Shown here in pieces: positions 1 to 64,000 of a stretch of DNA of 64,000 nucleotides. Made by a program: the position numbers and the translations under genes. The notes under the pieces were generated by a model that had not been told where the DNA came from, made no database searches, and was given only the letters and a program-made list of their open reading frames with translations. Each line of letters starts with the position of its first letter. Positions within the stretch are counted from its first letter, which is position 1. Source of the DNA: Cellulosimicrobium protaetiae (lineage in GTDB: Bacteria; Actinomycetota; Actinomycetes; Actinomycetales; Cellulomonadaceae); contig NZ_CP052757.1 of assembly GCF_009708005.2 (NCBI RefSeq), forward strand, positions 3,286,001 to 3,350,000. The letters run 5' to 3'.

Positions 1-99
1 GGTGTGCTCGTGCGGCGGGGCTGGGTGCGGAGCCCGTCGACACCGCACCGACCTCCTGACCGTCCGCGAACGGCCCCGGGTCGGCGGACGACGTTCCGC

Positions 100-105
100 T
101 AGGGT
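100..105 (+). promoter_or_regulatory. -10 hexamer of a leaderless promoter (AI-2E permease gene)
   Basis: TAGGGT lies exactly 7 nt before the GTG at 113 and no Shine-Dalgarno sequence is present, so transcription would begin at or next to the start codon. Bases 1-99 hold no gene that I can support. Confidence 0.45.
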
Positions 106-112
106 CGGCCGC

Positions 113-1330
113 GTGACCACGACGACGCCGGGCGCTCGCGCGCTGCCTCCCGCCACGCGCACGCTCCTCGCCCTCGCCGCCGGCGTGGTCGTGCTCGCCG
201 GGGTCCACACGGCCCGGGAGGTGCTCGCACCGATCCTCCTCGCGGCGGTGATCGTCATCATCTGCCATCCCGTGCGCTTCCCCCTGGAGCGGCGGGGCTG
301 GCCGCGCTGGGCCGCGACGACGGCGGTCGTGGCGGTCGCCTACCTCATCCTCGCGGCGCTGGTCGCGATGCTCGTGTTCGCGGGGTTCCGGTTCGCCGAC
401 CTCGTGCGCGAGTACCTGCCCGCGCTCGTCCGGTCCGTCGAGGACGTCGTCGACCAGCTCGCCGCCGTGGGCATCGACACCGACGTCGCGGAGGCGGCGA
501 CGTCCTGGCTGGAGCCCGCCCGGGTGCTGAGCCTCGCCGGGAACGTGTCGGGCATGGCGCTCGGCATCGCGACCGCCTTCTTCTTCGTGCTCGCCTACGC
601 GATCTTCATGGCCGCCGACGCGGCGCGGTACTCGACCGCGTCCACGGTCTTCGGCGCCGAGCGCGCCGCGACGATCGACCGCGCGACCCGGTTCAGCGGC
701 GGCGTGCGGCGCTACTTCGTCGTCAACGCGTCCTTCGGCGCGGTCGTGGCGGTCGTCGACGGCGTGGCGCTCTTCCTGCTCGGCGTCCCTGCCCCGACCG
801 TGTGGGCGATCCTCGCGTTCGTCACCAACTTCGTCCCGAACATCGGGTTCGTGCTCGGCCTCGTGCCGCCGGCCATCATGGCCTTCGTCGTCGGGGGCTG
901 GCAGCTCGCCCTGGCGGTCGTCGCGGTCTACTGCGTCGTCAACGTCGTGCTGCAGGTGCTCGTCCAGCCGAAGTTCGTCGCCGACGCGGTGAACCTCAGC
1001 CTCACCCTCAGCTTCGTCTCGGTCGTGTTCTGGACGTTCGTCATCGGGCCGCTCGGGGCGATCCTCGCGATCCCGCTCACGCTGCTCGTGCGTGCGCTCG
1101 TGCTGGAACCCGACCCGGGCTCGGGCTGGCTGCGCTGGCTGTCGGGCGACGACGTGCCCCGTGACGACGGTCCGGCGAGGACTGCGACCGACACCCCGGA
1201 CGATGCCGCGGCGGCCCACGCCGCGGCTCCCCCGCGTGAACCAGTCCCCGACGCGGAGCCCGAGCGTGACCCTCAGGTCCAGCCTGAGGGTTCGTCGGCG
1301 GACGACGCCCCCGCCCCGGGGACGGCGTAG
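113..1330 (+). CDS. AI-2E family (PerM/UPF0118) permease
   Basis: A 405-residue polytopic inner-membrane protein. Hydrophobic segments run from about residue 15 to 335, as expected for the roughly eight-helix AI-2E/PerM family. The family signature NFVPNIGF followed by GLVPP lies around residues 235-250. Family members export small solutes; the substrate cannot be read from sequence and the AI-2 name is historical. The last 60 residues are a hydrophilic Pro/Ala/Asp-rich tail, probably disordered and cytosolic. I chose the GTG at 113 because a -10 box lies 7 nt upstream and homologous-looking sequence begins there; the frame is open further upstream but reads as Arg-rich non-protein sequence. 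The gene is monocistronic: the next gene has its own promoter. Confidence 0.85.
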   Translation: MTTTTPGARALPPATRTLLALAAGVVVLAGVHTAREVLAPILLAAVIVIICHPVRFPLERRGWPRWAATTAVVAVAYLILAALVAMLVFAGFRFADLVREYLPALVRSVEDVVDQLAAVGIDTDVAEAATSWLEPARVLSLAGNVSGMALGIATAFFFVLAYAIFMAADAARYSTASTVFGAERAATIDRATRFSGGVRRYFVVNASFGAVVAVVDGVALFLLGVPAPTVWAILAFVTNFVPNIGFVLGLVPPAIMAFVVGGWQLALAVVAVYCVVNVVLQVLVQPKFVADAVNLSLTLSFVSVVFWTFVIGPLGAILAIPLTLLVRALVLEPDPGSGWLRWLSGDDVPRDDGPARTATDTPDDAAAAHAAAPPREPVPDAEPERDPQVQPEGSSADDAPAPGTA

Positions 1331-1341
1331 CGCGCACCCTG

Positions 1342-1369
1342 TTGCGACCACGTCCGTGGTCCCTAGGCT
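1342..1369 (+). promoter_or_regulatory. Candidate promoter with an embedded operator dyad
   Basis: TTGCGA (1342-1347), a 16-nt spacer and TAGGCT (1364-1369) form a sigma-A-like promoter for the glyoxalase-fold gene at 1414. The spacer contains the dyad GACCACG-TC-CGTGGTC (1346-1361), so a repressor bound there would block RNA polymerase. The regulator is unknown. Confidence 0.4.
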
Positions 1370-1413
1370 GGCAGACGGCGGGTGTCCGCCCGTCACCGGC
1401 ACGGGGAGGAACC

Positions 1414-1779
1414 ATGGCGCACGGAGACATCACGCACATCGACATCCCGGTGAGCGACAGCGGCCGGGCCACGCAGTTCTACGGCGCGCTCTTCGGCTGG
1501 CAGATCGCGGAGATCCCGGGCTTCGAGGGCTACCCCATGTGGCGCGCCCCGAACCAGATCAGCGGCGGCGGGCTCGCGCCGCGGTCGGAGGGGTTCACGA
1601 CCCCGCGCAGCTACGTCGAGGTCGACTCGATCGAGGACACGCTCGCGAAGGTCCGCGAGCTCGGGGGCAGCGTGATCCTGGAGAAGTCCGAGATCAGCCC
1701 GACGTCCTGGTGGGCGGCGTTCGAGGACGCCGACGGGAACCAGATCGGCCTCTACGAGGGCACGACGGACGCGGGCTGA
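1414..1779 (+). CDS. VOC (glyoxalase/bleomycin-resistance fold) family protein
   Basis: A 121-residue cytosolic protein of the vicinal-oxygen-chelate fold. The N-terminal strand ITHIDIPVSD with following FYGALFGW is the classic first beta-alpha-beta motif, and the C-terminal DADGNQIGLYEG is the standard end of the second module (NxxGLYE carries the second metal-ligand position). It most resembles small single-unit proteins that dimerise and have no assigned reaction. The substrate cannot be inferred. The start is the ATG at 1414, supported by the Shine-Dalgarno GGGGAGGA 4 nt upstream; an upstream in-frame start at 1342 would lie within the candidate promoter. It ends shortly before a convergent gene at 1829. 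Confidence 0.85.
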   Translation: MAHGDITHIDIPVSDSGRATQFYGALFGWQIAEIPGFEGYPMWRAPNQISGGGLAPRSEGFTTPRSYVEVDSIEDTLAKVRELGGSVILEKSEISPTSWWAAFEDADGNQIGLYEGTTDAG

Positions 1780-1828
1780 GCCGCCGCGGGGCCCCGCTCC
1801 ACCCGCTCCACCCGCTCGGTCGTCGTGG

Positions 1829-2212
1829 TCAGTGCGACAGCACGCGACCGTCCGGGTCGCCGGGCCGGCGCGGCCGGAGCGTGGGCGGGGGCGGCCACGG
1901 GAGGTCGTAGCGCTCCACCGGGACGTCGATCGCGCCGAAGTCGTCGGTCTGCACGACCACGCCGTCCGGCGTGACCTCCACGAGACGGACGCGCAGGGGC
2001 GGTGCGCCGTCCCGCTCGAGCATCCACACGTCGGCCAGCCACGCGAGGCTGAGCGCGTCGAGCGCCTCCTCGGCCTCCAGCCAGTCGACCGGGCCGGTCA
2101 GCTCGCGCCCGAGGAGCGACACGGCGACCCAGGCGTCGCCGTCGGGACGGATCCAGCCCACGTGCTCGCGGTCGTCGGGTCGGCGGTGCGGGATCCACTC
2201 GGCGGGCAGCAT
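1829..2212 (-). CDS. Hypothetical protein, 127 aa
   Basis: I do not recognise a named family. The 127-residue protein starts MLPAEWIPHRRP and has alternating charged and hydrophobic residues suggesting a small beta-rich fold, with segments such as GDAWVAVSLLGRE and VRLVEVTPDGVVVQTDDFG that resemble a barrel-like domain. It has no signal peptide or membrane helix and ends in a Pro/Arg-rich tail. Codon use is typical of the window, which supports a real gene. The start is the ATG at 2212: TAGCCT lies 6 nt upstream on the coding strand (2219-2224), the leaderless pattern seen elsewhere here. It is downstream of, and in the same direction as, the F420 gene pair but has its own apparent promoter. 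Confidence 0.65.
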   Translation of the reverse strand: MLPAEWIPHRRPDDREHVGWIRPDGDAWVAVSLLGRELTGPVDWLEAEEALDALSLAWLADVWMLERDGAPPLRVRLVEVTPDGVVVQTDDFGAIDVPVERYDLPWPPPPTLRPRRPGDPDGRVLSH

Positions 2213-2275
2213 CCCGGCAGGCTAGCCGCCCGCCGCACCGTGAGCCACGGGATTGCGGCGGTCACGCACGCCCGC

Positions 2276-3148
2276 TCAGTCGACGGGGACCGGCTCGTTG
2301 CCCGACCCCTCACGGAAGCCCTCGCCGAACCCGTCGCGGTACCCGCCCTGGTAGGCCTCGGCGCTGCCCTCGCGGAACAGGTCGTCAGCCGACGCGCGGA
2401 CGAGCGAGCGCGCCCCCGGGCCGTCGTCGTCGCCCACGTACCGCGCGAGGCCGCGCACGACGGCGACGGGCCGGCCCGCCGACTTGCCGCGCACGAGCTC
2501 GCTCGCGGAGGCCACCTCGTCCGCGACGGCCGTCACCGTCACGGTGAGGGGCCGGCCGTGCGCGTCCACGCCGCCGCGCAGGTCCTCGACGACGACGATC
2601 CCCGCCGCGCCGATCGCGACGTCGACCAGCCCGTCGCGCCACGCGCGACCCGCGGTGTCCGTGACGACGACACCGAGGCGGGTCAGTCCGAACCGTGCGC
2701 GCAGCGTGGCCCGCAGCGCCCGCGCCGACACGTCGGGGTCGAGCGGCAGGAGCAGCACGGTGCCGTCGGGCGTGTTGGACGCGTCGACCCCCGCGGCGGC
2801 CATGACGAGGCCGAGGCGGTTCTCGACGATGCGCAGCGGAGGCTGCCCCGGGCGCTCGCGCGTCGCGACGACGCGCACCGTCTCGTCCGTGATCGCCTGC
2901 TCGCGGTCGGCGGCGGCGACCACGCGGCCCTCCGCCTTGGACACGACCTTGCTCGTCACGACGACGACGTCGCCCTCGGCGAGCGCGTCACCCGGCGCCC
3001 CGCCGGCGAGCAGGTCGCCGACGAGAGCGGCGAGGTCGTCGCCCGGGCGTACCTCGCCCAGGCCCGACGGCGCCCACACGGTCAGGCGAGCCGCGTCGCC
3101 CGGGCCCGGGTCGCCGTCGAGCCCGACAGGGTCCGCGCCGGTGGTCAC
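2276..3148 (-). CDS. Coenzyme F420-0:L-glutamate ligase (CofE/FbiB N-domain type)
   Basis: A 290-residue protein matching the CofE family, which adds gamma-linked glutamates to coenzyme F420-0 using GTP. Recognisable elements are [16 protein letters not shown] (about residues 40-55), [11 protein letters not shown], the [12 protein letters not shown] core, and [14 protein letters not shown] followed by the conserved [12 protein letters not shown] loop. It lacks the C-terminal nitroreductase-like domain of mycobacterial FbiB, so it corresponds to the ligase part only. The C-terminal 30 residues are a Gly/Glu-rich tail. The GTG start overlaps the stop of the upstream F420-dependent oxidoreductase gene by 4 nt (GTGA, 3145-3148), so the two are probably translationally coupled and cofactor finishing is co-expressed with a cofactor user. 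Confidence 0.85.
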
Positions 3149-4143
3149 CGCGCCAGCTTCGGCAGGACCTCGCGGCCGAAGACCTCGATCCACTCCCGCT
3201 GGTTGCGGCCCACGTTGTGGAGGTAGATCCGGTCGAAGCCCAGATCGACGAACTTCTGGATGTACGCGCGGTGCTCGTCGGGGTCGGCGGAGATCACCAT
3301 GCGGCCCTCGAAGTCCTCGGGGCGCACGAGCTTGGCCATCTGCTCGAAGTCGTGGGGCGAGCGGATGTCGGCCTTGGGGAACTTCATGCCGCCGTTGGGC
3401 CACTCGGTCATCGCGTTCGCGAGCGCCTCCTCGTCGGTCGCGGCCCAGGACAGGTGGAGCTGGAGCACCTTGGGCATGGCCTGCGGGTCACGGCCGGACT
3501 CGCGGACGCCGTCGTCGAACTTGCCGAACAGCATGGAGATCTTCTCCAGCGGCGCGCCGACCGTGATGAGGCCGTCCGCGTGCCGGCCGGCGCGCTTGGC
3601 CGTCACCGGCCCCGCCGTCGCGACGAGGATCTCCGGCGCGACCTCGGGCATGGTCCACAGCCGCGTGGACTCCATCTTGTAGAACTGCCCGGAGTGCTTG
3701 ACGTCCTTGTTGTCGAGCCCGGACTGGAACAGCTTCTTGATGACGTCGATCGCCTCGAACATGCGGTTGATGCGCTCGGGCGCCTCCGGCCAGTAGCCCG
3801 CGACGACGTGCTCGTTGAGCGCCTCGCCCGAGCCCAGGCCGAGCCAGTGCCGACCGGGGTACATCGCGGCGAGCGTCGCCGAGGCCTGCGCGACCATCGC
3901 CGGGTGCCAGCGGAACGTGGGCGCCGTGACGCCCGGGCCGAGGTCTCCGGTCGTGCGCTCGCCGAGCGCGGTGAGCACGTTCCACACGAACGACGACTCG
4001 CCCTGCGCCGGGACCCACGGCTGGAAGTGGTCCGCCGCCATGGTCCCGGAGAAGCCGTGCTCCTCCGCGTAGGCCGAGAGCGCGACGGCCTCGGTCGGGT
4101 GGAACTGCTCCAGCATGGCGGCGTAGCCGATCGTCAGACCCAT
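3145..4143 (-). CDS. F420-dependent LLM-class oxidoreductase, FGD-like
   Basis: A 332-residue TIM-barrel protein of the luciferase-like monooxygenase class, closely resembling F420-dependent glucose-6-phosphate dehydrogenase and the TIGR03557 group. Diagnostic stretches are DHFQPW near residue 38, a [13 protein letters not shown] segment, [12 protein letters not shown] near residue 100, and VISADPDEH near the C-terminus; the equivalents in mycobacterial Fgd1 form the F420 and substrate pockets. It may reduce F420 from a sugar phosphate or alcohol, but the substrate is uncertain because FGD-like proteins are not all glucose-6-phosphate enzymes. TAGTGT lies 6 nt upstream of the ATG (4150-4155 on the minus strand), so the transcript is probably leaderless. 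It is the first gene of a two-gene operon with the CofE-like ligase. Confidence 0.85.
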
Positions 4144-4219
4144 GCTCCGACACTAGTACGCACGGGACGAGGTCTCGCCAGGTGCCTCGTCGCGCCCGGC
4201 GCCCGCTAACCTCTCGTCG

Positions 4220-5209
4220 GTGAGCACCACGTCCCCGGACCGCGCCGCCCTCGACACGCGGGCCCTCGTGGAGCCGGTGGACCGCGCGGCGGTGCGCGCG
4301 CACCACCGGGAGCTCCGTCGCCGGGCGCGTGCGGAACGAGCGCGGACGAGGTCCTCGGGGCCGTCCCGGGTGCTCGCCAGGGTGCTCGGGACCACCCTCC
4401 TCGCCCTCCTGCTCGCCGTCGGGGCGGCCGTCGTCGCCGCCGTCCTCGCCCTCGCCGTGGTCGGCCTCGTCGCCGCCGGAGTCGCCGTCCCGGTCGCCGT
4501 CGGGCTCGTGGCGGCCGGCGTCGTGGCGGTCGGTCTCCTGGTCGCCCGGGGCGTGCGGGGGTCGTCCGCCCGGGAGCACGAGCTGGCCTACCGGCTGAGC
4601 AGGTTCGCCGCGGCGAACGGGTTCGACGTCGAGCCGCGGATCGACGAGCCCGCGCGGCCCAGCGGGGCGTTCGACGTCGGCATCCTCCGCGTCGCCCGGG
4701 ACGTCGTCCGCGCGCGGGGCCCGCGCGCCGTGGAGGTCGCGACCTACACGTACAGCGCCGGCTACCGCAACGGCGAGCCCTTCGCGTTCACCTACGCCAT
4801 GGTCGCCCTCGACCGCACCCTGCCCCGCGTCGTCGTGGAGACGGTGCCCGCGCGAGGCGTGCGGGGCGCGCGGGCGCCGCGGGGGGTCGAGCGCGTGTGG
4901 GAGCTGCCGGTCGACGGCCCGTTCGGCGACCGCCACCACGCCTACGGACCCGTGCGGTCCGCGACCGGCACCGCGCGCGCCGTCTTCACCCCGGAGATCG
5001 TCGAGGCCCTCGTCCGTGGTCCCCTCCCCCTCGCGGCCGAGGTGTCCGGTGACCGGCTCTTCCTGTTCAGCGAGCGCGCGCTCGACCTGCTCGACCCCGC
5101 GGTCTGGGAACGCCTCCTGGGGACGGCCACCGACCTGGCCGCACGTCTGTCCCGCGCGGACGGGCCGGGCGGCCCGGGCGGTCCGGGCGCCGCGCCCGGC
5201 ACCCGGTGA
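4220..5209 (+). CDS. Membrane protein of unknown function, 329 aa
   Basis: I do not recognise a named family. The N-terminal 55 residues are Arg-rich and cytosolic; two closely spaced hydrophobic helices follow (about 55-80 and 82-110, very Ala/Val/Leu-rich), then a soluble region of some 200 residues with mixed alpha/beta character (for example ATYTYSAGYRNGEPFAFTYAMV). This layout, two helices followed by a soluble domain, is shared by DUF3137-type proteins, but the resemblance is only general. The C-terminus is Gly/Pro-rich. The GTG start is preceded by TAACCT with 7 nt spacing (4207-4212), indicating a leaderless transcript. It stands between the divergent F420 pair and valS. Confidence 0.65.
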   Translation: MSTTSPDRAALDTRALVEPVDRAAVRAHHRELRRRARAERARTRSSGPSRVLARVLGTTLLALLLAVGAAVVAAVLALAVVGLVAAGVAVPVAVGLVAAGVVAVGLLVARGVRGSSAREHELAYRLSRFAAANGFDVEPRIDEPARPSGAFDVGILRVARDVVRARGPRAVEVATYTYSAGYRNGEPFAFTYAMVALDRTLPRVVVETVPARGVRGARAPRGVERVWELPVDGPFGDRHHAYGPVRSATGTARAVFTPEIVEALVRGPLPLAAEVSGDRLFLFSERALDLLDPAVWERLLGTATDLAARLSRADGPGGPGGPGAAPGTR

Positions 5210-5273
5210 CGACGGCGGCCGGGAGGCGAGACGCCGTCGGGAGCGGCCCCGAGATCTGGGAGAATGGGCGACC

Positions 5274-8081
5274 ATGAGCGACTTCCCGACGAACGCGCCG
5301 ACGGGCGCGGCCGATGCCACTGCAGCAACGACCTCCTCCGCCGGCCGCGTAGCCGGCGACGTCGTCCGCGCGGTGGTCGCGGGAGTACCCGACCGGGTGA
5401 GCCTCGACGGGCTCGAGGAGACGTACGACGCCCGCTGGGCCGAGCAGGGGACGTACGCGTTCGACCGCTCGAAGACCCGCGAGCAGGTCTTCTCGATCGA
5501 CACCCCGCCGCCGACGGTCTCCGGCTCCCTGCACGTGGGCCACGTGTTCTCCTACACGCACACCGACGTCGTCGCGCGGTTCCAGCGCATGCGCGGCCTC
5601 GAGGTGTTCTACCCGATGGGCTGGGACGACAACGGCCTGCCCACCGAGCGCCGCGTGCAGAACTACTACGGCGTGCGCTGCGACCCGACGCTGCCCTACG
5701 TCGAGGGCTTCGAGCCCCCGCACGAGGGCGGCGAGGGCAAGTCGGTCAAGGCCGCGGACCAGGTGCCCGTGAGCCGCCGCAACTTCATCGAGCTGTGCGA
5801 GCGCCTGACCGCCGAGGACGAGAAGCAGTTCGAGGCGCTGTGGCGCCGGCTCGGCCTCTCGGTCGACTGGGCGCAGCACTACCAGACGATCGACGCGCGG
5901 TCGCGCACGGCCGCGCAGCGCGCGTTCCTGCGCAACCTCGGCCGCGGCGAGGCCTACCAGGCCGAGGCGCCGGGCCTGTGGGACGTGACGTTCCAGACCG
6001 CGGTCGCGCAGGCCGAGCTCGAGGCGCGCGACTACCCCGGTCACTTCCACAAGGTCGCGTTCCACCGCGTCGCGCCGGGCACGCCCGACGACGGCGCGCC
6101 CGTCTACATCGAGACGACCCGCCCCGAGCTGCTCGCCGCGTGCGTCGCGCTCGTCGCGCACCCGGACGACGAGCGCTACCAGCACCTGTTCGGCACGACG
6201 GTGCGCTCGCCGCTGTTCGACGTCGAGCTGCCCGTCCTCGCGCACCCCGCCGCCGAGCGCGACAAGGGTGCGGGCATCGCGATGTGCTGCACTTTCGGCG
6301 ACCTCACCGACGTGCAGTGGTGGCGCGAGCTGCAGCTCCCGACGCGCTCGATCATCACGCGCGACGGCCGCATCACGCGCGAGACGCCGGACTGGATCAC
6401 GTCGCACTCCGGCCAGGGCGTGTTCGCCGAGATCGAGGGCAAGACGACCTTCTCCGCGCGCCAGGTCGTCGTCGACGCACTGCGCGACGCGGGCGACCTC
6501 GACGGCGAGCCCGTGCCGACGCAGCGCAAGGCGAACTTCTTCGAGAAGGGCGACAAGCCCCTCGAGATCGTCACGTCGCGCCAGTGGTACATCCGCAACG
6601 GCGGCCGCGACTGGACCACCGAGGACGGCACGGCCCGCGACCTGCGCGGCGAGCTGCTGGGTCGCGGCAAGGAGCTCGCGTTCCACCCCGACTTCATGCG
6701 CGTGCGCTACGAGAACTGGGTCGGCGGCCTCAACGGCGACTGGCTCATCTCGCGCCAGCGCTTCTTCGGCGTCGCGATCCCGCTCTGGTACCCGGTGCTC
6801 GAGTCGGGCGAGGTCGACCACGACCACCCGATCGTCCCGTCCGAGGACGTGCTCCCGGTCGACCCGTCGTCCGACGTGCCCGCGGGGTACACCGAGGACC
6901 AGCGCGGCGTGCCGGGCGGGTTCGTGGGCGAGAACGACATCATGGACACGTGGGCGACGTCGTCGCTCACGCCGCAGATCGCGGGCGGCTGGGAGGTCGA
7001 CCCCGACCTGTTCGAGCGCGTGTTCCCCATGGACCTGCGCCCGCAGGGCCAGGACATCATCCGGACCTGGCTGTTCTCGACCGTCGTGCGCTCGCACCTC
7101 GAGTTCGGGTCGCTGCCGTGGAAGAACGCCGCGATCTCGGGCTGGATCCTCGACCCCGACCGCAAGAAGATGTCGAAGTCCAAGGGCAACGTCGTCACGC
7201 CCATGGGCCTGCTCGAGGAGCACGGCTCCGACGCGGTACGCTACTGGGCCGCGTCGGCCCGCCTGGGCACCGACGCCGCGTTCGAGGTCGGCCAGATGAA
7301 GATCGGCCGCCGCCTCGCGATCAAGATCCTCAACGCGTCGAAGTTCGCGCTCTCCTTCGGCGTGGACGCAGAGGCCGGGACGGGCGAGATCGTCCTCGAC
7401 CCCGCGCTCGTCACCGAGACGCTCGACCGCGCGATGCTCGCGGGCCTCGCGTCGGTCGTCGAGAAGGCGACCGAGGCGTTCGAGGCGTACGACCACACCC
7501 GCGCGCTCGAGACCACGGAGACGTTCTTCTGGACGTTCTGCGACGACTACCTCGAGCTCGTCAAGGACCGCGCGTACGGGGCCGGGGCCGCTGCCTCCGA
7601 CGTCTCGCCCGAGACCCGGTCGGCGCGCGTCGCGCTCGCGATCGCGCTCGACACGCTCCTGCGCCTCTTCGCGCCGTTCGTGCCGTTCGCGACCGAGGAG
7701 GTGTGGTCGTGGTGGCGCGCGTCCGAGGGCTCGATCCACCGCGCCCCGTGGCCCACCTCGGACGTCGCGCGCTCGGCGGCCGGCGACGCCGACCCTGCCG
7801 TGCTCACCGCCGCGGGCCACGCGCTCGCCGCGCTGCGCAAGATCAAGTCCGAGGCGAAGGTCTCCATGCGCACCCCGATCCTCGCGGCGCAGGTCGCGGT
7901 GCCGGCGGCGTCGCTCGCCGGCGTCGAGGCGTCGGTCGTCGACGTCCGCAACGGCGGTCGCGTCACCGGCACGCTCGACCTCGTCGCGGCCGTCGAGGGC
8001 CAGGGCGACGCCGCCGTCCAGGGCGGGATCGTCGTCGTCTCCTCCGAGCTCGGCGAGCCCGAGGCCCGCAAGAAGGGCTGA
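5274..8081 (+). CDS. valS: Valyl-tRNA synthetase
   Basis: A 935-residue class I aminoacyl-tRNA synthetase that charges tRNA-Val in the cytosol. The HIGH signature appears as HVGH in SGSLHVGHVFSY (about residues 85-96), the KMSKS signature as KKMSKSKGN, and the CP1 editing insertion carries TTRPELLAACVAL. The segment MGWDDNGLPTERRVQNYYG and the editing-domain layout match the branch of bacterial ValS grouped with archaeal-type enzymes rather than the E. coli type; this is from memory of the family. A 50-60 residue N-terminal Ala/Thr-rich extension precedes the catalytic core, so the true start could be slightly downstream, although the ATG at 5274 follows a plausible -10 (GAGAAT). The transcript ends in a strong hairpin at 8091. 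Confidence 0.96.
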   Translation: MSDFPTNAPTGAADATAATTSSAGRVAGDVVRAVVAGVPDRVSLDGLEETYDARWAEQGTYAFDRSKTREQVFSIDTPPPTVSGSLHVGHVFSYTHTDVVARFQRMRGLEVFYPMGWDDNGLPTERRVQNYYGVRCDPTLPYVEGFEPPHEGGEGKSVKAADQVPVSRRNFIELCERLTAEDEKQFEALWRRLGLSVDWAQHYQTIDARSRTAAQRAFLRNLGRGEAYQAEAPGLWDVTFQTAVAQAELEARDYPGHFHKVAFHRVAPGTPDDGAPVYIETTRPELLAACVALVAHPDDERYQHLFGTTVRSPLFDVELPVLAHPAAERDKGAGIAMCCTFGDLTDVQWWRELQLPTRSIITRDGRITRETPDWITSHSGQGVFAEIEGKTTFSARQVVVDALRDAGDLDGEPVPTQRKANFFEKGDKPLEIVTSRQWYIRNGGRDWTTEDGTARDLRGELLGRGKELAFHPDFMRVRYENWVGGLNGDWLISRQRFFGVAIPLWYPVLESGEVDHDHPIVPSEDVLPVDPSSDVPAGYTEDQRGVPGGFVGENDIMDTWATSSLTPQIAGGWEVDPDLFERVFPMDLRPQGQDIIRTWLFSTVVRSHLEFGSLPWKNAAISGWILDPDRKKMSKSKGNVVTPMGLLEEHGSDAVRYWAASARLGTDAAFEVGQMKIGRRLAIKILNASKFALSFGVDAEAGTGEIVLDPALVTETLDRAMLAGLASVVEKATEAFEAYDHTRALETTETFFWTFCDDYLELVKDRAYGAGAAASDVSPETRSARVALAIALDTLLRLFAPFVPFATEEVWSWWRASEGSIHRAPWPTSDVARSAAGDADPAVLTAAGHALAALRKIKSEAKVSMRTPILAAQVAVPAASLAGVEASVVDVRNGGRVTGTLDLVAAVEGQGDAAVQGGIVVVSSELGEPEARKKG

Positions 8082-8090
8082 CCCTCCGCA

Positions 8091-8132
8091 CGACGACGCC
8101 CTCCCCGGCCGCGGCCGGGGAGGGCGTCGTCG
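8091..8132. terminator. Bidirectional hairpin between valS and the baeRF2-type gene
   Basis: Two perfect 20-bp arms (8091-8110 and 8113-8132) are separated by only 2 nt. They lie between two convergent genes, 9 nt after the valS stop and 15 nt after the stop of the minus-strand gene. There is no U-tract, as is usual for high-GC actinobacterial terminators. Confidence 0.75.
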
Positions 8133-8147
8133 TCGGTGGTGGCGGGC

Positions 8148-9347
8148 CTAGATGATCTCGCCGCGCAGCCGCGAGTCGTCGCCGGACATCGTCGCCGCGA
8201 CCTCGCGCGGCGTCCCCTCGTCGGCCCATCGGAGCGTCGCGCCCACGCCCTCGATGAGCTCGACGCTGCCCTCCGGCGCGAACGTCAGCCCGGCGTCCTG
8301 GCCGATCGCGGCGCGCACGAGCGCGACCGTCGCGGGAAGCTTCTCGAGCCCGTCCGTGACCCCGAGATCCTGGATCTCCTCCTTCGACGCCGCGATGTGC
8401 ATCGGGCTCGGCCCGATCCAGAGCGACCGGCCGTCGAGCGCCGCGTCCTGCCCGTACTCGTCGGCCAGGACGAGCTCCTTCACCTGCCCGCGCGCGAGGA
8501 CCGCGACGACGTCCTCGACGGAGGTCACGGCACCCGACTCCCGTCCCTGCTCCTGGCGGAACTCCGCGAGGACCTTCTCGCGCCGTCGCTCGCGGAAGCT
8601 GTCCAGGGCGTCCGCGACGTTCGACTCGAAGGCGGCCTCGTTGATGCCCGGCCCGCGACCACCACCCGGGACCTCGACGACGAGCTCCGCCGTCGCGCGA
8701 CCCAGCGCGCCGCGAACGAGGGGCACGGCCCGCACGTCCCCGGTGAGGAGCACGAGCTCGGGGCGGTACTCCGCCGCCTGGCGCTCGAGCTCGGCCGCGA
8801 CCGCCTCGGCGTTGCGCTCCCACGAGTCCTCGGCGCGCGACTCGATGCGCTTGTGCGACAGCCCGCCGGTGCGGACCTTGTTGATGACGTCGTGACCGCC
8901 CTCGACCGACTCCGGCTCCGCGTAGGGGACGTGGCCGCCCGCGACGGACCACGTGAGGTCCGCGCCCTGTCGGTCGACGACGACGCGCACGTAGTCGACC
9001 GACTCGTCGGCCGCGCGTGCCGCCTGGAGGAGTGCCGGGACCGGCCCCCACGACCCCTTGGTGAGCGCCGGCGGGTCCTTGACGACCCGGTCGACGAGCA
9101 CACCCGTGTCGTCGGCGATCAGCACACGCCCGTGGGTGCCCCCGACCCGCGTCGGCCGCAGCACCACCTCCTCGAGGTCCTCGAGGACGGCGTCGGGCGC
9201 GCCCTCCTGGCGCAGCGTGCGCCGCACGCCCTTCCAGCGGTTCTCGACCTCGCGGTCCCCGGCCTCGTTGGCCCGCGTCGCGTCGATGTACACCGTCGCG
9301 AAGGGGCCCGGGTGGCCGAGGAGGGGCTTGAGCCAATCGATCTTCAT
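8148..9347 (-). CDS. baeRF2 / Rv2629-like (Vms1/eRF1-related) protein
   Basis: A 399-residue protein resembling mycobacterial Rv2629, member of the bacterial/archaeal eRF1-like (baeRF2) group related to Vms1/ANKZF1 peptidyl-tRNA hydrolases. Supporting features are the N-terminal GPFATVYIDATRANEAGD, ENRWKGVRRTLRQ, the LVLLTGDVRAVPLVRGAL segment typical of the middle domain, and the C-terminal EGVGATLRW. The family is linked to ribosome and peptidyl-tRNA quality control or to stationary-phase and hypoxic stress; activity has not been shown for most members. Start ATG 9347 is chosen because GAGGTG lies 7 nt upstream and MKIDWLKPLL aligns with family N-termini; the longer reading to 9422 has no ribosome site. 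It is convergent with valS and shares its terminator hairpin. Confidence 0.75.
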   Translation of the reverse strand: MKIDWLKPLLGHPGPFATVYIDATRANEAGDREVENRWKGVRRTLRQEGAPDAVLEDLEEVVLRPTRVGGTHGRVLIADDTGVLVDRVVKDPPALTKGSWGPVPALLQAARAADESVDYVRVVVDRQGADLTWSVAGGHVPYAEPESVEGGHDVINKVRTGGLSHKRIESRAEDSWERNAEAVAAELERQAAEYRPELVLLTGDVRAVPLVRGALGRATAELVVEVPGGGRGPGINEAAFESNVADALDSFRERRREKVLAEFRQEQGRESGAVTSVEDVVAVLARGQVKELVLADEYGQDAALDGRSLWIGPSPMHIAASKEEIQDLGVTDGLEKLPATVALVRAAIGQDAGLTFAPEGSVELIEGVGATLRWADEGTPREVAATMSGDDSRLRGEII

Positions 9348-9501
9348 GCGAACACCTCTAGCGTCCGTCGGCGTGGCGGGCGGGCCACCCGGCGCGCAGG
9401 TCGTGCCGACGCCGGGGCCCACCCTGGGACCCCTCCAGGGTCGGTCAGATCGACCGGGGTCGCCACCGCGCGTCAGGCGGGTCCGTCACGGGCGCCTGCC
9501 G

Positions 9502-9852
9502 TCAGGAGTAGGTGTCGAGGACGGGCGTGCCCTCGCCCGAGGCGGCGTGGTCGGCGGCGATCCGCTCGTGGTGGCGGATGACCTCGCGGACGATGAACTC
9601 GCGGAACTGCTCGGCGAACTCCGGGTCGAGGCCCGCGGCATCGGCGATGCCCGTCAGGCGCGCGATCTGCTGCCGGTCCCGGTCCGGGTCGGCCGGGGGC
9701 AGCCCGCCCTGCGCCTTGAGCTCCCCGACCCGGCGCGTGAACTTGAACCGCTCGGCGAGCAGGTGCATGAGCGCCGCGTCGATGTTGTCGATGCTGTCGC
9801 GCAGCGTGAGGATCTCGGCGGGGACGGCGGGCTGGCCGGGCTGGTTCGTCAC
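9502..9852 (-). CDS. Chorismate mutase, AroQ fold
   Basis: A 116-residue all-helical protein of the monofunctional AroQ chorismate mutase family, which converts chorismate to prephenate at the branch to phenylalanine and tyrosine. The first helix ILTLRDSIDNIDAALMHLLAERF carries the conserved Arg, and FTRRVGELKAQGGLPPADPDRD carries the Arg/Lys pair and the loop into helix 2. The C-terminal helices contain FREFIVREVIRHHE. This short form usually needs DAHP synthase as an activating partner, which is not encoded here. The GTG at 9852 is preceded by TAGGAT at exactly 6 nt (9859-9864 on the minus strand), so the mRNA is probably leaderless. It is divergent from fadD. Confidence 0.88.
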   Translation of the reverse strand: MTNQPGQPAVPAEILTLRDSIDNIDAALMHLLAERFKFTRRVGELKAQGGLPPADPDRDRQQIARLTGIADAAGLDPEFAEQFREFIVREVIRHHERIAADHAASGEGTPVLDTYS

Positions 9853-9892
9853 CCACCGATCCTAGGCGCGCCCGGCGACCCGAGGAACGCGA

Positions 9893-9903
9893 TACTCGGA
9901 GTA
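9893..9903. promoter_or_regulatory. Candidate operator in the chorismate mutase/fadD divergent region
   Basis: TACTC-G-GAGTA is a perfect 5-bp dyad followed at once by a second CGGAGTA, giving overlapping direct repeats (9897-9909). It sits about 55 nt before the fadD start, where a TetR-type fatty-acid regulator could act. The regulator is unknown. Confidence 0.3.
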
Positions 9904-9957
9904 CGGAGTAAAGTGTCACGCCGTCCCTACCTGCCGTCCCACTCAGCGGAGAGTCCC

Positions 9958-11775
9958 ATGACGGAACACGCGTCGCCGAGCCTCGTCGAGGTCTCCCCCA
10001 CGGCGACCATCAGCACCCTCCTCACCGACCGCGTCGCCCGCGGTCCCCACGCGACGCTCGTCGAGCGCCGGACCACCGCGGACGGCCCGTGGGAGCCCGT
10101 CACCGCGCGGGAGTTCGAGGCCGACGTCGTCGCCGTGGCGCGCGGCCTCGTGGCCCGCGGCATCGAGCCCGGCGACCACGTCGCGATCATGTCCCGCACG
10201 CGCTACGAGTGGACGCTGCTCGACTTCGCGACCTGGGCCGTCGGCGCCGTCCCCGTGCCGGTCTACGAGACGTCGTCGGCCGAGCAGGTGCACTGGATCT
10301 GCTCCGACGCCGCCGTCCGCCTCGCGGTCGTGGAGACCGCGGCCCACGCCGCCGAGATCACGACCGTGCGCGACCGCCTGCCCGACCTGGAGGACGTGCT
10401 CGTCGTCGAGGACGGCGCCGTCGACGCCCTCCGCGCCGCGGGCGCCGACGTGCCCGCCGAGGAGATCGACCGCCGTCGTGCCGCCCAGCGGGTCGACGAC
10501 CTCGCGACGGTCATCTACACCTCCGGCTCGACCGGGCGGCCCAAGGGCGTCGAGCTCACGCACCGCAACTTCGTCCACCTCGCGCTGAACGGCCGGGCCG
10601 GACTCGCCGAGATCCTCGACTCCGACGGCGCCCGCACGCTGCTGTTCCTCCCGCTCGCCCACGTCTTCGCGCGCTTCATCCAGGTCGTCGTCGTCGCGTC
10701 GAACGCCGTGCTCGCGCACTCGTGGGACACCAAGAACCTCGTCGCCGACCTCGGGACGTTCCAGCCCACGTTCCTGCTGGCCGTCCCGCGCGTCTTCGAG
10801 AAGGTCTACAACACCGCCGAGCAGAAGACCGGGACCGGCGCCAAGCGCAAGGTGTTCCACTGGGCCGCCAAGGTGGCCATCACCTGGTCGCGCGCGCTCG
10901 ACACCACGGGCGGGCCGTCGGTCGGGCTGCGCGTGCAGCACGCCGTCGCCGACCGCCTCGTCTACTCGACGCTGCGCGCCGCGATGGGGGGGCAGCTCAC
11001 CTACTCCATCTCCGGCGGCGCGCCCCTCGGCGAGCGGCTCGGCCACTTCTATCGCGGCGTCGGGCTGCGCATCCTCGAGGGCTACGGCCTCACCGAGACG
11101 ACCGCCCCCACGGCCGTGAACCTGCCCGGCCTCACCAAGATCGGCACCGTCGGTCCGGCGTTCCCCGGTACGTCGCTGCGCATCAACGACGACGGCGAGC
11201 TCCTCGTGAAGGGCGACCACGTCTTCCGCGGCTACCGCAACCAGCCCGAGCTCACCGCCGAGGCGCTCCAGGACGGCTGGTTCCGCACCGGTGACCTCGG
11301 CGCGTTCGACGACGACGGCTACCTGCGGATCACCGGCCGGAAGAAGGAGATCATCGTCACCGCCGGCGGCAAGAACGTCGCCCCCGCCGTGCTCGAGGAC
11401 CGCCTGCGCGCGCACCCGCTCGTGAGCCAGGTCGTCGTCGTGGGCGACCAGCGTCCCTTCATCGGCGCCCTCGTCACGCTCGACGCCGAGATGCTGCCCG
11501 GCTGGCTCTCGACGCACGGGCTGCCGCCCATGGACGTCGACACCGCCGCGCAGGACCCCGACGTCCTCGCCGCGCTCGACCGCGCCGTCGCGCACGCCAA
11601 CGAGGCCGTCTCCCGGGCCGAGTCGATCCGCAAGATCACCGTGCTCACCACCGACTTCACCGAGCAGAACGGCTACCTCACGCCGTCCCTCAAGGTGAAG
11701 CGCGGCCTCGTCATCAAGGACTTCGCCGACACGATCGACACCCTCTACGGCTCCAAGGTCGGCGCCGACGCCTGA
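9958..11775 (+). CDS. fadD: Long-chain fatty-acid-CoA ligase (AMP-binding, FadD15/FAA1 type)
   Basis: A 605-residue adenylate-forming enzyme that activates long-chain fatty acids to acyl-CoA through an acyl-AMP intermediate. The AMP-binding motif YTSGSTGRPKGVELTHRN lies near residue 185, the A5 motif EGYGLTET near residue 375, the TGD motif in FRTGDLGAFDDDG near residue 445, and the A8-type hinge GRKKEIIVTAGGKN near residue 460. The C-terminal domain ends TPSLKVKRGLVIKDF, where the Lys of the terminal domain contributes to adenylation. It is a cytosolic or membrane-associated enzyme of FAA1-type length. The ATG at 9958 follows AGCGGAGAG, and upstream in-frame sequence lies antisense to chorismate mutase. 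The gene ends just before the array of 21-bp repeats. Confidence 0.93.
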   Translation: MTEHASPSLVEVSPTATISTLLTDRVARGPHATLVERRTTADGPWEPVTAREFEADVVAVARGLVARGIEPGDHVAIMSRTRYEWTLLDFATWAVGAVPVPVYETSSAEQVHWICSDAAVRLAVVETAAHAAEITTVRDRLPDLEDVLVVEDGAVDALRAAGADVPAEEIDRRRAAQRVDDLATVIYTSGSTGRPKGVELTHRNFVHLALNGRAGLAEILDSDGARTLLFLPLAHVFARFIQVVVVASNAVLAHSWDTKNLVADLGTFQPTFLLAVPRVFEKVYNTAEQKTGTGAKRKVFHWAAKVAITWSRALDTTGGPSVGLRVQHAVADRLVYSTLRAAMGGQLTYSISGGAPLGERLGHFYRGVGLRILEGYGLTETTAPTAVNLPGLTKIGTVGPAFPGTSLRINDDGELLVKGDHVFRGYRNQPELTAEALQDGWFRTGDLGAFDDDGYLRITGRKKEIIVTAGGKNVAPAVLEDRLRAHPLVSQVVVVGDQRPFIGALVTLDAEMLPGWLSTHGLPPMDVDTAAQDPDVLAALDRAVAHANEAVSRAESIRKITVLTTDFTEQNGYLTPSLKVKRGLVIKDFADTIDTLYGSKVGADA

Positions 11776-11781
11776 CCGAGC

Positions 11782-12050
11782 GCGAAGCCCCGGTCCCCCG
11801 AGGTAGAACCCTGGTTGCGCGGGGTAGAACCGTGGTCGCGCGAAGTAGAACCGTGGTTCTTGTGCCCGACGGCGCGTGGTCGCCCTGGGTGGTCGGGGTG
11901 GGTGGTGGTGCCGCGTCTACCATCCGCCGCTCGTTCCTCGCGGCTCCCGCCAGGCCCGACCACGACGCGGCACCACCACCCACCCCGCCCGGCGTCGTCT
12001 CACCCGGGTCGGTGCTCACCCCGGGCGACCGCCCGCGGGGAGGGGTTCCG
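11782..12050 (+). repeat. Full-length 3' repeat element, copy A (21-bp array plus 23-bp inverted repeat)
   Basis: Directly after the fadD stop lie three clear units of a 21-bp repeat, with GTAGAACC at 11803, 11824 and 11845, plus one degenerate unit from 11782. The motif TGTGCCCGACGGCG follows, then a perfect 23-bp inverted repeat (11895-11917 and 11964-11986) around a 46-nt loop, then about 55 bp conserved with copy D at 34528-34797. The orientation follows fadD transcription. Each unit contains the small dyad GAACC-NT-GGTY. No reading frame is conserved between copies A and D across the loop because of indels of 2, 2 and 1 nt. Confidence 0.85.
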
Positions 12051-12124
12051 CCCGCGCCGCGCGAGCAGCCGGGTCGCCGCACCGCCGCACCCGGAACGGG
12101 TCGCCGGTCATGACGCCGTCGCGG

Positions 12125-12180
12125 CGAGCAGGTGGTTCGGGCGCGTCCGGCGCGCCGGACGCGCCCGAACAGCCTGCTCG
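12125..12180. terminator. 56-bp cruciform-like palindrome between fadD and clpX
   Basis: A 17-bp perfect arm (12136-12152) meets its complement (12153-12169) with no loop. After a 3-nt mismatch on each side the stem continues for 8 bp (12125-12132 with 12173-12180). It is probably a bidirectional terminator for the convergent fadD and clpX transcripts, but it is far from both stops and might instead belong to the repeat region. Confidence 0.5.
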
Positions 12181-12440
12181 ACCCGCCGGGACGGCCTGGT
12201 CGGGCTCCTACCGGGCCGACGTCGACCCACCCGGCGCCTGCGGGCAGCCCGAAGGTCGTGAGCGGCGACCGACGGCCCCGGGGCGAGACGATCGCCGAGC
12301 GGCGGGGGTGGGCTCGGATGCGAAGGGGCGTCAGAGCGGCGCTCCTAGAGCCCACGGCCGACAGACCAGGGCGACGGCGCCGCAGCCCCGAGCACCGAGG
12401 CCACCCGCGCCGCGGGCCCGACCAGGCGGGCCTGCGACCT
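12181..12440. other. Non-coding stretch without recognisable content
   Basis: I see no gene with a plausible start and codon pattern, no tRNA and no clear repeat in these 260 bp. The open frames that cross it are Arg/Pro-rich composition artefacts. Confidence 0.5.
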
Positions 12441-12444
12441 GATC

Positions 12445-12474
12445 CGCGGTTCTCTCGGCCGACCGGGGTTCTAC
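12445..12474 (-). repeat. Array-only copy B of the 21-bp repeat, 3' of clpX
   Basis: On the clpX strand GTAGAACCCCGGTCGGCC (from 12474) is followed 19 nt later by AGAGAACCGCGG (from 12455), two degenerate units starting 17 nt after the clpX stop. They read in the direction of clpX and face copy A across the convergent gap. The long hairpin part is absent. Confidence 0.65.
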
Positions 12475-12490
12475 CCCGGCGGGTGGCAGG

Positions 12491-13777
12491 TCAGGCGGAC
12501 TTCTCCCGCGGGGTACGGCTGCGCGCGGTCGAGGTGCGCGGCACGATCGTGGGGTTCACGTTGTCCAGCACGACCTCCCGCGTGATCACGACCCGCTCCA
12601 CGTCATCCCGCGACGGCACGTCGAACATCACCTGCTGCAACACCTCCTCCATGATCGCCCGCAACCCCCGCGCCCCCGTCCCCCGCAACAACGCCTGCTC
12701 CGCGACCGCCTCCACCGCACCCTCGGTGAACTCCAGCTCCACCCCGTCGATCGCGAACATCCGCTGATACTGCTTCACCAACGCATTCCTGGGCTGCGTC
12801 AAGATCCGCACCAACGCCTCAGAGTCCAACGCCGACACCGACGCGATCACCGGAAGGCGCCCGATGAACTCCGGGATCAACCCGAACCGATGCAGATCCT
12901 CCGGACGCACCTGCGCGAACAGATCCTCCCCCGCACCCGTCTCGATCGGCGCACCAAAACCCACCCCACGCTTACGCGCCCGCGCCGCCACGATCTCGTC
13001 CAACCCCGCAAAAGCCCCCGCCACGATGAACAACACGTTCGACGTGTCCACCTGGATGAACTCCTGATGCGGATGCTTACGACCACCCTGCGGCGGCACC
13101 GACGCGCTCGTCCCCTCGATGATCTTCAACAACGCCTGCTGCACACCCTCACCCGACACGTCACGCGTGATCGACGGGTTCTCCGCCTTCCGAGCCACCT
13201 TGTCGATCTCGTCGATATAGATGATGCCCGTCTCAGCCTTCTTCACATCGAAGTCCGCAGCCTGCACCAGCTTCAACAAGATGTTCTCCACGTCCTCACC
13301 GACATACCCCGCCTCGGTGAGCGCCGTCGCGTCCGCGATCGCGAACGGCACGTTCAACATCCGCGCCAACGTCTGCGCCAGATACGTCTTCCCCGTACCC
13401 GTCGGACCGATCAGCAGAATGTTCGACTTCGCCAGCTCCACGAAGTCCGGGTCGTCGGGGCTCGACGGCTTGGCCTGCTCGCCCGCCTGGACGCGCTTGT
13501 AGTGGTTGTAGACGGCGACGGCCAGGGCCCGCTTCGCGGCGTCCTGGCCGATGACGTACTGCTCGAGGAACTCGAAGATCTCCTTGGGCTTGGGCAGCTC
13601 CGTGAGGCCCAGCTCCGTCGCCTCGGCGAGCTCCTCCTCGATGATCTCGTTGCACAGGTCGATGCACTCGTCGCAGATGTACACACCCGGGCCCGCGATG
13701 AGCTTCTTGACCTGCTTCTGCGACTTGCCGCAGAACGAGCACTTCAGCAGGTCGGCGCCGTCTGAGATACGAGCCAC
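12491..13777 (-). CDS. clpX: ATP-dependent Clp protease ATP-binding subunit ClpX
   Basis: A 428-residue AAA+ unfoldase that feeds substrates to the ClpP1P2 peptidase encoded just upstream. The N-terminal C4 zinc finger has CSFC (Cys13, Cys16) and CDEC (Cys35, Cys38); Walker A is GPTGTGKT at 124-131, Walker B IIYIDEID, and the RLPV-containing segment after FIGR is the family's ClpP- or substrate-facing region. The GTG at 13777 follows AAGGAG and gives the usual ClpX N-terminus. Odd feature: codons 1 to about 113 use the local style (GCC, GGC, GTC, CTC), whereas codons from about 114 to near 390 (roughly 13437 down to 12600) use TTG, GCG, GGT, CGT, CGG, TAT, CAT and TTT heavily, then the local style returns. 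This looks like replacement by homologous recombination. Confidence 0.97.
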
Positions 13778-13989
13778 TACGCGTCTCCTTGTCCCGGTGC
13801 CCAGGCCTCCTGCCGTCGGGTTCGACGGCGCGGGGCCCGGGCACGGCCGAGCGAGTCCTGCTCCCCATTCCACACCACGGGGCCCCCGTTGTCAGGTGGG
13901 CTCCCCGTACGGGGCGCAACGTGTCGCGCCGCCGCCCCCGGGCGGGGGACGGCGGCGCGGCGTGAGGTCATGCGGGTCGGGCGGTCGGA

Positions 13990-14706
13990 TCAGGGCTTGT
14001 TGATCGCGACGGCCTTGCGGCTCTCGAGGACCTGGTCGACGAGGCCGTACTCCTTCGCCTGCGCGGCGGTGAGGATCTTGTCGCGCTCGATGTCCTGGCG
14101 GACCTGCTCGACCGACTTGCCCGAGTGCAGGGCCAGCGTGTCCTCGAGCCACTCGCGCATGCGGATGAGCTCGTTCGCGTGGATCTCGATGTCCGACGCC
14201 TGCGCGTAGCCACCGCCCTCCATCGCGGGCTGGTGGATGAGCACGCGCGCGTTCGGGAGCGCGAGGCGCTTGCCCGGCTGGCCGGCGGCGAGCAGGACCG
14301 CGGCGGCGGACGCCGCCTGGCCCAGGCAGACCGTCTGGATCTGCGGCTTGATGTACTGCATCGTGTCGTAGAGCGCGGTCATCGCGGTGAACGACCCGCC
14401 CGGCGAGTTGATGTAGAGGATGACGTCACGGTCCGGGTCCTGGCTCTCGAGCACGAGGAGCTGGGCCATGACGTCGTCGGCGGACGCGTCGTCGACCTGG
14501 ACGCCCAGGAAGATGATGCGGTCCTCGAACAGCTTGGTGTAAGGGTCCTGCCGCTTGAAGCCGTACGCGGTGCGCTCCTCGAACTGCGGGAGCACGTAGC
14601 GGGCCGACGGCGCGCCGCCCGGCAGGGCGACGCCGCCGGGACGCGCGCCCGCGCCGGCGAGGCGCTGCGCGGTGGACAGGTACTGGGACTCGGCGCTGAA
14701 GCTCAC
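13990..14706 (-). CDS. clpP2: ATP-dependent Clp protease proteolytic subunit ClpP2
   Basis: A 238-residue serine peptidase subunit. The catalytic triad is Ser133 (GQAASAAA), His158 (ARVLIHQP) and Asp209 (IERDKIL), with the [11 protein letters not shown] oxyanion-region motif at about 96-106. In actinobacteria ClpP2 forms a mixed tetradecamer with ClpP1, and ClpP2 is the ring that docks ClpX. The N-terminal 35 residues are Gly/Ala-rich and are probably processed, as is usual for ClpP propeptides. It lies 37 nt downstream of clpP1 in the same operon and 212 nt upstream of clpX, which has its own ribosome site and may have its own promoter. Confidence 0.95.
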
Positions 14707-14743
14707 GGGTTCTCCTCGGTGAAGTCTGGTGTCCGGTGCGGGG

Positions 14744-15385
14744 TCAGGAACCCGTGGTGCCGCCGCCGCCGGTCACGGACGACGCGTTGGTGACGACGTG
14801 GTCGATGAAGCCGTACTCCAGCGCCTCCTCGGCCGTGAACCAGCTGTCGCGGTCGTTGTCCTTGAGGATCTGCTCGAGCGGCTTGCCGGTCTGCTCGGCC
14901 GTGAGCTCGGAGAGCACCTGCTTCATGTGCATGATGAGCTGCGCGTTGATGCGCACGTCGGTCGCCGTGCCGCCGATGCCGCCCGAGGGCTGGTGCATCA
15001 TGACGCGCGCGTGGGGCGTCGCGTACCGCTTGCCCTTGGTGCCGGACGAGAGCAGGAACTGCCCCATCGACGCCGCCATGCCCATGGCGATCGTCGCGAC
15101 GTCCGGCTGGATGTACTGCATCGTGTCGTAGATCGCCATCCCGGCCGTGATCGACCCGCCGGGCGAGTTGATGTAGAGCCAGATGTCCTTCTCCGGGTCC
15201 TCCGCGGCGAGCAGCATCATCTGCGCGCAGATGGCGTTCGCGTTCTCGTCGCGCACCTCCGAGCCGAGCCAGATGATGCGCTCCTTGAGGAGCCGGTTGT
15301 AGATGGAGTCGTTGAGTCCGAAGCCCGGACCCTCGGCGCGGTTGACCGGGGCCGTCGCGTCGGACGGCAGGTACAGCTCGTTCAC
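14744..15385 (-). CDS. clpP1: ATP-dependent Clp protease proteolytic subunit ClpP1
   Basis: The first peptidase gene of the operon (213 residues from the chosen start). The triad is Ser106 (MGMAASMGQ), His131 (HARVMMHQP) and Asp180 (NDRDSWF), with the [13 protein letters not shown] motif near residue 70. It pairs with ClpP2 to form the active heteromeric protease. Start choice: the Shine-Dalgarno AAGGAG abuts an ATG at 15391 with no spacing, but stands 6 nt from an in-frame GTG at 15385. I therefore prefer the GTG; the ATG would add only two residues. A candidate ClgR operator lies about 140 nt upstream, which would link expression to the Clp stress regulon. Confidence 0.94.
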
Positions 15386-15520
15386 TTCCATCTCCTTCGT
15401 CGCTCCCGCGGGTCGACCCCGCCTGCGCTGCCCTGGCCGGGACCGGGAGGGTGCCCCGTCCAGCCGTGCTGCAGTGACCCTAACGCGGTCCGTGCCCGGC
15501 GTTCGTCCCGATAGCGCGCG

Positions 15521-15538
15521 TTTTCGCTGACGGCGCAC
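15521..15538. promoter_or_regulatory. Candidate ClgR operator upstream of clpP1-clpP2
   Basis: TTTTCGCTGACGGCGCAC contains CGCTGACGGCG (15525-15535), which fits the core CGCYNANRGCG of the corynebacterial ClgR site as I recall it; only one flanking position differs. It lies between tig and clpP1, the usual place of ClgR control of clpP operons. A TAGGGT that could serve as -10 lies about 45 nt closer to clpP1 (15477-15482, minus strand). Confidence 0.5.
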
Positions 15539-15574
15539 CAGGCGGCCGGCGCGCCCCGTGACAGCGCGGGCACG

Positions 15575-15615
15575 ACGACGGCCCGCCCCCTCGTGCGGAG
15601 GGTGCGGGCCGTCGT
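15575..15615 (-). terminator. Terminator hairpin after tig
   Basis: A 12-bp stem (15575-15586 with 15604-15615) carries an inner CCC/GGG pairing in the loop. It lies 34 nt beyond the tig stop and separates tig from clpP1. Confidence 0.65.
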
Positions 15616-15648
15616 GGGGCCTGCTCCGGCGGGACGGCCGGTGCCGTG

Positions 15649-17058
15649 TCAGGCCTTCGTCGCGTCCTTCTCGTCGTCCTCGACCGGCGCCTCGGCGGCG
15701 ACGGTGGCCGAGTCGTCGACGAGCGCCTCCTCGACGGGCTCGGCCGCGACGTCCTCGACCGACTCGTCCGCGGCGGCGTCCTCGTCGTCCGAGCCGATGA
15801 ACTCGGTCAGGTCGACGACGTTGCCGTCGGAGTCCTTGACCTCGATCTGGCGCAGCGCGACCGCGAGCGACTTGGAGCGCGCGACCTCGCCGACCATCGC
15901 GGGGATCTGCCCGCCCTGGTCGAGCGACTGGATGAACTGGTTCGGGTCCATCCCGTACTGGCGCGAGGCGCTCACGAGGTACTCGAGGAGCTCGTTCTGC
16001 GCGACCTTGATCTCGAGCTGCTCGGCGAGGGTGTCGAGCAGGATCTGGTTGCGGATCGCGTCGGTCGCCTCGACGGTGACCTCGGCGCGGTGCGTCTCGT
16101 CCTCCAGACGGCCCTCGGACTCGAGGTGGCGGTGCACCTCGGCCTCGACGACGCCCGACGGCACGGGGATCTCGACGGCGTCGTTGAGCGCCTTGAGGAG
16201 CTCGTCGCGCGCGGCCACGGCCTGGTTCGAGGTCTTGATGCTCGCGACCTGCTCGCGCAGGTCGGCGTTGAGCTCCTCGAGCGTGTCGAACTCGGACGCC
16301 AGCTGGGCGAAGTCGTCGTCCGCCTCGGGCAGGTCGCGCTGCTTGACGGAGGTGGCCGTGACGGTGACGGACGCCTCCTGGCCCTCGTGCTCGCCGCCGG
16401 CCAGCGGGGCGTTGAACGTCGTGGTCTCGTCGGCCGAGAGGCCGGTGAGCGCCTCGTCGAGGCCCTCGAGCATGTTGCCCGAGCCGATCTGGTAGCTGAC
16501 GCCGGAGACGGAGTCGACCTCCTCGCCGTCGATCTCGGCCGTGAGGTCGAGCACGACGAAGTCGCCCTCGGCCGCGGGACGGTCGACGCCGACGAGGGTG
16601 CCGAAGCGCTCGCGGAGCGCGTCGAGGCGCTCGGTGACGTCCTCGTCGGTGACCTCGGCCGGCTCGACCGTGATGGCGAGCGAGTCGAGGGCGGGCAGCG
16701 TGATCTCGGGGCGGACCTCGACCTCGGCGGTGAAGACCAGCTGGCCCTCGCCGGCCTTGGCCGGGATCTCGGTGACCTCGACCTCGGGCTGGCCGAGCGG
16801 GCGCAGGCTCTCCTCGCTCGCGGCCTGGCGGTAGAAGCCCGAGAGGCCGTCGTTGACGGCGTGCTCGATGACGGCGCCCCAGCCGACGCGCTGGTCGATC
16901 ACGCGCGGCGGGACCTTGCCCTTGCGGAAGCCGGGGATGTTCACCTGCTCCGCGATGTGCTTGTAGGCGTGCTCGATGCTCGGCTTGAGCTCGTCGTACT
17001 CCACCTCGACGGTCAGCTTGACCTTGGTGGGGTCCAGGGTCTCGACGGCGCTCTTCAC
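15649..17058 (-). CDS. tig: Trigger factor (ribosome-associated chaperone and prolyl isomerase)
   Basis: A 469-residue three-domain chaperone that binds the ribosome exit tunnel. The N-terminal ribosome-binding signature is the GFRKGKVPP segment (about residues 42-50); the FKBP-type isomerase domain begins near residue 155 ([17 protein letters not shown]); the C-terminal helical chaperone domain follows; and the last 50 residues are a very acidic Ala/Glu/Asp tail. I chose the GTG at 17058 because [19 protein letters not shown] is the usual actinobacterial N-terminus and GGAG lies 9 nt upstream; a TTG 15 nt upstream has no better support. The gene precedes clpP1-clpP2-clpX in the same direction, a classic synteny, and ends in its own hairpin. 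Confidence 0.95.
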
Positions 17059-17167
17059 TTCGATGATCTCCAACTGATCGGGGCGGGCCGGCGTGCGGCC
17101 GGGGACGGCTCCGCACGCAGACGTACGGGCAACCGTCCTATCGTACGCGAGCGGTCAAGCGCCGCGA

Positions 17168-18121
17168 TCAGGCCGACGTGCGCGCACCCGGGCGCTGGAC
17201 CACCAGCAGGACCGCGATCCCGACGACCGCCGTCGCGACGACGGTCTGCCACCGCAGCCCGACCACTCCGAGGACGTCGAGCAGGACGGCCATGACCATC
17301 TGGCCGCCGACGACCGTGATCGTGAGGACGAACGTGCCGAGGTGGCGCACCGCGAACGCGGCCGCCACGGTGATGAGCGTCCCGAGCGGGCCGCCCAGGT
17401 AGAGCCACCACTGCCCGGGGAGCGTGACGCCGTCGAGCCCGCCGAGGGCCGCGACGAGCGCGCAGACGACGGAGATGCCGACGAGCCCGCCCGTGACAGA
17501 GGTGAGGGTCGCGACGACCGGGTCGCCCGTGAGCTGTGTGACCCGGCCGTTCCCGGCCTGCTGCCCGCACAGGACGGCGCCGCCGACGAACAGCGCGACC
17601 CCGGCGAGGACGGCGCCCCACCCCGCGTCGGTCGTCGCGCCACCGAGCACCGCGACGCCCAGGCCGACGAGCGCCGCGAGGCCCGCGGCGGCCCGGCGCG
17701 GCGTGAGCCGCAGCGGGGCGGAGAGCCCGACGCCCCGCGCGTCGAGCGCGAGGCCCGCGACCGTCTGGCCCGCGACCGAGCACACGGACGCGACCGCGAC
17801 GCCGACGAGCGGGACCCCGGCGGCCATGGCGACGACGATCGGGACGCTGCACAGCCCGACCGCGAACCACCACCAGGACGCCGAGGTGCGCACGACGTCG
17901 AGCGTGGACCGGGTACGCCGAAGGGCGACCACCACGAGCACGGTCGCGAGGAGTGTCCCGACGTAGGAGAGCCAGGCGGCGACCACAGGCCCCGTCCCCG
18001 CGGCGGCGAGGTCGCCGTTGAGGCGGCCCTGGAGCGACAGCACGGCGCCGCTGCCCGCGGCGACGAGCGCCGCGAGGGTGACGCGGGTCGCCGGGCCGGA
18101 CGCGGGTGCGGACGGGGTCAC
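17168..18121 (-). CDS. DMT-superfamily transporter, DUF606 (YdcZ) tandem type
   Basis: A 317-residue membrane protein with about ten hydrophobic helices and almost no soluble part. It consists of two homologous halves of about 150 residues, each beginning with a short helix and LQGRLNG-like or QQAGNGR-like signature (first near residue 30, second near 185), the pattern of tandem DUF606/YdcZ proteins in the drug/metabolite transporter superfamily. Family members are predicted small-molecule permeases; the substrate is unknown. The GTG at 18121 is preceded by GAGAGG at suitable distance. It lies downstream of a tRNA-Pro gene on the same strand and is convergent with nothing; tig follows it in the same direction across a gap of about 110 nt that holds the tig promoter. 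Confidence 0.8.
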   Translation of the reverse strand: MTPSAPASGPATRVTLAALVAAGSGAVLSLQGRLNGDLAAAGTGPVVAAWLSYVGTLLATVLVVVALRRTRSTLDVVRTSASWWWFAVGLCSVPIVVAMAAGVPLVGVAVASVCSVAGQTVAGLALDARGVGLSAPLRLTPRRAAAGLAALVGLGVAVLGGATTDAGWGAVLAGVALFVGGAVLCGQQAGNGRVTQLTGDPVVATLTSVTGGLVGISVVCALVAALGGLDGVTLPGQWWLYLGGPLGTLITVAAAFAVRHLGTFVLTITVVGGQMVMAVLLDVLGVVGLRWQTVVATAVVGIAVLLVVQRPGARTSA

Positions 18122-18204
18122 GGGTGCCTCTCGGGGACGAGGCCGACGAGACGGCCCGGACGTCGACGACGCCCTGCGACGCCCCCGGAGGGGCGCCGCG
18201 CGAA

Positions 18205-18280
<76 letters not shown>

Positions 18281-18494
18281 TCGCCCGCCGCGGCGGCGGG
18301 CCAGGGCAAGTGTACTGGCGGGCGGGAGCGCCCTCGTCGGGCCACCGGAGCACCACCCGTGCGGCGACGGCTCGCCGGTGGCAGGCAGGCGACGCGAACG
18401 GTCACCGACGTTTGCTAAGGTTGCGGCCGCAGGTCGGCGCCGCGCCGGTCCTCGGCCCTGGCCGGGGAGCCCGGATCCCGGTCCCACGGCCCAC

Positions 18495-18565
18495 GCGGGC
18501 GTAGCTCAATGGTAGAGCCCCAGTCTTCCAAACTGGCTACGCGGGTTCGATTCCCGTCGCCCGCT
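18495..18565 (+). tRNA. tRNA-Gly (UCC)
   Basis: The 71-nt cloverleaf has acceptor stem GCGGGCG/CGCCCGC, anticodon loop CTTCCAA (anticodon TCC) and T-loop GTTCGATTC. CCA is not encoded. It is followed by a strong terminator hairpin at 18611. Confidence 0.95.
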
Positions 18566-18610
18566 CCGATCTCTTCGCCGAGCACCGTCCTGGACGCCGC
18601 TCTCGAACCT

Positions 18611-18651
18611 GACGAAGGGCGTCCCGCCGAGGCGGCGGGACGCCCTTCGTC
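18611..18651 (+). terminator. Terminator of the tRNA-Gly transcript
   Basis: A perfect 18-bp stem (18611-18628 with 18634-18651) has a GAGGC loop and lies 45 nt after the tRNA. It isolates the tRNA from the cysK leader. Confidence 0.75.
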
Positions 18652-18729
18652 GTCTCGCCGCACGCCCCGTCCCTCCGCCCGCCCGGGTGCCGACGGCCCA
18701 CCTGCCGGACGACCGTCTCGTGGACGGCG

Positions 18730-18759
18730 TTGCAGGGTCCGGACGCGGACCGATAGCCT
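18730..18759 (+). promoter_or_regulatory. Promoter of the cysK-cysE leader transcript
   Basis: TTGCAG (18730-18735), an 18-nt spacer and TAGCCT (18754-18759) fit a sigma-A promoter. Transcription would start near 18766, giving a leader of about 345 nt before cysK that contains the cysteine-rich small ORF. Confidence 0.5.
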
Positions 18760-18828
18760 CGGGTCACACGCGCCGCGCCGCCCGGACCGCCGGGCTCCCG
18801 CGGCGCGACCGACCAGGAGGAGCGAGGA

Positions 18829-18912
18829 ATGACCGCGACGATCGCGCGTCCCGCATCGCTGCACGGCGCCGTCTCGCGCCTCTCCTGTTGTCGCTGTCTC
18901 GGCTGTCGCTGA
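18829..18912 (+). CDS. Cysteine-rich leader peptide (candidate attenuator of cysK-cysE)
   Basis: A 27-codon ORF starting ATG at 18829 behind AGGAGG encodes a peptide that ends [10 protein letters not shown]. Four of its last eight residues are Cys and all four codons are TGT, although TGC would be expected at this GC content. Short peptides with C-terminal Cys clusters upstream of sulfur-assimilation genes are known attenuators in mycobacteria and other actinobacteria: ribosome stalling at Cys codons when cysteinyl-tRNA is scarce changes downstream RNA folding. Here 199 nt separate the ORF from cysK, including a small CGGCTC/GAGCCG hairpin (19077-19093) just before the cysK ribosome site. The peptide itself probably has no other role. 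The function is inferred from position and composition. Confidence 0.7.
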
Positions 18913-19111
18913 CCACCCGCCGCCGCCCCCGAGCGCATCCGCGCCGCCCCAGGCCGCACCGTCCGCACGAGCCCGCACCCGCCGTCGCGCCCGCGCGCCC
19001 GCACCGCTCCCGCGAGACGCTGAGCACCGTGGCCACGGACCCGACGGCCCTCATCCCCTGAGCGGTACCCCCACCCCGGCTCACCCCGAGCCGTCGACAG
19101 AAGAGGAAGTC

Positions 19112-20047
19112 ATGGCACGCATCTACGACGACGTCACGAAGCTCGTCGGCAACACCCCCCTCGTCCGACTCAACAAGCTCACCGAGGGCCTCGGCGCGAC
19201 GGTCGTCGGCAAGCTCGAGTTCTACAACCCGGCGAACTCCGTCAAGGACCGCATCGGGGTCGCGATCATCGACGCCGCCGAGGCCTCGGGCGACCTCAAG
19301 CCGGGCGGGACGATCGTCGAGGCGACGTCCGGCAACACCGGGATCGCGCTCGCGATGGTCGGCGCGGCGCGCGGCTACGACGTCGTGCTGACGATGCCGG
19401 AGACGATGTCGAAGGAGCGCCGTGCGCTGCTGCGGGCGTTCGGCGCAGAGCTCATCCTCACCCCGGGCTCGGAGGGCATGAAGGGCGCGGTCAACAAGGC
19501 CGACGAGGTGGTCGCCGAGCGCGAGGGCGCGATCCTCGCGCGCCAGTTCGCCAACGAGGCGAACCCCGAGATCCACCGGCGCACGACGGCCGAGGAGATC
19601 TGGGCGGACACCGACGGCGCGGTCGACATCGTGGTCGCGGGCATCGGCACGGGCGGCACGATCACGGGCGTCGGGCAGGTGCTCAAGGAGCGCAAGCCGG
19701 GCGTGCAGGTCGTGGCGGTCGAGCCGGAGGAGTCGGCGATCCTCAACGGCGGCCAGCCCGGCCCGCACAAGATCCAGGGCATCGGCGCGAACTTCGTGCC
19801 CGAGATCCTCGACACCTCGGTCTACGACGAGGTCATCGACGTCAACGCCGAGACCGCCGTCGAGTACGCGCGCCGCGCCGCGAAGGAGGAGGGCCTGCTG
19901 GTCGGCATCTCGTCCGGCGCCGCGATCGCCGCCGCGCTCCAGCTCGCCGCGCGCCCCGAGAACGCGGGCAAGCTCATCGTGACGATCATCCCGTCGTTCG
20001 GCGAGCGCTACCTGTCCTCCGTGCTCTACGCCGACCTGCTGGACTGA
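19112..20047 (+). CDS. cysK: Cysteine synthase A (O-acetylserine sulfhydrylase)
   Basis: A 311-residue PLP enzyme that makes cysteine from O-acetylserine and sulfide in the cytosol. The PLP lysine is in [11 protein letters not shown] (about residues 38-48), the substrate loop TSGNTGI is near residue 72, the phosphate-binding [10 protein letters not shown] near residue 180, and the ISSGAA motif near residue 267. The length and motifs are typical of CysK/OASS-A rather than cystathionine beta-synthase. ATG 19112 follows GAGGAAG. The gene is preceded by a long leader with a Cys-rich peptide and is followed after 1 nt by the serine acetyltransferase gene, so both steps of cysteine synthesis are made from one mRNA. 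Confidence 0.96.
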
Positions 20048-20048
20048 C

Positions 20049-20678
20049 GTGACCGACCCACGGCCCCACCACCGGACGGTCGGCTACCGGCTGCGCCGGT
20101 TCGTGCGCGTGCTCGGCGAGGACCTCGAGGCGGCCCGACGGCGCGACCCCGCCGCCCGCAGCCGCCTCGAGGTCGCGCTGGCGTACCCGGGCGTGCACGC
20201 CGTGTGGGCCTACCGGCTCGCGCACCGCATGTGGCGCGAGCCGCTCCTGCGCCTCCCGGCCCGCCTGGTCTCTCAGGTGGCACGGGCGCTGACCGGCGTG
20301 GAGATCCATCCCGGCGCGCGCATCGGCAGGCGGCTCTTCATCGACCACGGCATGGGGGTCGTCGTGGGCGAGACGGCGGTCGTCGGCGACGACGTGGTGC
20401 TCTTCCACACGTCCACGCTCGGCGGTCGGTCGATGAAGCGCGGCAAGCGGCACCCGACGCTCGGGGACCGTGTGGTGGTCGGGGCGGGGGCGAAGATCCT
20501 CGGGCCGGTCTGGGTCGGCGACGACGTGCAGGTGGGGGCCAACGCCGTCGTCGTCAAGGACGTGCCTGCCGGTGCGGTCGCGGTCGGTGTCCCGGCGAGG
20601 ATCCGGATGCCCGCGACGACGCCCGCGGCGCGGGACGCCGTCGAGGACCCGTCGCTCCTCATCGAGTACGTCATCTGA
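20049..20678 (+). CDS. cysE: Serine O-acetyltransferase
   Basis: A 209-residue left-handed beta-helix (hexapeptide repeat) acetyltransferase that makes O-acetylserine from serine and acetyl-CoA, the substrate of CysK. Hexapeptide repeats start near residue 85 ([19 protein letters not shown]), and the catalytic region [17 protein letters not shown] is followed by the TLGG and [10 protein letters not shown] elements. The protein ends in Ile (IEYVI); a C-terminal Ile is what inserts into the CysK active site in the cysteine synthase complex, so complex formation is likely. It is the short form lacking the long N-terminal domain of the E. coli enzyme. The GTG start lies 1 nt after the cysK stop, and the operon ends at a hairpin 9 nt after this gene. 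Confidence 0.93.
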
Positions 20679-20686
20679 GCACGGAC

Positions 20687-20720
20687 GAAGGGCCGCCGTC
20701 GGGCACGACGGCGGCCCTTC
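20687..20720 (+). terminator. Intrinsic terminator of cysK-cysE
   Basis: A perfect 14-bp stem (20687-20700 with 20707-20720) with a 6-nt loop is followed by a T-rich stretch (TCTCCTCGTTCTTGTTC), a conventional intrinsic terminator. Confidence 0.8.
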
Positions 20721-20731
20721 TCTCCTCGTTC

Positions 20732-20761
20732 TTGTTCTAGTTACGCTAGAACAACTAGACT
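20732..20761 (+). promoter_or_regulatory. GntR-type operator overlapping a leaderless promoter
   Basis: TTGTTCTAG-TTACG-CTAGAACAA (20732-20754) is a perfect 9-bp dyad. Its first half contains the -35-like TTGTTC (20732-20737); after 18 nt comes TAGACT (20756-20761), and 6 nt later the GTG of the GntR gene. Binding of a dimer would cover the -35 and spacer, so autorepression is the obvious model. YtrA-subfamily regulators commonly control their own operon. Confidence 0.65.
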
Positions 20762-20767
20762 GGGGTC

Positions 20768-21121
20768 GTGATGTTCCGCATCGACCCGCAGGCCGACGAG
20801 CCGCTGTTCGCACAGCTCGTCGCGCAGGTGCGCCTCGGCGTCGTCCAGGGGCGGCTCGCGCCGGGCGAGCGGCTCCCCGCGGCCCGCGAGCTCGCCGAGG
20901 CGCTCGACGTCAACGTGCACACCGTGCTGCGCGCCTACCAGGAGCTGCGCGACGAGGGCCTCGTCGACCTCCGCCGCGGGCGCGGCGCCGTCGTCACGGC
21001 GCCGCCCGCCGTCGACCTCACGTCGCTGCGGGCCGCGGTGGACCGCGTCGCGGCCGAGGCACGTTCCCTCGCCCTGCCGCCCGAGACCGTCCTGACCCTC
21101 GTGAAGGAGGCCCTCCGATGA
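20768..21121 (+). CDS. GntR-family transcriptional regulator, YtrA subfamily
   Basis: A 117-residue DNA-binding protein: the winged helix spans about residues 10-78 ([31 protein letters not shown] is the helix-turn-helix; RRGRGAVVT the wing), followed by only about 40 residues. The short C-terminal part without a ligand-binding domain is the mark of YtrA-type regulators, which usually sit beside transporter or membrane-protein genes. The likely target is its own operon, through the 9-bp dyad just upstream. The start is the GTG at 20768, placed by the -10 box 6 nt upstream; the adjacent ATG at 20771 is an alternative. The stop overlaps the ATG of the DUF1648 gene by 4 nt, so translation is coupled. 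Confidence 0.9.
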
Positions 21122-22134
21122 CCCGAGCCGCCCCGCGCCGCTCCCCCGGACGTCCGACCGCGGACGGTCGCCCGCGCCCGGACGACCACCGCACCCTCGC
21201 GCTCCTCGTCGGCGTCGCGGGTGCGGTCGTCACCGTGGTCGCGGCGCTCGTCGCGCTGACCTGGTCCGCGGACCTCCCCGACCCCGTGGCGATCCACTGG
21301 GGCACGGGTGGCGCCGACGGCTTCGCGTCGCTCGGCGCGGCGGTCGCGGGGAGCACGGCGCTGGGCCTGGTCGCCTCCGCGGGGTTCGCCGCGATGACAG
21401 CGTTCCTCGGGCGGTCGGCCGCGAACCGGCGGGTCGCGGCGGGAGTCGCCGTCGGGCTCCCGGTCATGCTCGCCGTCCTCACCCTCGGGCCTCTCTGGAT
21501 CCAGCGCGGCCTCGCCGACGCCCACGACGTCGGCGGCGTGAGCGCCGTGACGGCCGTCGCGCTGGGCGCCGGGCTCCTCGTGGGCGTCGTGGTCGGCGTG
21601 CTGATCCCGGGCGACCGCCCGGACCCGACCGACGCCGGGGTTCCCGACGACGCGCCCCGCGTCGCGCTCCGACCGGGCGAGCGGGCGGCCTGGGTCGGGC
21701 ACGTGAGCGGTGGTCCGACGGTGCTCGTCGCGTTGGGTGCGATCGTCCTCACCACGGTCCTGGCGCTGGTCCTGCGCGAGTGGGCGCTCCTCCTCGTGCC
21801 GATCGTCCTGGGCCTGCTGCTCGTCGCGATGATGTCGTGGGTCGTGCGCGTGGACGAGGGCGGCCTGTCGGTCCGCTCGACGCTCGGGTTCCCCCGCACG
21901 CGCGTCCCGGTCGACGAGGTCGTGCGGGCCGACGTCGCCGAGGTCTCGCCGCTGCGCGACTTCGGCGGCTGGGGCTGGCGGGCCGGGCGGGGCGGCGCCG
22001 TCGGGATCGTCGTGCGTGCCGGCGAGTCGCTGCGCGTCGAGCGCACGGGCGGCCGGGCGCTCGTGGTCACGGTCGACGACGCCGGGACCGCGGCGGCGCT
22101 CCTCAACACCCTCGCCGACCGGGCGCGCCGTTGA
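21118..22134 (+). CDS. DUF1648-type (SdpI-like) membrane protein
   Basis: A 338-residue membrane protein. An N-terminal hydrophilic leader of about 25 residues is followed by a helix and the DUF1648 signature [19 protein letters not shown] (about residues 55-75), then further helices near 78-100, 110-125 and 138-160, a cytosolic linker, two more helices (about 198-240), and a soluble C-terminal domain of about 95 residues that resembles a PH-like domain. DUF1648 occurs in SdpI-type immunity and sensor proteins and in many unassigned membrane proteins. Overlap of 4 nt with the YtrA-type regulator implies co-regulation, and the membrane protein may be the stress target that the regulator controls. 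Function otherwise unknown. Confidence 0.75.
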
Positions 22135-22223
22135 CCCTCGACGCCGAGGCGGTGCGCCGTGGCGTCGGCGCACGGTCGGGCGCGGCGGCACGCGGGCGCT
22201 CCCGGGCGCCGCGGAGGATCGGC

Positions 22224-22299
22224 TAGTCTGGAGCCGGGCGGTACCCGAGACTCTGCGTACCGGATACCCCCTGCCCGGCGCGCGACCGGGTACCGCCCG
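22224..22299 (+). promoter_or_regulatory. -10 box and structured 5' leader of the LLM-class oxidoreductase gene
   Basis: TAGTCT (22224-22229) is followed about 6 nt later by a perfect 13-bp inverted repeat, CGGGCGGTACCCG (22235-22247) with its complement at 22287-22299, enclosing 39 nt. A transcript starting near 22236 would open with this hairpin, about 85 nt before the gene. I do not recognise a known riboswitch consensus. Confidence 0.45.
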
Positions 22300-22383
22300 C
22301 ATCCCTCCCGCCACGCACCACGCCTCGGCATCCGGCGCGGCGGGGACGCCCTGTACGAAGACCCTCGACGAGGAGGAGCCCGC

Positions 22384-23433
22384 ATGCGTCTCGGCATCCA
22401 CACCGGCTACTGGTCGGCCGGCCCCCCGGACGGCATCCAGGACGCGATCGTCGCGGCCGACCGCCTGGGCGTCGACTCCGTGTGGACCGCGGAGGCCTAC
22501 GGGTCCGACGCGTTCACCCCGCTCGCGTGGTGGGGTTCGCGCACGAACCGGATCCGGCTCGGGACCGCCGTCGCGCAGATCTCCGCCCGCACGCCGACCG
22601 CGACGGCGATGGCGGCGCTGACGATGGACCACCTCTCGGGCGGCCGGTTCGTCCTCGGGCTCGGCGTCTCGGGCCCTCAGGTCGTCGAGGGCTGGTACGG
22701 GCAGCCGTACGCCCGCCCGCTCGCCCGCACGCGCGAGTACGTCCAGGTCGTGCGCGACGTGCTGCGCCGCGAGGCCCCCGTGACGTCCGCGGGACCGCAC
22801 TACCCCCTCCCTCTGCCCGAGGGTGCGGGCACCGGGCACGGCAAGCCGCTGCGCTCGACCGTGCACCCGCTGCGCGCGGACCTGCCGATCCACCTCGCCG
22901 CCGAGGGGCCCAAGAACATCGCGCTCGCGGCCGAGATCGCGGACGGCTGGCTCCCGCTGTTCTACTCGCCGCGCATGGACGCGACGTTCCGCGAGCTCCT
23001 CGCGGACGGGTTCACGAAGCGCTCCCCCGAGCGCTCGCCCGAGGCCGCGTTCGAGGTGAGCGCGACCGTACCCGTCGTCGTCCGCGAGCACGTCGAGCAG
23101 GCCGCGGACCAGGTGCGCCCGTTCCTCGCGCTGTACGTCGGCGGCATGGGTGCGAAGGGCGCCAACTTCCACCGCGACGCGCTCGACCGCCTCGGGTACG
23201 CCGAGGCGTGCGACGAGATCCAGGCCCACTACCTCGCCGGGCGCAAGGACCTCGCGGTCGCTGCCGTCCCGACGGCGATGGTCGAGGACGTCGCGCTCGT
23301 CGGGCCTCCGGAGAAGATCGCCCGCGACCTCGTCGCGTGGCGCGAGACCGCCGTCACGACGCTCCTCGTCCAGGGCGACGCGACGGCCGTGCAGACGCTC
23401 GCCCCGCTCCTCGCCTCCCCGTCCTCCCGTTGA
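22384..23433 (+). CDS. LLM-class (probably F420-dependent) oxidoreductase
   Basis: A 349-residue TIM-barrel protein of the luciferase-like family. The start MRLGIHTGYWSAG, the ESVWTAE-like SVWTAEAYGSDAF (about residue 36), LGTAVAQISARTP, LSGGRFVLGLGVSGPQVVEGWYG (about residues 82-105) and HLAAEGPKNIALAAEIADGWLPLFY (about residues 174-198) are characteristic of F420-dependent LLM oxidoreductases related to methylenetetrahydromethanopterin reductase. The cofactor is therefore likely F420 rather than FMN; the substrate is unknown. ATG 22384 follows GAGGAGGAG at 6-7 nt. The gene has a structured leader of about 150 nt upstream, and its stop codon lies inside an inverted repeat shared with the convergent neighbour. 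Confidence 0.85.
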   Translation: MRLGIHTGYWSAGPPDGIQDAIVAADRLGVDSVWTAEAYGSDAFTPLAWWGSRTNRIRLGTAVAQISARTPTATAMAALTMDHLSGGRFVLGLGVSGPQVVEGWYGQPYARPLARTREYVQVVRDVLRREAPVTSAGPHYPLPLPEGAGTGHGKPLRSTVHPLRADLPIHLAAEGPKNIALAAEIADGWLPLFYSPRMDATFRELLADGFTKRSPERSPEAAFEVSATVPVVVREHVEQAADQVRPFLALYVGGMGAKGANFHRDALDRLGYAEACDEIQAHYLAGRKDLAVAAVPTAMVEDVALVGPPEKIARDLVAWRETAVTTLLVQGDATAVQTLAPLLASPSSR

Positions 23434-23490
23434 GTGCTGGGTATCCGTCGCCGCCCGGAGGATCAGACGACAGATGCCCAGCACTCAACG
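23428..23490. terminator. Bidirectional hairpin containing both stop codons of a convergent pair
   Basis: A perfect 14-bp inverted repeat (23428-23441 and 23477-23490) with a 35-nt loop includes the TGA of the LLM gene (23431-23433) and the stop of the alkyltransferase-like gene (23485-23487). It is probably a shared terminator. Confidence 0.6.
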
Positions 23491-23907
23491 GGCGGGGGTG
23501 TCGTCCTCGGGGAACCAGACCGCTCGGCGCAGGTCGACGCGGCGCCCGTCGCGCGACAGCGGGCATCCCTCGGCGCGCAGCTCCGTGAGCGCCGCGTCGA
23601 GGTGGTGCGCGGGCGGTGAACCCGCCGCGTTGACGACGCGCCACCACGGGACCGGCGCGCCGTCGTCGTCGACGCCCGACGACCCGGCGAGCACCTGACC
23701 GACCTGACGGGGGCCACCGCGGCCCAGCGACTCGGCGACGATCTCCGCGACGAGCCCGTACGTCGTCGCCCGCGCCGGCGGGATGCGCCGGACGAGCGCG
23801 AGCACGGCGACCGCGTACTCCGCGGCGAGTGCCGTGCGGTCGGTCCCCGCGGGCGCCGGGCCGTCCGTGCGCCCGCCCGTCGCGCGACCGCGCGTGCCTC
23901 GTGCCAT
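23485..23907 (-). CDS. Alkyltransferase-like (ATL/MGMT-family) DNA damage protein
   Basis: A 140-residue protein with the C-terminal DNA-binding domain of O6-alkylguanine-DNA alkyltransferases: RIPPARATTYGLVAEIV, GGPRQVGQVLAG and the active-site region. In the usual PCHRV motif the reactive Cys is replaced: here the motif reads VPWWRVVNAAG (around residue 88). ATL proteins carry Trp in this position, do not transfer alkyl groups and instead bind alkylated bases and recruit nucleotide excision repair. The N-terminal 25 residues are a basic Gly/Thr-rich extension. A TAGGGT 8 nt upstream of the ATG suggests a nearly leaderless transcript. It is convergent with the LLM gene. Confidence 0.88.
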   Translation of the reverse strand: MARGTRGRATGGRTDGPAPAGTDRTALAAEYAVAVLALVRRIPPARATTYGLVAEIVAESLGRGGPRQVGQVLAGSSGVDDDGAPVPWWRVVNAAGSPPAHHLDAALTELRAEGCPLSRDGRRVDLRRAVWFPEDDTPAR

Positions 23908-23973
23908 GGGGCCCGACCCTAGCCGCCGCATTTGTCCTGGCGCGAGGTGTGCCGAGCCGGGAGGATCGGACGC

Positions 23974-25314
23974 ATGAGCGACCACACCACCGCGCGCCTC
24001 CCCGACGGCTACGACCTCGTCCCCCTCACGACGGACGACCTGCGCGAGGTGCTCGACCTCGACACGACGACGTTCCCCTCTCCCGTCGAGGTCGACGAGC
24101 TCGTCGACCTCCCGTTCCCCCTCACGTGGGAGCGCACGCTGGGCGTGGTCCAGGAGCGCGAGGACGACGACGCGCCGCCCGTCGACGGCGCGCGGCCCGT
24201 GCGTCGCGAGCTCGTCGGGATGCATGCCTCGTACCCGTTCGCGCGGTTCCCCGTACCCGGCGCGACCGCTCCGGTCGCGGGTCTGACGTGGGTCGCGGTG
24301 CACCCGGGCCACCGCCGCCGCGGGATCCTCACCGCGATGATCGACACGCACCTCGCGCGCTGCCGCGAGCGCGGGGAACCGCTGTCCGCGCTCTTCGCCG
24401 CGGAGGCCGCGATCTACGGGCGCTTCGGGTACGGCAAGGCCGCGGACGACCTGCGCCTCACGGTGCCCCGCGGGGTCGCGCTGCGCGACGTCCCCGGCGC
24501 CGAGCGCCACACCGTGCGCATCGAGCGGGCCGACCGCGAACGCCACGGCGCGCTCGTCGCCGCGCTCCACGAGCAGGCGGGCGCCGACGCGACCGGCCAG
24601 GGCGCCGGGATCAACCGCCCCGGCTGGGCGACGCGCGAGACGCCCGAGCTCCAGGCGACGTTCTGGGACGACGCGAAGGTGTGGCGCAAGGACCGCGAAC
24701 CCACGCGCATCGCGATCGTCGAGCTCGACGGCGAGCCGCGCGGGTACGCGCGGTTCCACCGCAAGCTGTCCTGGGAGGTCACCGGCCCGCGCGGTCCGGT
24801 GAGCACGGGCGAGGTCGTCGCGCTCGACGCGGCGGCGGCGCGCGCCCTGTGGGGCGTCCTCACCGACCTCGACCTCACGCACGAGGTGACGCCCTTCATG
24901 CTCCCCGTGGACGACGTCGTCACGAGCCTCCTCGTGGACCCGCGGTCGGCCGCGCCACGGCTCGCGGACAACCTCTGGGTGCGCGTGGTGGACGTCCCGG
25001 CCGCGCTCGCCGCGCGTCGCTACGCGGCCGACGTGGACGTCGTCCTGCACGTGACCGACGAGCGCCTTGCCGAGAACGCCGGGCACTGGCGGCTGCGTGC
25101 CGGGGCCTTCGGGGAGGCGACGGCCGAGCGCACCGAGGACGCCGCGGACCTCTCGCTCGACGTGCGCGAGCTCGGCGCCGTCTACCTGGGCGGGACCTCG
25201 CTCGCGGCCCTCGGCGCCGCGGGGCTCGTCACCGAGCACGCCCCCGGCACCCTCGCCCGCGCGAGCGCGGCGTTCGGCTGGCCCGTCGCGCCGGTGTGCA
25301 GCTGGGTCTTCTGA
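23974..25314 (+). CDS. GNAT acetyltransferase of the Eis family
   Basis: A 446-residue protein with the tripartite Eis architecture: an N-terminal GNAT domain with the acetyl-CoA loop VHPGHRRRGILTAMI (about residues 109-123) and YGRFGYG (about 148-154), a second degenerate GNAT region, and a C-terminal sterol-carrier-like domain. The protein ends in Phe (PVCSWVF); in Eis the C-terminal carboxylate takes part in catalysis. Eis enzymes acetylate aminoglycosides at several amines and also protein lysines. Whether this homologue confers resistance cannot be read from sequence. ATG 23974 is preceded by GGGAGGA. It is convergent with the Nei glycosylase gene, with only 28 nt between stops. Confidence 0.88.
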   Translation: MSDHTTARLPDGYDLVPLTTDDLREVLDLDTTTFPSPVEVDELVDLPFPLTWERTLGVVQEREDDDAPPVDGARPVRRELVGMHASYPFARFPVPGATAPVAGLTWVAVHPGHRRRGILTAMIDTHLARCRERGEPLSALFAAEAAIYGRFGYGKAADDLRLTVPRGVALRDVPGAERHTVRIERADRERHGALVAALHEQAGADATGQGAGINRPGWATRETPELQATFWDDAKVWRKDREPTRIAIVELDGEPRGYARFHRKLSWEVTGPRGPVSTGEVVALDAAAARALWGVLTDLDLTHEVTPFMLPVDDVVTSLLVDPRSAAPRLADNLWVRVVDVPAALAARRYAADVDVVLHVTDERLAENAGHWRLRAGAFGEATAERTEDAADLSLDVRELGAVYLGGTSLAALGAAGLVTEHAPGTLARASAAFGWPVAPVCSWVF

Positions 25315-25342
25315 GCCACGCGGCGCACCGGTCGGAGCGCCG

Positions 25343-26386
25343 TCAGGTCTGGCAGACCCCGCACCAGAACAGGTTGCGCCCCGCGAGCTCCTTCAGCAGC
25401 ACGGGTGTCCCGCACACCCGGCACGGCAGCCCGTCGCGCCGGTAGACGTAGAACGACTCGTCCCTCGGCACGGCCCCGGGGTCGCCGTCCGTGTTCTGCC
25501 GGACGACCCGGCGCCCGGCGCCGGGCGCGGTCTCCGTGACCGGCGCCGGGCCCGGCGCGTCGCGGTCCTCGGGTCGCGTCGTGACGATCGCGCCGCGCCG
25601 CACGCCGTCGTGCATGAGGACGACGAGGTCGTCCCACAGTCCGCCGAGGACCTCGGTCGGGACGTCGCGACCGGGCCGCAGCGGGTCGAGCCCCGCCCGG
25701 AACAGCGACTCCGCACGGTAGATGTTGCCGACGCCTGCGACGACGTCCTGGTTCATGAGCAGCAGCGCGACGGCGCTCCGCGAGCGCCGCACGGCGGTCA
25801 CGAACTCCTCGCGCGGGTCGGGCTCCCCCGGGCGAGGATCGCGGATCGGGTCGGGTCCGAGCCGACGTTCGACCTCGCCCTTCTCCGCTCCCGTGATCAC
25901 CTCGCACGCCGTGGGCCCGTTGAGGTCGGCGACGGCGTGCCGCCCGAGCAGCCGCGCACGCACGGCGCCGCGCGGTGCCGGAGGGGACCAGGCGTCGTCG
26001 GGCGACTCCTCGACGGGCTCCGCCGGCACGGTCTCGCGCTCCCCGACCCGTCGGCGCGGGGCGCCGATCGCGTGGACGACGGCGGTGCTGCCGTCGCCGG
26101 CGAACGTCCAGGCGCCGTAGAGGCCAAGGTGGACGCGGAGCCAGCGGACGTCGTCGCGCCGTGCGACGGCAGACGGGTCGTCGAGGACGGCGCGGGCACG
26201 CGCGGGGTCCGCGAAACCGAGGAAGAGCTGTTTGCCCCACGCCTCGCTCGCGACGAGCACGTGCCCGTCGAGCAGGGCGGCACCCGCGGCGAACCGGCCC
26301 TGCGGGCTGCTCACCGCGAGCGTCTCGCCCGTGAACAGCTCGCCGAGGGCGCGCGCGAGCCGGTGGACGGTGTGCCCCTCGGGCAC
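25343..26386 (-). CDS. nei: Fpg/Nei-family DNA glycosylase/AP lyase (endonuclease VIII type)
   Basis: A 347-residue base-excision repair enzyme for oxidised bases. It starts (M)PEGHTVHRLA: Pro2 is the Schiff-base nucleophile after Met removal and Glu3 the general acid. The H2TH region contains LLMNQDVVAGVGNIYRAE (about residues 205-222), and the C-terminal zinc finger has CRVCG and, 15 residues on, CGVC. GHTVHRLA is the mycobacterial Nei2-like form. A longer Pro/Gly-rich linker lies before the zinc finger, making it larger than E. coli Nei. The GTG at 26386 lies 1 nt after the rpiB stop, so both are expected on one mRNA, and no other start gives Pro2-Glu3. Confidence 0.92.
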   Translation of the reverse strand: MPEGHTVHRLARALGELFTGETLAVSSPQGRFAAGAALLDGHVLVASEAWGKQLFLGFADPARARAVLDDPSAVARRDDVRWLRVHLGLYGAWTFAGDGSTAVVHAIGAPRRRVGERETVPAEPVEESPDDAWSPPAPRGAVRARLLGRHAVADLNGPTACEVITGAEKGEVERRLGPDPIRDPRPGEPDPREEFVTAVRRSRSAVALLLMNQDVVAGVGNIYRAESLFRAGLDPLRPGRDVPTEVLGGLWDDLVVLMHDGVRRGAIVTTRPEDRDAPGPAPVTETAPGAGRRVVRQNTDGDPGAVPRDESFYVYRRDGLPCRVCGTPVLLKELAGRNLFWCGVCQT

Positions 26387-26387
26387 G

Positions 26388-26849
26388 TCAGGCGGAGGCG
26401 CCGCGCGCCGTCTCGTACGCCGCGAGCTGGTCGATCCGGCGCTGGTGGCGCGGGTCGCCGCTGAACGGCTCGGCGAGGAACGCGTCGACGAGCTCGACGG
26501 CCTCGTCCACGGAGTGCTGACGCGCACCCACCGCGACGACGTTCGCGTCGTTGTGCTGGCGGCCGAGACGCGCGGTCTCCAGGCTCCACGCGAGCGCGGC
26601 ACGCACGCCGACGACCTTGTTGGCCGCGATCTGCTCTCCGTTGCCGGACCCGCCGATCACGACGCCGAGCGAACCGGGCTCGGCAGCGACGGCCTCGCCC
26701 GCCGCGAAGCAGAAGGACGGGTAGTCGTCCTGCGCGTCGTAGGTGTGGGCCCCGTGGTCGACGACGTCGTGCCCCGCTGCCTCGAGGTGCTCGACGAGAT
26801 GGGTCTTGAGCTCGTAGCCCGCGTGGTCCGCGGCGATGTGAACGCGCAT
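26388..26849 (-). CDS. rpiB: Ribose-5-phosphate isomerase B
   Basis: A 153-residue enzyme of the RpiB/LacA fold interconverting ribose 5-phosphate and ribulose 5-phosphate in the pentose phosphate pathway. MRVHIAADHAGYELK is the start signature, VDHGAHTYDAQDDYPSF follows, and GVVIGGSGNGEQIAANK (about residues 64-80) has the Glu-containing GSGNGEQ used as the base in the mycobacterial enzyme, where the E. coli-type active-site Cys is absent. The C-terminus carries the helical extension typical of actinobacterial forms. ATG 26849 has CATGAT 6 nt upstream and no Shine-Dalgarno, so the message may be leaderless. It is the first gene of a two-gene unit with nei. Confidence 0.94.
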   Translation of the reverse strand: MRVHIAADHAGYELKTHLVEHLEAAGHDVVDHGAHTYDAQDDYPSFCFAAGEAVAAEPGSLGVVIGGSGNGEQIAANKVVGVRAALAWSLETARLGRQHNDANVVAVGARQHSVDEAVELVDAFLAEPFSGDPRHQRRIDQLAAYETARGASA

Positions 26850-26909
26850 GGGCCCATCATGCCCCAGCGGCACACCTGGACGTCGGGGGGAGGCCGTAGC
26901 CTGAGACGC

Positions 26910-28964
26910 ATGACACAGACCTCCCCGACGTCCACGCCGGCGTCCCCGTCCGGCACGACCGACCGGGCGCGCTCCGGCATCGACCTCGACGCGCTGGACC
27001 CCGCCGTCCGGCCGCAGGACGACCTCTACCGCCACGTCAACGGGCGCTGGCTCGCGACGCACGAGATCCCCGCGGACCGCGCCATGGACGGCGCGTTCCG
27101 CGCGCTGCACGACCAGGCCGAGCTGCACGTGCGCGAGATCATCACGGACCTCGGCGAGCAGGTGGCCTCGGGGGCCACGGACGTCGGGGCGGACGCCGCG
27201 AAGGTCGGCGCGCTCTACGCGAGCTTCATGGACACCGGCCGGATCGAGGCGCTCGGCACGTCGCCGCTGCAGACCGACCTCGCGCTGGTCGCGTCGGCGA
27301 CGACGCAGGCGGAGCTCACCGGGGTGCTCGGTGCGCTGCAGCGCACGGGTGGCGCGGGTGCGGTCGGCTTCTGGGTCGACAACGACGCGAAGGACCCCGA
27401 GCGCTACGTCGCCTACCTGTACCAGTCCGGCCTCGGGCTGCCCGACGAGGCGTACTACCGCGAGGACCAGTACGCCCCGGTGCGCGAGAAGTACGTGCCG
27501 CACGTCGCGCGCATGCTCGCGCTCGCGGGCGTCACCGCCGAGACGTGGGGCGCAGCCCCCGAGGACGCGGCCACGCGGGTCCTCGCACTCGAGACGAGGC
27601 TGGCCGCGAAGCACTGGGACGTCGTCCGCGACCGCGACGCCGACCTCACCTACAACCCTCGCACGCTCGCCGCGCTCGCCGACGAGGCGCCCGGGTTCGA
27701 CTGGCGCGCGTGGGTCCTCGCGCTCGGTGCGCCGCAGGGCTCGCTGGACGACGTCGTCGTGCGCGAGCCGGACTTCGCGGCCGGCTTCGCCGAGCTGTGG
27801 GCGAGCGAGCCGCTCGAGGACTGGAAGCTGTGGATGGTGTACCACCTGGTCACCGCCCGCGCGCCGTACCTCACCGACGAGATCGTCGAAGCCAACTTCG
27901 ACTTCTACGGGCGCACGCTGTCGGGCGCCCAGGAGGTGCGCGAGCGCTGGAAGCGCGGCGTCTCCGTCGTCGAGGGCGCGCTCGGCGAGGCCGTGGGCGC
28001 GCAGTACGTGGCCCGGCACTTCCCGCCCGCGCACAAGGCGCGCATGGAGGAGCTCGTCGCCTACCTCGTGGAGGCGTACCGCGAGTCGATCACGACGCTC
28101 GACTGGATGACGGAGGAGACGAAGGAGAAGGCGCTCGCCAAGCTCGAGGCGTTCACTCCCAAGATCGGCTACCCGGTGAGGTGGCGCGACTACTCCGCGC
28201 TCGTCGTCGAGGCCGACGACCTCGTCGGCAACGTGCGCCGCGCCCACGCGTTCGAGCAGGACCGCGAGCTCGGCAAGATCGGCAAGCCGCTCGACCGCGA
28301 CGAGTGGTTCATGACGCCGCAGACCGTGAACGCGTACTACAACCCGGGCATGAACGAGATCGTCTTCCCCGCGGCGATCCTCCAGCCACCGTTCTTCGAC
28401 CCCGAGGCCGACGACGCCGTCAACTACGGCGGCATCGGCGCGGTCATCGGCCACGAGATCGGGCACGGGTTCGACGACCAGGGCTCCAAGTACGACGGCG
28501 CGGGCCGCCTCGAGGACTGGTGGACGACGACCGACCGCGAGGAGTTCGAGAAGCGCACCACGGCGCTCATCGCCCAGTACGACGCGTTCCGCCCCGCCCA
28601 GCTCGGCGAGGACGGGCCGCACGTCAACGGTGCGCTGACGATCGGCGAGAACATCGGCGACCTCGGCGGCCTGTCGATCGCGCTCAAGGCCTACCGGATC
28701 GCGCTCGGCCGACCGCTCGACGAGGCGCCCGTCGTCGACGGGCTCACGGGCATCGAGCGCGTGTTCCTCGGCTGGGCGCAGGTGTGGCAGTCCAAGGGCC
28801 GTGACGAGGAGGTCGTGCGCCGGATCGCGACCGACCCGCACTCCCCCAACGAGTTCCGCTGCAACGGCGTCGTGCGCAACGTCGACGAGTTCTACGCGGC
28901 GTACGACGTGCAGCCGGGCGACGCGCTGTACCTGGCGCCCGAGGAGCGCGTGCGCATCTGGTGA
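26910..28964 (+). CDS. M13-family (neprilysin/PepO-type) zinc metallopeptidase
   Basis: A 684-residue endopeptidase of family M13. The zinc site is VIGHEIGHGFDD (HEIGH, about residues 516-520) with the third ligand in ENIGDLGGLS (about residues 575-584); the substrate-binding motif NAYYNP is near residue 475 and the N-terminal domain starts DDLYRHVNGRWL. There is no signal peptide or N-terminal anchor, unlike eukaryotic neprilysin, so it is probably cytosolic like bacterial PepO. Family members cleave peptides of roughly 5-40 residues. The ATG at 26910 has TAGCCT 7 nt upstream (26897-26902) and no ribosome site, indicating a leaderless mRNA. The transcript ends in a 20-bp hairpin just after the stop. 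Confidence 0.93.
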   Translation: MTQTSPTSTPASPSGTTDRARSGIDLDALDPAVRPQDDLYRHVNGRWLATHEIPADRAMDGAFRALHDQAELHVREIITDLGEQVASGATDVGADAAKVGALYASFMDTGRIEALGTSPLQTDLALVASATTQAELTGVLGALQRTGGAGAVGFWVDNDAKDPERYVAYLYQSGLGLPDEAYYREDQYAPVREKYVPHVARMLALAGVTAETWGAAPEDAATRVLALETRLAAKHWDVVRDRDADLTYNPRTLAALADEAPGFDWRAWVLALGAPQGSLDDVVVREPDFAAGFAELWASEPLEDWKLWMVYHLVTARAPYLTDEIVEANFDFYGRTLSGAQEVRERWKRGVSVVEGALGEAVGAQYVARHFPPAHKARMEELVAYLVEAYRESITTLDWMTEETKEKALAKLEAFTPKIGYPVRWRDYSALVVEADDLVGNVRRAHAFEQDRELGKIGKPLDRDEWFMTPQTVNAYYNPGMNEIVFPAAILQPPFFDPEADDAVNYGGIGAVIGHEIGHGFDDQGSKYDGAGRLEDWWTTTDREEFEKRTTALIAQYDAFRPAQLGEDGPHVNGALTIGENIGDLGGLSIALKAYRIALGRPLDEAPVVDGLTGIERVFLGWAQVWQSKGRDEEVVRRIATDPHSPNEFRCNGVVRNVDEFYAAYDVQPGDALYLAPEERVRIW

Positions 28965-28970
28965 CGGACA

Positions 28971-29015
28971 GCACGAAGGGCCCGCGGCGGTTCTCCCGCC
29001 GCGGGCCCTTCGTGC
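28971..29015. terminator. Strong hairpin terminator after the M13 peptidase gene
   Basis: A perfect 20-bp stem (28971-28990 with 28996-29015) with loop TTCTC lies 6 nt after the stop codon, between two convergent genes, so it probably stops both transcripts. Confidence 0.8.
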
Positions 29016-29069
29016 GTCGCGGAGCGCTTCGTGCGCCGCCGAGGTCGCCGGGCGTCGCCCGGCAACGGG

Positions 29070-30263
29070 TCAGAGAGTCCGGATCCCCGCGCGGGCGATG
29101 GTGAAGCCCTTGCCCGTCGCGTCGTCCCGGCACGTCATTCCTGTCTCCGCGCTGTCGCACGTGAACGGACCGACCGTCTTGGACGTGCCGTAGTCGAGGA
29201 TCGCCGTGTCCCCCGGGGCCGCCTGGGGCTGCTCGGCCGCCGGGACGCACGGCTGCTCCACGCTGCCGTCGGCGTTCAGGACCACCTTGTAGCCGACGGT
29301 ACCGGTGCAGCCGTCGACCGGGGCCGGCTGAGCGCCGAGCTGCGCGATGACGCACGTCGCGCTGACGTCCGTCACCTCGCACGTGATGTTGCGCGACTCG
29401 GACGCGAACGTCTCCGACACCGTGGGTTCGGCCGGAGCCGGCTCCTCGGCACCCTCCGTCGCGCTCGCGGCCGGCGGCGTCGTCGCGCCTCCCGCGGGGT
29501 CGCCGTCGCCCCCGCCGCCGAGCAGCGAGATCGCGAAGACGACCGCCCCGAGGACGAGCAGGGCGTCGACGACGATGAAGGCGATCCAGCCCGGGCTCAG
29601 CCGGTCGGACCCGCGGCCACCACCGCCCGCGCCGCGCCCGTTCCCGCGGCCCGCGGGCGGACGGGACGGCGTGCCGGACCCGCCCGACGCTCCCGCTGTC
29701 TGCGGCGTCGAGGCGCCGGCCGGCGGGTGGTAGGCCGGCTGCGACCCGGGCTGGTGCGGCACGGACGACGCGTAGCCCGCCTGCGGCGCCGGCTCGAACG
29801 AGGGAGCACCCGGTGCGGTGTAGGCGCTCGTCGCCGCGTACCCGGTCGTCGCCGGGTCCGACGTCGCGTAGGCCGGGCGGCTCGCTGCGGTCCCGACCGG
29901 AGCGGCGACGCCGAAGCCGCCCTGCTCCGTCGCGTAGCGCACCCGCTGCGGGGGCACCGGTGACGGCGCGGGGACCGCGGGCTGGGCCGCCGTCGGGAGC
30001 TGCGTGATCGGCGTGGCGTGCTGGACCGTCGTGGGCTGGAACGACGACGCGACGACGGTCGGCTGACCGTCCGCGGGGGTCGCGCGGGGGGCCTGGGCGG
30101 TCGGACCGCTCGTGGGCGCGAAGGACGGCGGCGCGGCGGACGCGGCGCCGGGCACCGGGCCGGCGAACGCCTGCGTCGGCTGCGCGTCGTGCCGACCGAC
30201 CGCGGGCCCCGGCACGCCGCCGGGGGGCGGCGGCGGCGGTGGCACGGGTGCGTTCGGGGACAT
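29070..30263 (-). CDS. Single-pass membrane protein with a DUF6636-like secreted domain
   Basis: A 397-residue protein in three parts: about 225 residues of Pro/Ala/Thr/Gln-rich disordered sequence starting with a run of seven prolines; one hydrophobic helix (about 228-252, PGWIAFIVVDALLVLGAVVF) ending in Gly-rich sequence; and a C-terminal domain of about 100 residues with six Cys. The C-terminal segment DYGTSKTVGPFTCDSAETG with following GKGFTIARAG matches the DUF6636 pattern of actinobacterial secreted proteins as I recall it. Topology is probably cytosolic proline-rich arm and extracytoplasmic Cys-rich domain with disulfides. Function unknown; similar layouts occur in substrates or partners of actinobacterial kinases. 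ATG 30263 follows GAGGAG. Confidence 0.7.
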   Translation of the reverse strand: MSPNAPVPPPPPPPGGVPGPAVGRHDAQPTQAFAGPVPGAASAAPPSFAPTSGPTAQAPRATPADGQPTVVASSFQPTTVQHATPITQLPTAAQPAVPAPSPVPPQRVRYATEQGGFGVAAPVGTAASRPAYATSDPATTGYAATSAYTAPGAPSFEPAPQAGYASSVPHQPGSQPAYHPPAGASTPQTAGASGGSGTPSRPPAGRGNGRGAGGGGRGSDRLSPGWIAFIVVDALLVLGAVVFAISLLGGGGDGDPAGGATTPPAASATEGAEEPAPAEPTVSETFASESRNITCEVTDVSATCVIAQLGAQPAPVDGCTGTVGYKVVLNADGSVEQPCVPAAEQPQAAPGDTAILDYGTSKTVGPFTCDSAETGMTCRDDATGKGFTIARAGIRTL

Positions 30264-30428
30264 TCGGCTCCTCGCGGGCTCCTCGACGGACTCGCCCGGC
30301 ACGACCGGGCGGCGGGCGCTCCTGACACCGCCCGCAACCTGACGAAGCATGGCACGAGGCACCCGTGCGGGTCGAACCCCGCCGACGGCCGGACCGTCCC
30401 GCCGGCGGGGTGCCGGGCCGGGACCGCG

Positions 30429-31073
30429 TCAGTCGAAGACCGGCCCCTGCGTACGCGTGCGCTTGATCTCGAAGAACCCGGGGGTGCTCGCGACGAGGAC
30501 GCACCCGTCCCACAGCCGACCAGCGGCTTCGCCCTTCGGGGCGGGCGTCACGACGGGCCCGAAGAAGGCCGTGCCGCCGAACGCGACGACCGGCGTGCCG
30601 ACGTCCTCGCCGACGCGCCCGATCCCCTCGGCGTGCGACGCGCGCAGCTGCTCGTCGTACGCGTCGGAGCCCGCCGCCTCGGCGAGCGACGCCGGCAGGC
30701 CCACCTCCGCGAGCGCCTCGCGCAGCACCGCGTCGTAGTCCGTGCGGCCGCCCGGGTGCAGGCGCGTCCCGATCGCGTCGTAGAGCGGCTTGACGACCTC
30801 CTCGCCGTGCTCGACGCGCGCGGCGGTGACCACGCGCACCGGACCCCAGGCCTTCTCCATGAGCTCGCGGTACTCCTCCGGCAGGTCCCGGCCCTCGTTG
30901 AGCACGGCGAGGCTCATGACGTGCCAGCGGACGGTGACGTCGCGCACCTGCTCGACCTCACCCATCCAGCGGCTCGTCATCCACGCCCACGGGCAGACGG
31001 GGTCGAACCAGAAGTCGGCGACGCGCACGGCGTCCTCGGTCGCGGTGGTGTCGGACGTCGCGGTGAGGGTCAC
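30429..31073 (-). CDS. DsbA-family protein, Rv2466c-like (mycothiol-dependent reductase type)
   Basis: A 214-residue thioredoxin-fold protein very similar to mycobacterial Rv2466c, a mycothiol-dependent nitroreductase that activates some nitro prodrugs. Shared stretches are [45 protein letters not shown] with following [18 protein letters not shown] and FFEIKRTRT. The active site differs: Rv2466c has CPWC, here it is CPWA, so the resolving Cys is missing and only a monothiol mechanism with mycothiol or another thiol partner is possible. No signal peptide, hence cytosolic. The GTG at 31073 is 9 nt from AAGGAG. It is divergent from pepN; two 13-bp direct repeats lie in between. Confidence 0.85.
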
Positions 31074-31194
31074 GGGACGGGTCTCCTTCGTCGTGGGCGG
31101 CGCCCGGTGGACCCGGGTCGCCAAGGTGTCAGGGCGGCGCGCGCGGACGGCCGACGCCGTCGCCCACCCAGTCTCGACACCGGGCGGCCGCAGC

Positions 31195-31220
31195 GTATTC
31201 CCGGGAGGTATTCCCGGGGG
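31195..31220. repeat. Tandem 13-bp repeat in the divergent DsbA-family/pepN promoter region
   Basis: GTATTCCCGGGAG and GTATTCCCGGGGG stand head to tail (31195-31207 and 31208-31220). Each contains the palindromic TCCCGGGA-like core. It could be an operator for one or both divergent genes; no regulator can be named. Confidence 0.4.
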
Positions 31221-31307
31221 CGGGCGCGGGCACCCGTGGGATGATCGTCCGTGGCCCACAGGCCGCCGTCGAGGCCGCCCGGCCCGACCCGAGACCGAGG
31301 AGATGCA

Positions 31308-33887
31308 GTGCCCGGAGAGAACCTCACCCGCGCCGAGGCGAGCGAGCGCGCGGCGATCGTCGACGTCCAGTCCTACGAGGTCGACCTCGACCTCACGACG
31401 GGGGCGACGACGTTCGCGTCGACGACCGTGGTGCGGTTCACCGCGACCGAGGGGGCGAGCACCTTCGTCGACCTCGTCGCCCCGACGGTGCACGAGGTCG
31501 TGCTCAACGGGCGCTCCCTCGACCCGGCGGAGGTCTTCGCGGACTCCCGCATCGCGCTCGACGGCCTGGCGGCCGAGAACGAGCTGCGCGTCGTCGCGGA
31601 CTGCGCGTACACGAACACCGGGGAGGGGCTGCACCGCTTCGTCGACCCGGTCGACGGCGAGGTCTACCTCTACACGCAGTTCGAGGTGCCGGACTCGCGG
31701 CGCGTGTTCACCGTGTTCGAGCAGCCCGACCTCAAGGCGACGTTCGCGTTCTTCGTGACCGCGCCCGCCGCGTGGCAGGTCGTGAGCAACCAGCCGACGC
31801 CGGCGCCCGAGGCGCTGGGCACGAAGGCCGACCCGACGGGCACCGGCGCGGGCGACGTCGAGGTCGCGCGGTGGGCGTTCGAGCCGACGCCGCGCATCTC
31901 CTCGTACATCACCGCGCTCGTCGCGGGCCCGTACGTCGTCGAGCGCAGCGAGCTGACGTCGTCCGACGGCCGCACGATCCCCCTCGGTGTCTTCTGCCGT
32001 GCGTCGCTCGCGGACCACATGGACGCCGACTACGTGTTCGACAAGACGCGCGAGGGCTTCACGTTCTTCGAGTCCGCATTCGAGCACCCGTACCCGTTCG
32101 ACAAGTACGACCAGCTCTTCGTGCCCGAGTACAACATGGGCGCGATGGAGAACGCCGGGTGCGTGACGTTCACCGAGACGTACGTGTTCCGCTCCAAGGT
32201 GACCGACGCGGTCAAGGAGCGTCGCGTCGTGACGATCTTGCACGAGCTCGCGCACATGTGGTTCGGCGACCTCGTCACCATGAAGTGGTGGAACGACCTC
32301 TGGCTCAACGAGTCGTTCGCCGAGTACGCCTCCACGCTCGCGACCGCCGAGGCGACCGAGTGGACCGAGGCCTGGACGACGTTCGCCGCGATGGAGAAGT
32401 CGTGGGCGTACCGCCAGGACCAGCTCCCCTCGACCCACCCGATCGTCGCGACGATCAACGACCTCGAGGACGTCTTCGTCAACTTCGACGGCATCACCTA
32501 CGCCAAGGGCGCGTCGGTGCTCAAGCAGCTCGTCGCCTGGGTCGGCAAGGAGCAGTTCCTCGCCGGCGTCGCCGCGTACTTCCGCAAGCACGCCTGGGGC
32601 AACACCGAGCTGCGCGACCTGCTCGTCGAGCTGGAGGCCACGAGCGGGCGCGACCTCACGCAGTGGTCCGCGCTGTGGCTCGAGACGGCGGGCGTCAACA
32701 CGCTGCGCCCGGAGTTCGAGCTCGACGCGCACGGGCGCTTCACGACGTTCACCGTCCTGCAGTCCGCTGCCGCCGACCACCCGACGCTGCGCCCCCACCG
32801 TCTCGGCATCGGCCTCTACGACCTCGTGGACGGAGTCCTCACGCGGGTGCACCGCGTCGAGGTCGACGTCGACGGCGCCCGCACCGAGATCCCCGAGCTC
32901 CTCGGGCTCGACCGTCCCCAGCTCGTCCTGCTCAACGACGACGACCTCGCCTACGCGAAGATCCGCCTCGACGACGCGTCGCTCCAGGTCGCCACCGAGC
33001 ACCTCGCCGACCTGGCCGACCCGCTGGCCCGCTCGCTCGTCTGGGGCTCCGCGTGGGACGCGACGCGCGACGGCGAGACCCCGGCCGGCGACTACGTCCG
33101 CCTCGTGCTCGGCAACATCGCCCGCGAGACCGAGTCGACGACGATCCGCACCACGCTCAACCAGCTCGCGCTCGCCGCGAAGTCGTACGTCTCGCCGGAG
33201 CGCAGGGACGAGACCCTCGCGCACGTCGGCGACGTGCTCTGGTCGCTCGCGCAGGACGCCGCCCCGGGCTCTGACCTGCAGTTCCAGCTCGTGAAGTTCT
33301 TCGCCCACCTCGCGTCGACGCCCGAGCACGGGACGGTGCTGCGCGCGCTGCTCGACGGCACGCGGACCCTCGACGGGCTCGAGATCGACACGGACCTGCG
33401 CTGGGAGATCCTCGAGGGCCTCGTCCTCCTCGGGCTGGCGGACGACGCCGAGATCGAGGCGACCCTCGTCGCCGACTCGACGGCGACGGGCCAGCAGTCG
33501 GCCGCCCGCGCCCGGGCGACCGTCCCGACCGCCGACGCGAAGCGCGCGGCGTTCGACCGGCTCGTCGGCTCGGAGGACGCCCCCAACGCGATCGTCCGAG
33601 CCACGACGCTCGGCTTCCAGCACGTCAACGACCCGGCCGCGCTCGCACCGCTCGTCGGCCCGTACTTCGACGCGCTGCTGCCGCTCTGGGAGGAGCGGTC
33701 GTACCACATCGCCGAGGCCCTGGTCACCGGCCTGTACCCCGCGCCGCTCGCCACCACCGAGCTGCGTGACGCCACGCAGTCCTGGCTCGACGCGAACCCC
33801 GACGCCGCGCCCGCGCTGCGCCGACTCGTCGTCGAGAACCTCGCCGGTGTCGAGCGCGCCCTCACCGCCCAGGCCGCCGACGCCTGA
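31308..33887 (+). CDS. pepN: Aminopeptidase N, M1 family
   Basis: An 859-residue cytosolic zinc aminopeptidase removing N-terminal residues from peptides. The exopeptidase signature GAMENAG is at about residue 280, the zinc-binding [24 protein letters not shown] at about 315-338 (HExxH with Glu 18 residues on), and the C-terminal half is the long helical ERAP1-like domain typical of actinobacterial PepN. The catalytic Tyr region ([10 protein letters not shown]) is near residue 395. The GTG at 31308 follows GAGGAG at 5 nt; earlier in-frame sequence looks non-coding. The gene ends with a strong hairpin, and an array of 21-bp repeats begins about 190 nt after the stop. Confidence 0.95.
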
Positions 33888-33900
33888 CCTCACCCACCAC

Positions 33901-33949
33901 CGACGAACGCCGGGCAGCTCCCACGACGGGAGCGGCCCGGCGTTCGTCG
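33901..33949 (+). terminator. Terminator hairpin after pepN
   Basis: Outer arms of 15 bp (33901-33915 with 33935-33949) enclose a second 6-bp stem GCTCCC/GGGAGC (33917-33922 with 33928-33933). The hairpin begins 13 nt after the pepN stop. Confidence 0.7.
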
Positions 33950-34076
33950 TCCGACCTGTTCACCGTGCACACCTGGCGCGACGGCGGGGGGCCGCCACCC
34001 ATCGCAGGGCACCGTACCGGGGTGGTCTCGTTCCCTGCGACGACTGGCTGCTCCCGAGTCCCCACCACTCGCCGAG
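33950..34076. other. Spacer between the pepN terminator and repeat array C
   Basis: No gene is seen. A weak 7-bp inverted repeat CGCAGGG/CCCTGCG (34004-34010 with about 34032-34038) is the only structure noted. Confidence 0.4.
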
Positions 34077-34160
34077 GTAGAACCGTGGTCGGCCGAGGGA
34101 GAACCCTGGTCCGCCGAAGTGGAACGTTGGTCGTCCGAAAGAGAACCGTGGTCTTGCACG
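34077..34160 (+). repeat. Array-only copy C of the 21-bp repeat, 3' of pepN
   Basis: Four units start at 34077, 34098, 34119 and 34140, spaced exactly 21 bp, reading in pepN direction: GTAGAACCGTGG, GGAGAACCCTGG, GTGGAACGTTGG, AGAGAACCGTGG. They are followed by TTGCACGACGGCG, matching the TGTGCCCGACGGCG that ends arrays A and D. The 23-bp inverted-repeat part is absent. Confidence 0.8.
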
Positions 34161-34527
34161 ACGGCGTTCGCTCACCCGTCGCGGTCGGGTCGTCGACGGC
34201 GGTCGACCACCAGGGCGGCCAAGAGCTCCGAGACGTCGCAGCCGGTCCGGCGCGCTCGGGGTCGGCCCGGGGACCCGGCCGTGTCACCTACGTGACCTGT
34301 CCGTGCCCGGCACCGGACCAGGGTGTGCGTGAACCGTCTGCCCGCGCGGGACGGGCCGCGCGCCTGTCCCTAGCCGAGCCCTGTGACGATACGGCTCGTC
34401 GGGCGGCCGGAGAGGGCCACGACCACATGCTCGGCGGAGCACGACGTTCGGCCCACGACGGCGACGCGCGAAGGTGCGTAACATGCGCGACCGCGACCGC
34501 GACCGCGAGACGCGAGACGCACCCCAC
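34161..34527. other. Non-coding stretch between repeat copies C and D
   Basis: No gene with convincing start and codon use. It contains a GTCAC-CTAC-GTGAC dyad (34283-34296) and a degenerate hexamer run of GCGACC/GCGAGA (34487-34520). I cannot assign a role. Confidence 0.45.
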
Positions 34528-34797
34528 CACGCGGGCAGTCGCCAGAGGCGAGCACAGACCAGGGCGAGACGACGCCGGGCGGGGTGGGTGGTGGTGCCGC
34601 GTCGTGGCGGGCCTGGCGGGAGCGACGCGAGGAACGAGCGGCGCGGATGGTAGACGCGGCACCACCACCCACCCCGACCACCCAGGGCGACCAGACCGCC
34701 GTCGGGCACAGTGACCACGGTTCTCCCTCGCGCGACCAGGGTTCTACCTCGGCCAACCAGGGTTCTACCTCGCGCGATCGGGGTTCTTCCTCGGCGG
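34528..34797 (-). repeat. Full-length 3' repeat element, copy D (21-bp array plus 23-bp inverted repeat)
   Basis: Read on the malQ strand, the element starts immediately after the malQ stop. Four 21-bp units have GTAGAACC-type cores ending at 34789, 34768, 34747 and 34726. They are followed by TGTGCCCGACGGCG, then a perfect 23-bp inverted repeat (34653-34675 with 34581-34603) around a 49-nt loop, and a conserved trailing segment. The arm sequences are identical to those of copy A; the loops differ by indels of 2, 2 and 1 nt. It faces copy C across the convergent gap. Confidence 0.85.
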
Positions 34798-36981
34798 TCA
34801 GAGGGCGTCGTTCATCGCCTTGGCGAGCGAGCGGAGGCGGGCGGAGTCGAAGAGGTCCTCCAGGAGGACGACGTTGCCCGACGAGTCGCCGAGGGGCACC
34901 TTCCAGTTGGGGTACTCCTGATTCGTGCCGGGCTGGTTCTGCGAGCGTCGCTCCCCCACGGCGTCGGCGAGCGAGACGCCGAGCAGGACGGCGGGCGTGC
35001 TGCGGATCAGGCGGTGCAGGGCCTCGACGAGCTCGCGCTCGGACGGGTCGTCCCCGACGAGGCCGCGTTCGCGCAGGAACGAGACCATGGCGTCGCGCTC
35101 GGCACGGGCTGCGCGCCGCACGTCCGCGACGTCCTCGGTGAGGACCCCGAGGCGGTCGCGCAGCTCGACGTGCTCGCCCGCGAGGTAGCCGGCCGACGGC
35201 GGGAGGTCGTGCGTCGTGACGGTGGCGAGCGCGAGCCGGCGGTAGTCCTCCGGCGGCAGCGGCGCGCCGTCGCCCGTCTTCTCGAACCACAGCACGGACG
35301 TGCCGAGCACGCCGCGGTCGGCGAGGTAGTCGCGCACCCACGGCTCGAAGACGCCGAGGTCCTCCCCGATGACGATCGCCCCGGCGCGCTGCGCCTCGAG
35401 GCACAGGATGCCGATGAGGGCCTCGTGGTCGTAGCGGACGTACGCGCCGGCGTCGGCGCGCGCGCCGCCGGGGATCCACCAGAGACGGAAGAGCCCGATG
35501 ACGTGGTCGATGCGGATCGCGCCCGCGTGCCGCAGGACGGTCCGCAGCATGTCGCGGTAGGGCGCGTACCCGGCGCGGGCGAGCGCGCGCGGGTGCCACG
35601 GCGGCTGGGACCAGTTCTGGCCCTGCTGGTTGTACATGTCCGGCGGCGCGCCGACGGAGACCCCGGTGGCGAGCACGCCGCGGTGCGCCCACACGTCGGC
35701 GCCCTCGGGGTGCACCCCGACCGCGAGGTCGTGCATGATCCCGACCGACATGCCGGCCTCGCGCGCCGCGCGCTGGGCGGCCCGGAGCTGCTCGTCGGCG
35801 ACCCACTGGAGCCAGCAGTAGAACTCCACGCGGTCGGCGAGCTGGTCGCGCAGCGCCGCGACGGTCGGCCCGTGCGGGTCGTACGCGCCGGGCGGCCAGT
35901 CGCGGTCGCCGTAGTGGTCCGCGAGCGCGCACCACGTCGCGAAGTCCTCCAGACCTCGGCCCTGCTCGGCACGGAACGCGTCGAGCGACGCCTGGCGCGC
36001 GGTGGACCGAGGAGCCGCGAAGACGACCTCGAGCGCGGCCTTCTTCGCGTCCCAGGCGGCGTCGCGGTCGATCGGTCCGGGGTCGGTGTCGAGGTCCCGC
36101 ACGGGGTCGAACGCCCACTCCACGAGCGAGCGGTCCGCGGCGGACAGGTACCCCGTCTCGCGGATGTCCTCGACGCGGACGTAGAGCGGGTTGACGAAGC
36201 GCCGGCTCGTCGGCAGGTACGGGGACGGTGTCAGGGGGGTCCGCGGCTCGGCGGCGTGCAGCGGGTTGACGAGCACGAAGTCGGCCCCCGCCTCGCGCGC
36301 GGACAGCCAGGCGAGGTCGGCGAGGTCGGCCAGGTCCCCGACGCCCCACGAGGCGCGCGAGCGCACCGAGTAGAGCTGGGCCATGAAGCCCCATGCGCGC
36401 CGCTCGACGACCGCGGCGGGCAGCTCGAGGCGCTGCGGCGTCACGACGAGCGTCGCGCGGGCCTGCGCGCCCTCGCTCTCGGCGTGCAGGACGTGCCACC
36501 CGAGGGGCAGGTCGGCGGGCACCTCGAACGTCGCGCGCCCCACGCGCCGGCCGTCGACCATGCGCGGCTCGACGAAGACGTCGAGCTGGCCGAGGTCGCG
36601 ACGTTCACGCGGGGTCCGGGCGGCATGGTGCCCGGACGACTGGCCCCCGTGGCGCGACGGCTCGGCCTCGAGCTCGACCCACACCTCGACGGCGGACCCG
36701 TCGTGGACGTGCACGGGCAGGGGGACGGCGTCGCCCTGCCGCACGACCACGGTGGGCGGGAGCATCTGGCGCCACGCGTCGTCGCGCGAGTGCTCGAGGC
36801 TGACCGCCACCTTCTCGGGCGACGAGGCCGGGACGCCGAGGGCCTCGAGCACGGCGACGAGGGTCGAGGCGCGGACCTGGCGGCGCGACCCGTCGAAGTC
36901 CCAGAAGTCGGACGCGACACCGTGGGCGTCGGCCAGCTGCACCAACGGCTCGGGCAGGTCCGTCTGCGGGGGTTCGCTCAC
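34798..36981 (-). CDS. malQ: 4-alpha-glucanotransferase (amylomaltase)
   Basis: A 727-residue GH77 enzyme transferring alpha-1,4-glucan segments in maltodextrin and glycogen metabolism. The nucleophile Asp is in AIRIDHVIGLFRLWWIP, the acid/base Glu in VIGEDLGVFEP, and the third carboxylate in VTTHDLPPSAGY. The N-terminal 170 residues form the beta-sandwich extension found in actinobacterial and E. coli-type MalQ, which explains the length compared with 500-residue plant/Thermus enzymes. The GTG at 36981 has CAGGAT 6 nt upstream and no ribosome site, so the message may be leaderless; it is divergent from mscS with only 90 nt between starts. Repeat copy D follows the stop codon directly. Confidence 0.95.
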   Translation of the reverse strand: MSEPPQTDLPEPLVQLADAHGVASDFWDFDGSRRQVRASTLVAVLEALGVPASSPEKVAVSLEHSRDDAWRQMLPPTVVVRQGDAVPLPVHVHDGSAVEVWVELEAEPSRHGGQSSGHHAARTPRERRDLGQLDVFVEPRMVDGRRVGRATFEVPADLPLGWHVLHAESEGAQARATLVVTPQRLELPAAVVERRAWGFMAQLYSVRSRASWGVGDLADLADLAWLSAREAGADFVLVNPLHAAEPRTPLTPSPYLPTSRRFVNPLYVRVEDIRETGYLSAADRSLVEWAFDPVRDLDTDPGPIDRDAAWDAKKAALEVVFAAPRSTARQASLDAFRAEQGRGLEDFATWCALADHYGDRDWPPGAYDPHGPTVAALRDQLADRVEFYCWLQWVADEQLRAAQRAAREAGMSVGIMHDLAVGVHPEGADVWAHRGVLATGVSVGAPPDMYNQQGQNWSQPPWHPRALARAGYAPYRDMLRTVLRHAGAIRIDHVIGLFRLWWIPGGARADAGAYVRYDHEALIGILCLEAQRAGAIVIGEDLGVFEPWVRDYLADRGVLGTSVLWFEKTGDGAPLPPEDYRRLALATVTTHDLPPSAGYLAGEHVELRDRLGVLTEDVADVRRAARAERDAMVSFLRERGLVGDDPSERELVEALHRLIRSTPAVLLGVSLADAVGERRSQNQPGTNQEYPNWKVPLGDSSGNVVLLEDLFDSARLRSLAKAMNDAL

Positions 36982-37059
36982 GCCTGCATCCTGCCAGAAC
37001 GCGGGCCCGCGAGCAGCGCGTTCGCCCGGCGCGCCCAGGGACCGCCCACCTGCCCCGGG

Positions 37060-37065
37060 TACCCT
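37060..37065 (+). promoter_or_regulatory. -10 hexamer of a leaderless promoter (mscS-type gene)
   Basis: TACCCT lies 6 nt before the ATG at 37072, with no Shine-Dalgarno sequence. Confidence 0.4.
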
Positions 37066-37071
37066 GCGCTC

Positions 37072-38205
37072 ATGCTCCTCCCCCTCCTCACCCCCTCCCT
37101 GGTGCTGCCCGCGGACGCCCCGCCCGAGGTGGCGAACGGCTTCGACCCGAGCAACCCGGACGACTGGTTGGAGTGGTTCGTCGGGCTGCCCCTGCGCATC
37201 CTGCTCATCGTCGCGATCGGCTCGATCGTCCTGGCGGTCCTGCGCCGGCTCATCCGCAAGGTCAGCGAGCACATCGCCGAGGGGACGCCGACGCTGCGGA
37301 GCAAGCGCCTCCAGGGCGTCGCGGAGTCCGGGGTGGGCACGGTCCTGCTCCGCGCGAACCCGCTCGCGAGCGCACGACGGGCGCAGCGCGCCCGCACGGT
37401 GGGATCGGTGCTGCGGTCCGTCGCGAACATCGTCGTCGGGGCGACGATCGTCCTCATGGTGCTCACCGAGCTCGGTGTGAACATCGCGCCGTTCCTCGCG
37501 TCGGCGGGCATCGCGGGCGTCGCGCTGGGCTTCGGCGCGCAGAGCCTCGTGAAGGACTTCCTGTCCGGGACGTTCATGCTGCTCGAGGACCAGTACGGCG
37601 TCGGCGACACGGTGGACTTCGGGGAGGTGACCGGCACGGTCGAGGAGGTCGCGCTGCGCGTGACGAAGGTCCGCGGCATCGACGGCACGCTCTGGTACGT
37701 GCGCAACGGCGAGATCCTGCGCACGGGGAACAAGACCCAGGAGTGGGGCCGGGCGATGGTCGAGGTACGGGTCGCCTACTGGGCGGACGTCGAGGAGGTC
37801 CGCGCCACGTTGCTCGCCGCGGCCGAGGACGTGCGCGCCGACCCCGTGCTGGGGACGTACTTCCTCGAGCCGCCCGAGGTCACGGGCATCGAGTCGATGT
37901 CCGCCGAGGCGCTGCAGCTCAAGGTGCAGGCCAAGACGCAGGCCGCGATGCAGTGGGAGGTCGCACGGGCGATGCGGGCGCGCGTGCGACAGGGGTTGTC
38001 GGACGCGCGGATCCCGCTGGCGGGGGCGCAGCAGGTGGTCGTCCTCGACCACTCGCCGTCGGTGCGCGACGACCGCGCGGACGACGGCACCGACGAGGGC
38101 CCGGGCTCCTCCGTACGGGACGAGCAGGCGGCGCGCGACCGCCGCGGCGCCGCCGCGGCCGTCGTGCAGGACCGCACCGGCGAGGCCGCCGGGCCGACCG
38201 CCTGA
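37072..38205 (+). CDS. MscS-family mechanosensitive ion channel
   Basis: A 377-residue membrane protein of the small-conductance mechanosensitive channel family, which releases solutes on hypo-osmotic shock. Two hydrophobic helices (about residues 38-60 and 120-135) precede the pore helix GIAGVALGFGAQSLVKDFLSG (about 146-166); the beta domain has the family stretch EDQYGVGDTVDFGEVTGTVEEV (about 170-190) and the alpha-beta vestibule follows. The C-terminal 70 residues are a charged, probably disordered tail. ATG 37072 is preceded by TACCCT at 6 nt (leaderless pattern). A short N-terminal hydrophobic stretch could act as a signal or half-helix. Confidence 0.9.
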   Translation: MLLPLLTPSLVLPADAPPEVANGFDPSNPDDWLEWFVGLPLRILLIVAIGSIVLAVLRRLIRKVSEHIAEGTPTLRSKRLQGVAESGVGTVLLRANPLASARRAQRARTVGSVLRSVANIVVGATIVLMVLTELGVNIAPFLASAGIAGVALGFGAQSLVKDFLSGTFMLLEDQYGVGDTVDFGEVTGTVEEVALRVTKVRGIDGTLWYVRNGEILRTGNKTQEWGRAMVEVRVAYWADVEEVRATLLAAAEDVRADPVLGTYFLEPPEVTGIESMSAEALQLKVQAKTQAAMQWEVARAMRARVRQGLSDARIPLAGAQQVVVLDHSPSVRDDRADDGTDEGPGSSVRDEQAARDRRGAAAAVVQDRTGEAAGPTA

Positions 38206-38276
38206 ACCGGGTGGCGCCGTCGGGCACCTACGACGACGGCGCCCGACCGACGCGCGAGGCCCGGAGGGTCGCAGGA

Positions 38277-38522
38277 TCAGCGCAGGCCGTCGAGCTCCGC
38301 GGCGAGGTTGTCGGCCTCCGGGCCGACGATGACCTGGACGACGCGGCCCGAGCGGACGACGCCGAAAGCGCCGGTCGCCTTGAGGCGCGCCTCGTCGACG
38401 AGCTGCGGGTCGGTGACCTCGACGCGCAGGCGCGTGATGCACGGCTCCAGGTCGACGACGTTGCCCTGGCCCCCGAGGGCTTCGAGGATCTGCTGTGCCT
38501 TCTGGTCCGAGGGGGTGCTCAT
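38277..38522 (-). CDS. PTS EIIB component, glucose/sucrose (Glc) family
   Basis: An 81-residue free-standing EIIB domain of the glucose-type phosphotransferase system. The phosphorylated Cys is in LEPCITRLRVEV (about residue 28), the standard DxCxTRLR-like motif; the following VVQVIVGPEADNLAAEL is the usual C-terminal element. It passes phosphate from an EIIA to the sugar on EIIC. No EIIA, EIIC or HPr gene is visible nearby, so its partners are elsewhere. ATG 38522 follows AGGAG. It is divergent from ptsI with 241 nt between starts; a TAGGCT on its strand within that gap is a possible -10. Confidence 0.92.
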   Translation of the reverse strand: MSTPSDQKAQQILEALGGQGNVVDLEPCITRLRVEVTDPQLVDEARLKATGAFGVVRSGRVVQVIVGPEADNLAAELDGLR

Positions 38523-38763
38523 CGAAAGTGTCTCCTGAGGCGAGTCGCGGGTGGGATCCGCGCGGGGGATCCGGGGTGTCGGGGTGCCGTGCACCTGGCA
38601 ACAGCCTAGTCTCCTGGCGAGGTTGTCACCGGATCGACGCGGGCCCGCAACGGCGCAACAGGCGTGTGCCGCGCGCGTGCGACGGTCATGATGGTGGCGG
38701 GCACGCGTGCGCACCGGCCCGGGCACCCGGGTCGCACGCCCGAGGCGGACAGGAGCGAGGGTC

Positions 38764-40467
38764 GTGACGGGCGGAACCCAGGACGAGGCACGGCGGGTCA
38801 TCACGGGCATCGGTGTGTGCCCCGGCACGGTGGTCGGGCCGGTGGTGCTCATGCCGGCACCGATCGAGGAGCCGGCACCCGGGCTCCGGATGGGCCCGCG
38901 CGAGGACCACGAGGCGCAGGCCCGGCGGGTCGACGCCGCGGCCGCGCAGGTCGCGGCCGACCTCCAGCGCGCGGCGGACGCCGCCGACGGCGACACGCGC
39001 GACGTGCTCGAGGCGACGGCCGCGATGGCGGGCGACCCCACCCTGGCCGCCGACGCGCGGCGCCGCGTCCTCGACGAGCACCTGGTGCCCGAGCGCGCGG
39101 TGTGGGAGGCCGCGCAGGAGGTCGTGCGGCAGTTCACCGAGCTCGGCGGGTACTTCGCCGAGCGCGCCCGCGACGTCGCGGACGTGCGCGACCGCCTCGT
39201 CGCGGTGCTGACCGACCGCCCTGCGCCCGGTGTCCCCGAGCATGCCGAGCCGTTCGTGCTCGTCGCGCCCGACCTCGCGCCGTCGGCCACGGCGGCGCTC
39301 GACCCGGCGCGCGTGCTGGCGATCGTCACCGACGGTGCGGGGCCGACGTCGCACACCGCGATCGTCGCCAACGCCAAGGGCATCCCCGCGGTCGTGGCCG
39401 CGACGGGGGCGAGCGCCGCGCTCGCGCCCGAGGACGTCGTCCTCGTCGACGGTGCCGCCGGGACGGTGGTCGTGCACCCGTCCGCGGAGCAGGTCGCGGC
39501 GGCACGGGCGCGGTCGCAGCAGGTGCGCACGTTCGACGGCACCGGTCGCACGCGGGACGGGCACCGCGTCCAGCTGCTCGCGAACGTCGGCGACCCCGCG
39601 GGCGCCGCGCCCGCGGCCGCGGCGGGCGCGGAGGGCGTGGGTCTGTTCCGCTCCGAGTTCTGCTTCCTCGACCGCGAGCAGCCCCCGACGGTCGAGGAGC
39701 AGGTCGCCGCCTACCGCACGGTGTTCCACGAGTTCGGCGGGCGCAAGGTCGTGATCCGCACCCTCGACTCCGGCGCCGACAAGCCGCTGCACTTCCTCAC
39801 GGTCGACGACGAGGAGAACCCGGCTCTCGGCGTGCGCGGGCTGCGCACGGCCGCGCGCTGGCCGGAGCTGCTCGAGCAGCAGCTCGACGCCATCGCGCAG
39901 GCGGCCGCGGCCGAGGAGGCCGAGGTGTGGGTCATGGCGCCCATGGTCTCGACGGTGGGCGAGACCGAGTGGTTCGTCGAGCGCTGCCGCGCGCACGGTC
40001 TCGACGTCGCCGGCGTCATGGTCGAGGTACCGAGCGCGGCGCTGCTCTCCGGGCCGATCCTGGCCCGCGCGGCGTTCGCCTCCATCGGCACGAACGACCT
40101 CACGCAGTACACGATGGCCGCCGACCGTCTCCTGGGCTCGCTCGCCGAGCTGAGCGACCCGTGGCAGCCCGCGGTGCTGCGGCTCGTCGAGGCGACGTGC
40201 GCCGGCGGCGCGCAGCAGGGCAGGCCCGTGGGCGTGTGCGGCGAGGCGGCCTCGCAGCCCGTGCTGGCCGTCGTGCTCGTCGGGCTCGGGGTGTCGTCGC
40301 TGTCCATGACGGCCCGGGCGATCCCGGACGTCGCGGCGCTGCTGCGCGAGGTCGACCTCGACGAGTGCCGACGGCTCGCGCGGCTCGCGGTCGAGGCGGA
40401 GAGCGCGGCCGAGGCCCGCGCCGTCGTCCGCGAGAACCTCCCCGTGCTCGCCGAGCTCGGCCTCTGA
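38764..40467 (+). CDS. ptsI: Phosphoenolpyruvate-protein phosphotransferase (PTS enzyme I)
   Basis: A 567-residue cytosolic enzyme that starts the PTS by taking phosphate from PEP and passing it to HPr. The phospho-His is in DGAGPTSHTAIVA (about residue 198); the PEP-binding domain has GAEGVGLFRSEF, VIRTLDSGADKPL and the C-terminal SIGTNDLTQYTMAADR (about residues 440-455); the active-site Cys region is GVCGEAAS (about residues 497-504). The GTG at 38764 follows a GGAGCGAGG ribosome site. It is divergent from the EIIB gene, suggesting joint control from the 241-nt gap. No ptsH is adjacent. Confidence 0.95.
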   Translation: MTGGTQDEARRVITGIGVCPGTVVGPVVLMPAPIEEPAPGLRMGPREDHEAQARRVDAAAAQVAADLQRAADAADGDTRDVLEATAAMAGDPTLAADARRRVLDEHLVPERAVWEAAQEVVRQFTELGGYFAERARDVADVRDRLVAVLTDRPAPGVPEHAEPFVLVAPDLAPSATAALDPARVLAIVTDGAGPTSHTAIVANAKGIPAVVAATGASAALAPEDVVLVDGAAGTVVVHPSAEQVAAARARSQQVRTFDGTGRTRDGHRVQLLANVGDPAGAAPAAAAGAEGVGLFRSEFCFLDREQPPTVEEQVAAYRTVFHEFGGRKVVIRTLDSGADKPLHFLTVDDEENPALGVRGLRTAARWPELLEQQLDAIAQAAAAEEAEVWVMAPMVSTVGETEWFVERCRAHGLDVAGVMVEVPSAALLSGPILARAAFASIGTNDLTQYTMAADRLLGSLAELSDPWQPAVLRLVEATCAGGAQQGRPVGVCGEAASQPVLAVVLVGLGVSSLSMTARAIPDVAALLREVDLDECRRLARLAVEAESAAEARAVVRENLPVLAELGL

Positions 40468-40586
40468 CGCGGACGGCGTGGCGCGGCGCCCGTCACGGCG
40501 AGCGCCGCGCTGGCCGCCCCGTGTGACGTGCGCCCCGGCCGCCGTGCGCGAGCCGGACAGGTCGCGCCCGGTGCGATGATGGGCCG

Positions 40587-41075
40587 GTGACGACCGAGCC
40601 CAGCCCCCGCACGTCGCTGCCCGTCGCCGGGATGTCGAACGGCACGACGACCGGCCCGGCAACCAGACCCGCGACCGACGCCGTGCCGGTCCGCCCGAGC
40701 CGCACGTTCTACGACGAGGTCGGCGGCCACGAGACGTTCGTGCGCCTCGTCGACGCGTTCTACGAGGGCGTCGCGGACGACCCGGTCATGCGGCCGATGT
40801 ATCCCGAGCAGGACCTCGGCCCGGCGCGCTGGCGCCTCACCGCGTTCCTCGAGCAGTACTGGGGCGGCCCGACGACGTACAGCGAGCAGCGCGGGCACCC
40901 GCGCCTGCGGATGCGGCACGCGCCGTTCAAGGTCAACCCCGAGGCGCGGGACCGCTGGCTCGCCCACATGCGGGCCGCCGTCGACACCCTGGACCTGCCG
41001 CCGATCCAGGAGGCGACGCTGTGGGACTATCTGGAGCGCGCGGCGCACTCGCTCCTCAACACCTTCGAGGACTGA
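40587..41075 (+). CDS. Group II truncated haemoglobin (trHbO type)
   Basis: A 162-residue globin with an N-terminal disordered extension of 38 residues before the fold begins at TFYDEVGGHETFVRLV. The proximal His is in LRMRHAPFKV (about residue 111); EQYWGGPTTYSEQRGHPRLR is the E-F region typical of trHbO, and RDRWLAHM contains the Trp of helix G. TrHbO proteins bind oxygen tightly and are linked to peroxide, nitric oxide or respiratory functions. The GTG at 40587 has GATGAT 6 nt upstream and no ribosome site. It is followed 33 nt later by tesB and may be co-transcribed. Confidence 0.92.
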   Translation: MTTEPSPRTSLPVAGMSNGTTTGPATRPATDAVPVRPSRTFYDEVGGHETFVRLVDAFYEGVADDPVMRPMYPEQDLGPARWRLTAFLEQYWGGPTTYSEQRGHPRLRMRHAPFKVNPEARDRWLAHMRAAVDTLDLPPIQEATLWDYLERAAHSLLNTFED

Positions 41076-41108
41076 CCGACCCGCCGCCCGAGCGAAGGAG
41101 CCCCACCC

Positions 41109-42068
41109 GTGACCCCCGAGCCCACGCCGCCCGCCGAGTCTCCCTCGACGTCCCCCGGGCCGACGTCCGACGCCGCGCCGCAGGAGCGGGTCCCCAACCC
41201 GCTGAGCCACCTCCTCGACGTGCTGCAACTCGAGCAGGTCGGCGACGGGGACGGGTCGGCCGCCGACCCCGACCACTTCCGCGGCGTGAGCGTGCACCAG
41301 CCGACGGGTCGGGTCTACGGGGGCCAGGTGCTCGCGCAGGCCGTCCTCGCGGCGGGGCGCACCGTCCCCGAGGGCCGGCTCCCCCACTCGCTGCACGGCT
41401 ACTTCCTGCGCCCCGGCGGCCTCGACGTGCCGATCGACCTCGCCGTCGAGCGGCTGCGCGACGGGCGTTCGTTCAGCGCGCGCCGGACGCACGCGATCCA
41501 GCACGGCAAGCCGATCCTGTCGATGATCGCCTCGTTCCAGGAGGACCAGGGCGGTATCGAGCACTCGTCGCCGATGCCCGACGCCCCCGCGCCGGAGGAG
41601 GTGCCGTCCGCGCTCGACGTGCTGGGCGGCATCGACCACCCGATCGCGCGCTTCTGGTCGCACCACTCGGCGTTCGAGCTGCGGCACGTGGGCGGCTCGC
41701 TCTACCTCGGTCCCGACCACGAGCCCAAGGACCACCAGATGGTGTGGATGCGGGCGCGCGGCGACGTCGGCGACGACCAGCTGCTGCACCGCGCGCTCAT
41801 GGCGTACGCGTGCGACCAGGTGATGCTCGAGCCGATCCTGCGGCAGTCGGGCACGAGCTGGGTCACACCCGACCTGTCGATCGCGAGCCTCGACCACGCG
41901 ATGTGGTGGCACCGCGACGTGCGCGTCGACGACTGGCTGCTCTACGTGCAGTCGGCGTCCAGCGCCCAGGGCGGACGCGGGCTCGGCGCCGCGCGCGTGT
42001 TCGCGCAGGACGGGACGCTCGTCGCGTCCATCGCGCAGGAGGGCATGGTCCGTCTCCCGGCGCTGTGA
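41109..42068 (+). CDS. tesB: Acyl-CoA thioesterase II (TesB, double hot dog)
   Basis: A 319-residue double-hot-dog thioesterase hydrolysing acyl-CoA to fatty acid and CoA. N-terminal hot dog: GRVYGGQVLAQAVLAAGRTV and LHGYFLRPGG (about residues 60-105), RDGRSFSARR. C-terminal hot dog: PDLSIASLDHAMWWHRD (about residues 258-274), with the Asp, and SASSAQGGRGLGAARVF with the Ser/Gln of the catalytic set. About 30 extra disordered residues precede the fold. GTG 41109 has GCGAAGGAG at 8 nt. It lies 33 nt after the trHbO gene in the same direction. Confidence 0.92.
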   Translation: MTPEPTPPAESPSTSPGPTSDAAPQERVPNPLSHLLDVLQLEQVGDGDGSAADPDHFRGVSVHQPTGRVYGGQVLAQAVLAAGRTVPEGRLPHSLHGYFLRPGGLDVPIDLAVERLRDGRSFSARRTHAIQHGKPILSMIASFQEDQGGIEHSSPMPDAPAPEEVPSALDVLGGIDHPIARFWSHHSAFELRHVGGSLYLGPDHEPKDHQMVWMRARGDVGDDQLLHRALMAYACDQVMLEPILRQSGTSWVTPDLSIASLDHAMWWHRDVRVDDWLLYVQSASSAQGGRGLGAARVFAQDGTLVASIAQEGMVRLPAL

Positions 42069-42169
42069 CGACGGCGAGCGGCGATCCGGCCCGTGCGCGG
42101 GCCGTGCCGCGGTGAGGTCGAGGACCGTCCCGGGCTGCGACGTCGGGCCGACGACCCGACACTGACCAG

Positions 42170-43156
42170 GTGCGACTGCGCCGCGTGTCCGTGACCTCCC
42201 CCGGCTACTCCCGCCGCCCGAAGGGCGAGGAGTGGGTGTTCCTCGACGTCGAGGGGCTGCCCCTGACCGACGACGACGAGGTCGCGCGCTGCGCGCGGCT
42301 CGCGGTGCCGCCCGCGTGGCAGGACGTGTGGATCTGCCGCTACCCGAACGGGCACGTCCAGGCGTTCGGCCGCGACGCGGCCGGACGAGGGCAGTACCTG
42401 TACCACGAGCAGTGGCAGGCGCGCCGGGCGCGGCGCAAGCACGACCACGTGCTCGACGTCGGCCGTCGCCTGCCCGCCGCCCGGCGCCGGGTCGCGCGCG
42501 ACCTCGCCGAGCCCGGGATCGGCCGCGAGAAGGTGCTCGCCCTCGCGTTCCGGCTGCTCGACCTCGCGTACTTCCGTGCGGGCGGGGAGATCTACGCCCA
42601 GCAGAACAGGAGCTACGGCCTGGCGACGATCCGCAAGGAGCACGCCCGGGTCCGCCGCGACGGGAGCGTGCACTTCCACTACCCCGCGAAGTCGGGCCAG
42701 GTGCGCGACGTCGTCGTGGACGACCCGGTGGTCGCCGAGCTCACCACGACCCTCAAGCGGCGGCGCGGCGGCGTCGAGCTGCTCGCGTGGCGCGAGGACG
42801 GCGCCGACGGGCACGCCGCGTGGCACGACGTCACGAGCGCCGACGTCCAGGCGGGCATCAAGGAGCGGCTCGGCGACGACGCGACGCCCAAGGACTTCCG
42901 CACGTGGCACGCGACCGTCCTCGCGGCGCGCGCGCTCGCCGACGCCGGGGCGGCGCCCGCCTCGGACCGGGCACGGCGCCGGGTCGTCACGGGGATCGTC
43001 AAGGACGTCGCGGAGGAGCTGGGGAACACGCCCGCCGTCGCGCGGTCCTCGTACATCGACCCGAGGCTGTTCGACCTGTGGGAGCGCGGCGAGACGATCG
43101 GCTCGACGCGCTCGCAGACGCGCGCCGAGCGCGAGGTCCTGGAGCTGCTCGCGTGA
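42170..43156 (+). CDS. DNA topoisomerase IB (poxvirus/eukaryote type)
   Basis: A 328-residue type IB topoisomerase that relaxes supercoils by a 3'-phosphotyrosine intermediate without ATP. The N-terminal domain has RLAVPPAWQDVWICRYPNGH; the catalytic domain has YGLATIRKEHARV (first Arg and Lys), the DFRTWHATVLAARAL segment (second Arg and His) and the nucleophile Tyr in ARSSYIDPRLFDLW (about residue 297). Bacterial TopIB of this size resembles the poxvirus enzymes and is common in actinobacteria beside TopA and gyrase. The GTG at 42170 has GACACT 6 nt upstream (leaderless pattern). Its stop overlaps the start of the next gene by 4 nt. Confidence 0.92.
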   Translation: MRLRRVSVTSPGYSRRPKGEEWVFLDVEGLPLTDDDEVARCARLAVPPAWQDVWICRYPNGHVQAFGRDAAGRGQYLYHEQWQARRARRKHDHVLDVGRRLPAARRRVARDLAEPGIGREKVLALAFRLLDLAYFRAGGEIYAQQNRSYGLATIRKEHARVRRDGSVHFHYPAKSGQVRDVVVDDPVVAELTTTLKRRRGGVELLAWREDGADGHAAWHDVTSADVQAGIKERLGDDATPKDFRTWHATVLAARALADAGAAPASDRARRRVVTGIVKDVAEELGNTPAVARSSYIDPRLFDLWERGETIGSTRSQTRAEREVLELLA

Positions 43157-44703
43157 GGGCGGCGGTCACCGGGGTCACCGGGTACGTGGGCGGGCGGCTC
43201 GTGCCCGAGCTGCTGCGCGCGGGGTTCGACGTGCGCGCGCTGGCACGGCACCCCGAGCGGCTCGCGGGGCGCGAGTGGGTGCACGACGTCGAGACCGTCG
43301 CCGCGGACGCGGGTGATCTGGACCAGATCCGGGCCGCGCTCGAGGGTGCCGACGTCGCCTACTACCTCGTGCACTCGCTCGGCACCGGGAGCACGTTCGA
43401 GGCGCGCGACCGCCGCACCGCGCTCACGTTCGCGCGCGCGGCGCGCGAGGCGGGCGTCGGGCGGGTCGTGTACCTCGGCGGGATGTTCCCGGACGTCCCG
43501 GAGGGCGAGCTCTCGCGCCACCTGGCCTCGCGCAAAGAAGTCGGCGAGATCCTGCTCGCGTCCGGCGTCCCGACGACGGTCCTCCAGGCCGCGGTGATCC
43601 TCGGCTCCGGGTCCGCGTCGTTCGAGATGATGCGCTACCTCACCGAGCGGCTGCCGGCCATGACGACGCCGAAGTGGGTCGACAACCGCATCCAGCCCAT
43701 CGCGGTGCGGGACGTCCTGCGCTACCTCGTCGGGTCCGCGACGATGCCGACCGACGTCTCGCGCGCGTTCGACGTCGGCGGACCGGACGTCCTCACCTAC
43801 CGCGACATGATGCAGCGCTACGCGAAGGTCGCCGGGCTCCCCCGCCGCGCGATCGTCAGCGTCCCCGTGCTCACCCCGAAGCTGTCCAGCCACTGGGTCG
43901 GGCTCGTCACGCCCGTGCCGTCGGGCATCGCGCGGCCGCTCGTCGAGTCGCTCCAGCACGAGGTCGTGTGCCGGGAGCACGACATCCGGAGGTACGTCCC
44001 CGACCCGCCCGAGGGCCTGCTCGGGTTCGACCGGGCCGTCGAGCTGGCCCTGGAACGCATCCACGACGGCGAGGTCGTGACGCGCTGGTCGTCCGCCTCG
44101 ATCCCGGGAGCGCCGTCGGACCCGCTGCCGAGCGACCCCGACTGGGCCGGCGGCTCGCTGTACGTCGACGAGCGGCGCACGGTCGTGGACGCGCCGCGCG
44201 ACGTGCTCTGGCGCGTGGTCGAGGAGATCGGCGGGCAGGGCGGCTGGTACTCGTGGTCCCTCGCGTGGCGCGTGCGCGGGCTGCTCGACCGCGCCGTCGG
44301 CGGGCCCGGGCTGCGCCGCGGTCGGCGCGACGAGAGGCACCTGCGCGTCGACGACGAGCTCGACTGGTGGCGCGTCGAGGCGATCGAGCCCGGCCGTCGT
44401 CTGCTGCTCCGGGCCGAGATGCGCCTTCCGGGCCTCGCGTGGCTCGAGCTGCGCGTCGACGAGGCCGCCGCCGAGCTCCCCGACGCGACCGATCCCGACG
44501 CACCCGGCCCCGCGCCCGAGGACGCGACCGGACCCGGCCGGACCTACTTCGCGCAGCGCGCGCTGTTCTACCCGCACGGCCTCGCGGGCCAGCTCTACTG
44601 GTGGTCGGTGAAGCCGTTCCACGGCGTCGTGTTCGGCGGGATGCAGCGCAACGTCGCACGAGCCGCCGAAGCCCTGTCCCGACCCGACCCTCGTCGTGCG
44701 TGA
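43153..44703 (+). CDS. NAD(P)-binding SDR fused to a DUF2867 domain
   Basis: A 516-residue two-domain protein. The N-terminal half is an atypical SDR/NmrA-like Rossmann domain (AAVTGVTGYVGGRLVPELL, residues 3-21; HPERL; VYLGGMF) similar to predicted NAD-dependent epimerases; the C-terminal half (from about residue 330, SLYVDERRTVVDAPRDVLW) is DUF2867, a START/polyketide-cyclase-like lipid-binding fold, here with GGQGGWYSW and RALFYPHGLAGQLYWW. Such fusions are widespread in actinobacteria, and their substrate is unknown; a hydrophobic or quinone-like ligand is a reasonable guess. The GTG start overlaps the topoisomerase stop by 4 nt (GTGA, 43153-43156), so the two are translationally coupled although no functional link is known. 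Confidence 0.88.
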   Translation: MRAAVTGVTGYVGGRLVPELLRAGFDVRALARHPERLAGREWVHDVETVAADAGDLDQIRAALEGADVAYYLVHSLGTGSTFEARDRRTALTFARAAREAGVGRVVYLGGMFPDVPEGELSRHLASRKEVGEILLASGVPTTVLQAAVILGSGSASFEMMRYLTERLPAMTTPKWVDNRIQPIAVRDVLRYLVGSATMPTDVSRAFDVGGPDVLTYRDMMQRYAKVAGLPRRAIVSVPVLTPKLSSHWVGLVTPVPSGIARPLVESLQHEVVCREHDIRRYVPDPPEGLLGFDRAVELALERIHDGEVVTRWSSASIPGAPSDPLPSDPDWAGGSLYVDERRTVVDAPRDVLWRVVEEIGGQGGWYSWSLAWRVRGLLDRAVGGPGLRRGRRDERHLRVDDELDWWRVEAIEPGRRLLLRAEMRLPGLAWLELRVDEAAAELPDATDPDAPGPAPEDATGPGRTYFAQRALFYPHGLAGQLYWWSVKPFHGVVFGGMQRNVARAAEALSRPDPRRA

Positions 44704-44769
44704 CGACCCGGGCCTGGCGCACCCGAGGGAGCGTCCCGTGCGCTGCCGCGCGACGTCCTCGGCGCACGG

Positions 44770-45267
44770 TCAGCGGCGGCGGCGGAACGCGAGCGGCTCC
44801 TCGACGTACGGCTCCCAGGCCGCGCGCTCGGCGTCGGTGATCCGTCGGGGCGCCCCGGTCGCCGCGTCGACCACGACGATCGTCGTCGCGGCCTTCGCGT
44901 AGGGGGCGCCGCCCGAGGTAGGGCCGGTGCGCTCGAACCGGGCCGCGCCGTCGTGCACCTCGTAGCAGACCTCCAGGCTCGCGCCGCCCAGGTGCCCGAT
45001 CCACAGCTCGACCCGCACGGGCGTGCGCGTGAAGCCGAGCGGTCGCAGGTACTCGATCTCCTGCCGCGCGACGAGCGTGTGGCTCGTCGCGGCCGGCCCG
45101 GTCTCCAGGACCGCGGTCGGCCAGGCGTCCTCGCCCGCCTCCGGGTGGGTCCAGAACGCGGTGATGCGCGCGTCCTCGAGCAGCCGGAACATCTCGACGT
45201 TGTTCACGTGCGCGTACGCGTCGAGGTCCGACCACCGCAGGGAGACGGGGACGTGCAGGCGGGTCAT
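44770..45267 (-). CDS. 4HBT-type acyl-CoA thioesterase
   Basis: A 165-residue single hot dog thioesterase. The active-site segment is SLRWSDLDAYAHVNNVEMFRLLEDAR (Asp13-Asp15 region, HVNN), the standard 4-hydroxybenzoyl-CoA thioesterase/YbgC-like motif, followed by VARQEIEYLRPL, where the second strand packs. The substrate is an unknown acyl-CoA. ATG 45267 is preceded by GAGGACC. It lies downstream of the dynamin-like pair on the same strand, separated by 173 nt that hold dyad repeats, and is convergent with the SDR-DUF2867 gene. Confidence 0.88.
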   Translation of the reverse strand: MTRLHVPVSLRWSDLDAYAHVNNVEMFRLLEDARITAFWTHPEAGEDAWPTAVLETGPAATSHTLVARQEIEYLRPLGFTRTPVRVELWIGHLGGASLEVCYEVHDGAARFERTGPTSGGAPYAKAATTIVVVDAATGAPRRITDAERAAWEPYVEEPLAFRRRR

Positions 45268-45370
45268 GGAGGGTCCTCTCGCTCGACGGGCACGGCCGGA
45301 CACGGGTGCCCCGGTCACCGACCGGGACCATTCTCCACCGGCCCGCCGAGCACGACACCACCCCGCGCCG

Positions 45371-45430
45371 AGAACGACATGGAGGTCGTCGTCGCGCCCA
45401 GAACGACCCTCAGGTCGTGTTCGGCGGAGA
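45371..45430. repeat. Two dyad repeats at 29-bp spacing 3' of the dynamin-like pair
   Basis: AGAACGACATGGAGGTCGT (45371) and AGAACGACCCTCAGGTCGT (45400) are nearly palindromic (ACGACC/GGTCGT cores) and spaced 29 bp. They lie 10-70 nt after the stop of the minus-strand GTPase gene. They recall, but are not identical to, the 21-bp AGAACC...GGT repeats found 3' of four other genes. Confidence 0.45.
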
Positions 45431-45440
45431 GGCGGGGGAC

Positions 45441-47183
45441 TCAGGAGGCGGCGACGTGGGCCGCGGCGCGGCAGCTCGCGAGCGCGGAGAGCTCCTCGCC
45501 CACCGGGAGGCGCACGAGGCGGTCCGCGACCTGGCCGACGGCGTCGCGCAGGCGGCGGCGGGCCCGCGCTGCCCGCCGACGCCCACCCACGGACGCGGCG
45601 GCGCGCGAGACCAGGGCGACGAGGAGGCCGACGACGATGCCGCCGACCGCGAGCAGCGTCGGCCAGGGCATCTCCGGGGCCCCGGGGCCGCCGAGCGTCA
45701 GGACGGGGGTCGGTGGCTCGGGCAGCCGCAGGTACGTGAAGCCCCAGAGGGCGGCGAGCCACAGCAGCCCGACGCCGAGCGCCGCGAGCACGAGCCACTG
45801 GAACGCGCCGACGACGCGCCACCACACGGGTCGGCGGGACGCCTCGAGCTCGGTCCCGGCGACCGCCTGGTCGAGCGCGTCGGCGAGGTCGGCCGCACCC
45901 TCGGAGGCCCGACGCCGCACGGCGAGCGCCCAGTCGTCCGGCACGCCCGCCGTGGCCTCCGCCGCGTAGTCGCGCACGGCCGTCTGCGCCCCGGCACGCA
46001 GCGCCGCACCGACCGCGGGGAGCGAGGTCCGCGCGAGCTCGGGGCGGACCTCGGCCTCGCCTGCCCCGAGCTCCTTCGCCGTGCGCGCCCGGGCCGAGCC
46101 CGGAGCCGGACCGGTCCGCAGCCCGATGCGGCGCAGCGGGTCGGGCCGGAACCGCCCGACCCAGCGCGTGACGGGCCAGCCGGTCGCGGCGCGCGCGTCG
46201 CGGACCGCCGAGCCCCGCACGGCCGCCACGACCGTCGGTACGCCCGCGGCGGCCTCGAGCGCGTCGACGAGGCCGTCGCGCGCCCGTCGGGCGGCACGCT
46301 CGGGCACGGGTTCGCCGCACGCGGCGGCGACCCGACGGGCCACGGCGCGCACGTCGGCGGCGAGCCGGTCGTTCGCCGCGCGCCGCCGCGCCGCGGCGTC
46401 CGCGAGCAGCGTGCGGAGCTCGTCCAACCCCTGCCCCGTGCGCGCCGAGACCCCGAGCACGCGTGCGTCGGCGAGCCCGTCCTCGGCGGCGAGCCGGCGC
46501 AGGTCCGCGAGGCACGCGTCCGCGTCGGCAGGGGCGAGCCGGTCGACCTGGTTGAGCACGAGCACGACGACCGCGCCGTGCCCGGCGAGCGGACGCAGGT
46601 ACCGCTCGTGCAGCGCCGCGTCGGCGTACTTCTGGGGGTCCACGACCCACACGAGCAGGTCCGCCCGCTCGACCAGGCGCTCCGCGCGCACACGGTGCTC
46701 GACGACGACCGAGTCGTGGTCCGGCAGGTCGAGCAGCACGAGACCGCTCGTGACCTCGCCCGCGCGCCGCCCCCGCAGCAGGCCGCGCAGCCCACCGCCC
46801 GAGCGCGCGTCACCCGGGTCCCCCGACGTGAGCGGCGTGCCCATCTCGTGCCGACGCCGCACCTCGAGCCAGTCGAGGAGCGCGCCCACCGCGGGCGAGC
46901 CCGCGGGACCCCACACGGCCGCGAGCGGGTGCGAGGTCGTCGGGCGCTGCACCCCGACCGTCGCGAGGTCGTCCCCGGCCAGCGCGTTGAAGACCGACGA
47001 CTTGCCCGACCCCGTCGCGCCGGCGAGCGCGACGACGGTGTGGTCGGCCGAGAGCCCCGCGCGCTCGCGGGCACGCGCGACGACGGTGCGCGCGTCGGCG
47101 AGGAGGTCGGCGTCCACGCGCCCTTCGCCTGCGCGAACGGCGGTCTCGAGGGCGGTCGTGCGTGCGGAGAGGTCGATGCTCAT
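45441..47183 (-). CDS. Dynamin-like/YfjP-type GTPase with C-terminal membrane helices (pair A, second gene)
   Basis: A 580-residue GTPase. Motifs: P-loop AGATGSGKSS (about residues 54-63), switch Thr region RPTTSH (80-85), G3 DLPDHDS (152-158), G4 NQVD (211-214), G5-like SARTGQG (246-252). After the GTPase domain comes a long helical stretch, then two hydrophobic helices (about 448-472 and 510-530) and a basic Arg/Ala-rich C-terminal tail. This is the build of bacterial dynamin-like or era-like membrane GTPases found as adjacent pairs in actinobacteria; roles proposed for such pairs include membrane fusion, septation and membrane-stress repair. The ATG overlaps the stop of the upstream GTPase by 4 nt (47180-47183). 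It is paralogous to the gene at 53139: both have WVVDPQKYAD. Confidence 0.82.
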   Translation of the reverse strand: MSIDLSARTTALETAVRAGEGRVDADLLADARTVVARARERAGLSADHTVVALAGATGSGKSSVFNALAGDDLATVGVQRPTTSHPLAAVWGPAGSPAVGALLDWLEVRRRHEMGTPLTSGDPGDARSGGGLRGLLRGRRAGEVTSGLVLLDLPDHDSVVVEHRVRAERLVERADLLVWVVDPQKYADAALHERYLRPLAGHGAVVVLVLNQVDRLAPADADACLADLRRLAAEDGLADARVLGVSARTGQGLDELRTLLADAAARRRAANDRLAADVRAVARRVAAACGEPVPERAARRARDGLVDALEAAAGVPTVVAAVRGSAVRDARAATGWPVTRWVGRFRPDPLRRIGLRTGPAPGSARARTAKELGAGEAEVRPELARTSLPAVGAALRAGAQTAVRDYAAEATAGVPDDWALAVRRRASEGAADLADALDQAVAGTELEASRRPVWWRVVGAFQWLVLAALGVGLLWLAALWGFTYLRLPEPPTPVLTLGGPGAPEMPWPTLLAVGGIVVGLLVALVSRAAASVGGRRRAARARRRLRDAVGQVADRLVRLPVGEELSALASCRAAAHVAAS

Positions 47184-49270
47184 GCGCGCTCACCACCGAG
47201 GAGGCGGCGCCAGAACCCGGGGCGCCGCGCGGGCTCGGCACCGTCCTCGTCCGGCGCCACGACCGGCTCGTCCGGCGCCCGCGGGCCCGCGCCGCGCAGG
47301 AGCCGCGCGGCGTGCCGGCCGACCGGGGTGCGGCCCGCGTCGGACGCCACACCCCGCGCGGAGCGCTCGACGCGCGCCGCCGCCTCGACCGCCCGCGCCG
47401 CCTCCCGGACCGAGCGCGCCGTCTCGTCCGCGTCGGCCGTGCCGAGCGCGTCGAGCTGGGCCGTGTAGCGCCGGGCCTCGTCGTCGAGGACGGCGCGCAC
47501 ACGTTCGCCGAGGCGCTCGCGCGCGGTCCGCGTCAGACGCCGCACGGCGTCGTCGCCGAACACCGCCTCGAGGAGCTTCTGCGCCAGGATCGCCGTGCCT
47601 CCCGCGATGCCGACCTCGGCACCGGTGAGGCCGCCGGTGGACGCGAACACCACGACCATGAGGCTCAGCCCGAGGCCGTTGATCCCGAACGACAGGGCGC
47701 GCGCCGCCCCACGCTTACCCGCACCCTGCTCGCGCACGAGGTCCAGCACGTCGGACTGCCACCCGCGGATCTCTTCCGCGACCCGCGCCCGCGCGCCCGC
47801 CGACGAGCGCGACAGGTCGAGCCCGTCGAGCAGCGCGGTCCCCGCCGGGTCGGCACGCCACCCGCCGTACGCGCGCTCCGCGGCCGCGTCCGTCGCGTCC
47901 AGGACGACGGCCTCCAGGCCGTGCGCGATCGCCTGCTCGACCTGCGGCGCCTGCGCGGGACGCCCGCGGAAGAACGCCGCGACGGCGTCGCGCACGCGCC
48001 CCACGCCCTGCTCGACCGAGCGGAACAGCTCGCTCGTCCCGACGAAGTCCTGCCAGCGTGCGAGCACCTCGCCGCGCAGCAGCGCGCCGTCGCTCGTCGC
48101 CGCGTCCACCGTGGCCGCGGCCTCGTCGTAGGCGCGCCCGACGACGGCCCGCAGCCGCGCGTCGGACGTCGCCTGGGCGTCGGCCGCGCCGGCGACGAGG
48201 ACCGCGCGCCGCACCAGGTCGACCACGACGCCGTCGCGCGTGGCGGTCGCGACCCTGTCGCGCGCGTCGCCGTCGGCGCCCAGCGCGGACAGCCACGACG
48301 CGACCTCCGCGACGGACTGCTCCGGCAGGAAGCCGTCGACCAGCTCGGACTCCCCCACGACGAACAGCGGCGCGGCGTCCAGCCCGTTCTCGTCCATCAT
48401 GCGGCGCAGGTCGTCTGCCACCGCCTCGGCGCCCGGGTCGACCCGGTCGAGCACGATCGCGACCTGCGCGCGCCGCTCGGCCGCGCGGTGCAGCAGGTCC
48501 CACGGGACCGCGTCGGCGTAGCGCGCCGCGGTCGTGACGAAGAGCCACAGGTCCGCCGCCGCGAGGAGCTGGGCCGCGAGCTCGCGGTTCGCCGTCTCCA
48601 CGGAGTCGACGTCGGGCGCGTCCACGAGCGCGAGCCCCTGCGGCAGCGCGTCGCTCGCCACGAGTCGCAGCGTGCGCGTCGGGTCGGCCGGGCTCGCTGT
48701 CGAGGTGCCGGGAGTCTCGCGGGGTGCGGCCGTCTCGCGCGCGGCCGCGACGGAACCCCGCCCGTGCTCGCTCACGCGCGCGAGACCGGGCAGCACGCGG
48801 TCGGTCGAGAACCACCGCTCGTCGAGCGGGTGGTGGACCAGGACGGGGGCGCGCGTCGTCGGGCGCAGCACGCCCGGTGCGGACACGTGCTCGCCGAGCA
48901 GGGAATTCACGAGCGTCGACTTCCCCGCGCCGGTCGACCCGCCGACGACGACGAGCAGCGGCGCGGCGTGCGACCGCAGCCGTGGCAGCAGGTAGTCGTC
49001 GAGCTGGTGCACCGCCAGGTCGAGGTCCTCGCGCGCCGCCACCGAGCCCGGCAGGTCGAGCGGCAGCCGCGCGGCCGCGAGCCGGCCGCGCAGGATCTCC
49101 AGGGACTCGACGAGACCGGCCGTCGCCGCAGCGCCGGCGGCGACCGCCCCACCCGGGGCAGCTGCGTCACGGGCACTCGCGTCACGAGCAGTCACGTCAT
49201 GGGCACCGGCGTCCCCGGACGACACGTCCGAGCGGGCCGCGTCGTCTCCGTCGTCACCGCTGGCCGTCAT
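47180..49270 (-). CDS. Dynamin-family GTPase (pair A, first gene)
   Basis: A 696-residue protein. A disordered Ala/Asp-rich N-terminus (1-50) precedes the GTPase domain: P-loop GGSTGAGKST (110-119), VLRPTTRAPV (134-143), G3 DAPDVDS (217-223), and a degenerate G4 VLDRVD (273-278) in place of NKxD. A helical stalk-like region follows, with hydrophobic helices around residues 545-590 (LGLSLMVVVFAS) and a basic C-terminal tail ending FWRRLLGGERA. P-loop and G3 resemble the DynA/IniA type of bacterial dynamin-like proteins. The ATG at 49270 is preferred over a TTG 18 nt upstream. It is co-transcribed with the second GTPase by 4-nt overlap; pairs of this type usually act as heteromers. Its paralogue in this window is the gene at 54722. 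Confidence 0.82.
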   Translation of the reverse strand: MTASGDDGDDAARSDVSSGDAGAHDVTARDASARDAAAPGGAVAAGAAATAGLVESLEILRGRLAAARLPLDLPGSVAAREDLDLAVHQLDDYLLPRLRSHAAPLLVVVGGSTGAGKSTLVNSLLGEHVSAPGVLRPTTRAPVLVHHPLDERWFSTDRVLPGLARVSEHGRGSVAAARETAAPRETPGTSTASPADPTRTLRLVASDALPQGLALVDAPDVDSVETANRELAAQLLAAADLWLFVTTAARYADAVPWDLLHRAAERRAQVAIVLDRVDPGAEAVADDLRRMMDENGLDAAPLFVVGESELVDGFLPEQSVAEVASWLSALGADGDARDRVATATRDGVVVDLVRRAVLVAGAADAQATSDARLRAVVGRAYDEAAATVDAATSDGALLRGEVLARWQDFVGTSELFRSVEQGVGRVRDAVAAFFRGRPAQAPQVEQAIAHGLEAVVLDATDAAAERAYGGWRADPAGTALLDGLDLSRSSAGARARVAEEIRGWQSDVLDLVREQGAGKRGAARALSFGINGLGLSLMVVVFASTGGLTGAEVGIAGGTAILAQKLLEAVFGDDAVRRLTRTARERLGERVRAVLDDEARRYTAQLDALGTADADETARSVREAARAVEAAARVERSARGVASDAGRTPVGRHAARLLRGAGPRAPDEPVVAPDEDGAEPARRPGFWRRLLGGERA

Positions 49271-49412
49271 ACCGCCAGTCTGCCGCAACGCCGCTGGTCA
49301 GGCCCGGTGTGACGACGGCGCGGCGGCCGCCCCGCCGCGCGAGGTCGACCCGCCCGGCACGGGATCGGCCCTCCGAGGGTCGATCGCGGAGGGTCGATCG
49401 CGTGGTCGTGCC

Positions 49413-50447
49413 TCACTCCCCCAGTCGGCGCCGGAGCCACGCGACCCCGACCTCGGCCTGCGCGCGCTGGAACGCCCGCACGTGCGGGATGCCCGGCGGC
49501 GCAGGGTCGAGCGAGGACTTGAGGAAGTACCCCGTGATCGCCGCGAGGTAGCAGGTCACGGCATCAGGGTCGACGTCGCGCGGCGGCGGGTGGCGGCGCA
49601 GCACCTCCTCCGGCGGCGGCCCGCCCTCGACCTGCACGGCGGGGAGCATCCCGACCGCGTCGCAGAAGGCGGCGCCGCGCGATGCGTACGGCCAGTCGAC
49701 GGCGACGGCGACGAGCCCGCTCGGGGCGGGGCCGTCCGCTTCGCGGGACCACGCGCCAGGTCTCTCGTCGGGCCGGGTGAGAGGCCCCGCGTCCGGCTCG
49801 ACGAGCAGCGCGTTGTCACCCCGGAGGTCGCCGTGGACGAGGTGGTCTCCCGCCGTCGCCTCGGGCCACGGCGCGGCGAGCGTGGCAAGGTCGTCGAGCC
49901 GCGCGGAGACCCAGGGGTCGTACGTGCCCAGGCCCGGCGGTCGCCGGTCGGCCAGGTCCTCCCACTCGCGCCACTCGGCCGTGTCCGCGAACCGAGGCAG
50001 GGACGTGTCGCCCGGGACGTGGATCTCCGCGACCCGGCGCGCGAGGTCGGCCACGGCCGCGAGCTCGTCGTCCCGCCACGGTGTCCGGACAGAGCGCCCC
50101 GGCACGACGTCGAACGCCAGCGCGACCCACTCGCCGGCGCCGTCGAGGTCGGCGTCGAGGACCCACCGGAGCGCGGGTGCCGGGGTCCGGTCGGGCAGCG
50201 CCGCGGCGACGCGCGCCTCGAGCCGGTACAGGTCGCGGGTGAACGCGTGCTCGGGCCCGACCGCCTTGACGAACACGCCGCCCGTCGGCGTCCGCAGGGT
50301 CGACGCGAGCCCCTGCGAGTAGCCGCCGTCGTGGCTCGTCCATCCGGAGACCGCGGCGCCCAGACGTGCCTCGATCGCGGCACGCACCGCCGTCGGGAGC
50401 TCGGGCCAGGCCGGGCGGGTGCGTGAGGGAGCGAGATCGGCGGTCAT
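49413..50447 (-). CDS. Aminoglycoside phosphotransferase (APH)-fold kinase
   Basis: A 344-residue protein of the APH/choline-kinase fold. Supporting motifs are VFVKAVGPEH (ATP-binding Lys, about residue 61), the catalytic loop LVHGDLRGDNALL (HGDxxxxN, about residues 212-224) and VAVDWPYASRGAAFCDAVGML (metal-binding Asp, about residue 255). Members phosphorylate small molecules such as antibiotics, choline or sugars; the substrate of this one is not evident and resistance should not be assumed. ATG 50447 is the first start matching the family. It lies between GTPase pair A and ettA on the same strand. A 14-bp tandem repeat GAGGGTCGATCGCG (49375-49402) follows its stop. Confidence 0.85.
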   Translation of the reverse strand: MTADLAPSRTRPAWPELPTAVRAAIEARLGAAVSGWTSHDGGYSQGLASTLRTPTGGVFVKAVGPEHAFTRDLYRLEARVAAALPDRTPAPALRWVLDADLDGAGEWVALAFDVVPGRSVRTPWRDDELAAVADLARRVAEIHVPGDTSLPRFADTAEWREWEDLADRRPPGLGTYDPWVSARLDDLATLAAPWPEATAGDHLVHGDLRGDNALLVEPDAGPLTRPDERPGAWSREADGPAPSGLVAVAVDWPYASRGAAFCDAVGMLPAVQVEGGPPPEEVLRRHPPPRDVDPDAVTCYLAAITGYFLKSSLDPAPPGIPHVRAFQRAQAEVGVAWLRRRLGE

Positions 50448-50520
50448 GCCGCGCGATCTTGCCGACCTCGGCAGCGCGACGTCAACGCGTTTCCACGGTT
50501 CCTCGGGCACCCCGGACGCG

Positions 50521-50555
50521 CCGACGCCGGGCAGGAACGTGTCCTGCCCGGCGTC
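50521..50555 (-). terminator. Terminator hairpin after ettA
   Basis: A perfect 15-bp stem (50521-50535 with 50541-50555) with loop ACGTG lies 44 nt beyond the ettA stop. Confidence 0.75.
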
Positions 50556-50599
50556 GTGAGTCGATCGGTGCGTACGTCGACCGACGTCGTGCGACCAGA

Positions 50600-52282
50600 T
50601 CAGTCGCGCGTGAGCTTGCGGTACGTCACGCGGTGCGGACGGGCCGCGTCGGCGCCGAGGCGCTCGACCTTGTTCTCCTCGTACGAGGCGAAGTTGCCCT
50701 CGAACCAGTACCAGTTCGCCGGGTCCTCCTCGGTGCCCTCGTACGCGAGGATGTGCGTCGCGACCCGGTCGAGGAACCACCGGTCGTGGGACACCACGAC
50801 GGCGCAGCCGGGGAACTCGAGGAGCGCGTTCTCGAGCGAGCCGAGGGTCTCGACGTCCAGGTCGTTCGTCGGCTCGTCGAGCAGCAGGAGGTTGCCGCCC
50901 TGCTTGAGGGTGAGCGCGAGGTTGAGGCGGTTGCGCTCGCCGCCGGACAGCACGCCCGCGGGCTTCTGCTGGTCCGGGCCCTTGAACCCGAACGACGCGA
51001 CGTACGCGCGCGACGGGATCTCGACGTTGCCGACCTTGATGAAGTCGAGCCCGTCGGACACGACCTCCCACAGCGTCTTCTTGGGGTCGATGCCGCCGCG
51101 CGACTGGTCGACGTACGAGATCGAGACGGTCTCGCCGACCTTGAGGTCGCCGCCGTCGAGCGGTTCGAGCCCGACGATCGTCTTGAACAGCGTCGTCTTG
51201 CCGACGCCGTTCGGGCCGATGACGCCGACGATGCCGTTGCGCGGCAGCGTGAAGCTCAGGCCGTCGATGAGCTGACGCCCGTCGAAGCCCTTCTGCAGGT
51301 TCGACGCCTCGAGGACCAGGTTGCCCAGGCGCGGGCCCGGCGGGATCTGGATCTCCTCGAAGTCGAGCTTCCTCGTGCGCTCCGCCTCGGCCGCCATCTC
51401 CTCGTACCGGGCGAGGCGAGCCTTCGACTTGGTCTGGCGGCCCTTGGCGTTGGACCGGACCCACTCGAGCTCCTCCTTGAGGCGCTTGGCGAGCTTCGCG
51501 TCCTTCTTGCCCTGGACCTGGAGGCGTTCGCCCTTCTTCTCGAGGTAGGTCGAGTAGTTGCCCTCGTAAGGGTAGAGGCGACCGCGGTCGACCTCGCAGA
51601 TCCACTCCGCGACGTGGTCGAGGAAGTACCGGTCGTGGGTGACGGCGAGGATCGCGCCCGGGTACGTCGCGAGGTGCTGCTCGAGCCACAGGACGGACTC
51701 GGCGTCCAGGTGGTTCGTGGGCTCGTCGAGCAGGAGCAGGTCCGGCTTCTCGAGCAGGAGCTTGCACAGCGCGACGCGGCGGCGCTCACCACCGGAGAGC
51801 ACCGACACGTCGGCGTCCGGCGGCGGGCAGCGCAGCGCGTCCATCGCCTGCTCGAGCTGGGAGTCGAGGTCCCACGCGTCGGCAGCGTCGATCGCCTCCT
51901 GCAGCGTGCCCATCTCGGCGAGGAGCGCGTCGAAGTCGGCGTCGGGCTCCGCCATGAGCGCGGAGATCTCGTCGAAGCGCTGCTTTTTGGCGAGGATGTC
52001 CGCGACGGCCTCCTGGACGTTGCCGAGGACGGTCTTCTCCTCGTTGAGCGGCGGCTCCTGCAGCAGGATGCCGACGCTGTAGCCCGGGGAGAGGCGTGCC
52101 TCGCCGTTCGAGGGCGTGTCCAGGCCGGCCATGATCTTGAGGATCGTGGACTTCCCGGCGCCGTTGGGGCCCACGACGCCGATCTTGGCGCCGGGCAGGA
52201 AGTTCAGGGAGACGTCGTCGAGGATGACCTTGTCTCCGTGCGCCTTGCGCGCCTTGTACATGGAGTAGATGAACTCAGCCAC
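50600..52282 (-). CDS. ettA: Energy-dependent translational throttle protein EttA (ABC-F)
   Basis: A 560-residue ABC-F protein with two ATPase domains and no membrane part. It gates the ribosomal E site according to ATP/ADP ratio. Domain 1 has Walker A GPNGAGKST (about residues 40-48), signature LSGGERRRVALCKLLL and LLLDEPTNHLDAESV; the inter-domain linker includes the basic PtIM segment; domain 2 has GPNGVGKTT, LSGGERNRLNLALTL and LLLDEPTNDLD. The N-terminus AEFIYSMYKARKAHGDK is typical, which fixes the start at the GTG at 52282. The C-terminus ends in the KLTRD motif usual for EttA. It is transcribed in the same direction as ssb and the dynamin-like pairs, but with its own terminator. Confidence 0.96.
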   Translation of the reverse strand: MAEFIYSMYKARKAHGDKVILDDVSLNFLPGAKIGVVGPNGAGKSTILKIMAGLDTPSNGEARLSPGYSVGILLQEPPLNEEKTVLGNVQEAVADILAKKQRFDEISALMAEPDADFDALLAEMGTLQEAIDAADAWDLDSQLEQAMDALRCPPPDADVSVLSGGERRRVALCKLLLEKPDLLLLDEPTNHLDAESVLWLEQHLATYPGAILAVTHDRYFLDHVAEWICEVDRGRLYPYEGNYSTYLEKKGERLQVQGKKDAKLAKRLKEELEWVRSNAKGRQTKSKARLARYEEMAAEAERTRKLDFEEIQIPPGPRLGNLVLEASNLQKGFDGRQLIDGLSFTLPRNGIVGVIGPNGVGKTTLFKTIVGLEPLDGGDLKVGETVSISYVDQSRGGIDPKKTLWEVVSDGLDFIKVGNVEIPSRAYVASFGFKGPDQQKPAGVLSGGERNRLNLALTLKQGGNLLLLDEPTNDLDVETLGSLENALLEFPGCAVVVSHDRWFLDRVATHILAYEGTEEDPANWYWFEGNFASYEENKVERLGADAARPHRVTYRKLTRD

Positions 52283-52419
52283 AGCCTGTCGTTCCACCGT
52301 TTCGGTCGGGAGAGGTACGGGATTCGTCGACCACTCAGCCTACGCGGTCGGGCCGCCGCGGCGCGCCCGACCGCGCCGCGACCCGCGCGGGTCGCAGCGC
52401 CGCCCACGCGGGTCGCTGC

Positions 52420-53094
52420 TCACACGGCTGCCGGCTCGTCGACCGCCACGTCCCGGCCGCCCGTCTCGGCACGGTCCGCGGCGTCCGCCGCGGGGTCACC
52501 CTCCGGCGGCGCGGCGTCGTCGCCCGCGAGCGCCGTGCCGACGTCCGCGAGCGTCCACGGGTCGTCGAGCTCACGCTCGTCGGGTCCCCCGTCGTGCGCG
52601 CCGTCGTGCGCCGGGACACCGGGGACACCGGTCGGCCGGGCACCCCGGTCGGGTCCGCCCTCGCCGCCACCCTCCCTGCCGGCGACGCCGTCGGTCGCCT
52701 CGCCGCGACGCGCGCCGTCACCCTCGCGCCGGTGGACCGTGCGCGCGAACCGCGCCTCGCCGAGGGCGAGGTCGGGGCCGAGCGCGGTCGCCTCCACGAC
52801 CAGGCTGGTGCGCGGGCCGTCGGGGCCGTCCCACTCGTCGAGCGAGAGCCTTCCCGTGACGACCACGGGGTCGCCCTTGTGCAGCGACAACGCAACGTTG
52901 CGCGCCACGTGCTTCCACACCTTCACCGTGAACCACAGCGTGCGGCCGTCGACCCACTCGCCGCGCTCGCGGTCGAGGTAGCGGCGCGTCTGCGCGATGC
53001 GGAAGCTCGTGAAGTCGTTGCCGGACTGCGAGCGGAAGAGCGTGGGCGTGGTCGCGACGAAGCCGGTCAGCGTGACCGTGACGTCACCGGGCAT
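52420..53094 (-). CDS. ssb: Single-stranded DNA-binding protein (secondary, SsbB-like)
   Basis: A 224-residue protein. The OB-fold occupies residues 1-110, with VTLTGFVATTPTLFRSQSGND, FRIAQTRRYLDRERGEWVDG and WFTVKVWKHVARNVALSLHKGDPVVVTGRL as the standard SSB strands. The C-terminal half is a Gly/Asp/Ala-rich linker ending DEPAAV, lacking the acidic DDxPF tip that recruits repair and replication partners. This argues for a second, SsbB-type paralogue rather than the main replicative SSB, which in actinobacteria normally lies beside rpsF/rpsR. ATG 53094 follows AGGAGG. It sits 45 nt downstream of GTPase pair B on the same strand and may share its transcript. Confidence 0.9.
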   Translation of the reverse strand: MPGDVTVTLTGFVATTPTLFRSQSGNDFTSFRIAQTRRYLDRERGEWVDGRTLWFTVKVWKHVARNVALSLHKGDPVVVTGRLSLDEWDGPDGPRTSLVVEATALGPDLALGEARFARTVHRREGDGARRGEATDGVAGREGGGEGGPDRGARPTGVPGVPAHDGAHDGGPDERELDDPWTLADVGTALAGDDAAPPEGDPAADAADRAETGGRDVAVDEPAAV

Positions 53095-53138
53095 GGTTCC
53101 TCCTGAGGTCGGCGGCCGGGCATCTCCCGGCCACGGCC

Positions 53139-54725
53139 TCAGGGTGCTGTCGGGGCGGCGGCGCCGTCCGTCGTCGTGCCGCCGCCTGTGGACAGGCCCC
53201 CGAGATCCGGGCCTGTGGGTAGCCGTAGCGCCCCGGTGAGCGGCGCGGCGGGCTCCTTGTCCCGCGCGGACTGCGCCAGCTCGCGGACCTGGCGGTGCGT
53301 GTCGAGCAGCGCCTGGGTGGGCTTGCCCATCGCGTCCTGCACGACCCGTTCGATCGCGCCGCGGCCGGAGGCGAGCACCTGCTGCTCGCGGCGCCTGGCG
53401 AGCGTGCGACGCACCTGGAGCGCGACGAGGAACGCGACCACGGCGCCGAGCACGGCGACCGCCGCCACGACCGCGCACACCGTGACGAGCGTGCGTCCGA
53501 GGTCGAGCACGCGCAGCGACCCCAGCACGGCGAGGACACCCGCGACCACGCCGACCGCGAGCGCCGACCACGCCGCGCGCCGCGTCGGCCGGGAGGACGA
53601 GGGACCGCGCGTGTCGAGGGGGATCTTCGCGAGCGCCGACCGGGTCGCCTCGGCCACCTTGCCCGCGGGGGCGACGGCGTCGTCGAGGGCCCTCTGCCAC
53701 CCGGGCCGCAGCGACCGGCCCGCGCGCGCGAGCCAGCGCGAGCGGGAGAGCGCCACGGCGTCGGGCTGCGGGGGCGAGAACTCGGGGCGGCCGTAGCCGT
53801 TGCGCACCGCCGCGCCGACCTGCCCCGCGACCGCCGCGAGGCCGGTCGCGTCGGCGAGCGCGTCGACCTCCTCCTCGACGGCCGTGCTCATCGTCCACGG
53901 CACGTCGCCGGGGAGCTGCGCCAGCAGGAGGGCCCCGGCGCGGTCGAGCTCGCCCGCGACCCGGCTCGCGGCGACGCTGCGGCGCGCGACGGCCTGCTCG
54001 AGCAGCGAGCGCAGCTCGTCCAGCCCCTCGCCCGTGCGGGCGGAGACGGTCGTCACGTAGACGCCGTCGAGGCCGTCCTCCTCGAGGAGCCGCCCCATGT
54101 CCTCGACGAGCGCCGCGCGCCGCGCCTCCGGCACGGTGTCGATCTGGTTGAGCGCGACGACCATCGAGCCCTCGAGCCCCGTGGACTTCTGGAGGTAGCC
54201 CGAGTGCAGCGCGTCGTCCGCGTACTTCTGCGGGTCCACGACCCACACGAGCAGGTCGACGAGCGGGAGCACCCGGTCGACGACGTCGCGGTGCGCGGGC
54301 TCGATCGAGTCGTGGTCCGGCAGGTCGAGCAGGACGAGCCCGCCGAGCGCCGACTCGTCCTCGGCGTCGAGCTCGCCGTCGCGCGAGATGCGGCGCTCGG
54401 GGTCGACGTCGAGCCAGTCGAGCAGGGCCGTCGCGGCGTCGCTCCACGAGCACGCGGTGACGCGGGCCGTCGTCGGGCGCTTCACGCCGACGTCGGCGAA
54501 GTCGAGTCGCGACACCCGGTTGAACAGGCTCGACTTGCCCGACCCGGTGCCGCCCGCGAGCGCGACGACCGTGTGGTCGACGCCGAGCGCGAGGCGCTCC
54601 CGGACGCCGCCGATCGCGTCCCGCACCTGGGCCGCGACCGCGGGGTCGAGGTGGTCCCCCGCGAGGTCCACCGCGCGCGCGAGGTCGTCGACCCGGGCAC
54701 GCAGCTGGGCGTCGTGGGACGTCAC
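53139..54725 (-). CDS. Dynamin-like/YfjP-type GTPase with C-terminal membrane helices (pair B, second gene)
   Basis: A 528-residue GTPase paralogous to the gene at 45441. Motifs: P-loop AGGTGSGKSS (57-66), VKRPTTARV (81-89), G3 DLPDHDS (134-140), G4 NQID (193-196), SARTGEGLDEL near 225. Shared paralogue signature: WVVDPQKYADDALH. Two hydrophobic helices (about 388-406 and 418-440) precede a long amphipathic C-terminal helix containing RREQQVLASGRGAIERVVQDA and a disordered Gly/Thr tail. The helices make it a membrane-anchored member of the pair. The GTG start overlaps the stop of the upstream GTPase by 4 nt (54722-54725), the same coupling as in pair A. Confidence 0.82.
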   Translation of the reverse strand: MTSHDAQLRARVDDLARAVDLAGDHLDPAVAAQVRDAIGGVRERLALGVDHTVVALAGGTGSGKSSLFNRVSRLDFADVGVKRPTTARVTACSWSDAATALLDWLDVDPERRISRDGELDAEDESALGGLVLLDLPDHDSIEPAHRDVVDRVLPLVDLLVWVVDPQKYADDALHSGYLQKSTGLEGSMVVALNQIDTVPEARRAALVEDMGRLLEEDGLDGVYVTTVSARTGEGLDELRSLLEQAVARRSVAASRVAGELDRAGALLLAQLPGDVPWTMSTAVEEEVDALADATGLAAVAGQVGAAVRNGYGRPEFSPPQPDAVALSRSRWLARAGRSLRPGWQRALDDAVAPAGKVAEATRSALAKIPLDTRGPSSSRPTRRAAWSALAVGVVAGVLAVLGSLRVLDLGRTLVTVCAVVAAVAVLGAVVAFLVALQVRRTLARRREQQVLASGRGAIERVVQDAMGKPTQALLDTHRQVRELAQSARDKEPAAPLTGALRLPTGPDLGGLSTGGGTTTDGAAAPTAP

Positions 54726-56404
54726 ATGAGCCTCCTCAGCTCGGCGAGTCGTAGGCGGAGCCCGACGGCGGCGTCCGCCGCGAGCGACGGGTCGGCGAGG
54801 GCCGTCAGGACGGGTTCCGCCTCGCGCTCGACCATGGTCGCGGCCCGGTCGGCGAGATCGTCGCGCAGCGACGCGACCGCGGCGTCGCCGTCGTCGGCGA
54901 GGACGGTCCGCACGAGCCGTGCCGCGTCCTCGCTCCCGGCGGCGCCCGCGAGCAGCAGGGCCGCGAGCCCGGTCTCCCCGAAAGCCCTGACCGCGGCCCG
55001 CGCCGCGTCGCTCGCGGTCGGTGCCGCGAGCTCGGCCACGACCCGCTCCGCTCGCGTGGACCACTGGAGCACCTGCGTCGTGGCGGAGGCCTCGCGACGT
55101 GCGGCGGCGTCCTCCTCGGCCGGCAGGACGTCGGCGGCGCCCGGGAGCGGTCGGTCCCCGGCGAGCGCGGCGCGCAACGCCTCGTGGCCCAGCACCCCGT
55201 CGGCGGCGAGCGTGCGGCGCGCGGCGTCGCGCGTCTCGTCGAGCAGCGGGGCGAGCACGACGTCGCGCGCGCGGCCCCGGCGCTTCGACGACCGGACCAC
55301 GCCGCCGCGGACCTTGACGCGGTCCACGCGCTCCGCGCCCGTCACCTGGGCCCAGCGCGCCTCGAGCGACCCGTGCGCGACGGCGCCGTCGAGCGCCGCC
55401 TGCCGTGCGGCGTCGCGCACCGGCGGGACCGCCCGCTCCGCCGCCGTGCGCAGGTCTGCCGCGGCCTCCACCTGCTGCTCCACGGCGTCCGAGACGCCCG
55501 TGACCCAGGCGGGCAGCGCGCCGAGCGCCCCCTTGAGCGTGCGCACGATGACCGCGCGCGAGCGGTCCGGCCCCGCGAGCATGGTCAGCCAGCGCGCGAC
55601 CGGCGCCACGACCGAGCGGTCGAGCAGCCCCTCGTGCGGGCCGACGTCGGGCACGACGAACAGCGGCGTGCCGTCCATGCCGTGGTCGCGCAGGCGCTGC
55701 AGCAGGTCGCCGCGGATCGTCGTGAGCGTCTCGCGCGGGACCCGGTTGAGCACCATCGCGACGCTCGCACCGCGCTCCTTCGCGCGCGACAACGCCTGCC
55801 ACGGCAGCGCGTCGCCGTAGCGCGAGGCGGTCGTGACGAACAGCCACAGGTCCGCCGCCTCGAGCAGCAGGCTCGCGGTGTCGCGGTTCTCCGAGAGCAG
55901 CGAGTCCAGGTCCGGGGCGTCGAGCAGCCCGGTGCCGCGCGGGACGCCGTCGTGGTCGATGACGCGCGCGACGCGCGTCACGGGCCCGTCGACGATCACG
56001 TCGGCGTCGAGCGGGTTGAACGCGAGGACGGGCTCGCGCGTCGTGGGGCGCAGCACGCCCGCCTGCGACACCTCCTCGCCGAGCAGCGAGTTGTACAGCG
56101 TCGACTTCCCGGCACCCGTCGAGCCGGCGATCACGACGATCGCCGGCGAGGAGAGCTCGCGCAGCCGCGGCAGCAGGTGCTCGTCGAGCTGCGTGAGCAG
56201 CCGACGCCGCGAGGCGTCCGCGTCCGTCGCGCCGTCGATCGCGAGCGGGAGGCGCACGTCCGCCACGTCGCGGCGCAGGTCGCGCGCGACGTCGAAGACC
56301 GTGACACCGAGCTCCTCGGTCGCCTGCGCGGGCCTCCACGAGCCCGGCGACCGGCCCGTGGCGGTCGCGCTCGCGTCGCTCGTGGCGGCGTCTGGGGTTC
56401 TCAC
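54722..56404 (-). CDS. Dynamin-family GTPase (pair B, first gene)
   Basis: A 560-residue GTPase paralogous to the gene at 47180. Motifs: P-loop AGSTGAGKST (93-102), VLRPTTREPV (about 117-126), G3 DAPDLDS (162-168), degenerate G4 VLNRVP in place of NKxD; LLEAADLWLFVTTASRYGDALPW closely parallels the pair A protein. The C-terminal half is helical, without an obvious membrane helix, so membrane contact may depend on its partner. The GTG at 56404 is preceded on the coding strand by CACTAT at 6 nt, compatible with a leaderless message; the longer open frame upstream has no better start. It heads an apparent operon: this gene, the second GTPase and possibly ssb. Confidence 0.8.
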   Translation of the reverse strand: MRTPDAATSDASATATGRSPGSWRPAQATEELGVTVFDVARDLRRDVADVRLPLAIDGATDADASRRRLLTQLDEHLLPRLRELSSPAIVVIAGSTGAGKSTLYNSLLGEEVSQAGVLRPTTREPVLAFNPLDADVIVDGPVTRVARVIDHDGVPRGTGLLDAPDLDSLLSENRDTASLLLEAADLWLFVTTASRYGDALPWQALSRAKERGASVAMVLNRVPRETLTTIRGDLLQRLRDHGMDGTPLFVVPDVGPHEGLLDRSVVAPVARWLTMLAGPDRSRAVIVRTLKGALGALPAWVTGVSDAVEQQVEAAADLRTAAERAVPPVRDAARQAALDGAVAHGSLEARWAQVTGAERVDRVKVRGGVVRSSKRRGRARDVVLAPLLDETRDAARRTLAADGVLGHEALRAALAGDRPLPGAADVLPAEEDAAARREASATTQVLQWSTRAERVVAELAAPTASDAARAAVRAFGETGLAALLLAGAAGSEDAARLVRTVLADDGDAAVASLRDDLADRAATMVEREAEPVLTALADPSLAADAAVGLRLRLAELRRLM

Positions 56405-56537
56405 TGGTTCATAGTGACGGCTGCACGGGGCCCCGCCAAACGCACGCGCCGCACGGCGCGCGACCACGCGACCTGCACGTCCACCACCACGGCCCCGACC
56501 TCCCGAGCACGCCCGGCTCCCACTACGATGGGCGCGC

Positions 56538-56610
<73 letters not shown>

Positions 56611-56630
56611 CCACTCGTACCGGCCGCGCG

Positions 56631-56939
56631 TCACGTTCCCGTCGCCCAGCGAGGGTCGTAGTCCGGGTGCTCGGCGTAGGGGGTCGCGAGGGCCCTGAGG
56701 ATGCGGTCCCCGACGAAGGCGACACCGCTCTCGCTGCGCTCGTCCGTCTCCCGCTCGAGGTCGACCGTCATGTCGTACCCGGTCGCCTCGTAGGCGAGGG
56801 TGATGATGCGCCGCTTCACCGCACACTCGTCCAGCCGCCGCGACCGAGACCACGGACCGCCCGGAACCGCGTCATCGGACGCCGCGGAGGCCGCCTCGTC
56901 CTCGTCGATCCTGGCGAGCAGGAACTCGGTCAGCGTCAT
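56631..56939 (-). CDS. DUF6221 family protein
   Basis: A 102-residue protein. The N-terminus MTLTEFLLARIDEDEAA, the CAVKRRIITLAYEATG-like middle and the C-terminal HPDYDPRWA match the DUF6221 pattern (TEFLxARIAEDE ... AKRRI ... HPDYxxxW) of actinobacterial proteins frequent in phages and integrative elements; identification is from memory of the family. No known function, no membrane segment; acidic N-terminal helix. ATG 56939 has GGGAGG at 8 nt. It lies 21 nt beyond the tRNA-Arg CCA and is divergent from a small acidic-protein gene. Confidence 0.75.
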   Translation of the reverse strand: MTLTEFLLARIDEDEAASAASDDAVPGGPWSRSRRLDECAVKRRIITLAYEATGYDMTVDLERETDERSESGVAFVGDRILRALATPYAEHPDYDPRWATGT

Positions 56940-57020
56940 CTCGCCATCCTCCCACCAGTGCCCGGCCCCGGCCCCCGGCCCCGCGGTCCGATCCCAGACG
57001 GCGAGCGCCGCCCGCCGGTG

Positions 57021-57026
57021 TAGTGT
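57021..57026 (+). promoter_or_regulatory. -10 hexamer of a leaderless promoter (small acidic protein)
   Basis: TAGTGT lies 6 nt before the GTG at 57033, with no Shine-Dalgarno sequence. Confidence 0.4.
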
Positions 57027-57032
57027 CGAGGT

Positions 57033-57191
57033 GTGGTTGATCGCCGGATCGGCCCACGTGACGTCGGCCAGTCCGAAGCCCTCCTCCCCGAGCGCGACGC
57101 GCTCGTGCAGGACGAGGACGACGAGGGCGCGCGGTGGGACGACGACGGCGGTCACGAACCCGACCTGGAGGACGAACCCCGATCTCCTTGA
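57033..57191 (+). CDS. Small acidic protein, 52 aa
   Basis: A short ORF with a GTG start placed by a -10 box 6 nt upstream. The protein begins MVDRRIGPRDVGQSEALLPE and continues with two acidic runs (QDEDDEGARWDDDGGHEPD) before ending PRSP. Third codon positions are predominantly G or C, like real genes in the window. No family recognised; no membrane segment or Cys. Its neighbours are a divergent DUF6221 gene and an unknown protein gene 82 nt downstream, so it may be part of a small accessory unit. It could be spurious given its length. Confidence 0.5.
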   Translation: MVDRRIGPRDVGQSEALLPERDALVQDEDDEGARWDDDGGHEPDLEDEPRSP

Positions 57192-57273
57192 GTGGGACGC
57201 CTGGCGCCTCACCGACTGCCTCGACGGCAGCGGACGAGAGCCGGTACGCCGGCTCCGAGGATCGGACGACGCC

Positions 57274-57726
57274 ATGAGCACCACCACCTCCACCCCCACG
57301 TCCTTCGGGCGGGTCCAGGACACCGCGCTGCAGCTCCGGGGGGTGCTCGAGACCGCCCTGCCGCGTGAGCTCGGCACGGACGCCGAGCCCGCGCTCTACA
57401 CCGTGACCGCGGTCTTCTCCCGTCGGGTCTCGGGACCCGAGCAGGCGCTGCTCGAGCTCCCCGCCGTGACCGCGCTGCTCGCCGACCACGGGTACCCCGG
57501 GATCGTGCTCCGGGTCGAGGACCGTCGCCTGCTCGTCGAGAACACGAACCTGGCCATGCTCTCCGGCGGGCTCGCGCACGAGATCGCCGCGGTGCTCCGC
57601 GACGTCGAGGGAGCGATCGCGGCCGAGCGCACGCGCAAGGCCGACGAGCTGGCCGAGTGGCGCGCCGCCGAGGTGCTGCGCGCGGCGACGGTGAAGGTCG
57701 AGGCGGATCGTGTCCGCTTCGAGTGA
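57274..57726 (+). CDS. Hypothetical protein, 150 aa
   Basis: I recognise no family. The 150-residue protein begins MSTTTSTPTSFGRVQDTALQL and is predicted alpha/beta without signal or membrane segment. The middle (ALYTVTAVFSRRVSGPEQALLELPAVTALLADHGYPGIVLRVEDRR) suggests a small mixed domain, and the C-terminal 50 residues form one long charged helix (DVEGAIAAERTRKADELAEW) suited to a coiled coil. Codon use matches the surroundings. ATG 57274 was chosen because the sequence before it is non-coding in character. Its last 17 nt overlap the start of the desaturase gene, so the two are probably co-translated. Confidence 0.65.
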   Translation: MSTTTSTPTSFGRVQDTALQLRGVLETALPRELGTDAEPALYTVTAVFSRRVSGPEQALLELPAVTALLADHGYPGIVLRVEDRRLLVENTNLAMLSGGLAHEIAAVLRDVEGAIAAERTRKADELAEWRAAEVLRAATVKVEADRVRFE

Positions 57727-58807
57727 GCGGTCGCGCACGACCGGCGTCGTCGCCCGCGCGCGCCCTTCGGCGAACCGGACCACGCGCGACTACTCGGTGC
57801 TCGCGAAGATCGTGCGCGAGTCCGGGCTCCTGCGCCGGCGCTACGCGTACTACTGGACCCGGCTCGTCCTGACGGTTGCCGCCCTGGGGGCGGTGTGGGC
57901 GGGTGTCGTGCTCGTGGGTGACTCGTGGTGGCAGCTCGCGCTCGCCGCGGCGCTCGCGCTCGTGCTCTCCCAGCTCGCGTTCCTCGGCCACGACAGCTCC
58001 CACCGGCAGATCTTCCGGTCGCGCGCGTGGAACGACTGGACCGCGCGCATCCTGGCCAACGCGCTCGTCGGGCTGAGCCACGTCTGGTGGACCACCAAGC
58101 ACGACGCCCACCACGCGGCACCGAACCAGGAGGGTCACGACCCGGACATCTCGCCGGGGGTCGTCGCCTTCACGCCTGCGGCCCTGGCCAGCCGCCGCGG
58201 CTGGCGCGCGTGGCTGGCCCACCGGCAGGGCTGGTACTTCTTCCCGCTCCTCACCCTCGAAGGGCTCCACCTGCACGTCGCGAGCGTGCGCAAGGTGCTC
58301 GGACGCGGGCCCGTGCCACACCGTGGCGTGGAGGTGCCGGTCCTGCTCGCGCGGCTCGCGCTCTACCTGGTCGCGCTGGGCGTGCTCCTGCCCCCGGCTC
58401 TCGCGCTCGCGTTCCTCGCCGTCCAGCTCGCCGTGTTCGGTGTCCTGCTCGGCGGTGCGTTCGCGCCCAACCACAAGGGCATGCCGATCGTGCCCGCGAC
58501 GGCGGACATCGACTTCCTGCGCCGCCAGGTGCTGATGTCCCGCAACATCCGCGGGGGCGCCGTCGTCGACTTCCTCATGGGCGGCCTGAACCGGCAGGTC
58601 GAGCATCACCTCTTCCCGAGCATGCCGCGACCGAACCTCAGGACGGTCCAGCCCCTCGTGCGCGAGTACTGCTCGCAGCTCGGGGTCACCTACACCGAGG
58701 TCGGCTTCTTCGCCTCGTACCGCATCGTGATCGGCTACCTCAACGACGTCCCCGGCCGTGCCCGCGACCCGTTCTCCTGCCCCCTGGCCGCCGGCCTCGG
58801 CAGGTGA
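57710..58807 (+). CDS. Membrane fatty acid desaturase (acyl-lipid type)
   Basis: A 365-residue integral di-iron enzyme introducing a double bond into membrane acyl chains. The three His boxes are present: FLGHDSSHRQ (about residue 93, HxxxxH type), TKHDAHHAAP (about residue 130, HxxHH) and NRQVEHHLFP (about residue 296, QxxHH). Four hydrophobic helices flank them (about 52-88 and 205-250). FAPNHKGMPI is typical of the fatty acid desaturase family in actinobacteria. The GTG at 57710 lies inside the 3' end of the preceding gene with a 17-nt overlap. It may adjust membrane fluidity; no regulator is visible. Confidence 0.9.
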   Translation: MSASSERSRTTGVVARARPSANRTTRDYSVLAKIVRESGLLRRRYAYYWTRLVLTVAALGAVWAGVVLVGDSWWQLALAAALALVLSQLAFLGHDSSHRQIFRSRAWNDWTARILANALVGLSHVWWTTKHDAHHAAPNQEGHDPDISPGVVAFTPAALASRRGWRAWLAHRQGWYFFPLLTLEGLHLHVASVRKVLGRGPVPHRGVEVPVLLARLALYLVALGVLLPPALALAFLAVQLAVFGVLLGGAFAPNHKGMPIVPATADIDFLRRQVLMSRNIRGGAVVDFLMGGLNRQVEHHLFPSMPRPNLRTVQPLVREYCSQLGVTYTEVGFFASYRIVIGYLNDVPGRARDPFSCPLAAGLGR

Positions 58808-58942
58808 GATACGGCGGTCCCGTCGAGGAGACTCCCCGCGGCTCCCAGGTTCGCTCCCAGGAACGAGGCGTACGATCAGGACATCCGTGGCGAACGTGCC
58901 CCGTCTGAGGTGCGCGGGCCCGGAATCCCGAGGGAGGCCGTC

Positions 58943-59296
58943 ATGGCCACCATCCCACCCCTGGCGTCCGCCACCAACGGCGAGCCGACAGCGGCTGTCC
59001 ACGGCACCCGTCCGAGTTCCGTCACCCGCACCTCCGGCGCCCCGGCCGGTGCACCCCGTACACGTGCCGGCGCCACCTGGGTCGGGTTGTGCGTCGCCGC
59101 CCTCGTCCTCGTCGCGCTCATCGTCTTCATGCTCCAGAACACCCAGGCCGTGCTCGTCTCCTTCCTGGGCTGGCAGGGCTCCGTCCCGCTCGCGCTCGCC
59201 CTGCTCGTCGCCGGCGTCGGGGTCGGGGTCGTCGCCCTCGTCGTCGGCACGCTGCGCATCCACCAGCTCCGCCGCCGCCTCGCGCAACACCGGTAG
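58943..59296 (+). CDS. LapA-domain (DUF1049) membrane protein
   Basis: A 117-residue protein with a disordered N-terminal 48 residues and two helices: about 50-72 (WVGLCVAALVLVALIVFMLQN) and 82-105. The sequence MLQNTQAVLVSFLGWQGSVPLALALL is the classic LapA/DUF1049 motif (QN...V.F..W....PL.L.L). A short basic tail RIHQLRRRLAQHR is cytosolic. LapA proteins are small inner-membrane proteins; in E. coli they act with LapB on lipopolysaccharide assembly, which does not apply to an actinobacterium, so the role is unknown. ATG 58943 follows GAGGGAGG. Confidence 0.88.
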   Translation: MATIPPLASATNGEPTAAVHGTRPSSVTRTSGAPAGAPRTRAGATWVGLCVAALVLVALIVFMLQNTQAVLVSFLGWQGSVPLALALLVAGVGVGVVALVVGTLRIHQLRRRLAQHR

Positions 59297-59322
59297 TGCC
59301 GCGCCCTCGCGCCCGTCCGTGC

Positions 59323-59739
59323 TCAACCGAACGACGGGGCCGTCGCGCGGTCGATCTCGACCAGGTAGGCGTGCCGCTCCTCGCCGCGCGGGTAGGGGCC
59401 GCCGGTGTAGAGCTCGGAGAGCCGGTCGACGACGGCCCAGCCCGCGTCGCCGTCGAGCACCTCGACGACGCGACCGCGCAGGGTCGCCATGACGAACGGG
59501 TTCCCGGTCTCCGTCACGGACACCGCGACGCGCGGGTCGCGCGCGAGGTTGCGCGCCTTGCGCGAGCCGGGGCCCGTGAGGAACGCGAGCCGGTCCCCCT
59601 CCCAGCCGACCCAGAGCGGCACGACGTGCGGGCCGCCGTCGGGCAGGACGGTCGCGAGGTGCGCGACGTGCGGTCCGGCGACGAGCACGCGGGCCACCTC
59701 GGGGACGTGGGCGGGACCGGGTGCGGGCCGCGCGCTCAC
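59323..59739 (-). CDS. PPOX-class (probably F420-binding) oxidoreductase
   Basis: A 138-residue split-barrel protein of the pyridoxamine 5'-phosphate oxidase superfamily. Family marks are HVAHLATVLPDGGPHVVPLWV (about residues 24-44), the dimer-core RKARNLARDPRVAVSVT and VMATLRGRVVEV. Members of this size in actinobacteria usually bind F420 rather than FMN; this window's F420 genes make that plausible, but the cofactor is not provable from sequence. The GTG at 59739 overlaps the stop of the upstream SDR gene by 4 nt (GTGA), indicating a two-gene operon. A terminal PSFG ends the protein. Confidence 0.85.
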   Translation of the reverse strand: MSARPAPGPAHVPEVARVLVAGPHVAHLATVLPDGGPHVVPLWVGWEGDRLAFLTGPGSRKARNLARDPRVAVSVTETGNPFVMATLRGRVVEVLDGDAGWAVVDRLSELYTGGPYPRGEERHAYLVEIDRATAPSFG

Positions 59740-60476
59740 ACGATCGCCCCGCACGACAGGTCGACGACGACCCCCGTCGTCGCACCCGCGGCGTCGGACG
59801 CGAGGTAGACGGCCGTGCCGGCGACCTCGGAGAGCCGCGGCAGGCGGCCGAGCAGCGTGTCCTTGACGAGCATGGGCAGGTCGTCGTCCGACGCGCCGAC
59901 GGTCTCGGGCGTGAAGTTGGGCCGGAGCCCGACGACCCGCACGCCGTGGCGGCCGACCTCGCCGGCGAGGCTGCGCACGAGGGTCTCGATCGAGGCGCAC
60001 GCGAGGCTGAACCCGCCCATCTCGTGGCGCGACTCCCGCGCGGCCGTCGACGAGAGCATGACGATCGCCCCGGACCCCTGGGCGATCATGTGCCGCGCCG
60101 CCGCGGTCGCCGTGAGGAAGTGGGTCGTCGTCGCGGACACGATCGGCGCCACGAAGTCCTGGAGGGACATCTCGACGAGCGGGACGTTCTGGAGCACGTC
60201 GTACGCGACGGCGTTGAAGGACACGTCGAGGCTCCCTGCCCGCTCGACCACGAGCGCCGCGTGCGCGTCGACCGACTCCTTGTCCGTCGCGTCGACGACG
60301 GCGGTGCCCGCCCGCCCGCCGGCGGCCCGGATCTCCTCGGCGAGCGCGTCGAGCGTGGCGGCCGTCCGTCCCGCGAGGAAGACGTGCGCGCCCGCGGCGG
60401 CGAACGCGCGGCTCACCGCCGACCCCATCGACCCCGCGGCCCCGTAGACCACCGCGTTCTTCCCGGCGAGCTGCAT
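59736..60476 (-). CDS. SDR-fold protein lacking the catalytic Tyr/Lys
   Basis: A 246-residue Rossmann-fold protein. The cofactor loop is VVYGAAGSMGSAV (residues 9-21, relaxed TGxxxGxG), GRT at 36-38 and the Ser region VMLSSTAARES (139-149). At the position of the universal YxxxK motif the sequence is GGFSLACASIETL: Phe156 replaces Tyr and Cys160 replaces Lys. The NNAG motif is FNAVAYD. The protein can probably bind NAD(P) but cannot use the classical SDR mechanism, so it may be a regulatory or scaffold protein, or use an unusual chemistry. ATG 60476 follows GAAGGGACG. It forms a unit with the PPOX-class gene by 4-nt overlap. Confidence 0.85.
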   Translation of the reverse strand: MQLAGKNAVVYGAAGSMGSAVSRAFAAAGAHVFLAGRTAATLDALAEEIRAAGGRAGTAVVDATDKESVDAHAALVVERAGSLDVSFNAVAYDVLQNVPLVEMSLQDFVAPIVSATTTHFLTATAAARHMIAQGSGAIVMLSSTAARESRHEMGGFSLACASIETLVRSLAGEVGRHGVRVVGLRPNFTPETVGASDDDLPMLVKDTLLGRLPRLSEVAGTAVYLASDAAGATTGVVVDLSCGAIV

Positions 60477-60658
60477 CTGACGTCCCTTCCTCGACGGTGG
60501 CGCGCACGTCCGCGGAGGGCGTGCGCAGCGAACTCTCGCAGACGGACGACGGCGCGGGCGGGCGGAACTCATCGGCCGCCCGGACGTTGGGTCTGGCATG
60601 GGGAGTTCTCACCCTCCCGATCCCCGGAAAGGGTAAAGATCAGGCCACCGGCCGTAGA

Positions 60659-60664
60659 TATACT
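60659..60664 (+). promoter_or_regulatory. Strong -10 element (TATACT) before telA
   Basis: TATACT is the most canonical -10 in the window. No TTGACA-like -35 is seen 16-18 nt upstream, so an activator or another sigma factor may be needed. Transcription would start near 60671, about 110 nt before the telA ATG. The rest of the gap 60477-60658 shows no gene. Confidence 0.5.
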
Positions 60665-60780
60665 CGGCCGACCGGCGCAGGCCGGTTCCGCCCGGTTCGC
60701 CCGGGTCGAGGGGGAGCTCGCGAGGGCCGCCCCACCCGCCACCGACGGCGTCCGACGGCACGCACGAGCGAAGGACAGAC

Positions 60781-61998
60781 ATGACCGAGGCAGCACCGCT
60801 CCAGCCCCCCGCTCCGACGGAGACGCTCACGCTCAGCGCCCCGGAGCCCGTCAAGCCGGTCGCCACCACGCAGGCTCCGTCGCTCGCCCCGCGCGTCGAC
60901 GAGGCCGCGATCCCCGGCCTCCAGTCGAAGGTCTCCTCCTATCTCGACCAGCTCCTCGCGACGGACACCCGTTCGCCGGAGTTCGCCGCGAAGGCCGACG
61001 ACATCCGCAAGATGGGCGACAAGGACATCCGCGCGGCCTCGGACGTCTCGAACCGCATGCTCGAGATGCCGGTCCGGGAGCTGCGCGAGGGCGGCGTCTC
61101 CGAGAGCTCGAAGGTGAGCAAGTCGCTGCTCGAGCTGCGCCGCACGGTCGAGGACCTCGACCCGAGCGAGGCGAGCATGGGCAAGAAGTTCCTGGGCCTC
61201 ATCCCGTTCGGCGGGAAGCTCCAGGACTACTTCCGCCGCTACGAGAGCTCGCAGAAGCAGCTCAACGCGATCGTCCAGTCGCTCTACAACGGCCAGGACG
61301 AGCTCCGCAAGGACAACGCCGCGCTCAACCTCGAGAAGCAGAACCTCTGGGACTCGATGGCCCGGCTCAACCAGTACATCTTCATCGCCGAGCGCCTCGA
61401 CACCGAGCTCTCCACGAAGATCGCCGAGCTCGAGGCGAGCGACCCCGAGCGTGCCCAGGCGCTGCGCGAGGACGTGCTGTTCTACGTCCGCCAGAAGCAC
61501 CAGGACCTGCTCACGCAGCTCGCGGTGTCCATCCAGGGCTACCTCGCGATGGACATCATCATGAAGAACAACGTCGAGCTCATCAAGGGCGTCGACCGCG
61601 CGACGACGACGACGGTCTCGGCGCTGCGCACGGCCGTCATCGTGGCGCAGGCGCTCGCGAACCAGAAGCTCGTGCTCGACCAGATCACGGCGCTCAACAC
61701 GACGACGTCGAACATGATCGCCTCGACCTCGAAGATGCTCGCGGACCAGTCGGCGAGCATCCAGCAGCAGGCCGCGAGCGCGACCGTCGGGCTCCCCCAG
61801 CTCCAGCAGGCGTTCGCGAACATCTATGCGACGCTCGACTCGATCTCGACCTTCAAGACGCAGGCGCTCGACTCGATGGCGCAGACCATCGGCGTGCTCG
61901 AGACCGAGACGACGAAGGCGAACGAGTACCTCGACCGCGCGCGCCGCTCGGACCAGTCCCAGGTCGGCAACGGCTCGCTCGACATCGGGCGCCTGTGA
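60781..61998 (+). CDS. telA: Toxic anion resistance protein (TelA/KlaA family)
   Basis: A 405-residue, largely helical soluble protein. TelA signatures include [21 protein letters not shown], a [29 protein letters not shown] region (about residues 135-162), and the C-terminal series with [39 protein letters not shown] (about 258-297). Heptad-like helices suggest long coiled coils. The family was named from plasmid tellurite resistance, but is widespread on chromosomes and has been grouped with Ter-type membrane-stress systems. ATG 60781 has GCGAAGGAC upstream. It is followed 77 nt later by an unknown gene and then an AAA+ ATPase in the same direction, probably one operon. Confidence 0.92.
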
Positions 61999-62075
61999 CC
62001 CCTGGCGACGTACGACCCTCGTCCTCCCGCGGCCCGACCGCCGCTCCCCGCACCACAGATCGGACCCCGAGCTAG

Positions 62076-62648
62076 ATGGGCTGGTTCTCCGACGTGATCG
62101 GCCGCCTCGGCGGCCGGTCCCCCGCGCCCGAGCCCGCGTACGAGCTGCCCGCCCCGCCGACGTCGGCCGAGATCCTCGCGTCCGTCGAGCGCGTCGAGCA
62201 GCAGATCGAGGGGCGCGTGCCGCCCGCGGTCACGGCACGCGTGCACCGCATCACCGGCACGGTCGAGGACATGGTGCCGCGCCTCGACCGCCTGGGCGGC
62301 GGGTCGCAGCAGGCGCACACGGTCGTCGCGACGGCGACGAGCTACCTGCCCGAGGCGGTCGGCGCGTACCTGCGCCTGCCGCGCGACTTCGCCGACCGGC
62401 GGGTCGTCGCGCAGGGCAAGACGTCGCTCATGCTGCTGTGCGACCAGCTCGACCTGCTCGGCGTCACGCTCGACAAGATCTCCGACGCGGTCTCGCGCGC
62501 CGACGCCGCGGCGCTCGTCGCGCACGGCGCGTTCCTCGCGGAGAAGTTCCGCGACTCGTCGATCGCGCTCGACCCGGGGGCCGGGCAGGGCACGCCCCAG
62601 CCGCCCACCGGGTCGGCGTCGGAGCCCGGACGTCTGGAGGCTCCGTGA
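62076..62648 (+). CDS. Unknown protein in the telA operon, 190 aa
   Basis: I recognise no family. The 190-residue protein begins [20 protein letters not shown], an amphipathic start, followed by a Pro-rich spacer and a helical domain (about residues 28-165: [59 protein letters not shown]). The GKTS is not in a P-loop context. Its position between telA and an AAA+ gene is where other bacteria keep a 5-bromo-4-chloroindolyl phosphate hydrolysis (XpaC-like) partner, and the helical build is compatible, but I cannot claim homology. The ATG at 62076 has no clear ribosome site. The stop overlaps the ATPase start by 4 nt. Confidence 0.65.
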
Positions 62649-64000
62649 CCGGCCAGACGACCCCGAGCCTCGCGGCGGCGCTCGAAGCGCTCGACGCCGC
62701 GGCACGCGCCGCGGGCGTGGACGAGGAGGCGGCGCGCGACGAGGGCGCCCGGCTCGCGGCGGCCGTCGCCGAGTCCTCCCCCGGCGCGCCGGCGGCGTGG
62801 CTCGCCGCGCTCGGGCACGACCCGGCCGCGACGGGCGCGTTCTTCACCGCCGCGTCGAGCGCGCGGCGCTGGCGCACGTCGCCGACCGACGTCCTCGCCG
62901 CCCTCGGTGCGGCGCGCTCGAAGCACGCGGCGGCGTACGGGCAGGCGCTGGCCGACGTCGCGCGCGCGGCGGGGCACCTCGGCTCGCCCGGACCGCACGT
63001 GGCCGGGGCCGCCGCCGCGACGGCGGCGGTCCAACGGACGGGTACCCCGCAGGGGGCCGGTCCGGTGGCTGCTCCGGCTCCGGGTCGGGCACCGTCCGGC
63101 CCGACGGCGCCGCCCGCCGTGGGCGGCCCCCTCGCCCCGCGCTCCGCGCCGAGTGGCGCGGACCCGTTCGACCTCGGCGACCTGCTCGCCGCGCAGGGCT
63201 CGCTCGACGCCCTGCGTCGCCCCGCGCCCGAGGTCCCCTCGGTCGAGTCGATCCTCGACGCGCTCGGCGCGCGCCCGGCCGCGGCACCGCCCGGCCCGGC
63301 GTCCGCGGCGCCGTCGGTCGCGACCCCGGCGGACCCGTCCCCGGGCTCCGCGGCCGCGACCGCCGCGCAGGCGACGACGACCACCGAGGCGGCCGCCGAG
63401 GAGGAGCCCGCGCGATCGATCGAGGAGCTGCTCGCCGAGCTCGACGCGCTCACCGGGCTCACGCGCGTGAAGGACGAGATCCACCGCCAGACCGAGCTGC
63501 TGCGCGTCGAGAAGCTGCGCACCGAGGCCGGCCTGACCCGCCCGACGCTCACGCGCCACCTCGTGTTCCTCGGCAACCCCGGCACGGGCAAGACGACGGT
63601 CGCGCGGCTCGTCGCGGGGATCTACCGCGCGCTCGGACTGCTCGAGAAGGGCCACCTCGTCGAGGTGGACCGGTCCGAGCTCGTCGCGGGCTACCTGGGC
63701 CAGACCGCCGTCAAGACGTCCGAGGTCGTCGCGACCGCGCTCGGCGGCGTGCTGTTCGTCGACGAGGCGTACGGTCTCGCGGAGGACCAGTACGGCGCAG
63801 AGGCCATCAACACGCTCGTCAAGGACATGGAGGACCACCGCGACGAGCTCGTCGTCATCGTGGCCGGCTACCCCGGCCCGATGGCGGAGTTCCTCGCCAC
63901 GAACCCCGGCCTCGAGTCGCGGTTCTCCACGACCATCACCTTCGAGGACTACGCCGACGCCGAGCTGCGCGACATCTTCGCGGGCATGGCGGGGAAGTCC
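62645..64000 (+). CDS. CbxX/SpoVK-type AAA+ ATPase (3' end outside the window)
   Basis: A partial gene, 452 codons present without a stop. The N-terminal 260 residues are Ala/Pro-rich with two helical patches and little recognisable fold. The AAA+ domain follows: [22 protein letters not shown], Walker [10 protein letters not shown] (about residues 310-318), Walker [12 protein letters not shown] (about residue 369), [13 protein letters not shown] and the arginine-finger region [17 protein letters not shown]. This is the CbxX/CfqX/SpoVK class that includes the type VII secretion EccA proteins; no ESX genes are seen here. The GTG start overlaps the previous stop by 4 nt. Together with telA it may form a membrane-stress module; the partners downstream lie outside the window. 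Confidence 0.88.

Follow-up and report, generated by a model that had tools for sequence, protein, structure and literature searches.

Inward-facing arrays of a 21-bp repeat at gene 3' ends in the genome of Cellulosimicrobium protaetiae

Two large convergent gaps in the genome of Cellulosimicrobium protaetiae (G000; 4.78 Mb in two contigs), one between fadD and clpX and the other between pepN and malQ, contain arrays built on a 21-bp unit. They raise the question of what such arrays are, and of what they might do past the ends of genes. The stretch of DNA analysed here, referred to below as the window, consists of 64,000 nucleotides (positions 3286001-3350000 of contig C1). All four arrays that the original prediction had placed after these genes are real and lie where it had put them. 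The gene identities agree with the Pfam matches, which are, respectively for fadD, clpX, pepN and malQ, AMP-binding, ClpX zinc finger plus AAA, Peptidase_M1 and Glyco_hydro_77/MalQ_N. The features of the two gaps are as follows.

11782..11865 (+): fadD-side 21-bp array of one degenerate and three good units, its outer end directly past the stop codon region
11866..12000 (+): core of composite A, 3' of the fadD array; a structured hairpin with arms 11891-11917 / 11964-11990
12116..12189: palindrome of a second kind (CGAGCAGG type) in the fadD-clpX convergent gap, arms 12116-12152 / 12153-12189
12240..12445 (-): core B, adjoining the clpX array; limits approximate, set by eye
12445..12474 (-): clpX-side arm, one clear unit (12454-12474) with a degenerate neighbour
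33901..33949: strong hairpin directly 3' of pepN, separate from the array; 22-nt arms, 95% complementary, 5-nt loop
34077..34160 (+): pepN-side arm made up of four 21-bp units
34567..34705 (-): core of composite A, next to the malQ array; hairpin arms 34577-34603 / 34653-34679
~34706..34797 (-): malQ-side arm, also of four 21-bp units; it starts 8 bp from the stop codon of malQ

Exact cores are found in the fadD array at 11805, 11826 and 11847 (+), preceded by the degenerate unit. The pepN array begins 189 bp past the stop codon, beyond the hairpin at 33901-33949. With at most one mismatch the window contains 12 matches to the core where 0.95 would be expected, a number that was reached in 0 of 100 shuffles. 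A second ClpX-like protein, approximately 91% identical to that of the window, is encoded at a minimum of five further positions across the genus, among them G000:C1:375727-377022, where an array follows it, and L215-L218.

The arrays are members of a genome-wide family. The G000 genome contains 311 exact copies of the core AGAACCNTGGT (167 forward, 144 reverse) and none of the reversed pattern, a number which rules out a local duplication limited to two loci; 133 pairs of cores are exactly 21 bp apart (76 + 57). The phasing predicted from the window is equally tight across the genome. Units were located by means of a weight matrix derived from 72 exact cores, and 304 of the 321 spacings between neighbouring units ≤64 bp apart in the fetched part of the genome are exactly 21 bp (a few of the 321 may be counted twice owing to the overlap of fetched stretches near 3.556-3.560 Mb). 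On the basis of 194 interior units, selected by the scores of their neighbours with their own scores ignored, the unit consists of some 18 conserved bases and three that are nearly free: CGA-R-GTAGAACC-S-TGGT-Y plus the three nearly free positions. Positions 14-16 carry 0.47-0.80 bits of information and those of AGAACC, TGGT and CGA 1.3-1.9; the same picture of conservation was obtained with 197 interior units from other Cellulosimicrobium loci. The frequencies of GTAG at the unit start are G 0.71, T 0.85, A 0.95 and G 0.97. The small GAACC-NT-GGTY dyad to which attention had first been drawn is present in the unit but matters less than the inversion of whole arms: within a single unit it is short (AACC-NT-GGT, 4-5 bp), and a long palindrome exists only where a unit meets its inverse.

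As had been supposed, no known class of repeat was found to which the family corresponds. A search of the window against Rfam returned tRNAs only, with no match to the arrays, and no description of a 21-bp array family was present in the titles and partial texts returned by a literature search, in which queries with its letters gave titles of unrelated work. A CRISPR array was rejected, the units standing head-to-tail with three variable bases and not as repeats parted by unique spacers of tens of bases. A coding reading of the palindrome or unit was set aside on inspection by eye; one frame has a TAG in each unit and the codons would be rare.

The position of the arrays with respect to genes was analysed in approximately one-third of the genome, comprising 60 unbiased 20-kb stretches, 40 stretches picked for hits, and the window; genes were called with our own codon-model script rather than a published caller. 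The 77 clusters are distributed among tandem gaps (36), convergent gaps (32), divergent gaps (3), the interior of called genes (3) and the edges of stretches (3). The last two groups were excluded from the comparison of gap types, which is based on 71 clusters. The background was taken as the 570 gaps of ≥60 bp in the unbiased sample (87 convergent, 317 tandem and 166 divergent), though a few clusters sit in shorter gaps; against it convergent gaps are enriched in clusters (Fisher p = 3e-8) and divergent gaps depleted (p = 6e-7). In the unbiased stretches alone there are 9 convergent, 13 tandem and 2 divergent clusters. The copies are therefore not unbiased, and the preference for convergent gaps suggested by the two loci of the window extends to the genome.

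Where neighbouring arrays lie on opposite strands, 43 pairs face inward and one outward, in line with the two inward-facing pairs noted in the window; same-strand neighbours number nine. The proposed rule that each copy has the same direction as the gene before it is correct for all of the 54 arrays in convergent gaps, but agreement in tandem gaps is only 30/62, and for this reason reading with the gene is seen to be mostly a consequence of inward pairing. Clusters in tandem gaps are closer to the upstream stop than to the downstream start in 30 of 36 cases (medians 14.5 and 97 bp). Arrays after a same-strand gene (n = 86) begin at a median of 17 bp from its stop codon, and in 19 of these 86 the TAG of the first unit is the stop codon itself. 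TAG terminates 32 of the 100 genes facing clusters and 119 of the 1044 genes overall, and is consequently over-used about three times. The arrays make up, one to each arm, extragenic inverted repeats located at the 3' ends of genes, and are not the individual gene-end signals for which they had been taken.

The distance between the arms is <60 bp in nine of the 43 inward pairs and 60-750 bp in the other 34, in which the loops often contain repeated cores. It is because the loop is so often filled by cores A and B and other repeats that most arms now lie far apart. Two near-abutting pairs were folded and each gave one long hairpin (L284, -94 kcal/mol, z -11.9; L273, -91.5 kcal/mol, z -10.9), and in a relative, G400, the 45-bp gap between malQ and pepN is one perfect hairpin (z of the folded stretch, -5.9), the palindrome taking up nearly all of it. 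All three of the near-abutting or short palindromes folded form a GC-rich stem-loop (z -5.9 to -11.9). Single arms with their neighbourhood, of which two from the window were folded, do no better than shuffled sequences (z -0.6 and -0.35). No T-rich tail was seen, a terminator-like scan giving 0 sites in the fadD-clpX gap and one weak site in the pepN-malQ gap; the palindromes of relatives were inspected by eye. The idea that the arrays replace other terminator hairpins (present at 10/54 array-bearing ends versus 100/207) was abandoned when the difference was lost under matched masking (0.185 versus a control mean of 0.117).

The explanation that we favour, and judge probable by a slight balance, is that these are two-way 3'-end hairpins, REP/BIME-like, with arms that have been extended by tandem duplication and loops that have been filled by other elements. 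It is built on the inverted geometry, the position at 3' ends, the strong folding of the short-loop forms and a short form which, as described below, is present across the family; arms made of head-to-tail series of 21-bp units occur in part of Cellulosimicrobium only. By analogy with hairpins between convergent genes elsewhere, we infer that the palindromes act as two-way transcript-end hairpins. On transcription of the gap from either direction, the arms would fold together into a hairpin at the 3' end, which may help to stop or position RNA polymerase and may protect the end of the transcript, and two convergent genes could in this manner be served by a single palindrome. Spread of the conserved unit would be by tandem duplication, by copying between sites and with some mobilising activity. 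Against this explanation count the lack of a T-rich tail, the wide separation of the arms in most pairs, outer units that do not covary in register across short hairpins, the loss under matched masking of the difference in other hairpins, and the clusters in divergent gaps or inside called genes (three of each).

Relatives were searched as samples of the taxa concerned. Among 17 genomes of the genus the number of exact cores ranges from 0 to 311, three having none. When named genomes were scanned for pairs of cores at a 21-bp spacing, 70 stretches were obtained, 67 of them in Cellulosimicrobium, and the tandem pattern is present in 1/394 sampled genomes of the class (G000 only) and in 5/81 genomes of the family, all within the genus. 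Five matches outside the genus, in the viral contigs L071 and L072 and the metagenome-assembled L086, L102 and L108 (38-61% GC), were taken from sequence and GC content alone to be chance or unrelated tandem repeats; they possess no comparable arms, except for a run of units in L108. The palindrome at its smallest consists of one hairpin, CGAGGTAG-NAC-(variable paired bases)-GTN-CTACCTCG; this form occurs at the ends of genes in several of the family's genera. The short palindrome pattern was found in 18/81 family genomes and 8/25 sampled genera (reversed control, 0); the 19 short palindromes examined in 18 fetched loci comprise 13 in convergent, 5 in tandem and 1 in divergent positions.

The malQ-pepN gap could be read in 16 of the 17 genus genomes. 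Six possess 21-bp units (G000, G457, G473, G476, G477, G482), five a short motif palindrome (G400, G470, G474, G481 [by eye] and G483) and five neither (G424, G441, G478, G479, G480), though the G441 gap retains one CCGAGGTAG and that of G424 has a core-A-like hairpin with a different stem. The position of an array site is common to species at 7/9 comparable sites in the unbiased stretches outside the window. Over all matched array sites 25/29 carry an array in G000, most of the G000 DNA there having been chosen for its arrays. At one of the sites in the unbiased stretches the G000 gap measures 73 bp and contains a short hairpin, and a contig of C. cellulans MP1 has a composite of about 850 bp between the arms. 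From this comparison of sites across species it follows that the sites are often old and that arm length and loop contents change fast.

A different account, which we consider rather unlikely, is that the arrays and cores, as non-autonomous mobile repeats of a selfish or neutral kind, have no host function and collect at 3' ends since they are harmless there. A non-autonomous mobile repeat was among the roles first suggested, and part of the evidence agrees with it: the copy number varies from 0 to 311 within one genus, and composite A (array plus core A) is present in at least 35 copies at 91-100% identity, with 5 more at 81-86% (40 candidates scored). In the consensus of 30 aligned copies the 21-bp units lie directly 5' of the core. 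Orthologues of composite A (identity 0.884-0.986 in eight comparisons from 14 locus pairs tried) are not clearly closer than paralogues (median 0.911). The use of the unit TAG as a stop codon and the excess of TAG would also be expected of elements which arose or landed in coding ends. Against this stand the seven of nine site positions common to species, an inward geometry that is almost invariant, and the persistence of the conserved 18-mer. The orthologous gaps inspected show no clean insertion with target duplication, and plasmids and phages yielded no copy of the array plus core A at the sensitivity used. Finally, no RAYT-type transposase (Y1_Tnp, PF01797) was detected in any of the 17 genus genomes, using a search which was positive in 6/14 control genomes including that of E. 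coli.

Unlikely as well, in our view, is that the arrays are phased sites for a DNA-binding protein, two helical turns apart, which mark or insulate gene 3' ends (as a roadblock or by means of a nucleoid protein, for example) and for which the inversion is secondary. About 18 conserved and three free bases at a constant spacing would suit a protein, although tandem duplication by itself also yields constant spacing. Conservation extends beyond pairing capacity to the sequence itself, both where the arms are separated by hundreds of bases and where an array has no partner. The mean match to the core is 0.946 in short hairpins, 0.857 in far-apart arms and 0.906 in unpaired arrays, differences that are not significant (p 0.18), as measured with a fixed 21-bp stepping by which indel-bearing arrays may be misregistered. 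The spacer bases do not covary across the arms, the outer units of facing arms in short hairpins giving 0.66 in register versus 0.634 (p 0.22, 21 pairs) in a set of 33 short hairpins drawn in part from other genera and in one case from the unrelated L108. On the other side, the palindrome of relatives lacks arrays and differs in the interior of its stem, a finding more in keeping with pairing than with a fixed site, and two-way hairpins remain the explanation that we prefer.

The cores between the arms merit separate description. Core A adjoins arrays in both gaps of the window (11891-11990, +; 34577-34679, -) and has a variable outer stem, an invariant CTACCATCCG, a variable inner hairpin with the loop CTCGTNCCTCG, and an invariant CTCCCGCCAG. 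In 23 variants, selected by their conserved loop, two-sided changes of pairs were recorded in 105 cells as compared to 37 with shuffling and at most 39 with slid structures; 87.8% of the cells pair, and one-sided G-T changes occur in only 5. The fetched DNA contains 27 distinct variants, and most copies examined are 3' of genes (L235, L313, L319, L320, L324 and others). The loop pattern was found in 6/198 genomes of the order, representing 4/73 genera, three of which belong to other families. A covariance model, used with rough E-values and 16 candidates scored per genome, gave matches in 10/296 genomes of the class and 7/115 genera. Among 20 matches outside G000, those of G273, G202 and G211 are clear relatives, and those in genus g80 are weaker, with mainly the GAGGAACGAG loop kept. 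One copy of core A searched against Rfam had no match even at E 1. With strongly covarying stems and no annotation, core A may be a more novel part of these loci than the arrays, and is a candidate new structured element.

Core B is a second repeated core found after arrays (approximately 12240-12445, -; also L099, L193, L195 and L199). Array-B-A-array composites of about 700-900 bp, their limits set by eye, recur at different loci and in different species. There is also a second type of palindrome at gene ends, with CGAGCAGG...CCTGCTCG arms, parallel to the CGAGGTAG type; look-alikes were noted by eye in the malQ-pepN gaps of G478 and G480 and at L164 1360-1600.

One could go further and regard phased 18-mer inward arms and core A, both past stop codons, as an actinobacterial gene-end system in which dedicated host factors would end, protect or insulate convergent transcripts, core A, which has relatives in several families of the class, being a structured nucleic-acid element of a new kind. 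On this view, given the near absence of G-T pairs among its changed pairs, core A might act as single-stranded DNA. We regard this larger proposal as decidedly doubtful. Most improbable of all is that CGAGGTAG(N)AC is a signature of the DNA-uptake type that terminators have co-opted in inverted pairs, as happens in Neisseria and Haemophilus: a conserved 8-11-mer in inverted pairs at gene 3' ends is what the accessible text of PMC1852404 describes for uptake sequences, but these number about 1,000 copies or more per genome, whereas CGAGGTAG has no genome-wide excess (244 observed versus 238 expected from 7-mers in 1.26 Mb, both strands) and is in excess only between genes, 39/58 copies of GAGGTAGNAC falling in the 134 kb called intergenic.

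If the preferred explanation is correct, Cellulosimicrobium possesses a REP-like 3'-end system in a high-GC actinobacterium without a detectable RAYT, with arms that grow by 21-bp duplication. With 0 to 311 copies within one genus, the origin and spread of such elements could be followed as in a natural experiment. Sister species differ at the same gaps, which contain no palindrome, a short one, arrays alone or arrays with inserted cores, and this allows a direct test of how each state affects convergent transcript ends. Core A, should its reading as a structured element be true, would represent a new kind of structured nucleic-acid element.

Three known systems invite comparison. In E. coli, according to the available part of PMC13082048, the place where RNA polymerases collide, and where termination occurs in both directions, is set by a hairpin located between convergent genes. 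The mechanism proposed here is analogous, one palindrome in a convergent gap giving both transcripts a hairpin, but most of the array pairs have a loop of 60-750 nt and many of the clusters are between genes of the same direction. With the uptake-sequence terminators of Neisseria and the Pasteurellaceae, as described in the accessible text of PMC1852404, the arrays have in common a conserved stem reused as inverted pairs at gene 3' ends; they differ in that the motif is not in excess across the genome, the copies are far fewer, the arms consist of tandem repeats and no T-rich tail was seen.

The closest resemblance is to REP and BIME elements. REP-like elements have been described mainly from Proteobacteria, where they are tied to RAYT transposases; they lie downstream of genes in convergent and same-direction gaps and include inverted dimers able to form one large hairpin (available text of PMC3733652). 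The available texts of PMC3733652 and PMC2817692 agree with the present arrays in copy number (>100 per genome), in an extragenic position downstream of coding regions in convergent or same-direction gaps, in inverted pairs which can be folded into one large hairpin with spacer DNA between the partners, in the formation of mosaics with other repeats, and in GTAG at the start of the unit. In those same portions of text the stem 'actinobacteri' does not occur. The Cellulosimicrobium arm, by contrast, is a head-to-tail series of 21-bp units, each with a dyad of only 4-5 bp, and its GTAG pairs with CTAC in the folded palindrome, whereas the REP tag is unpaired at the hairpin end. A RAYT-driven REP was rejected on the lack of Y1_Tnp matches in the 17 genus genomes. 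Because of this and of the paired GTAG, we do not file the arrays as GTAG REPs but describe them as REP/BIME-like in behaviour. We propose, without implying membership in either class, that the inverted arrays of Cellulosimicrobium work in the way that REP and BIME elements do.
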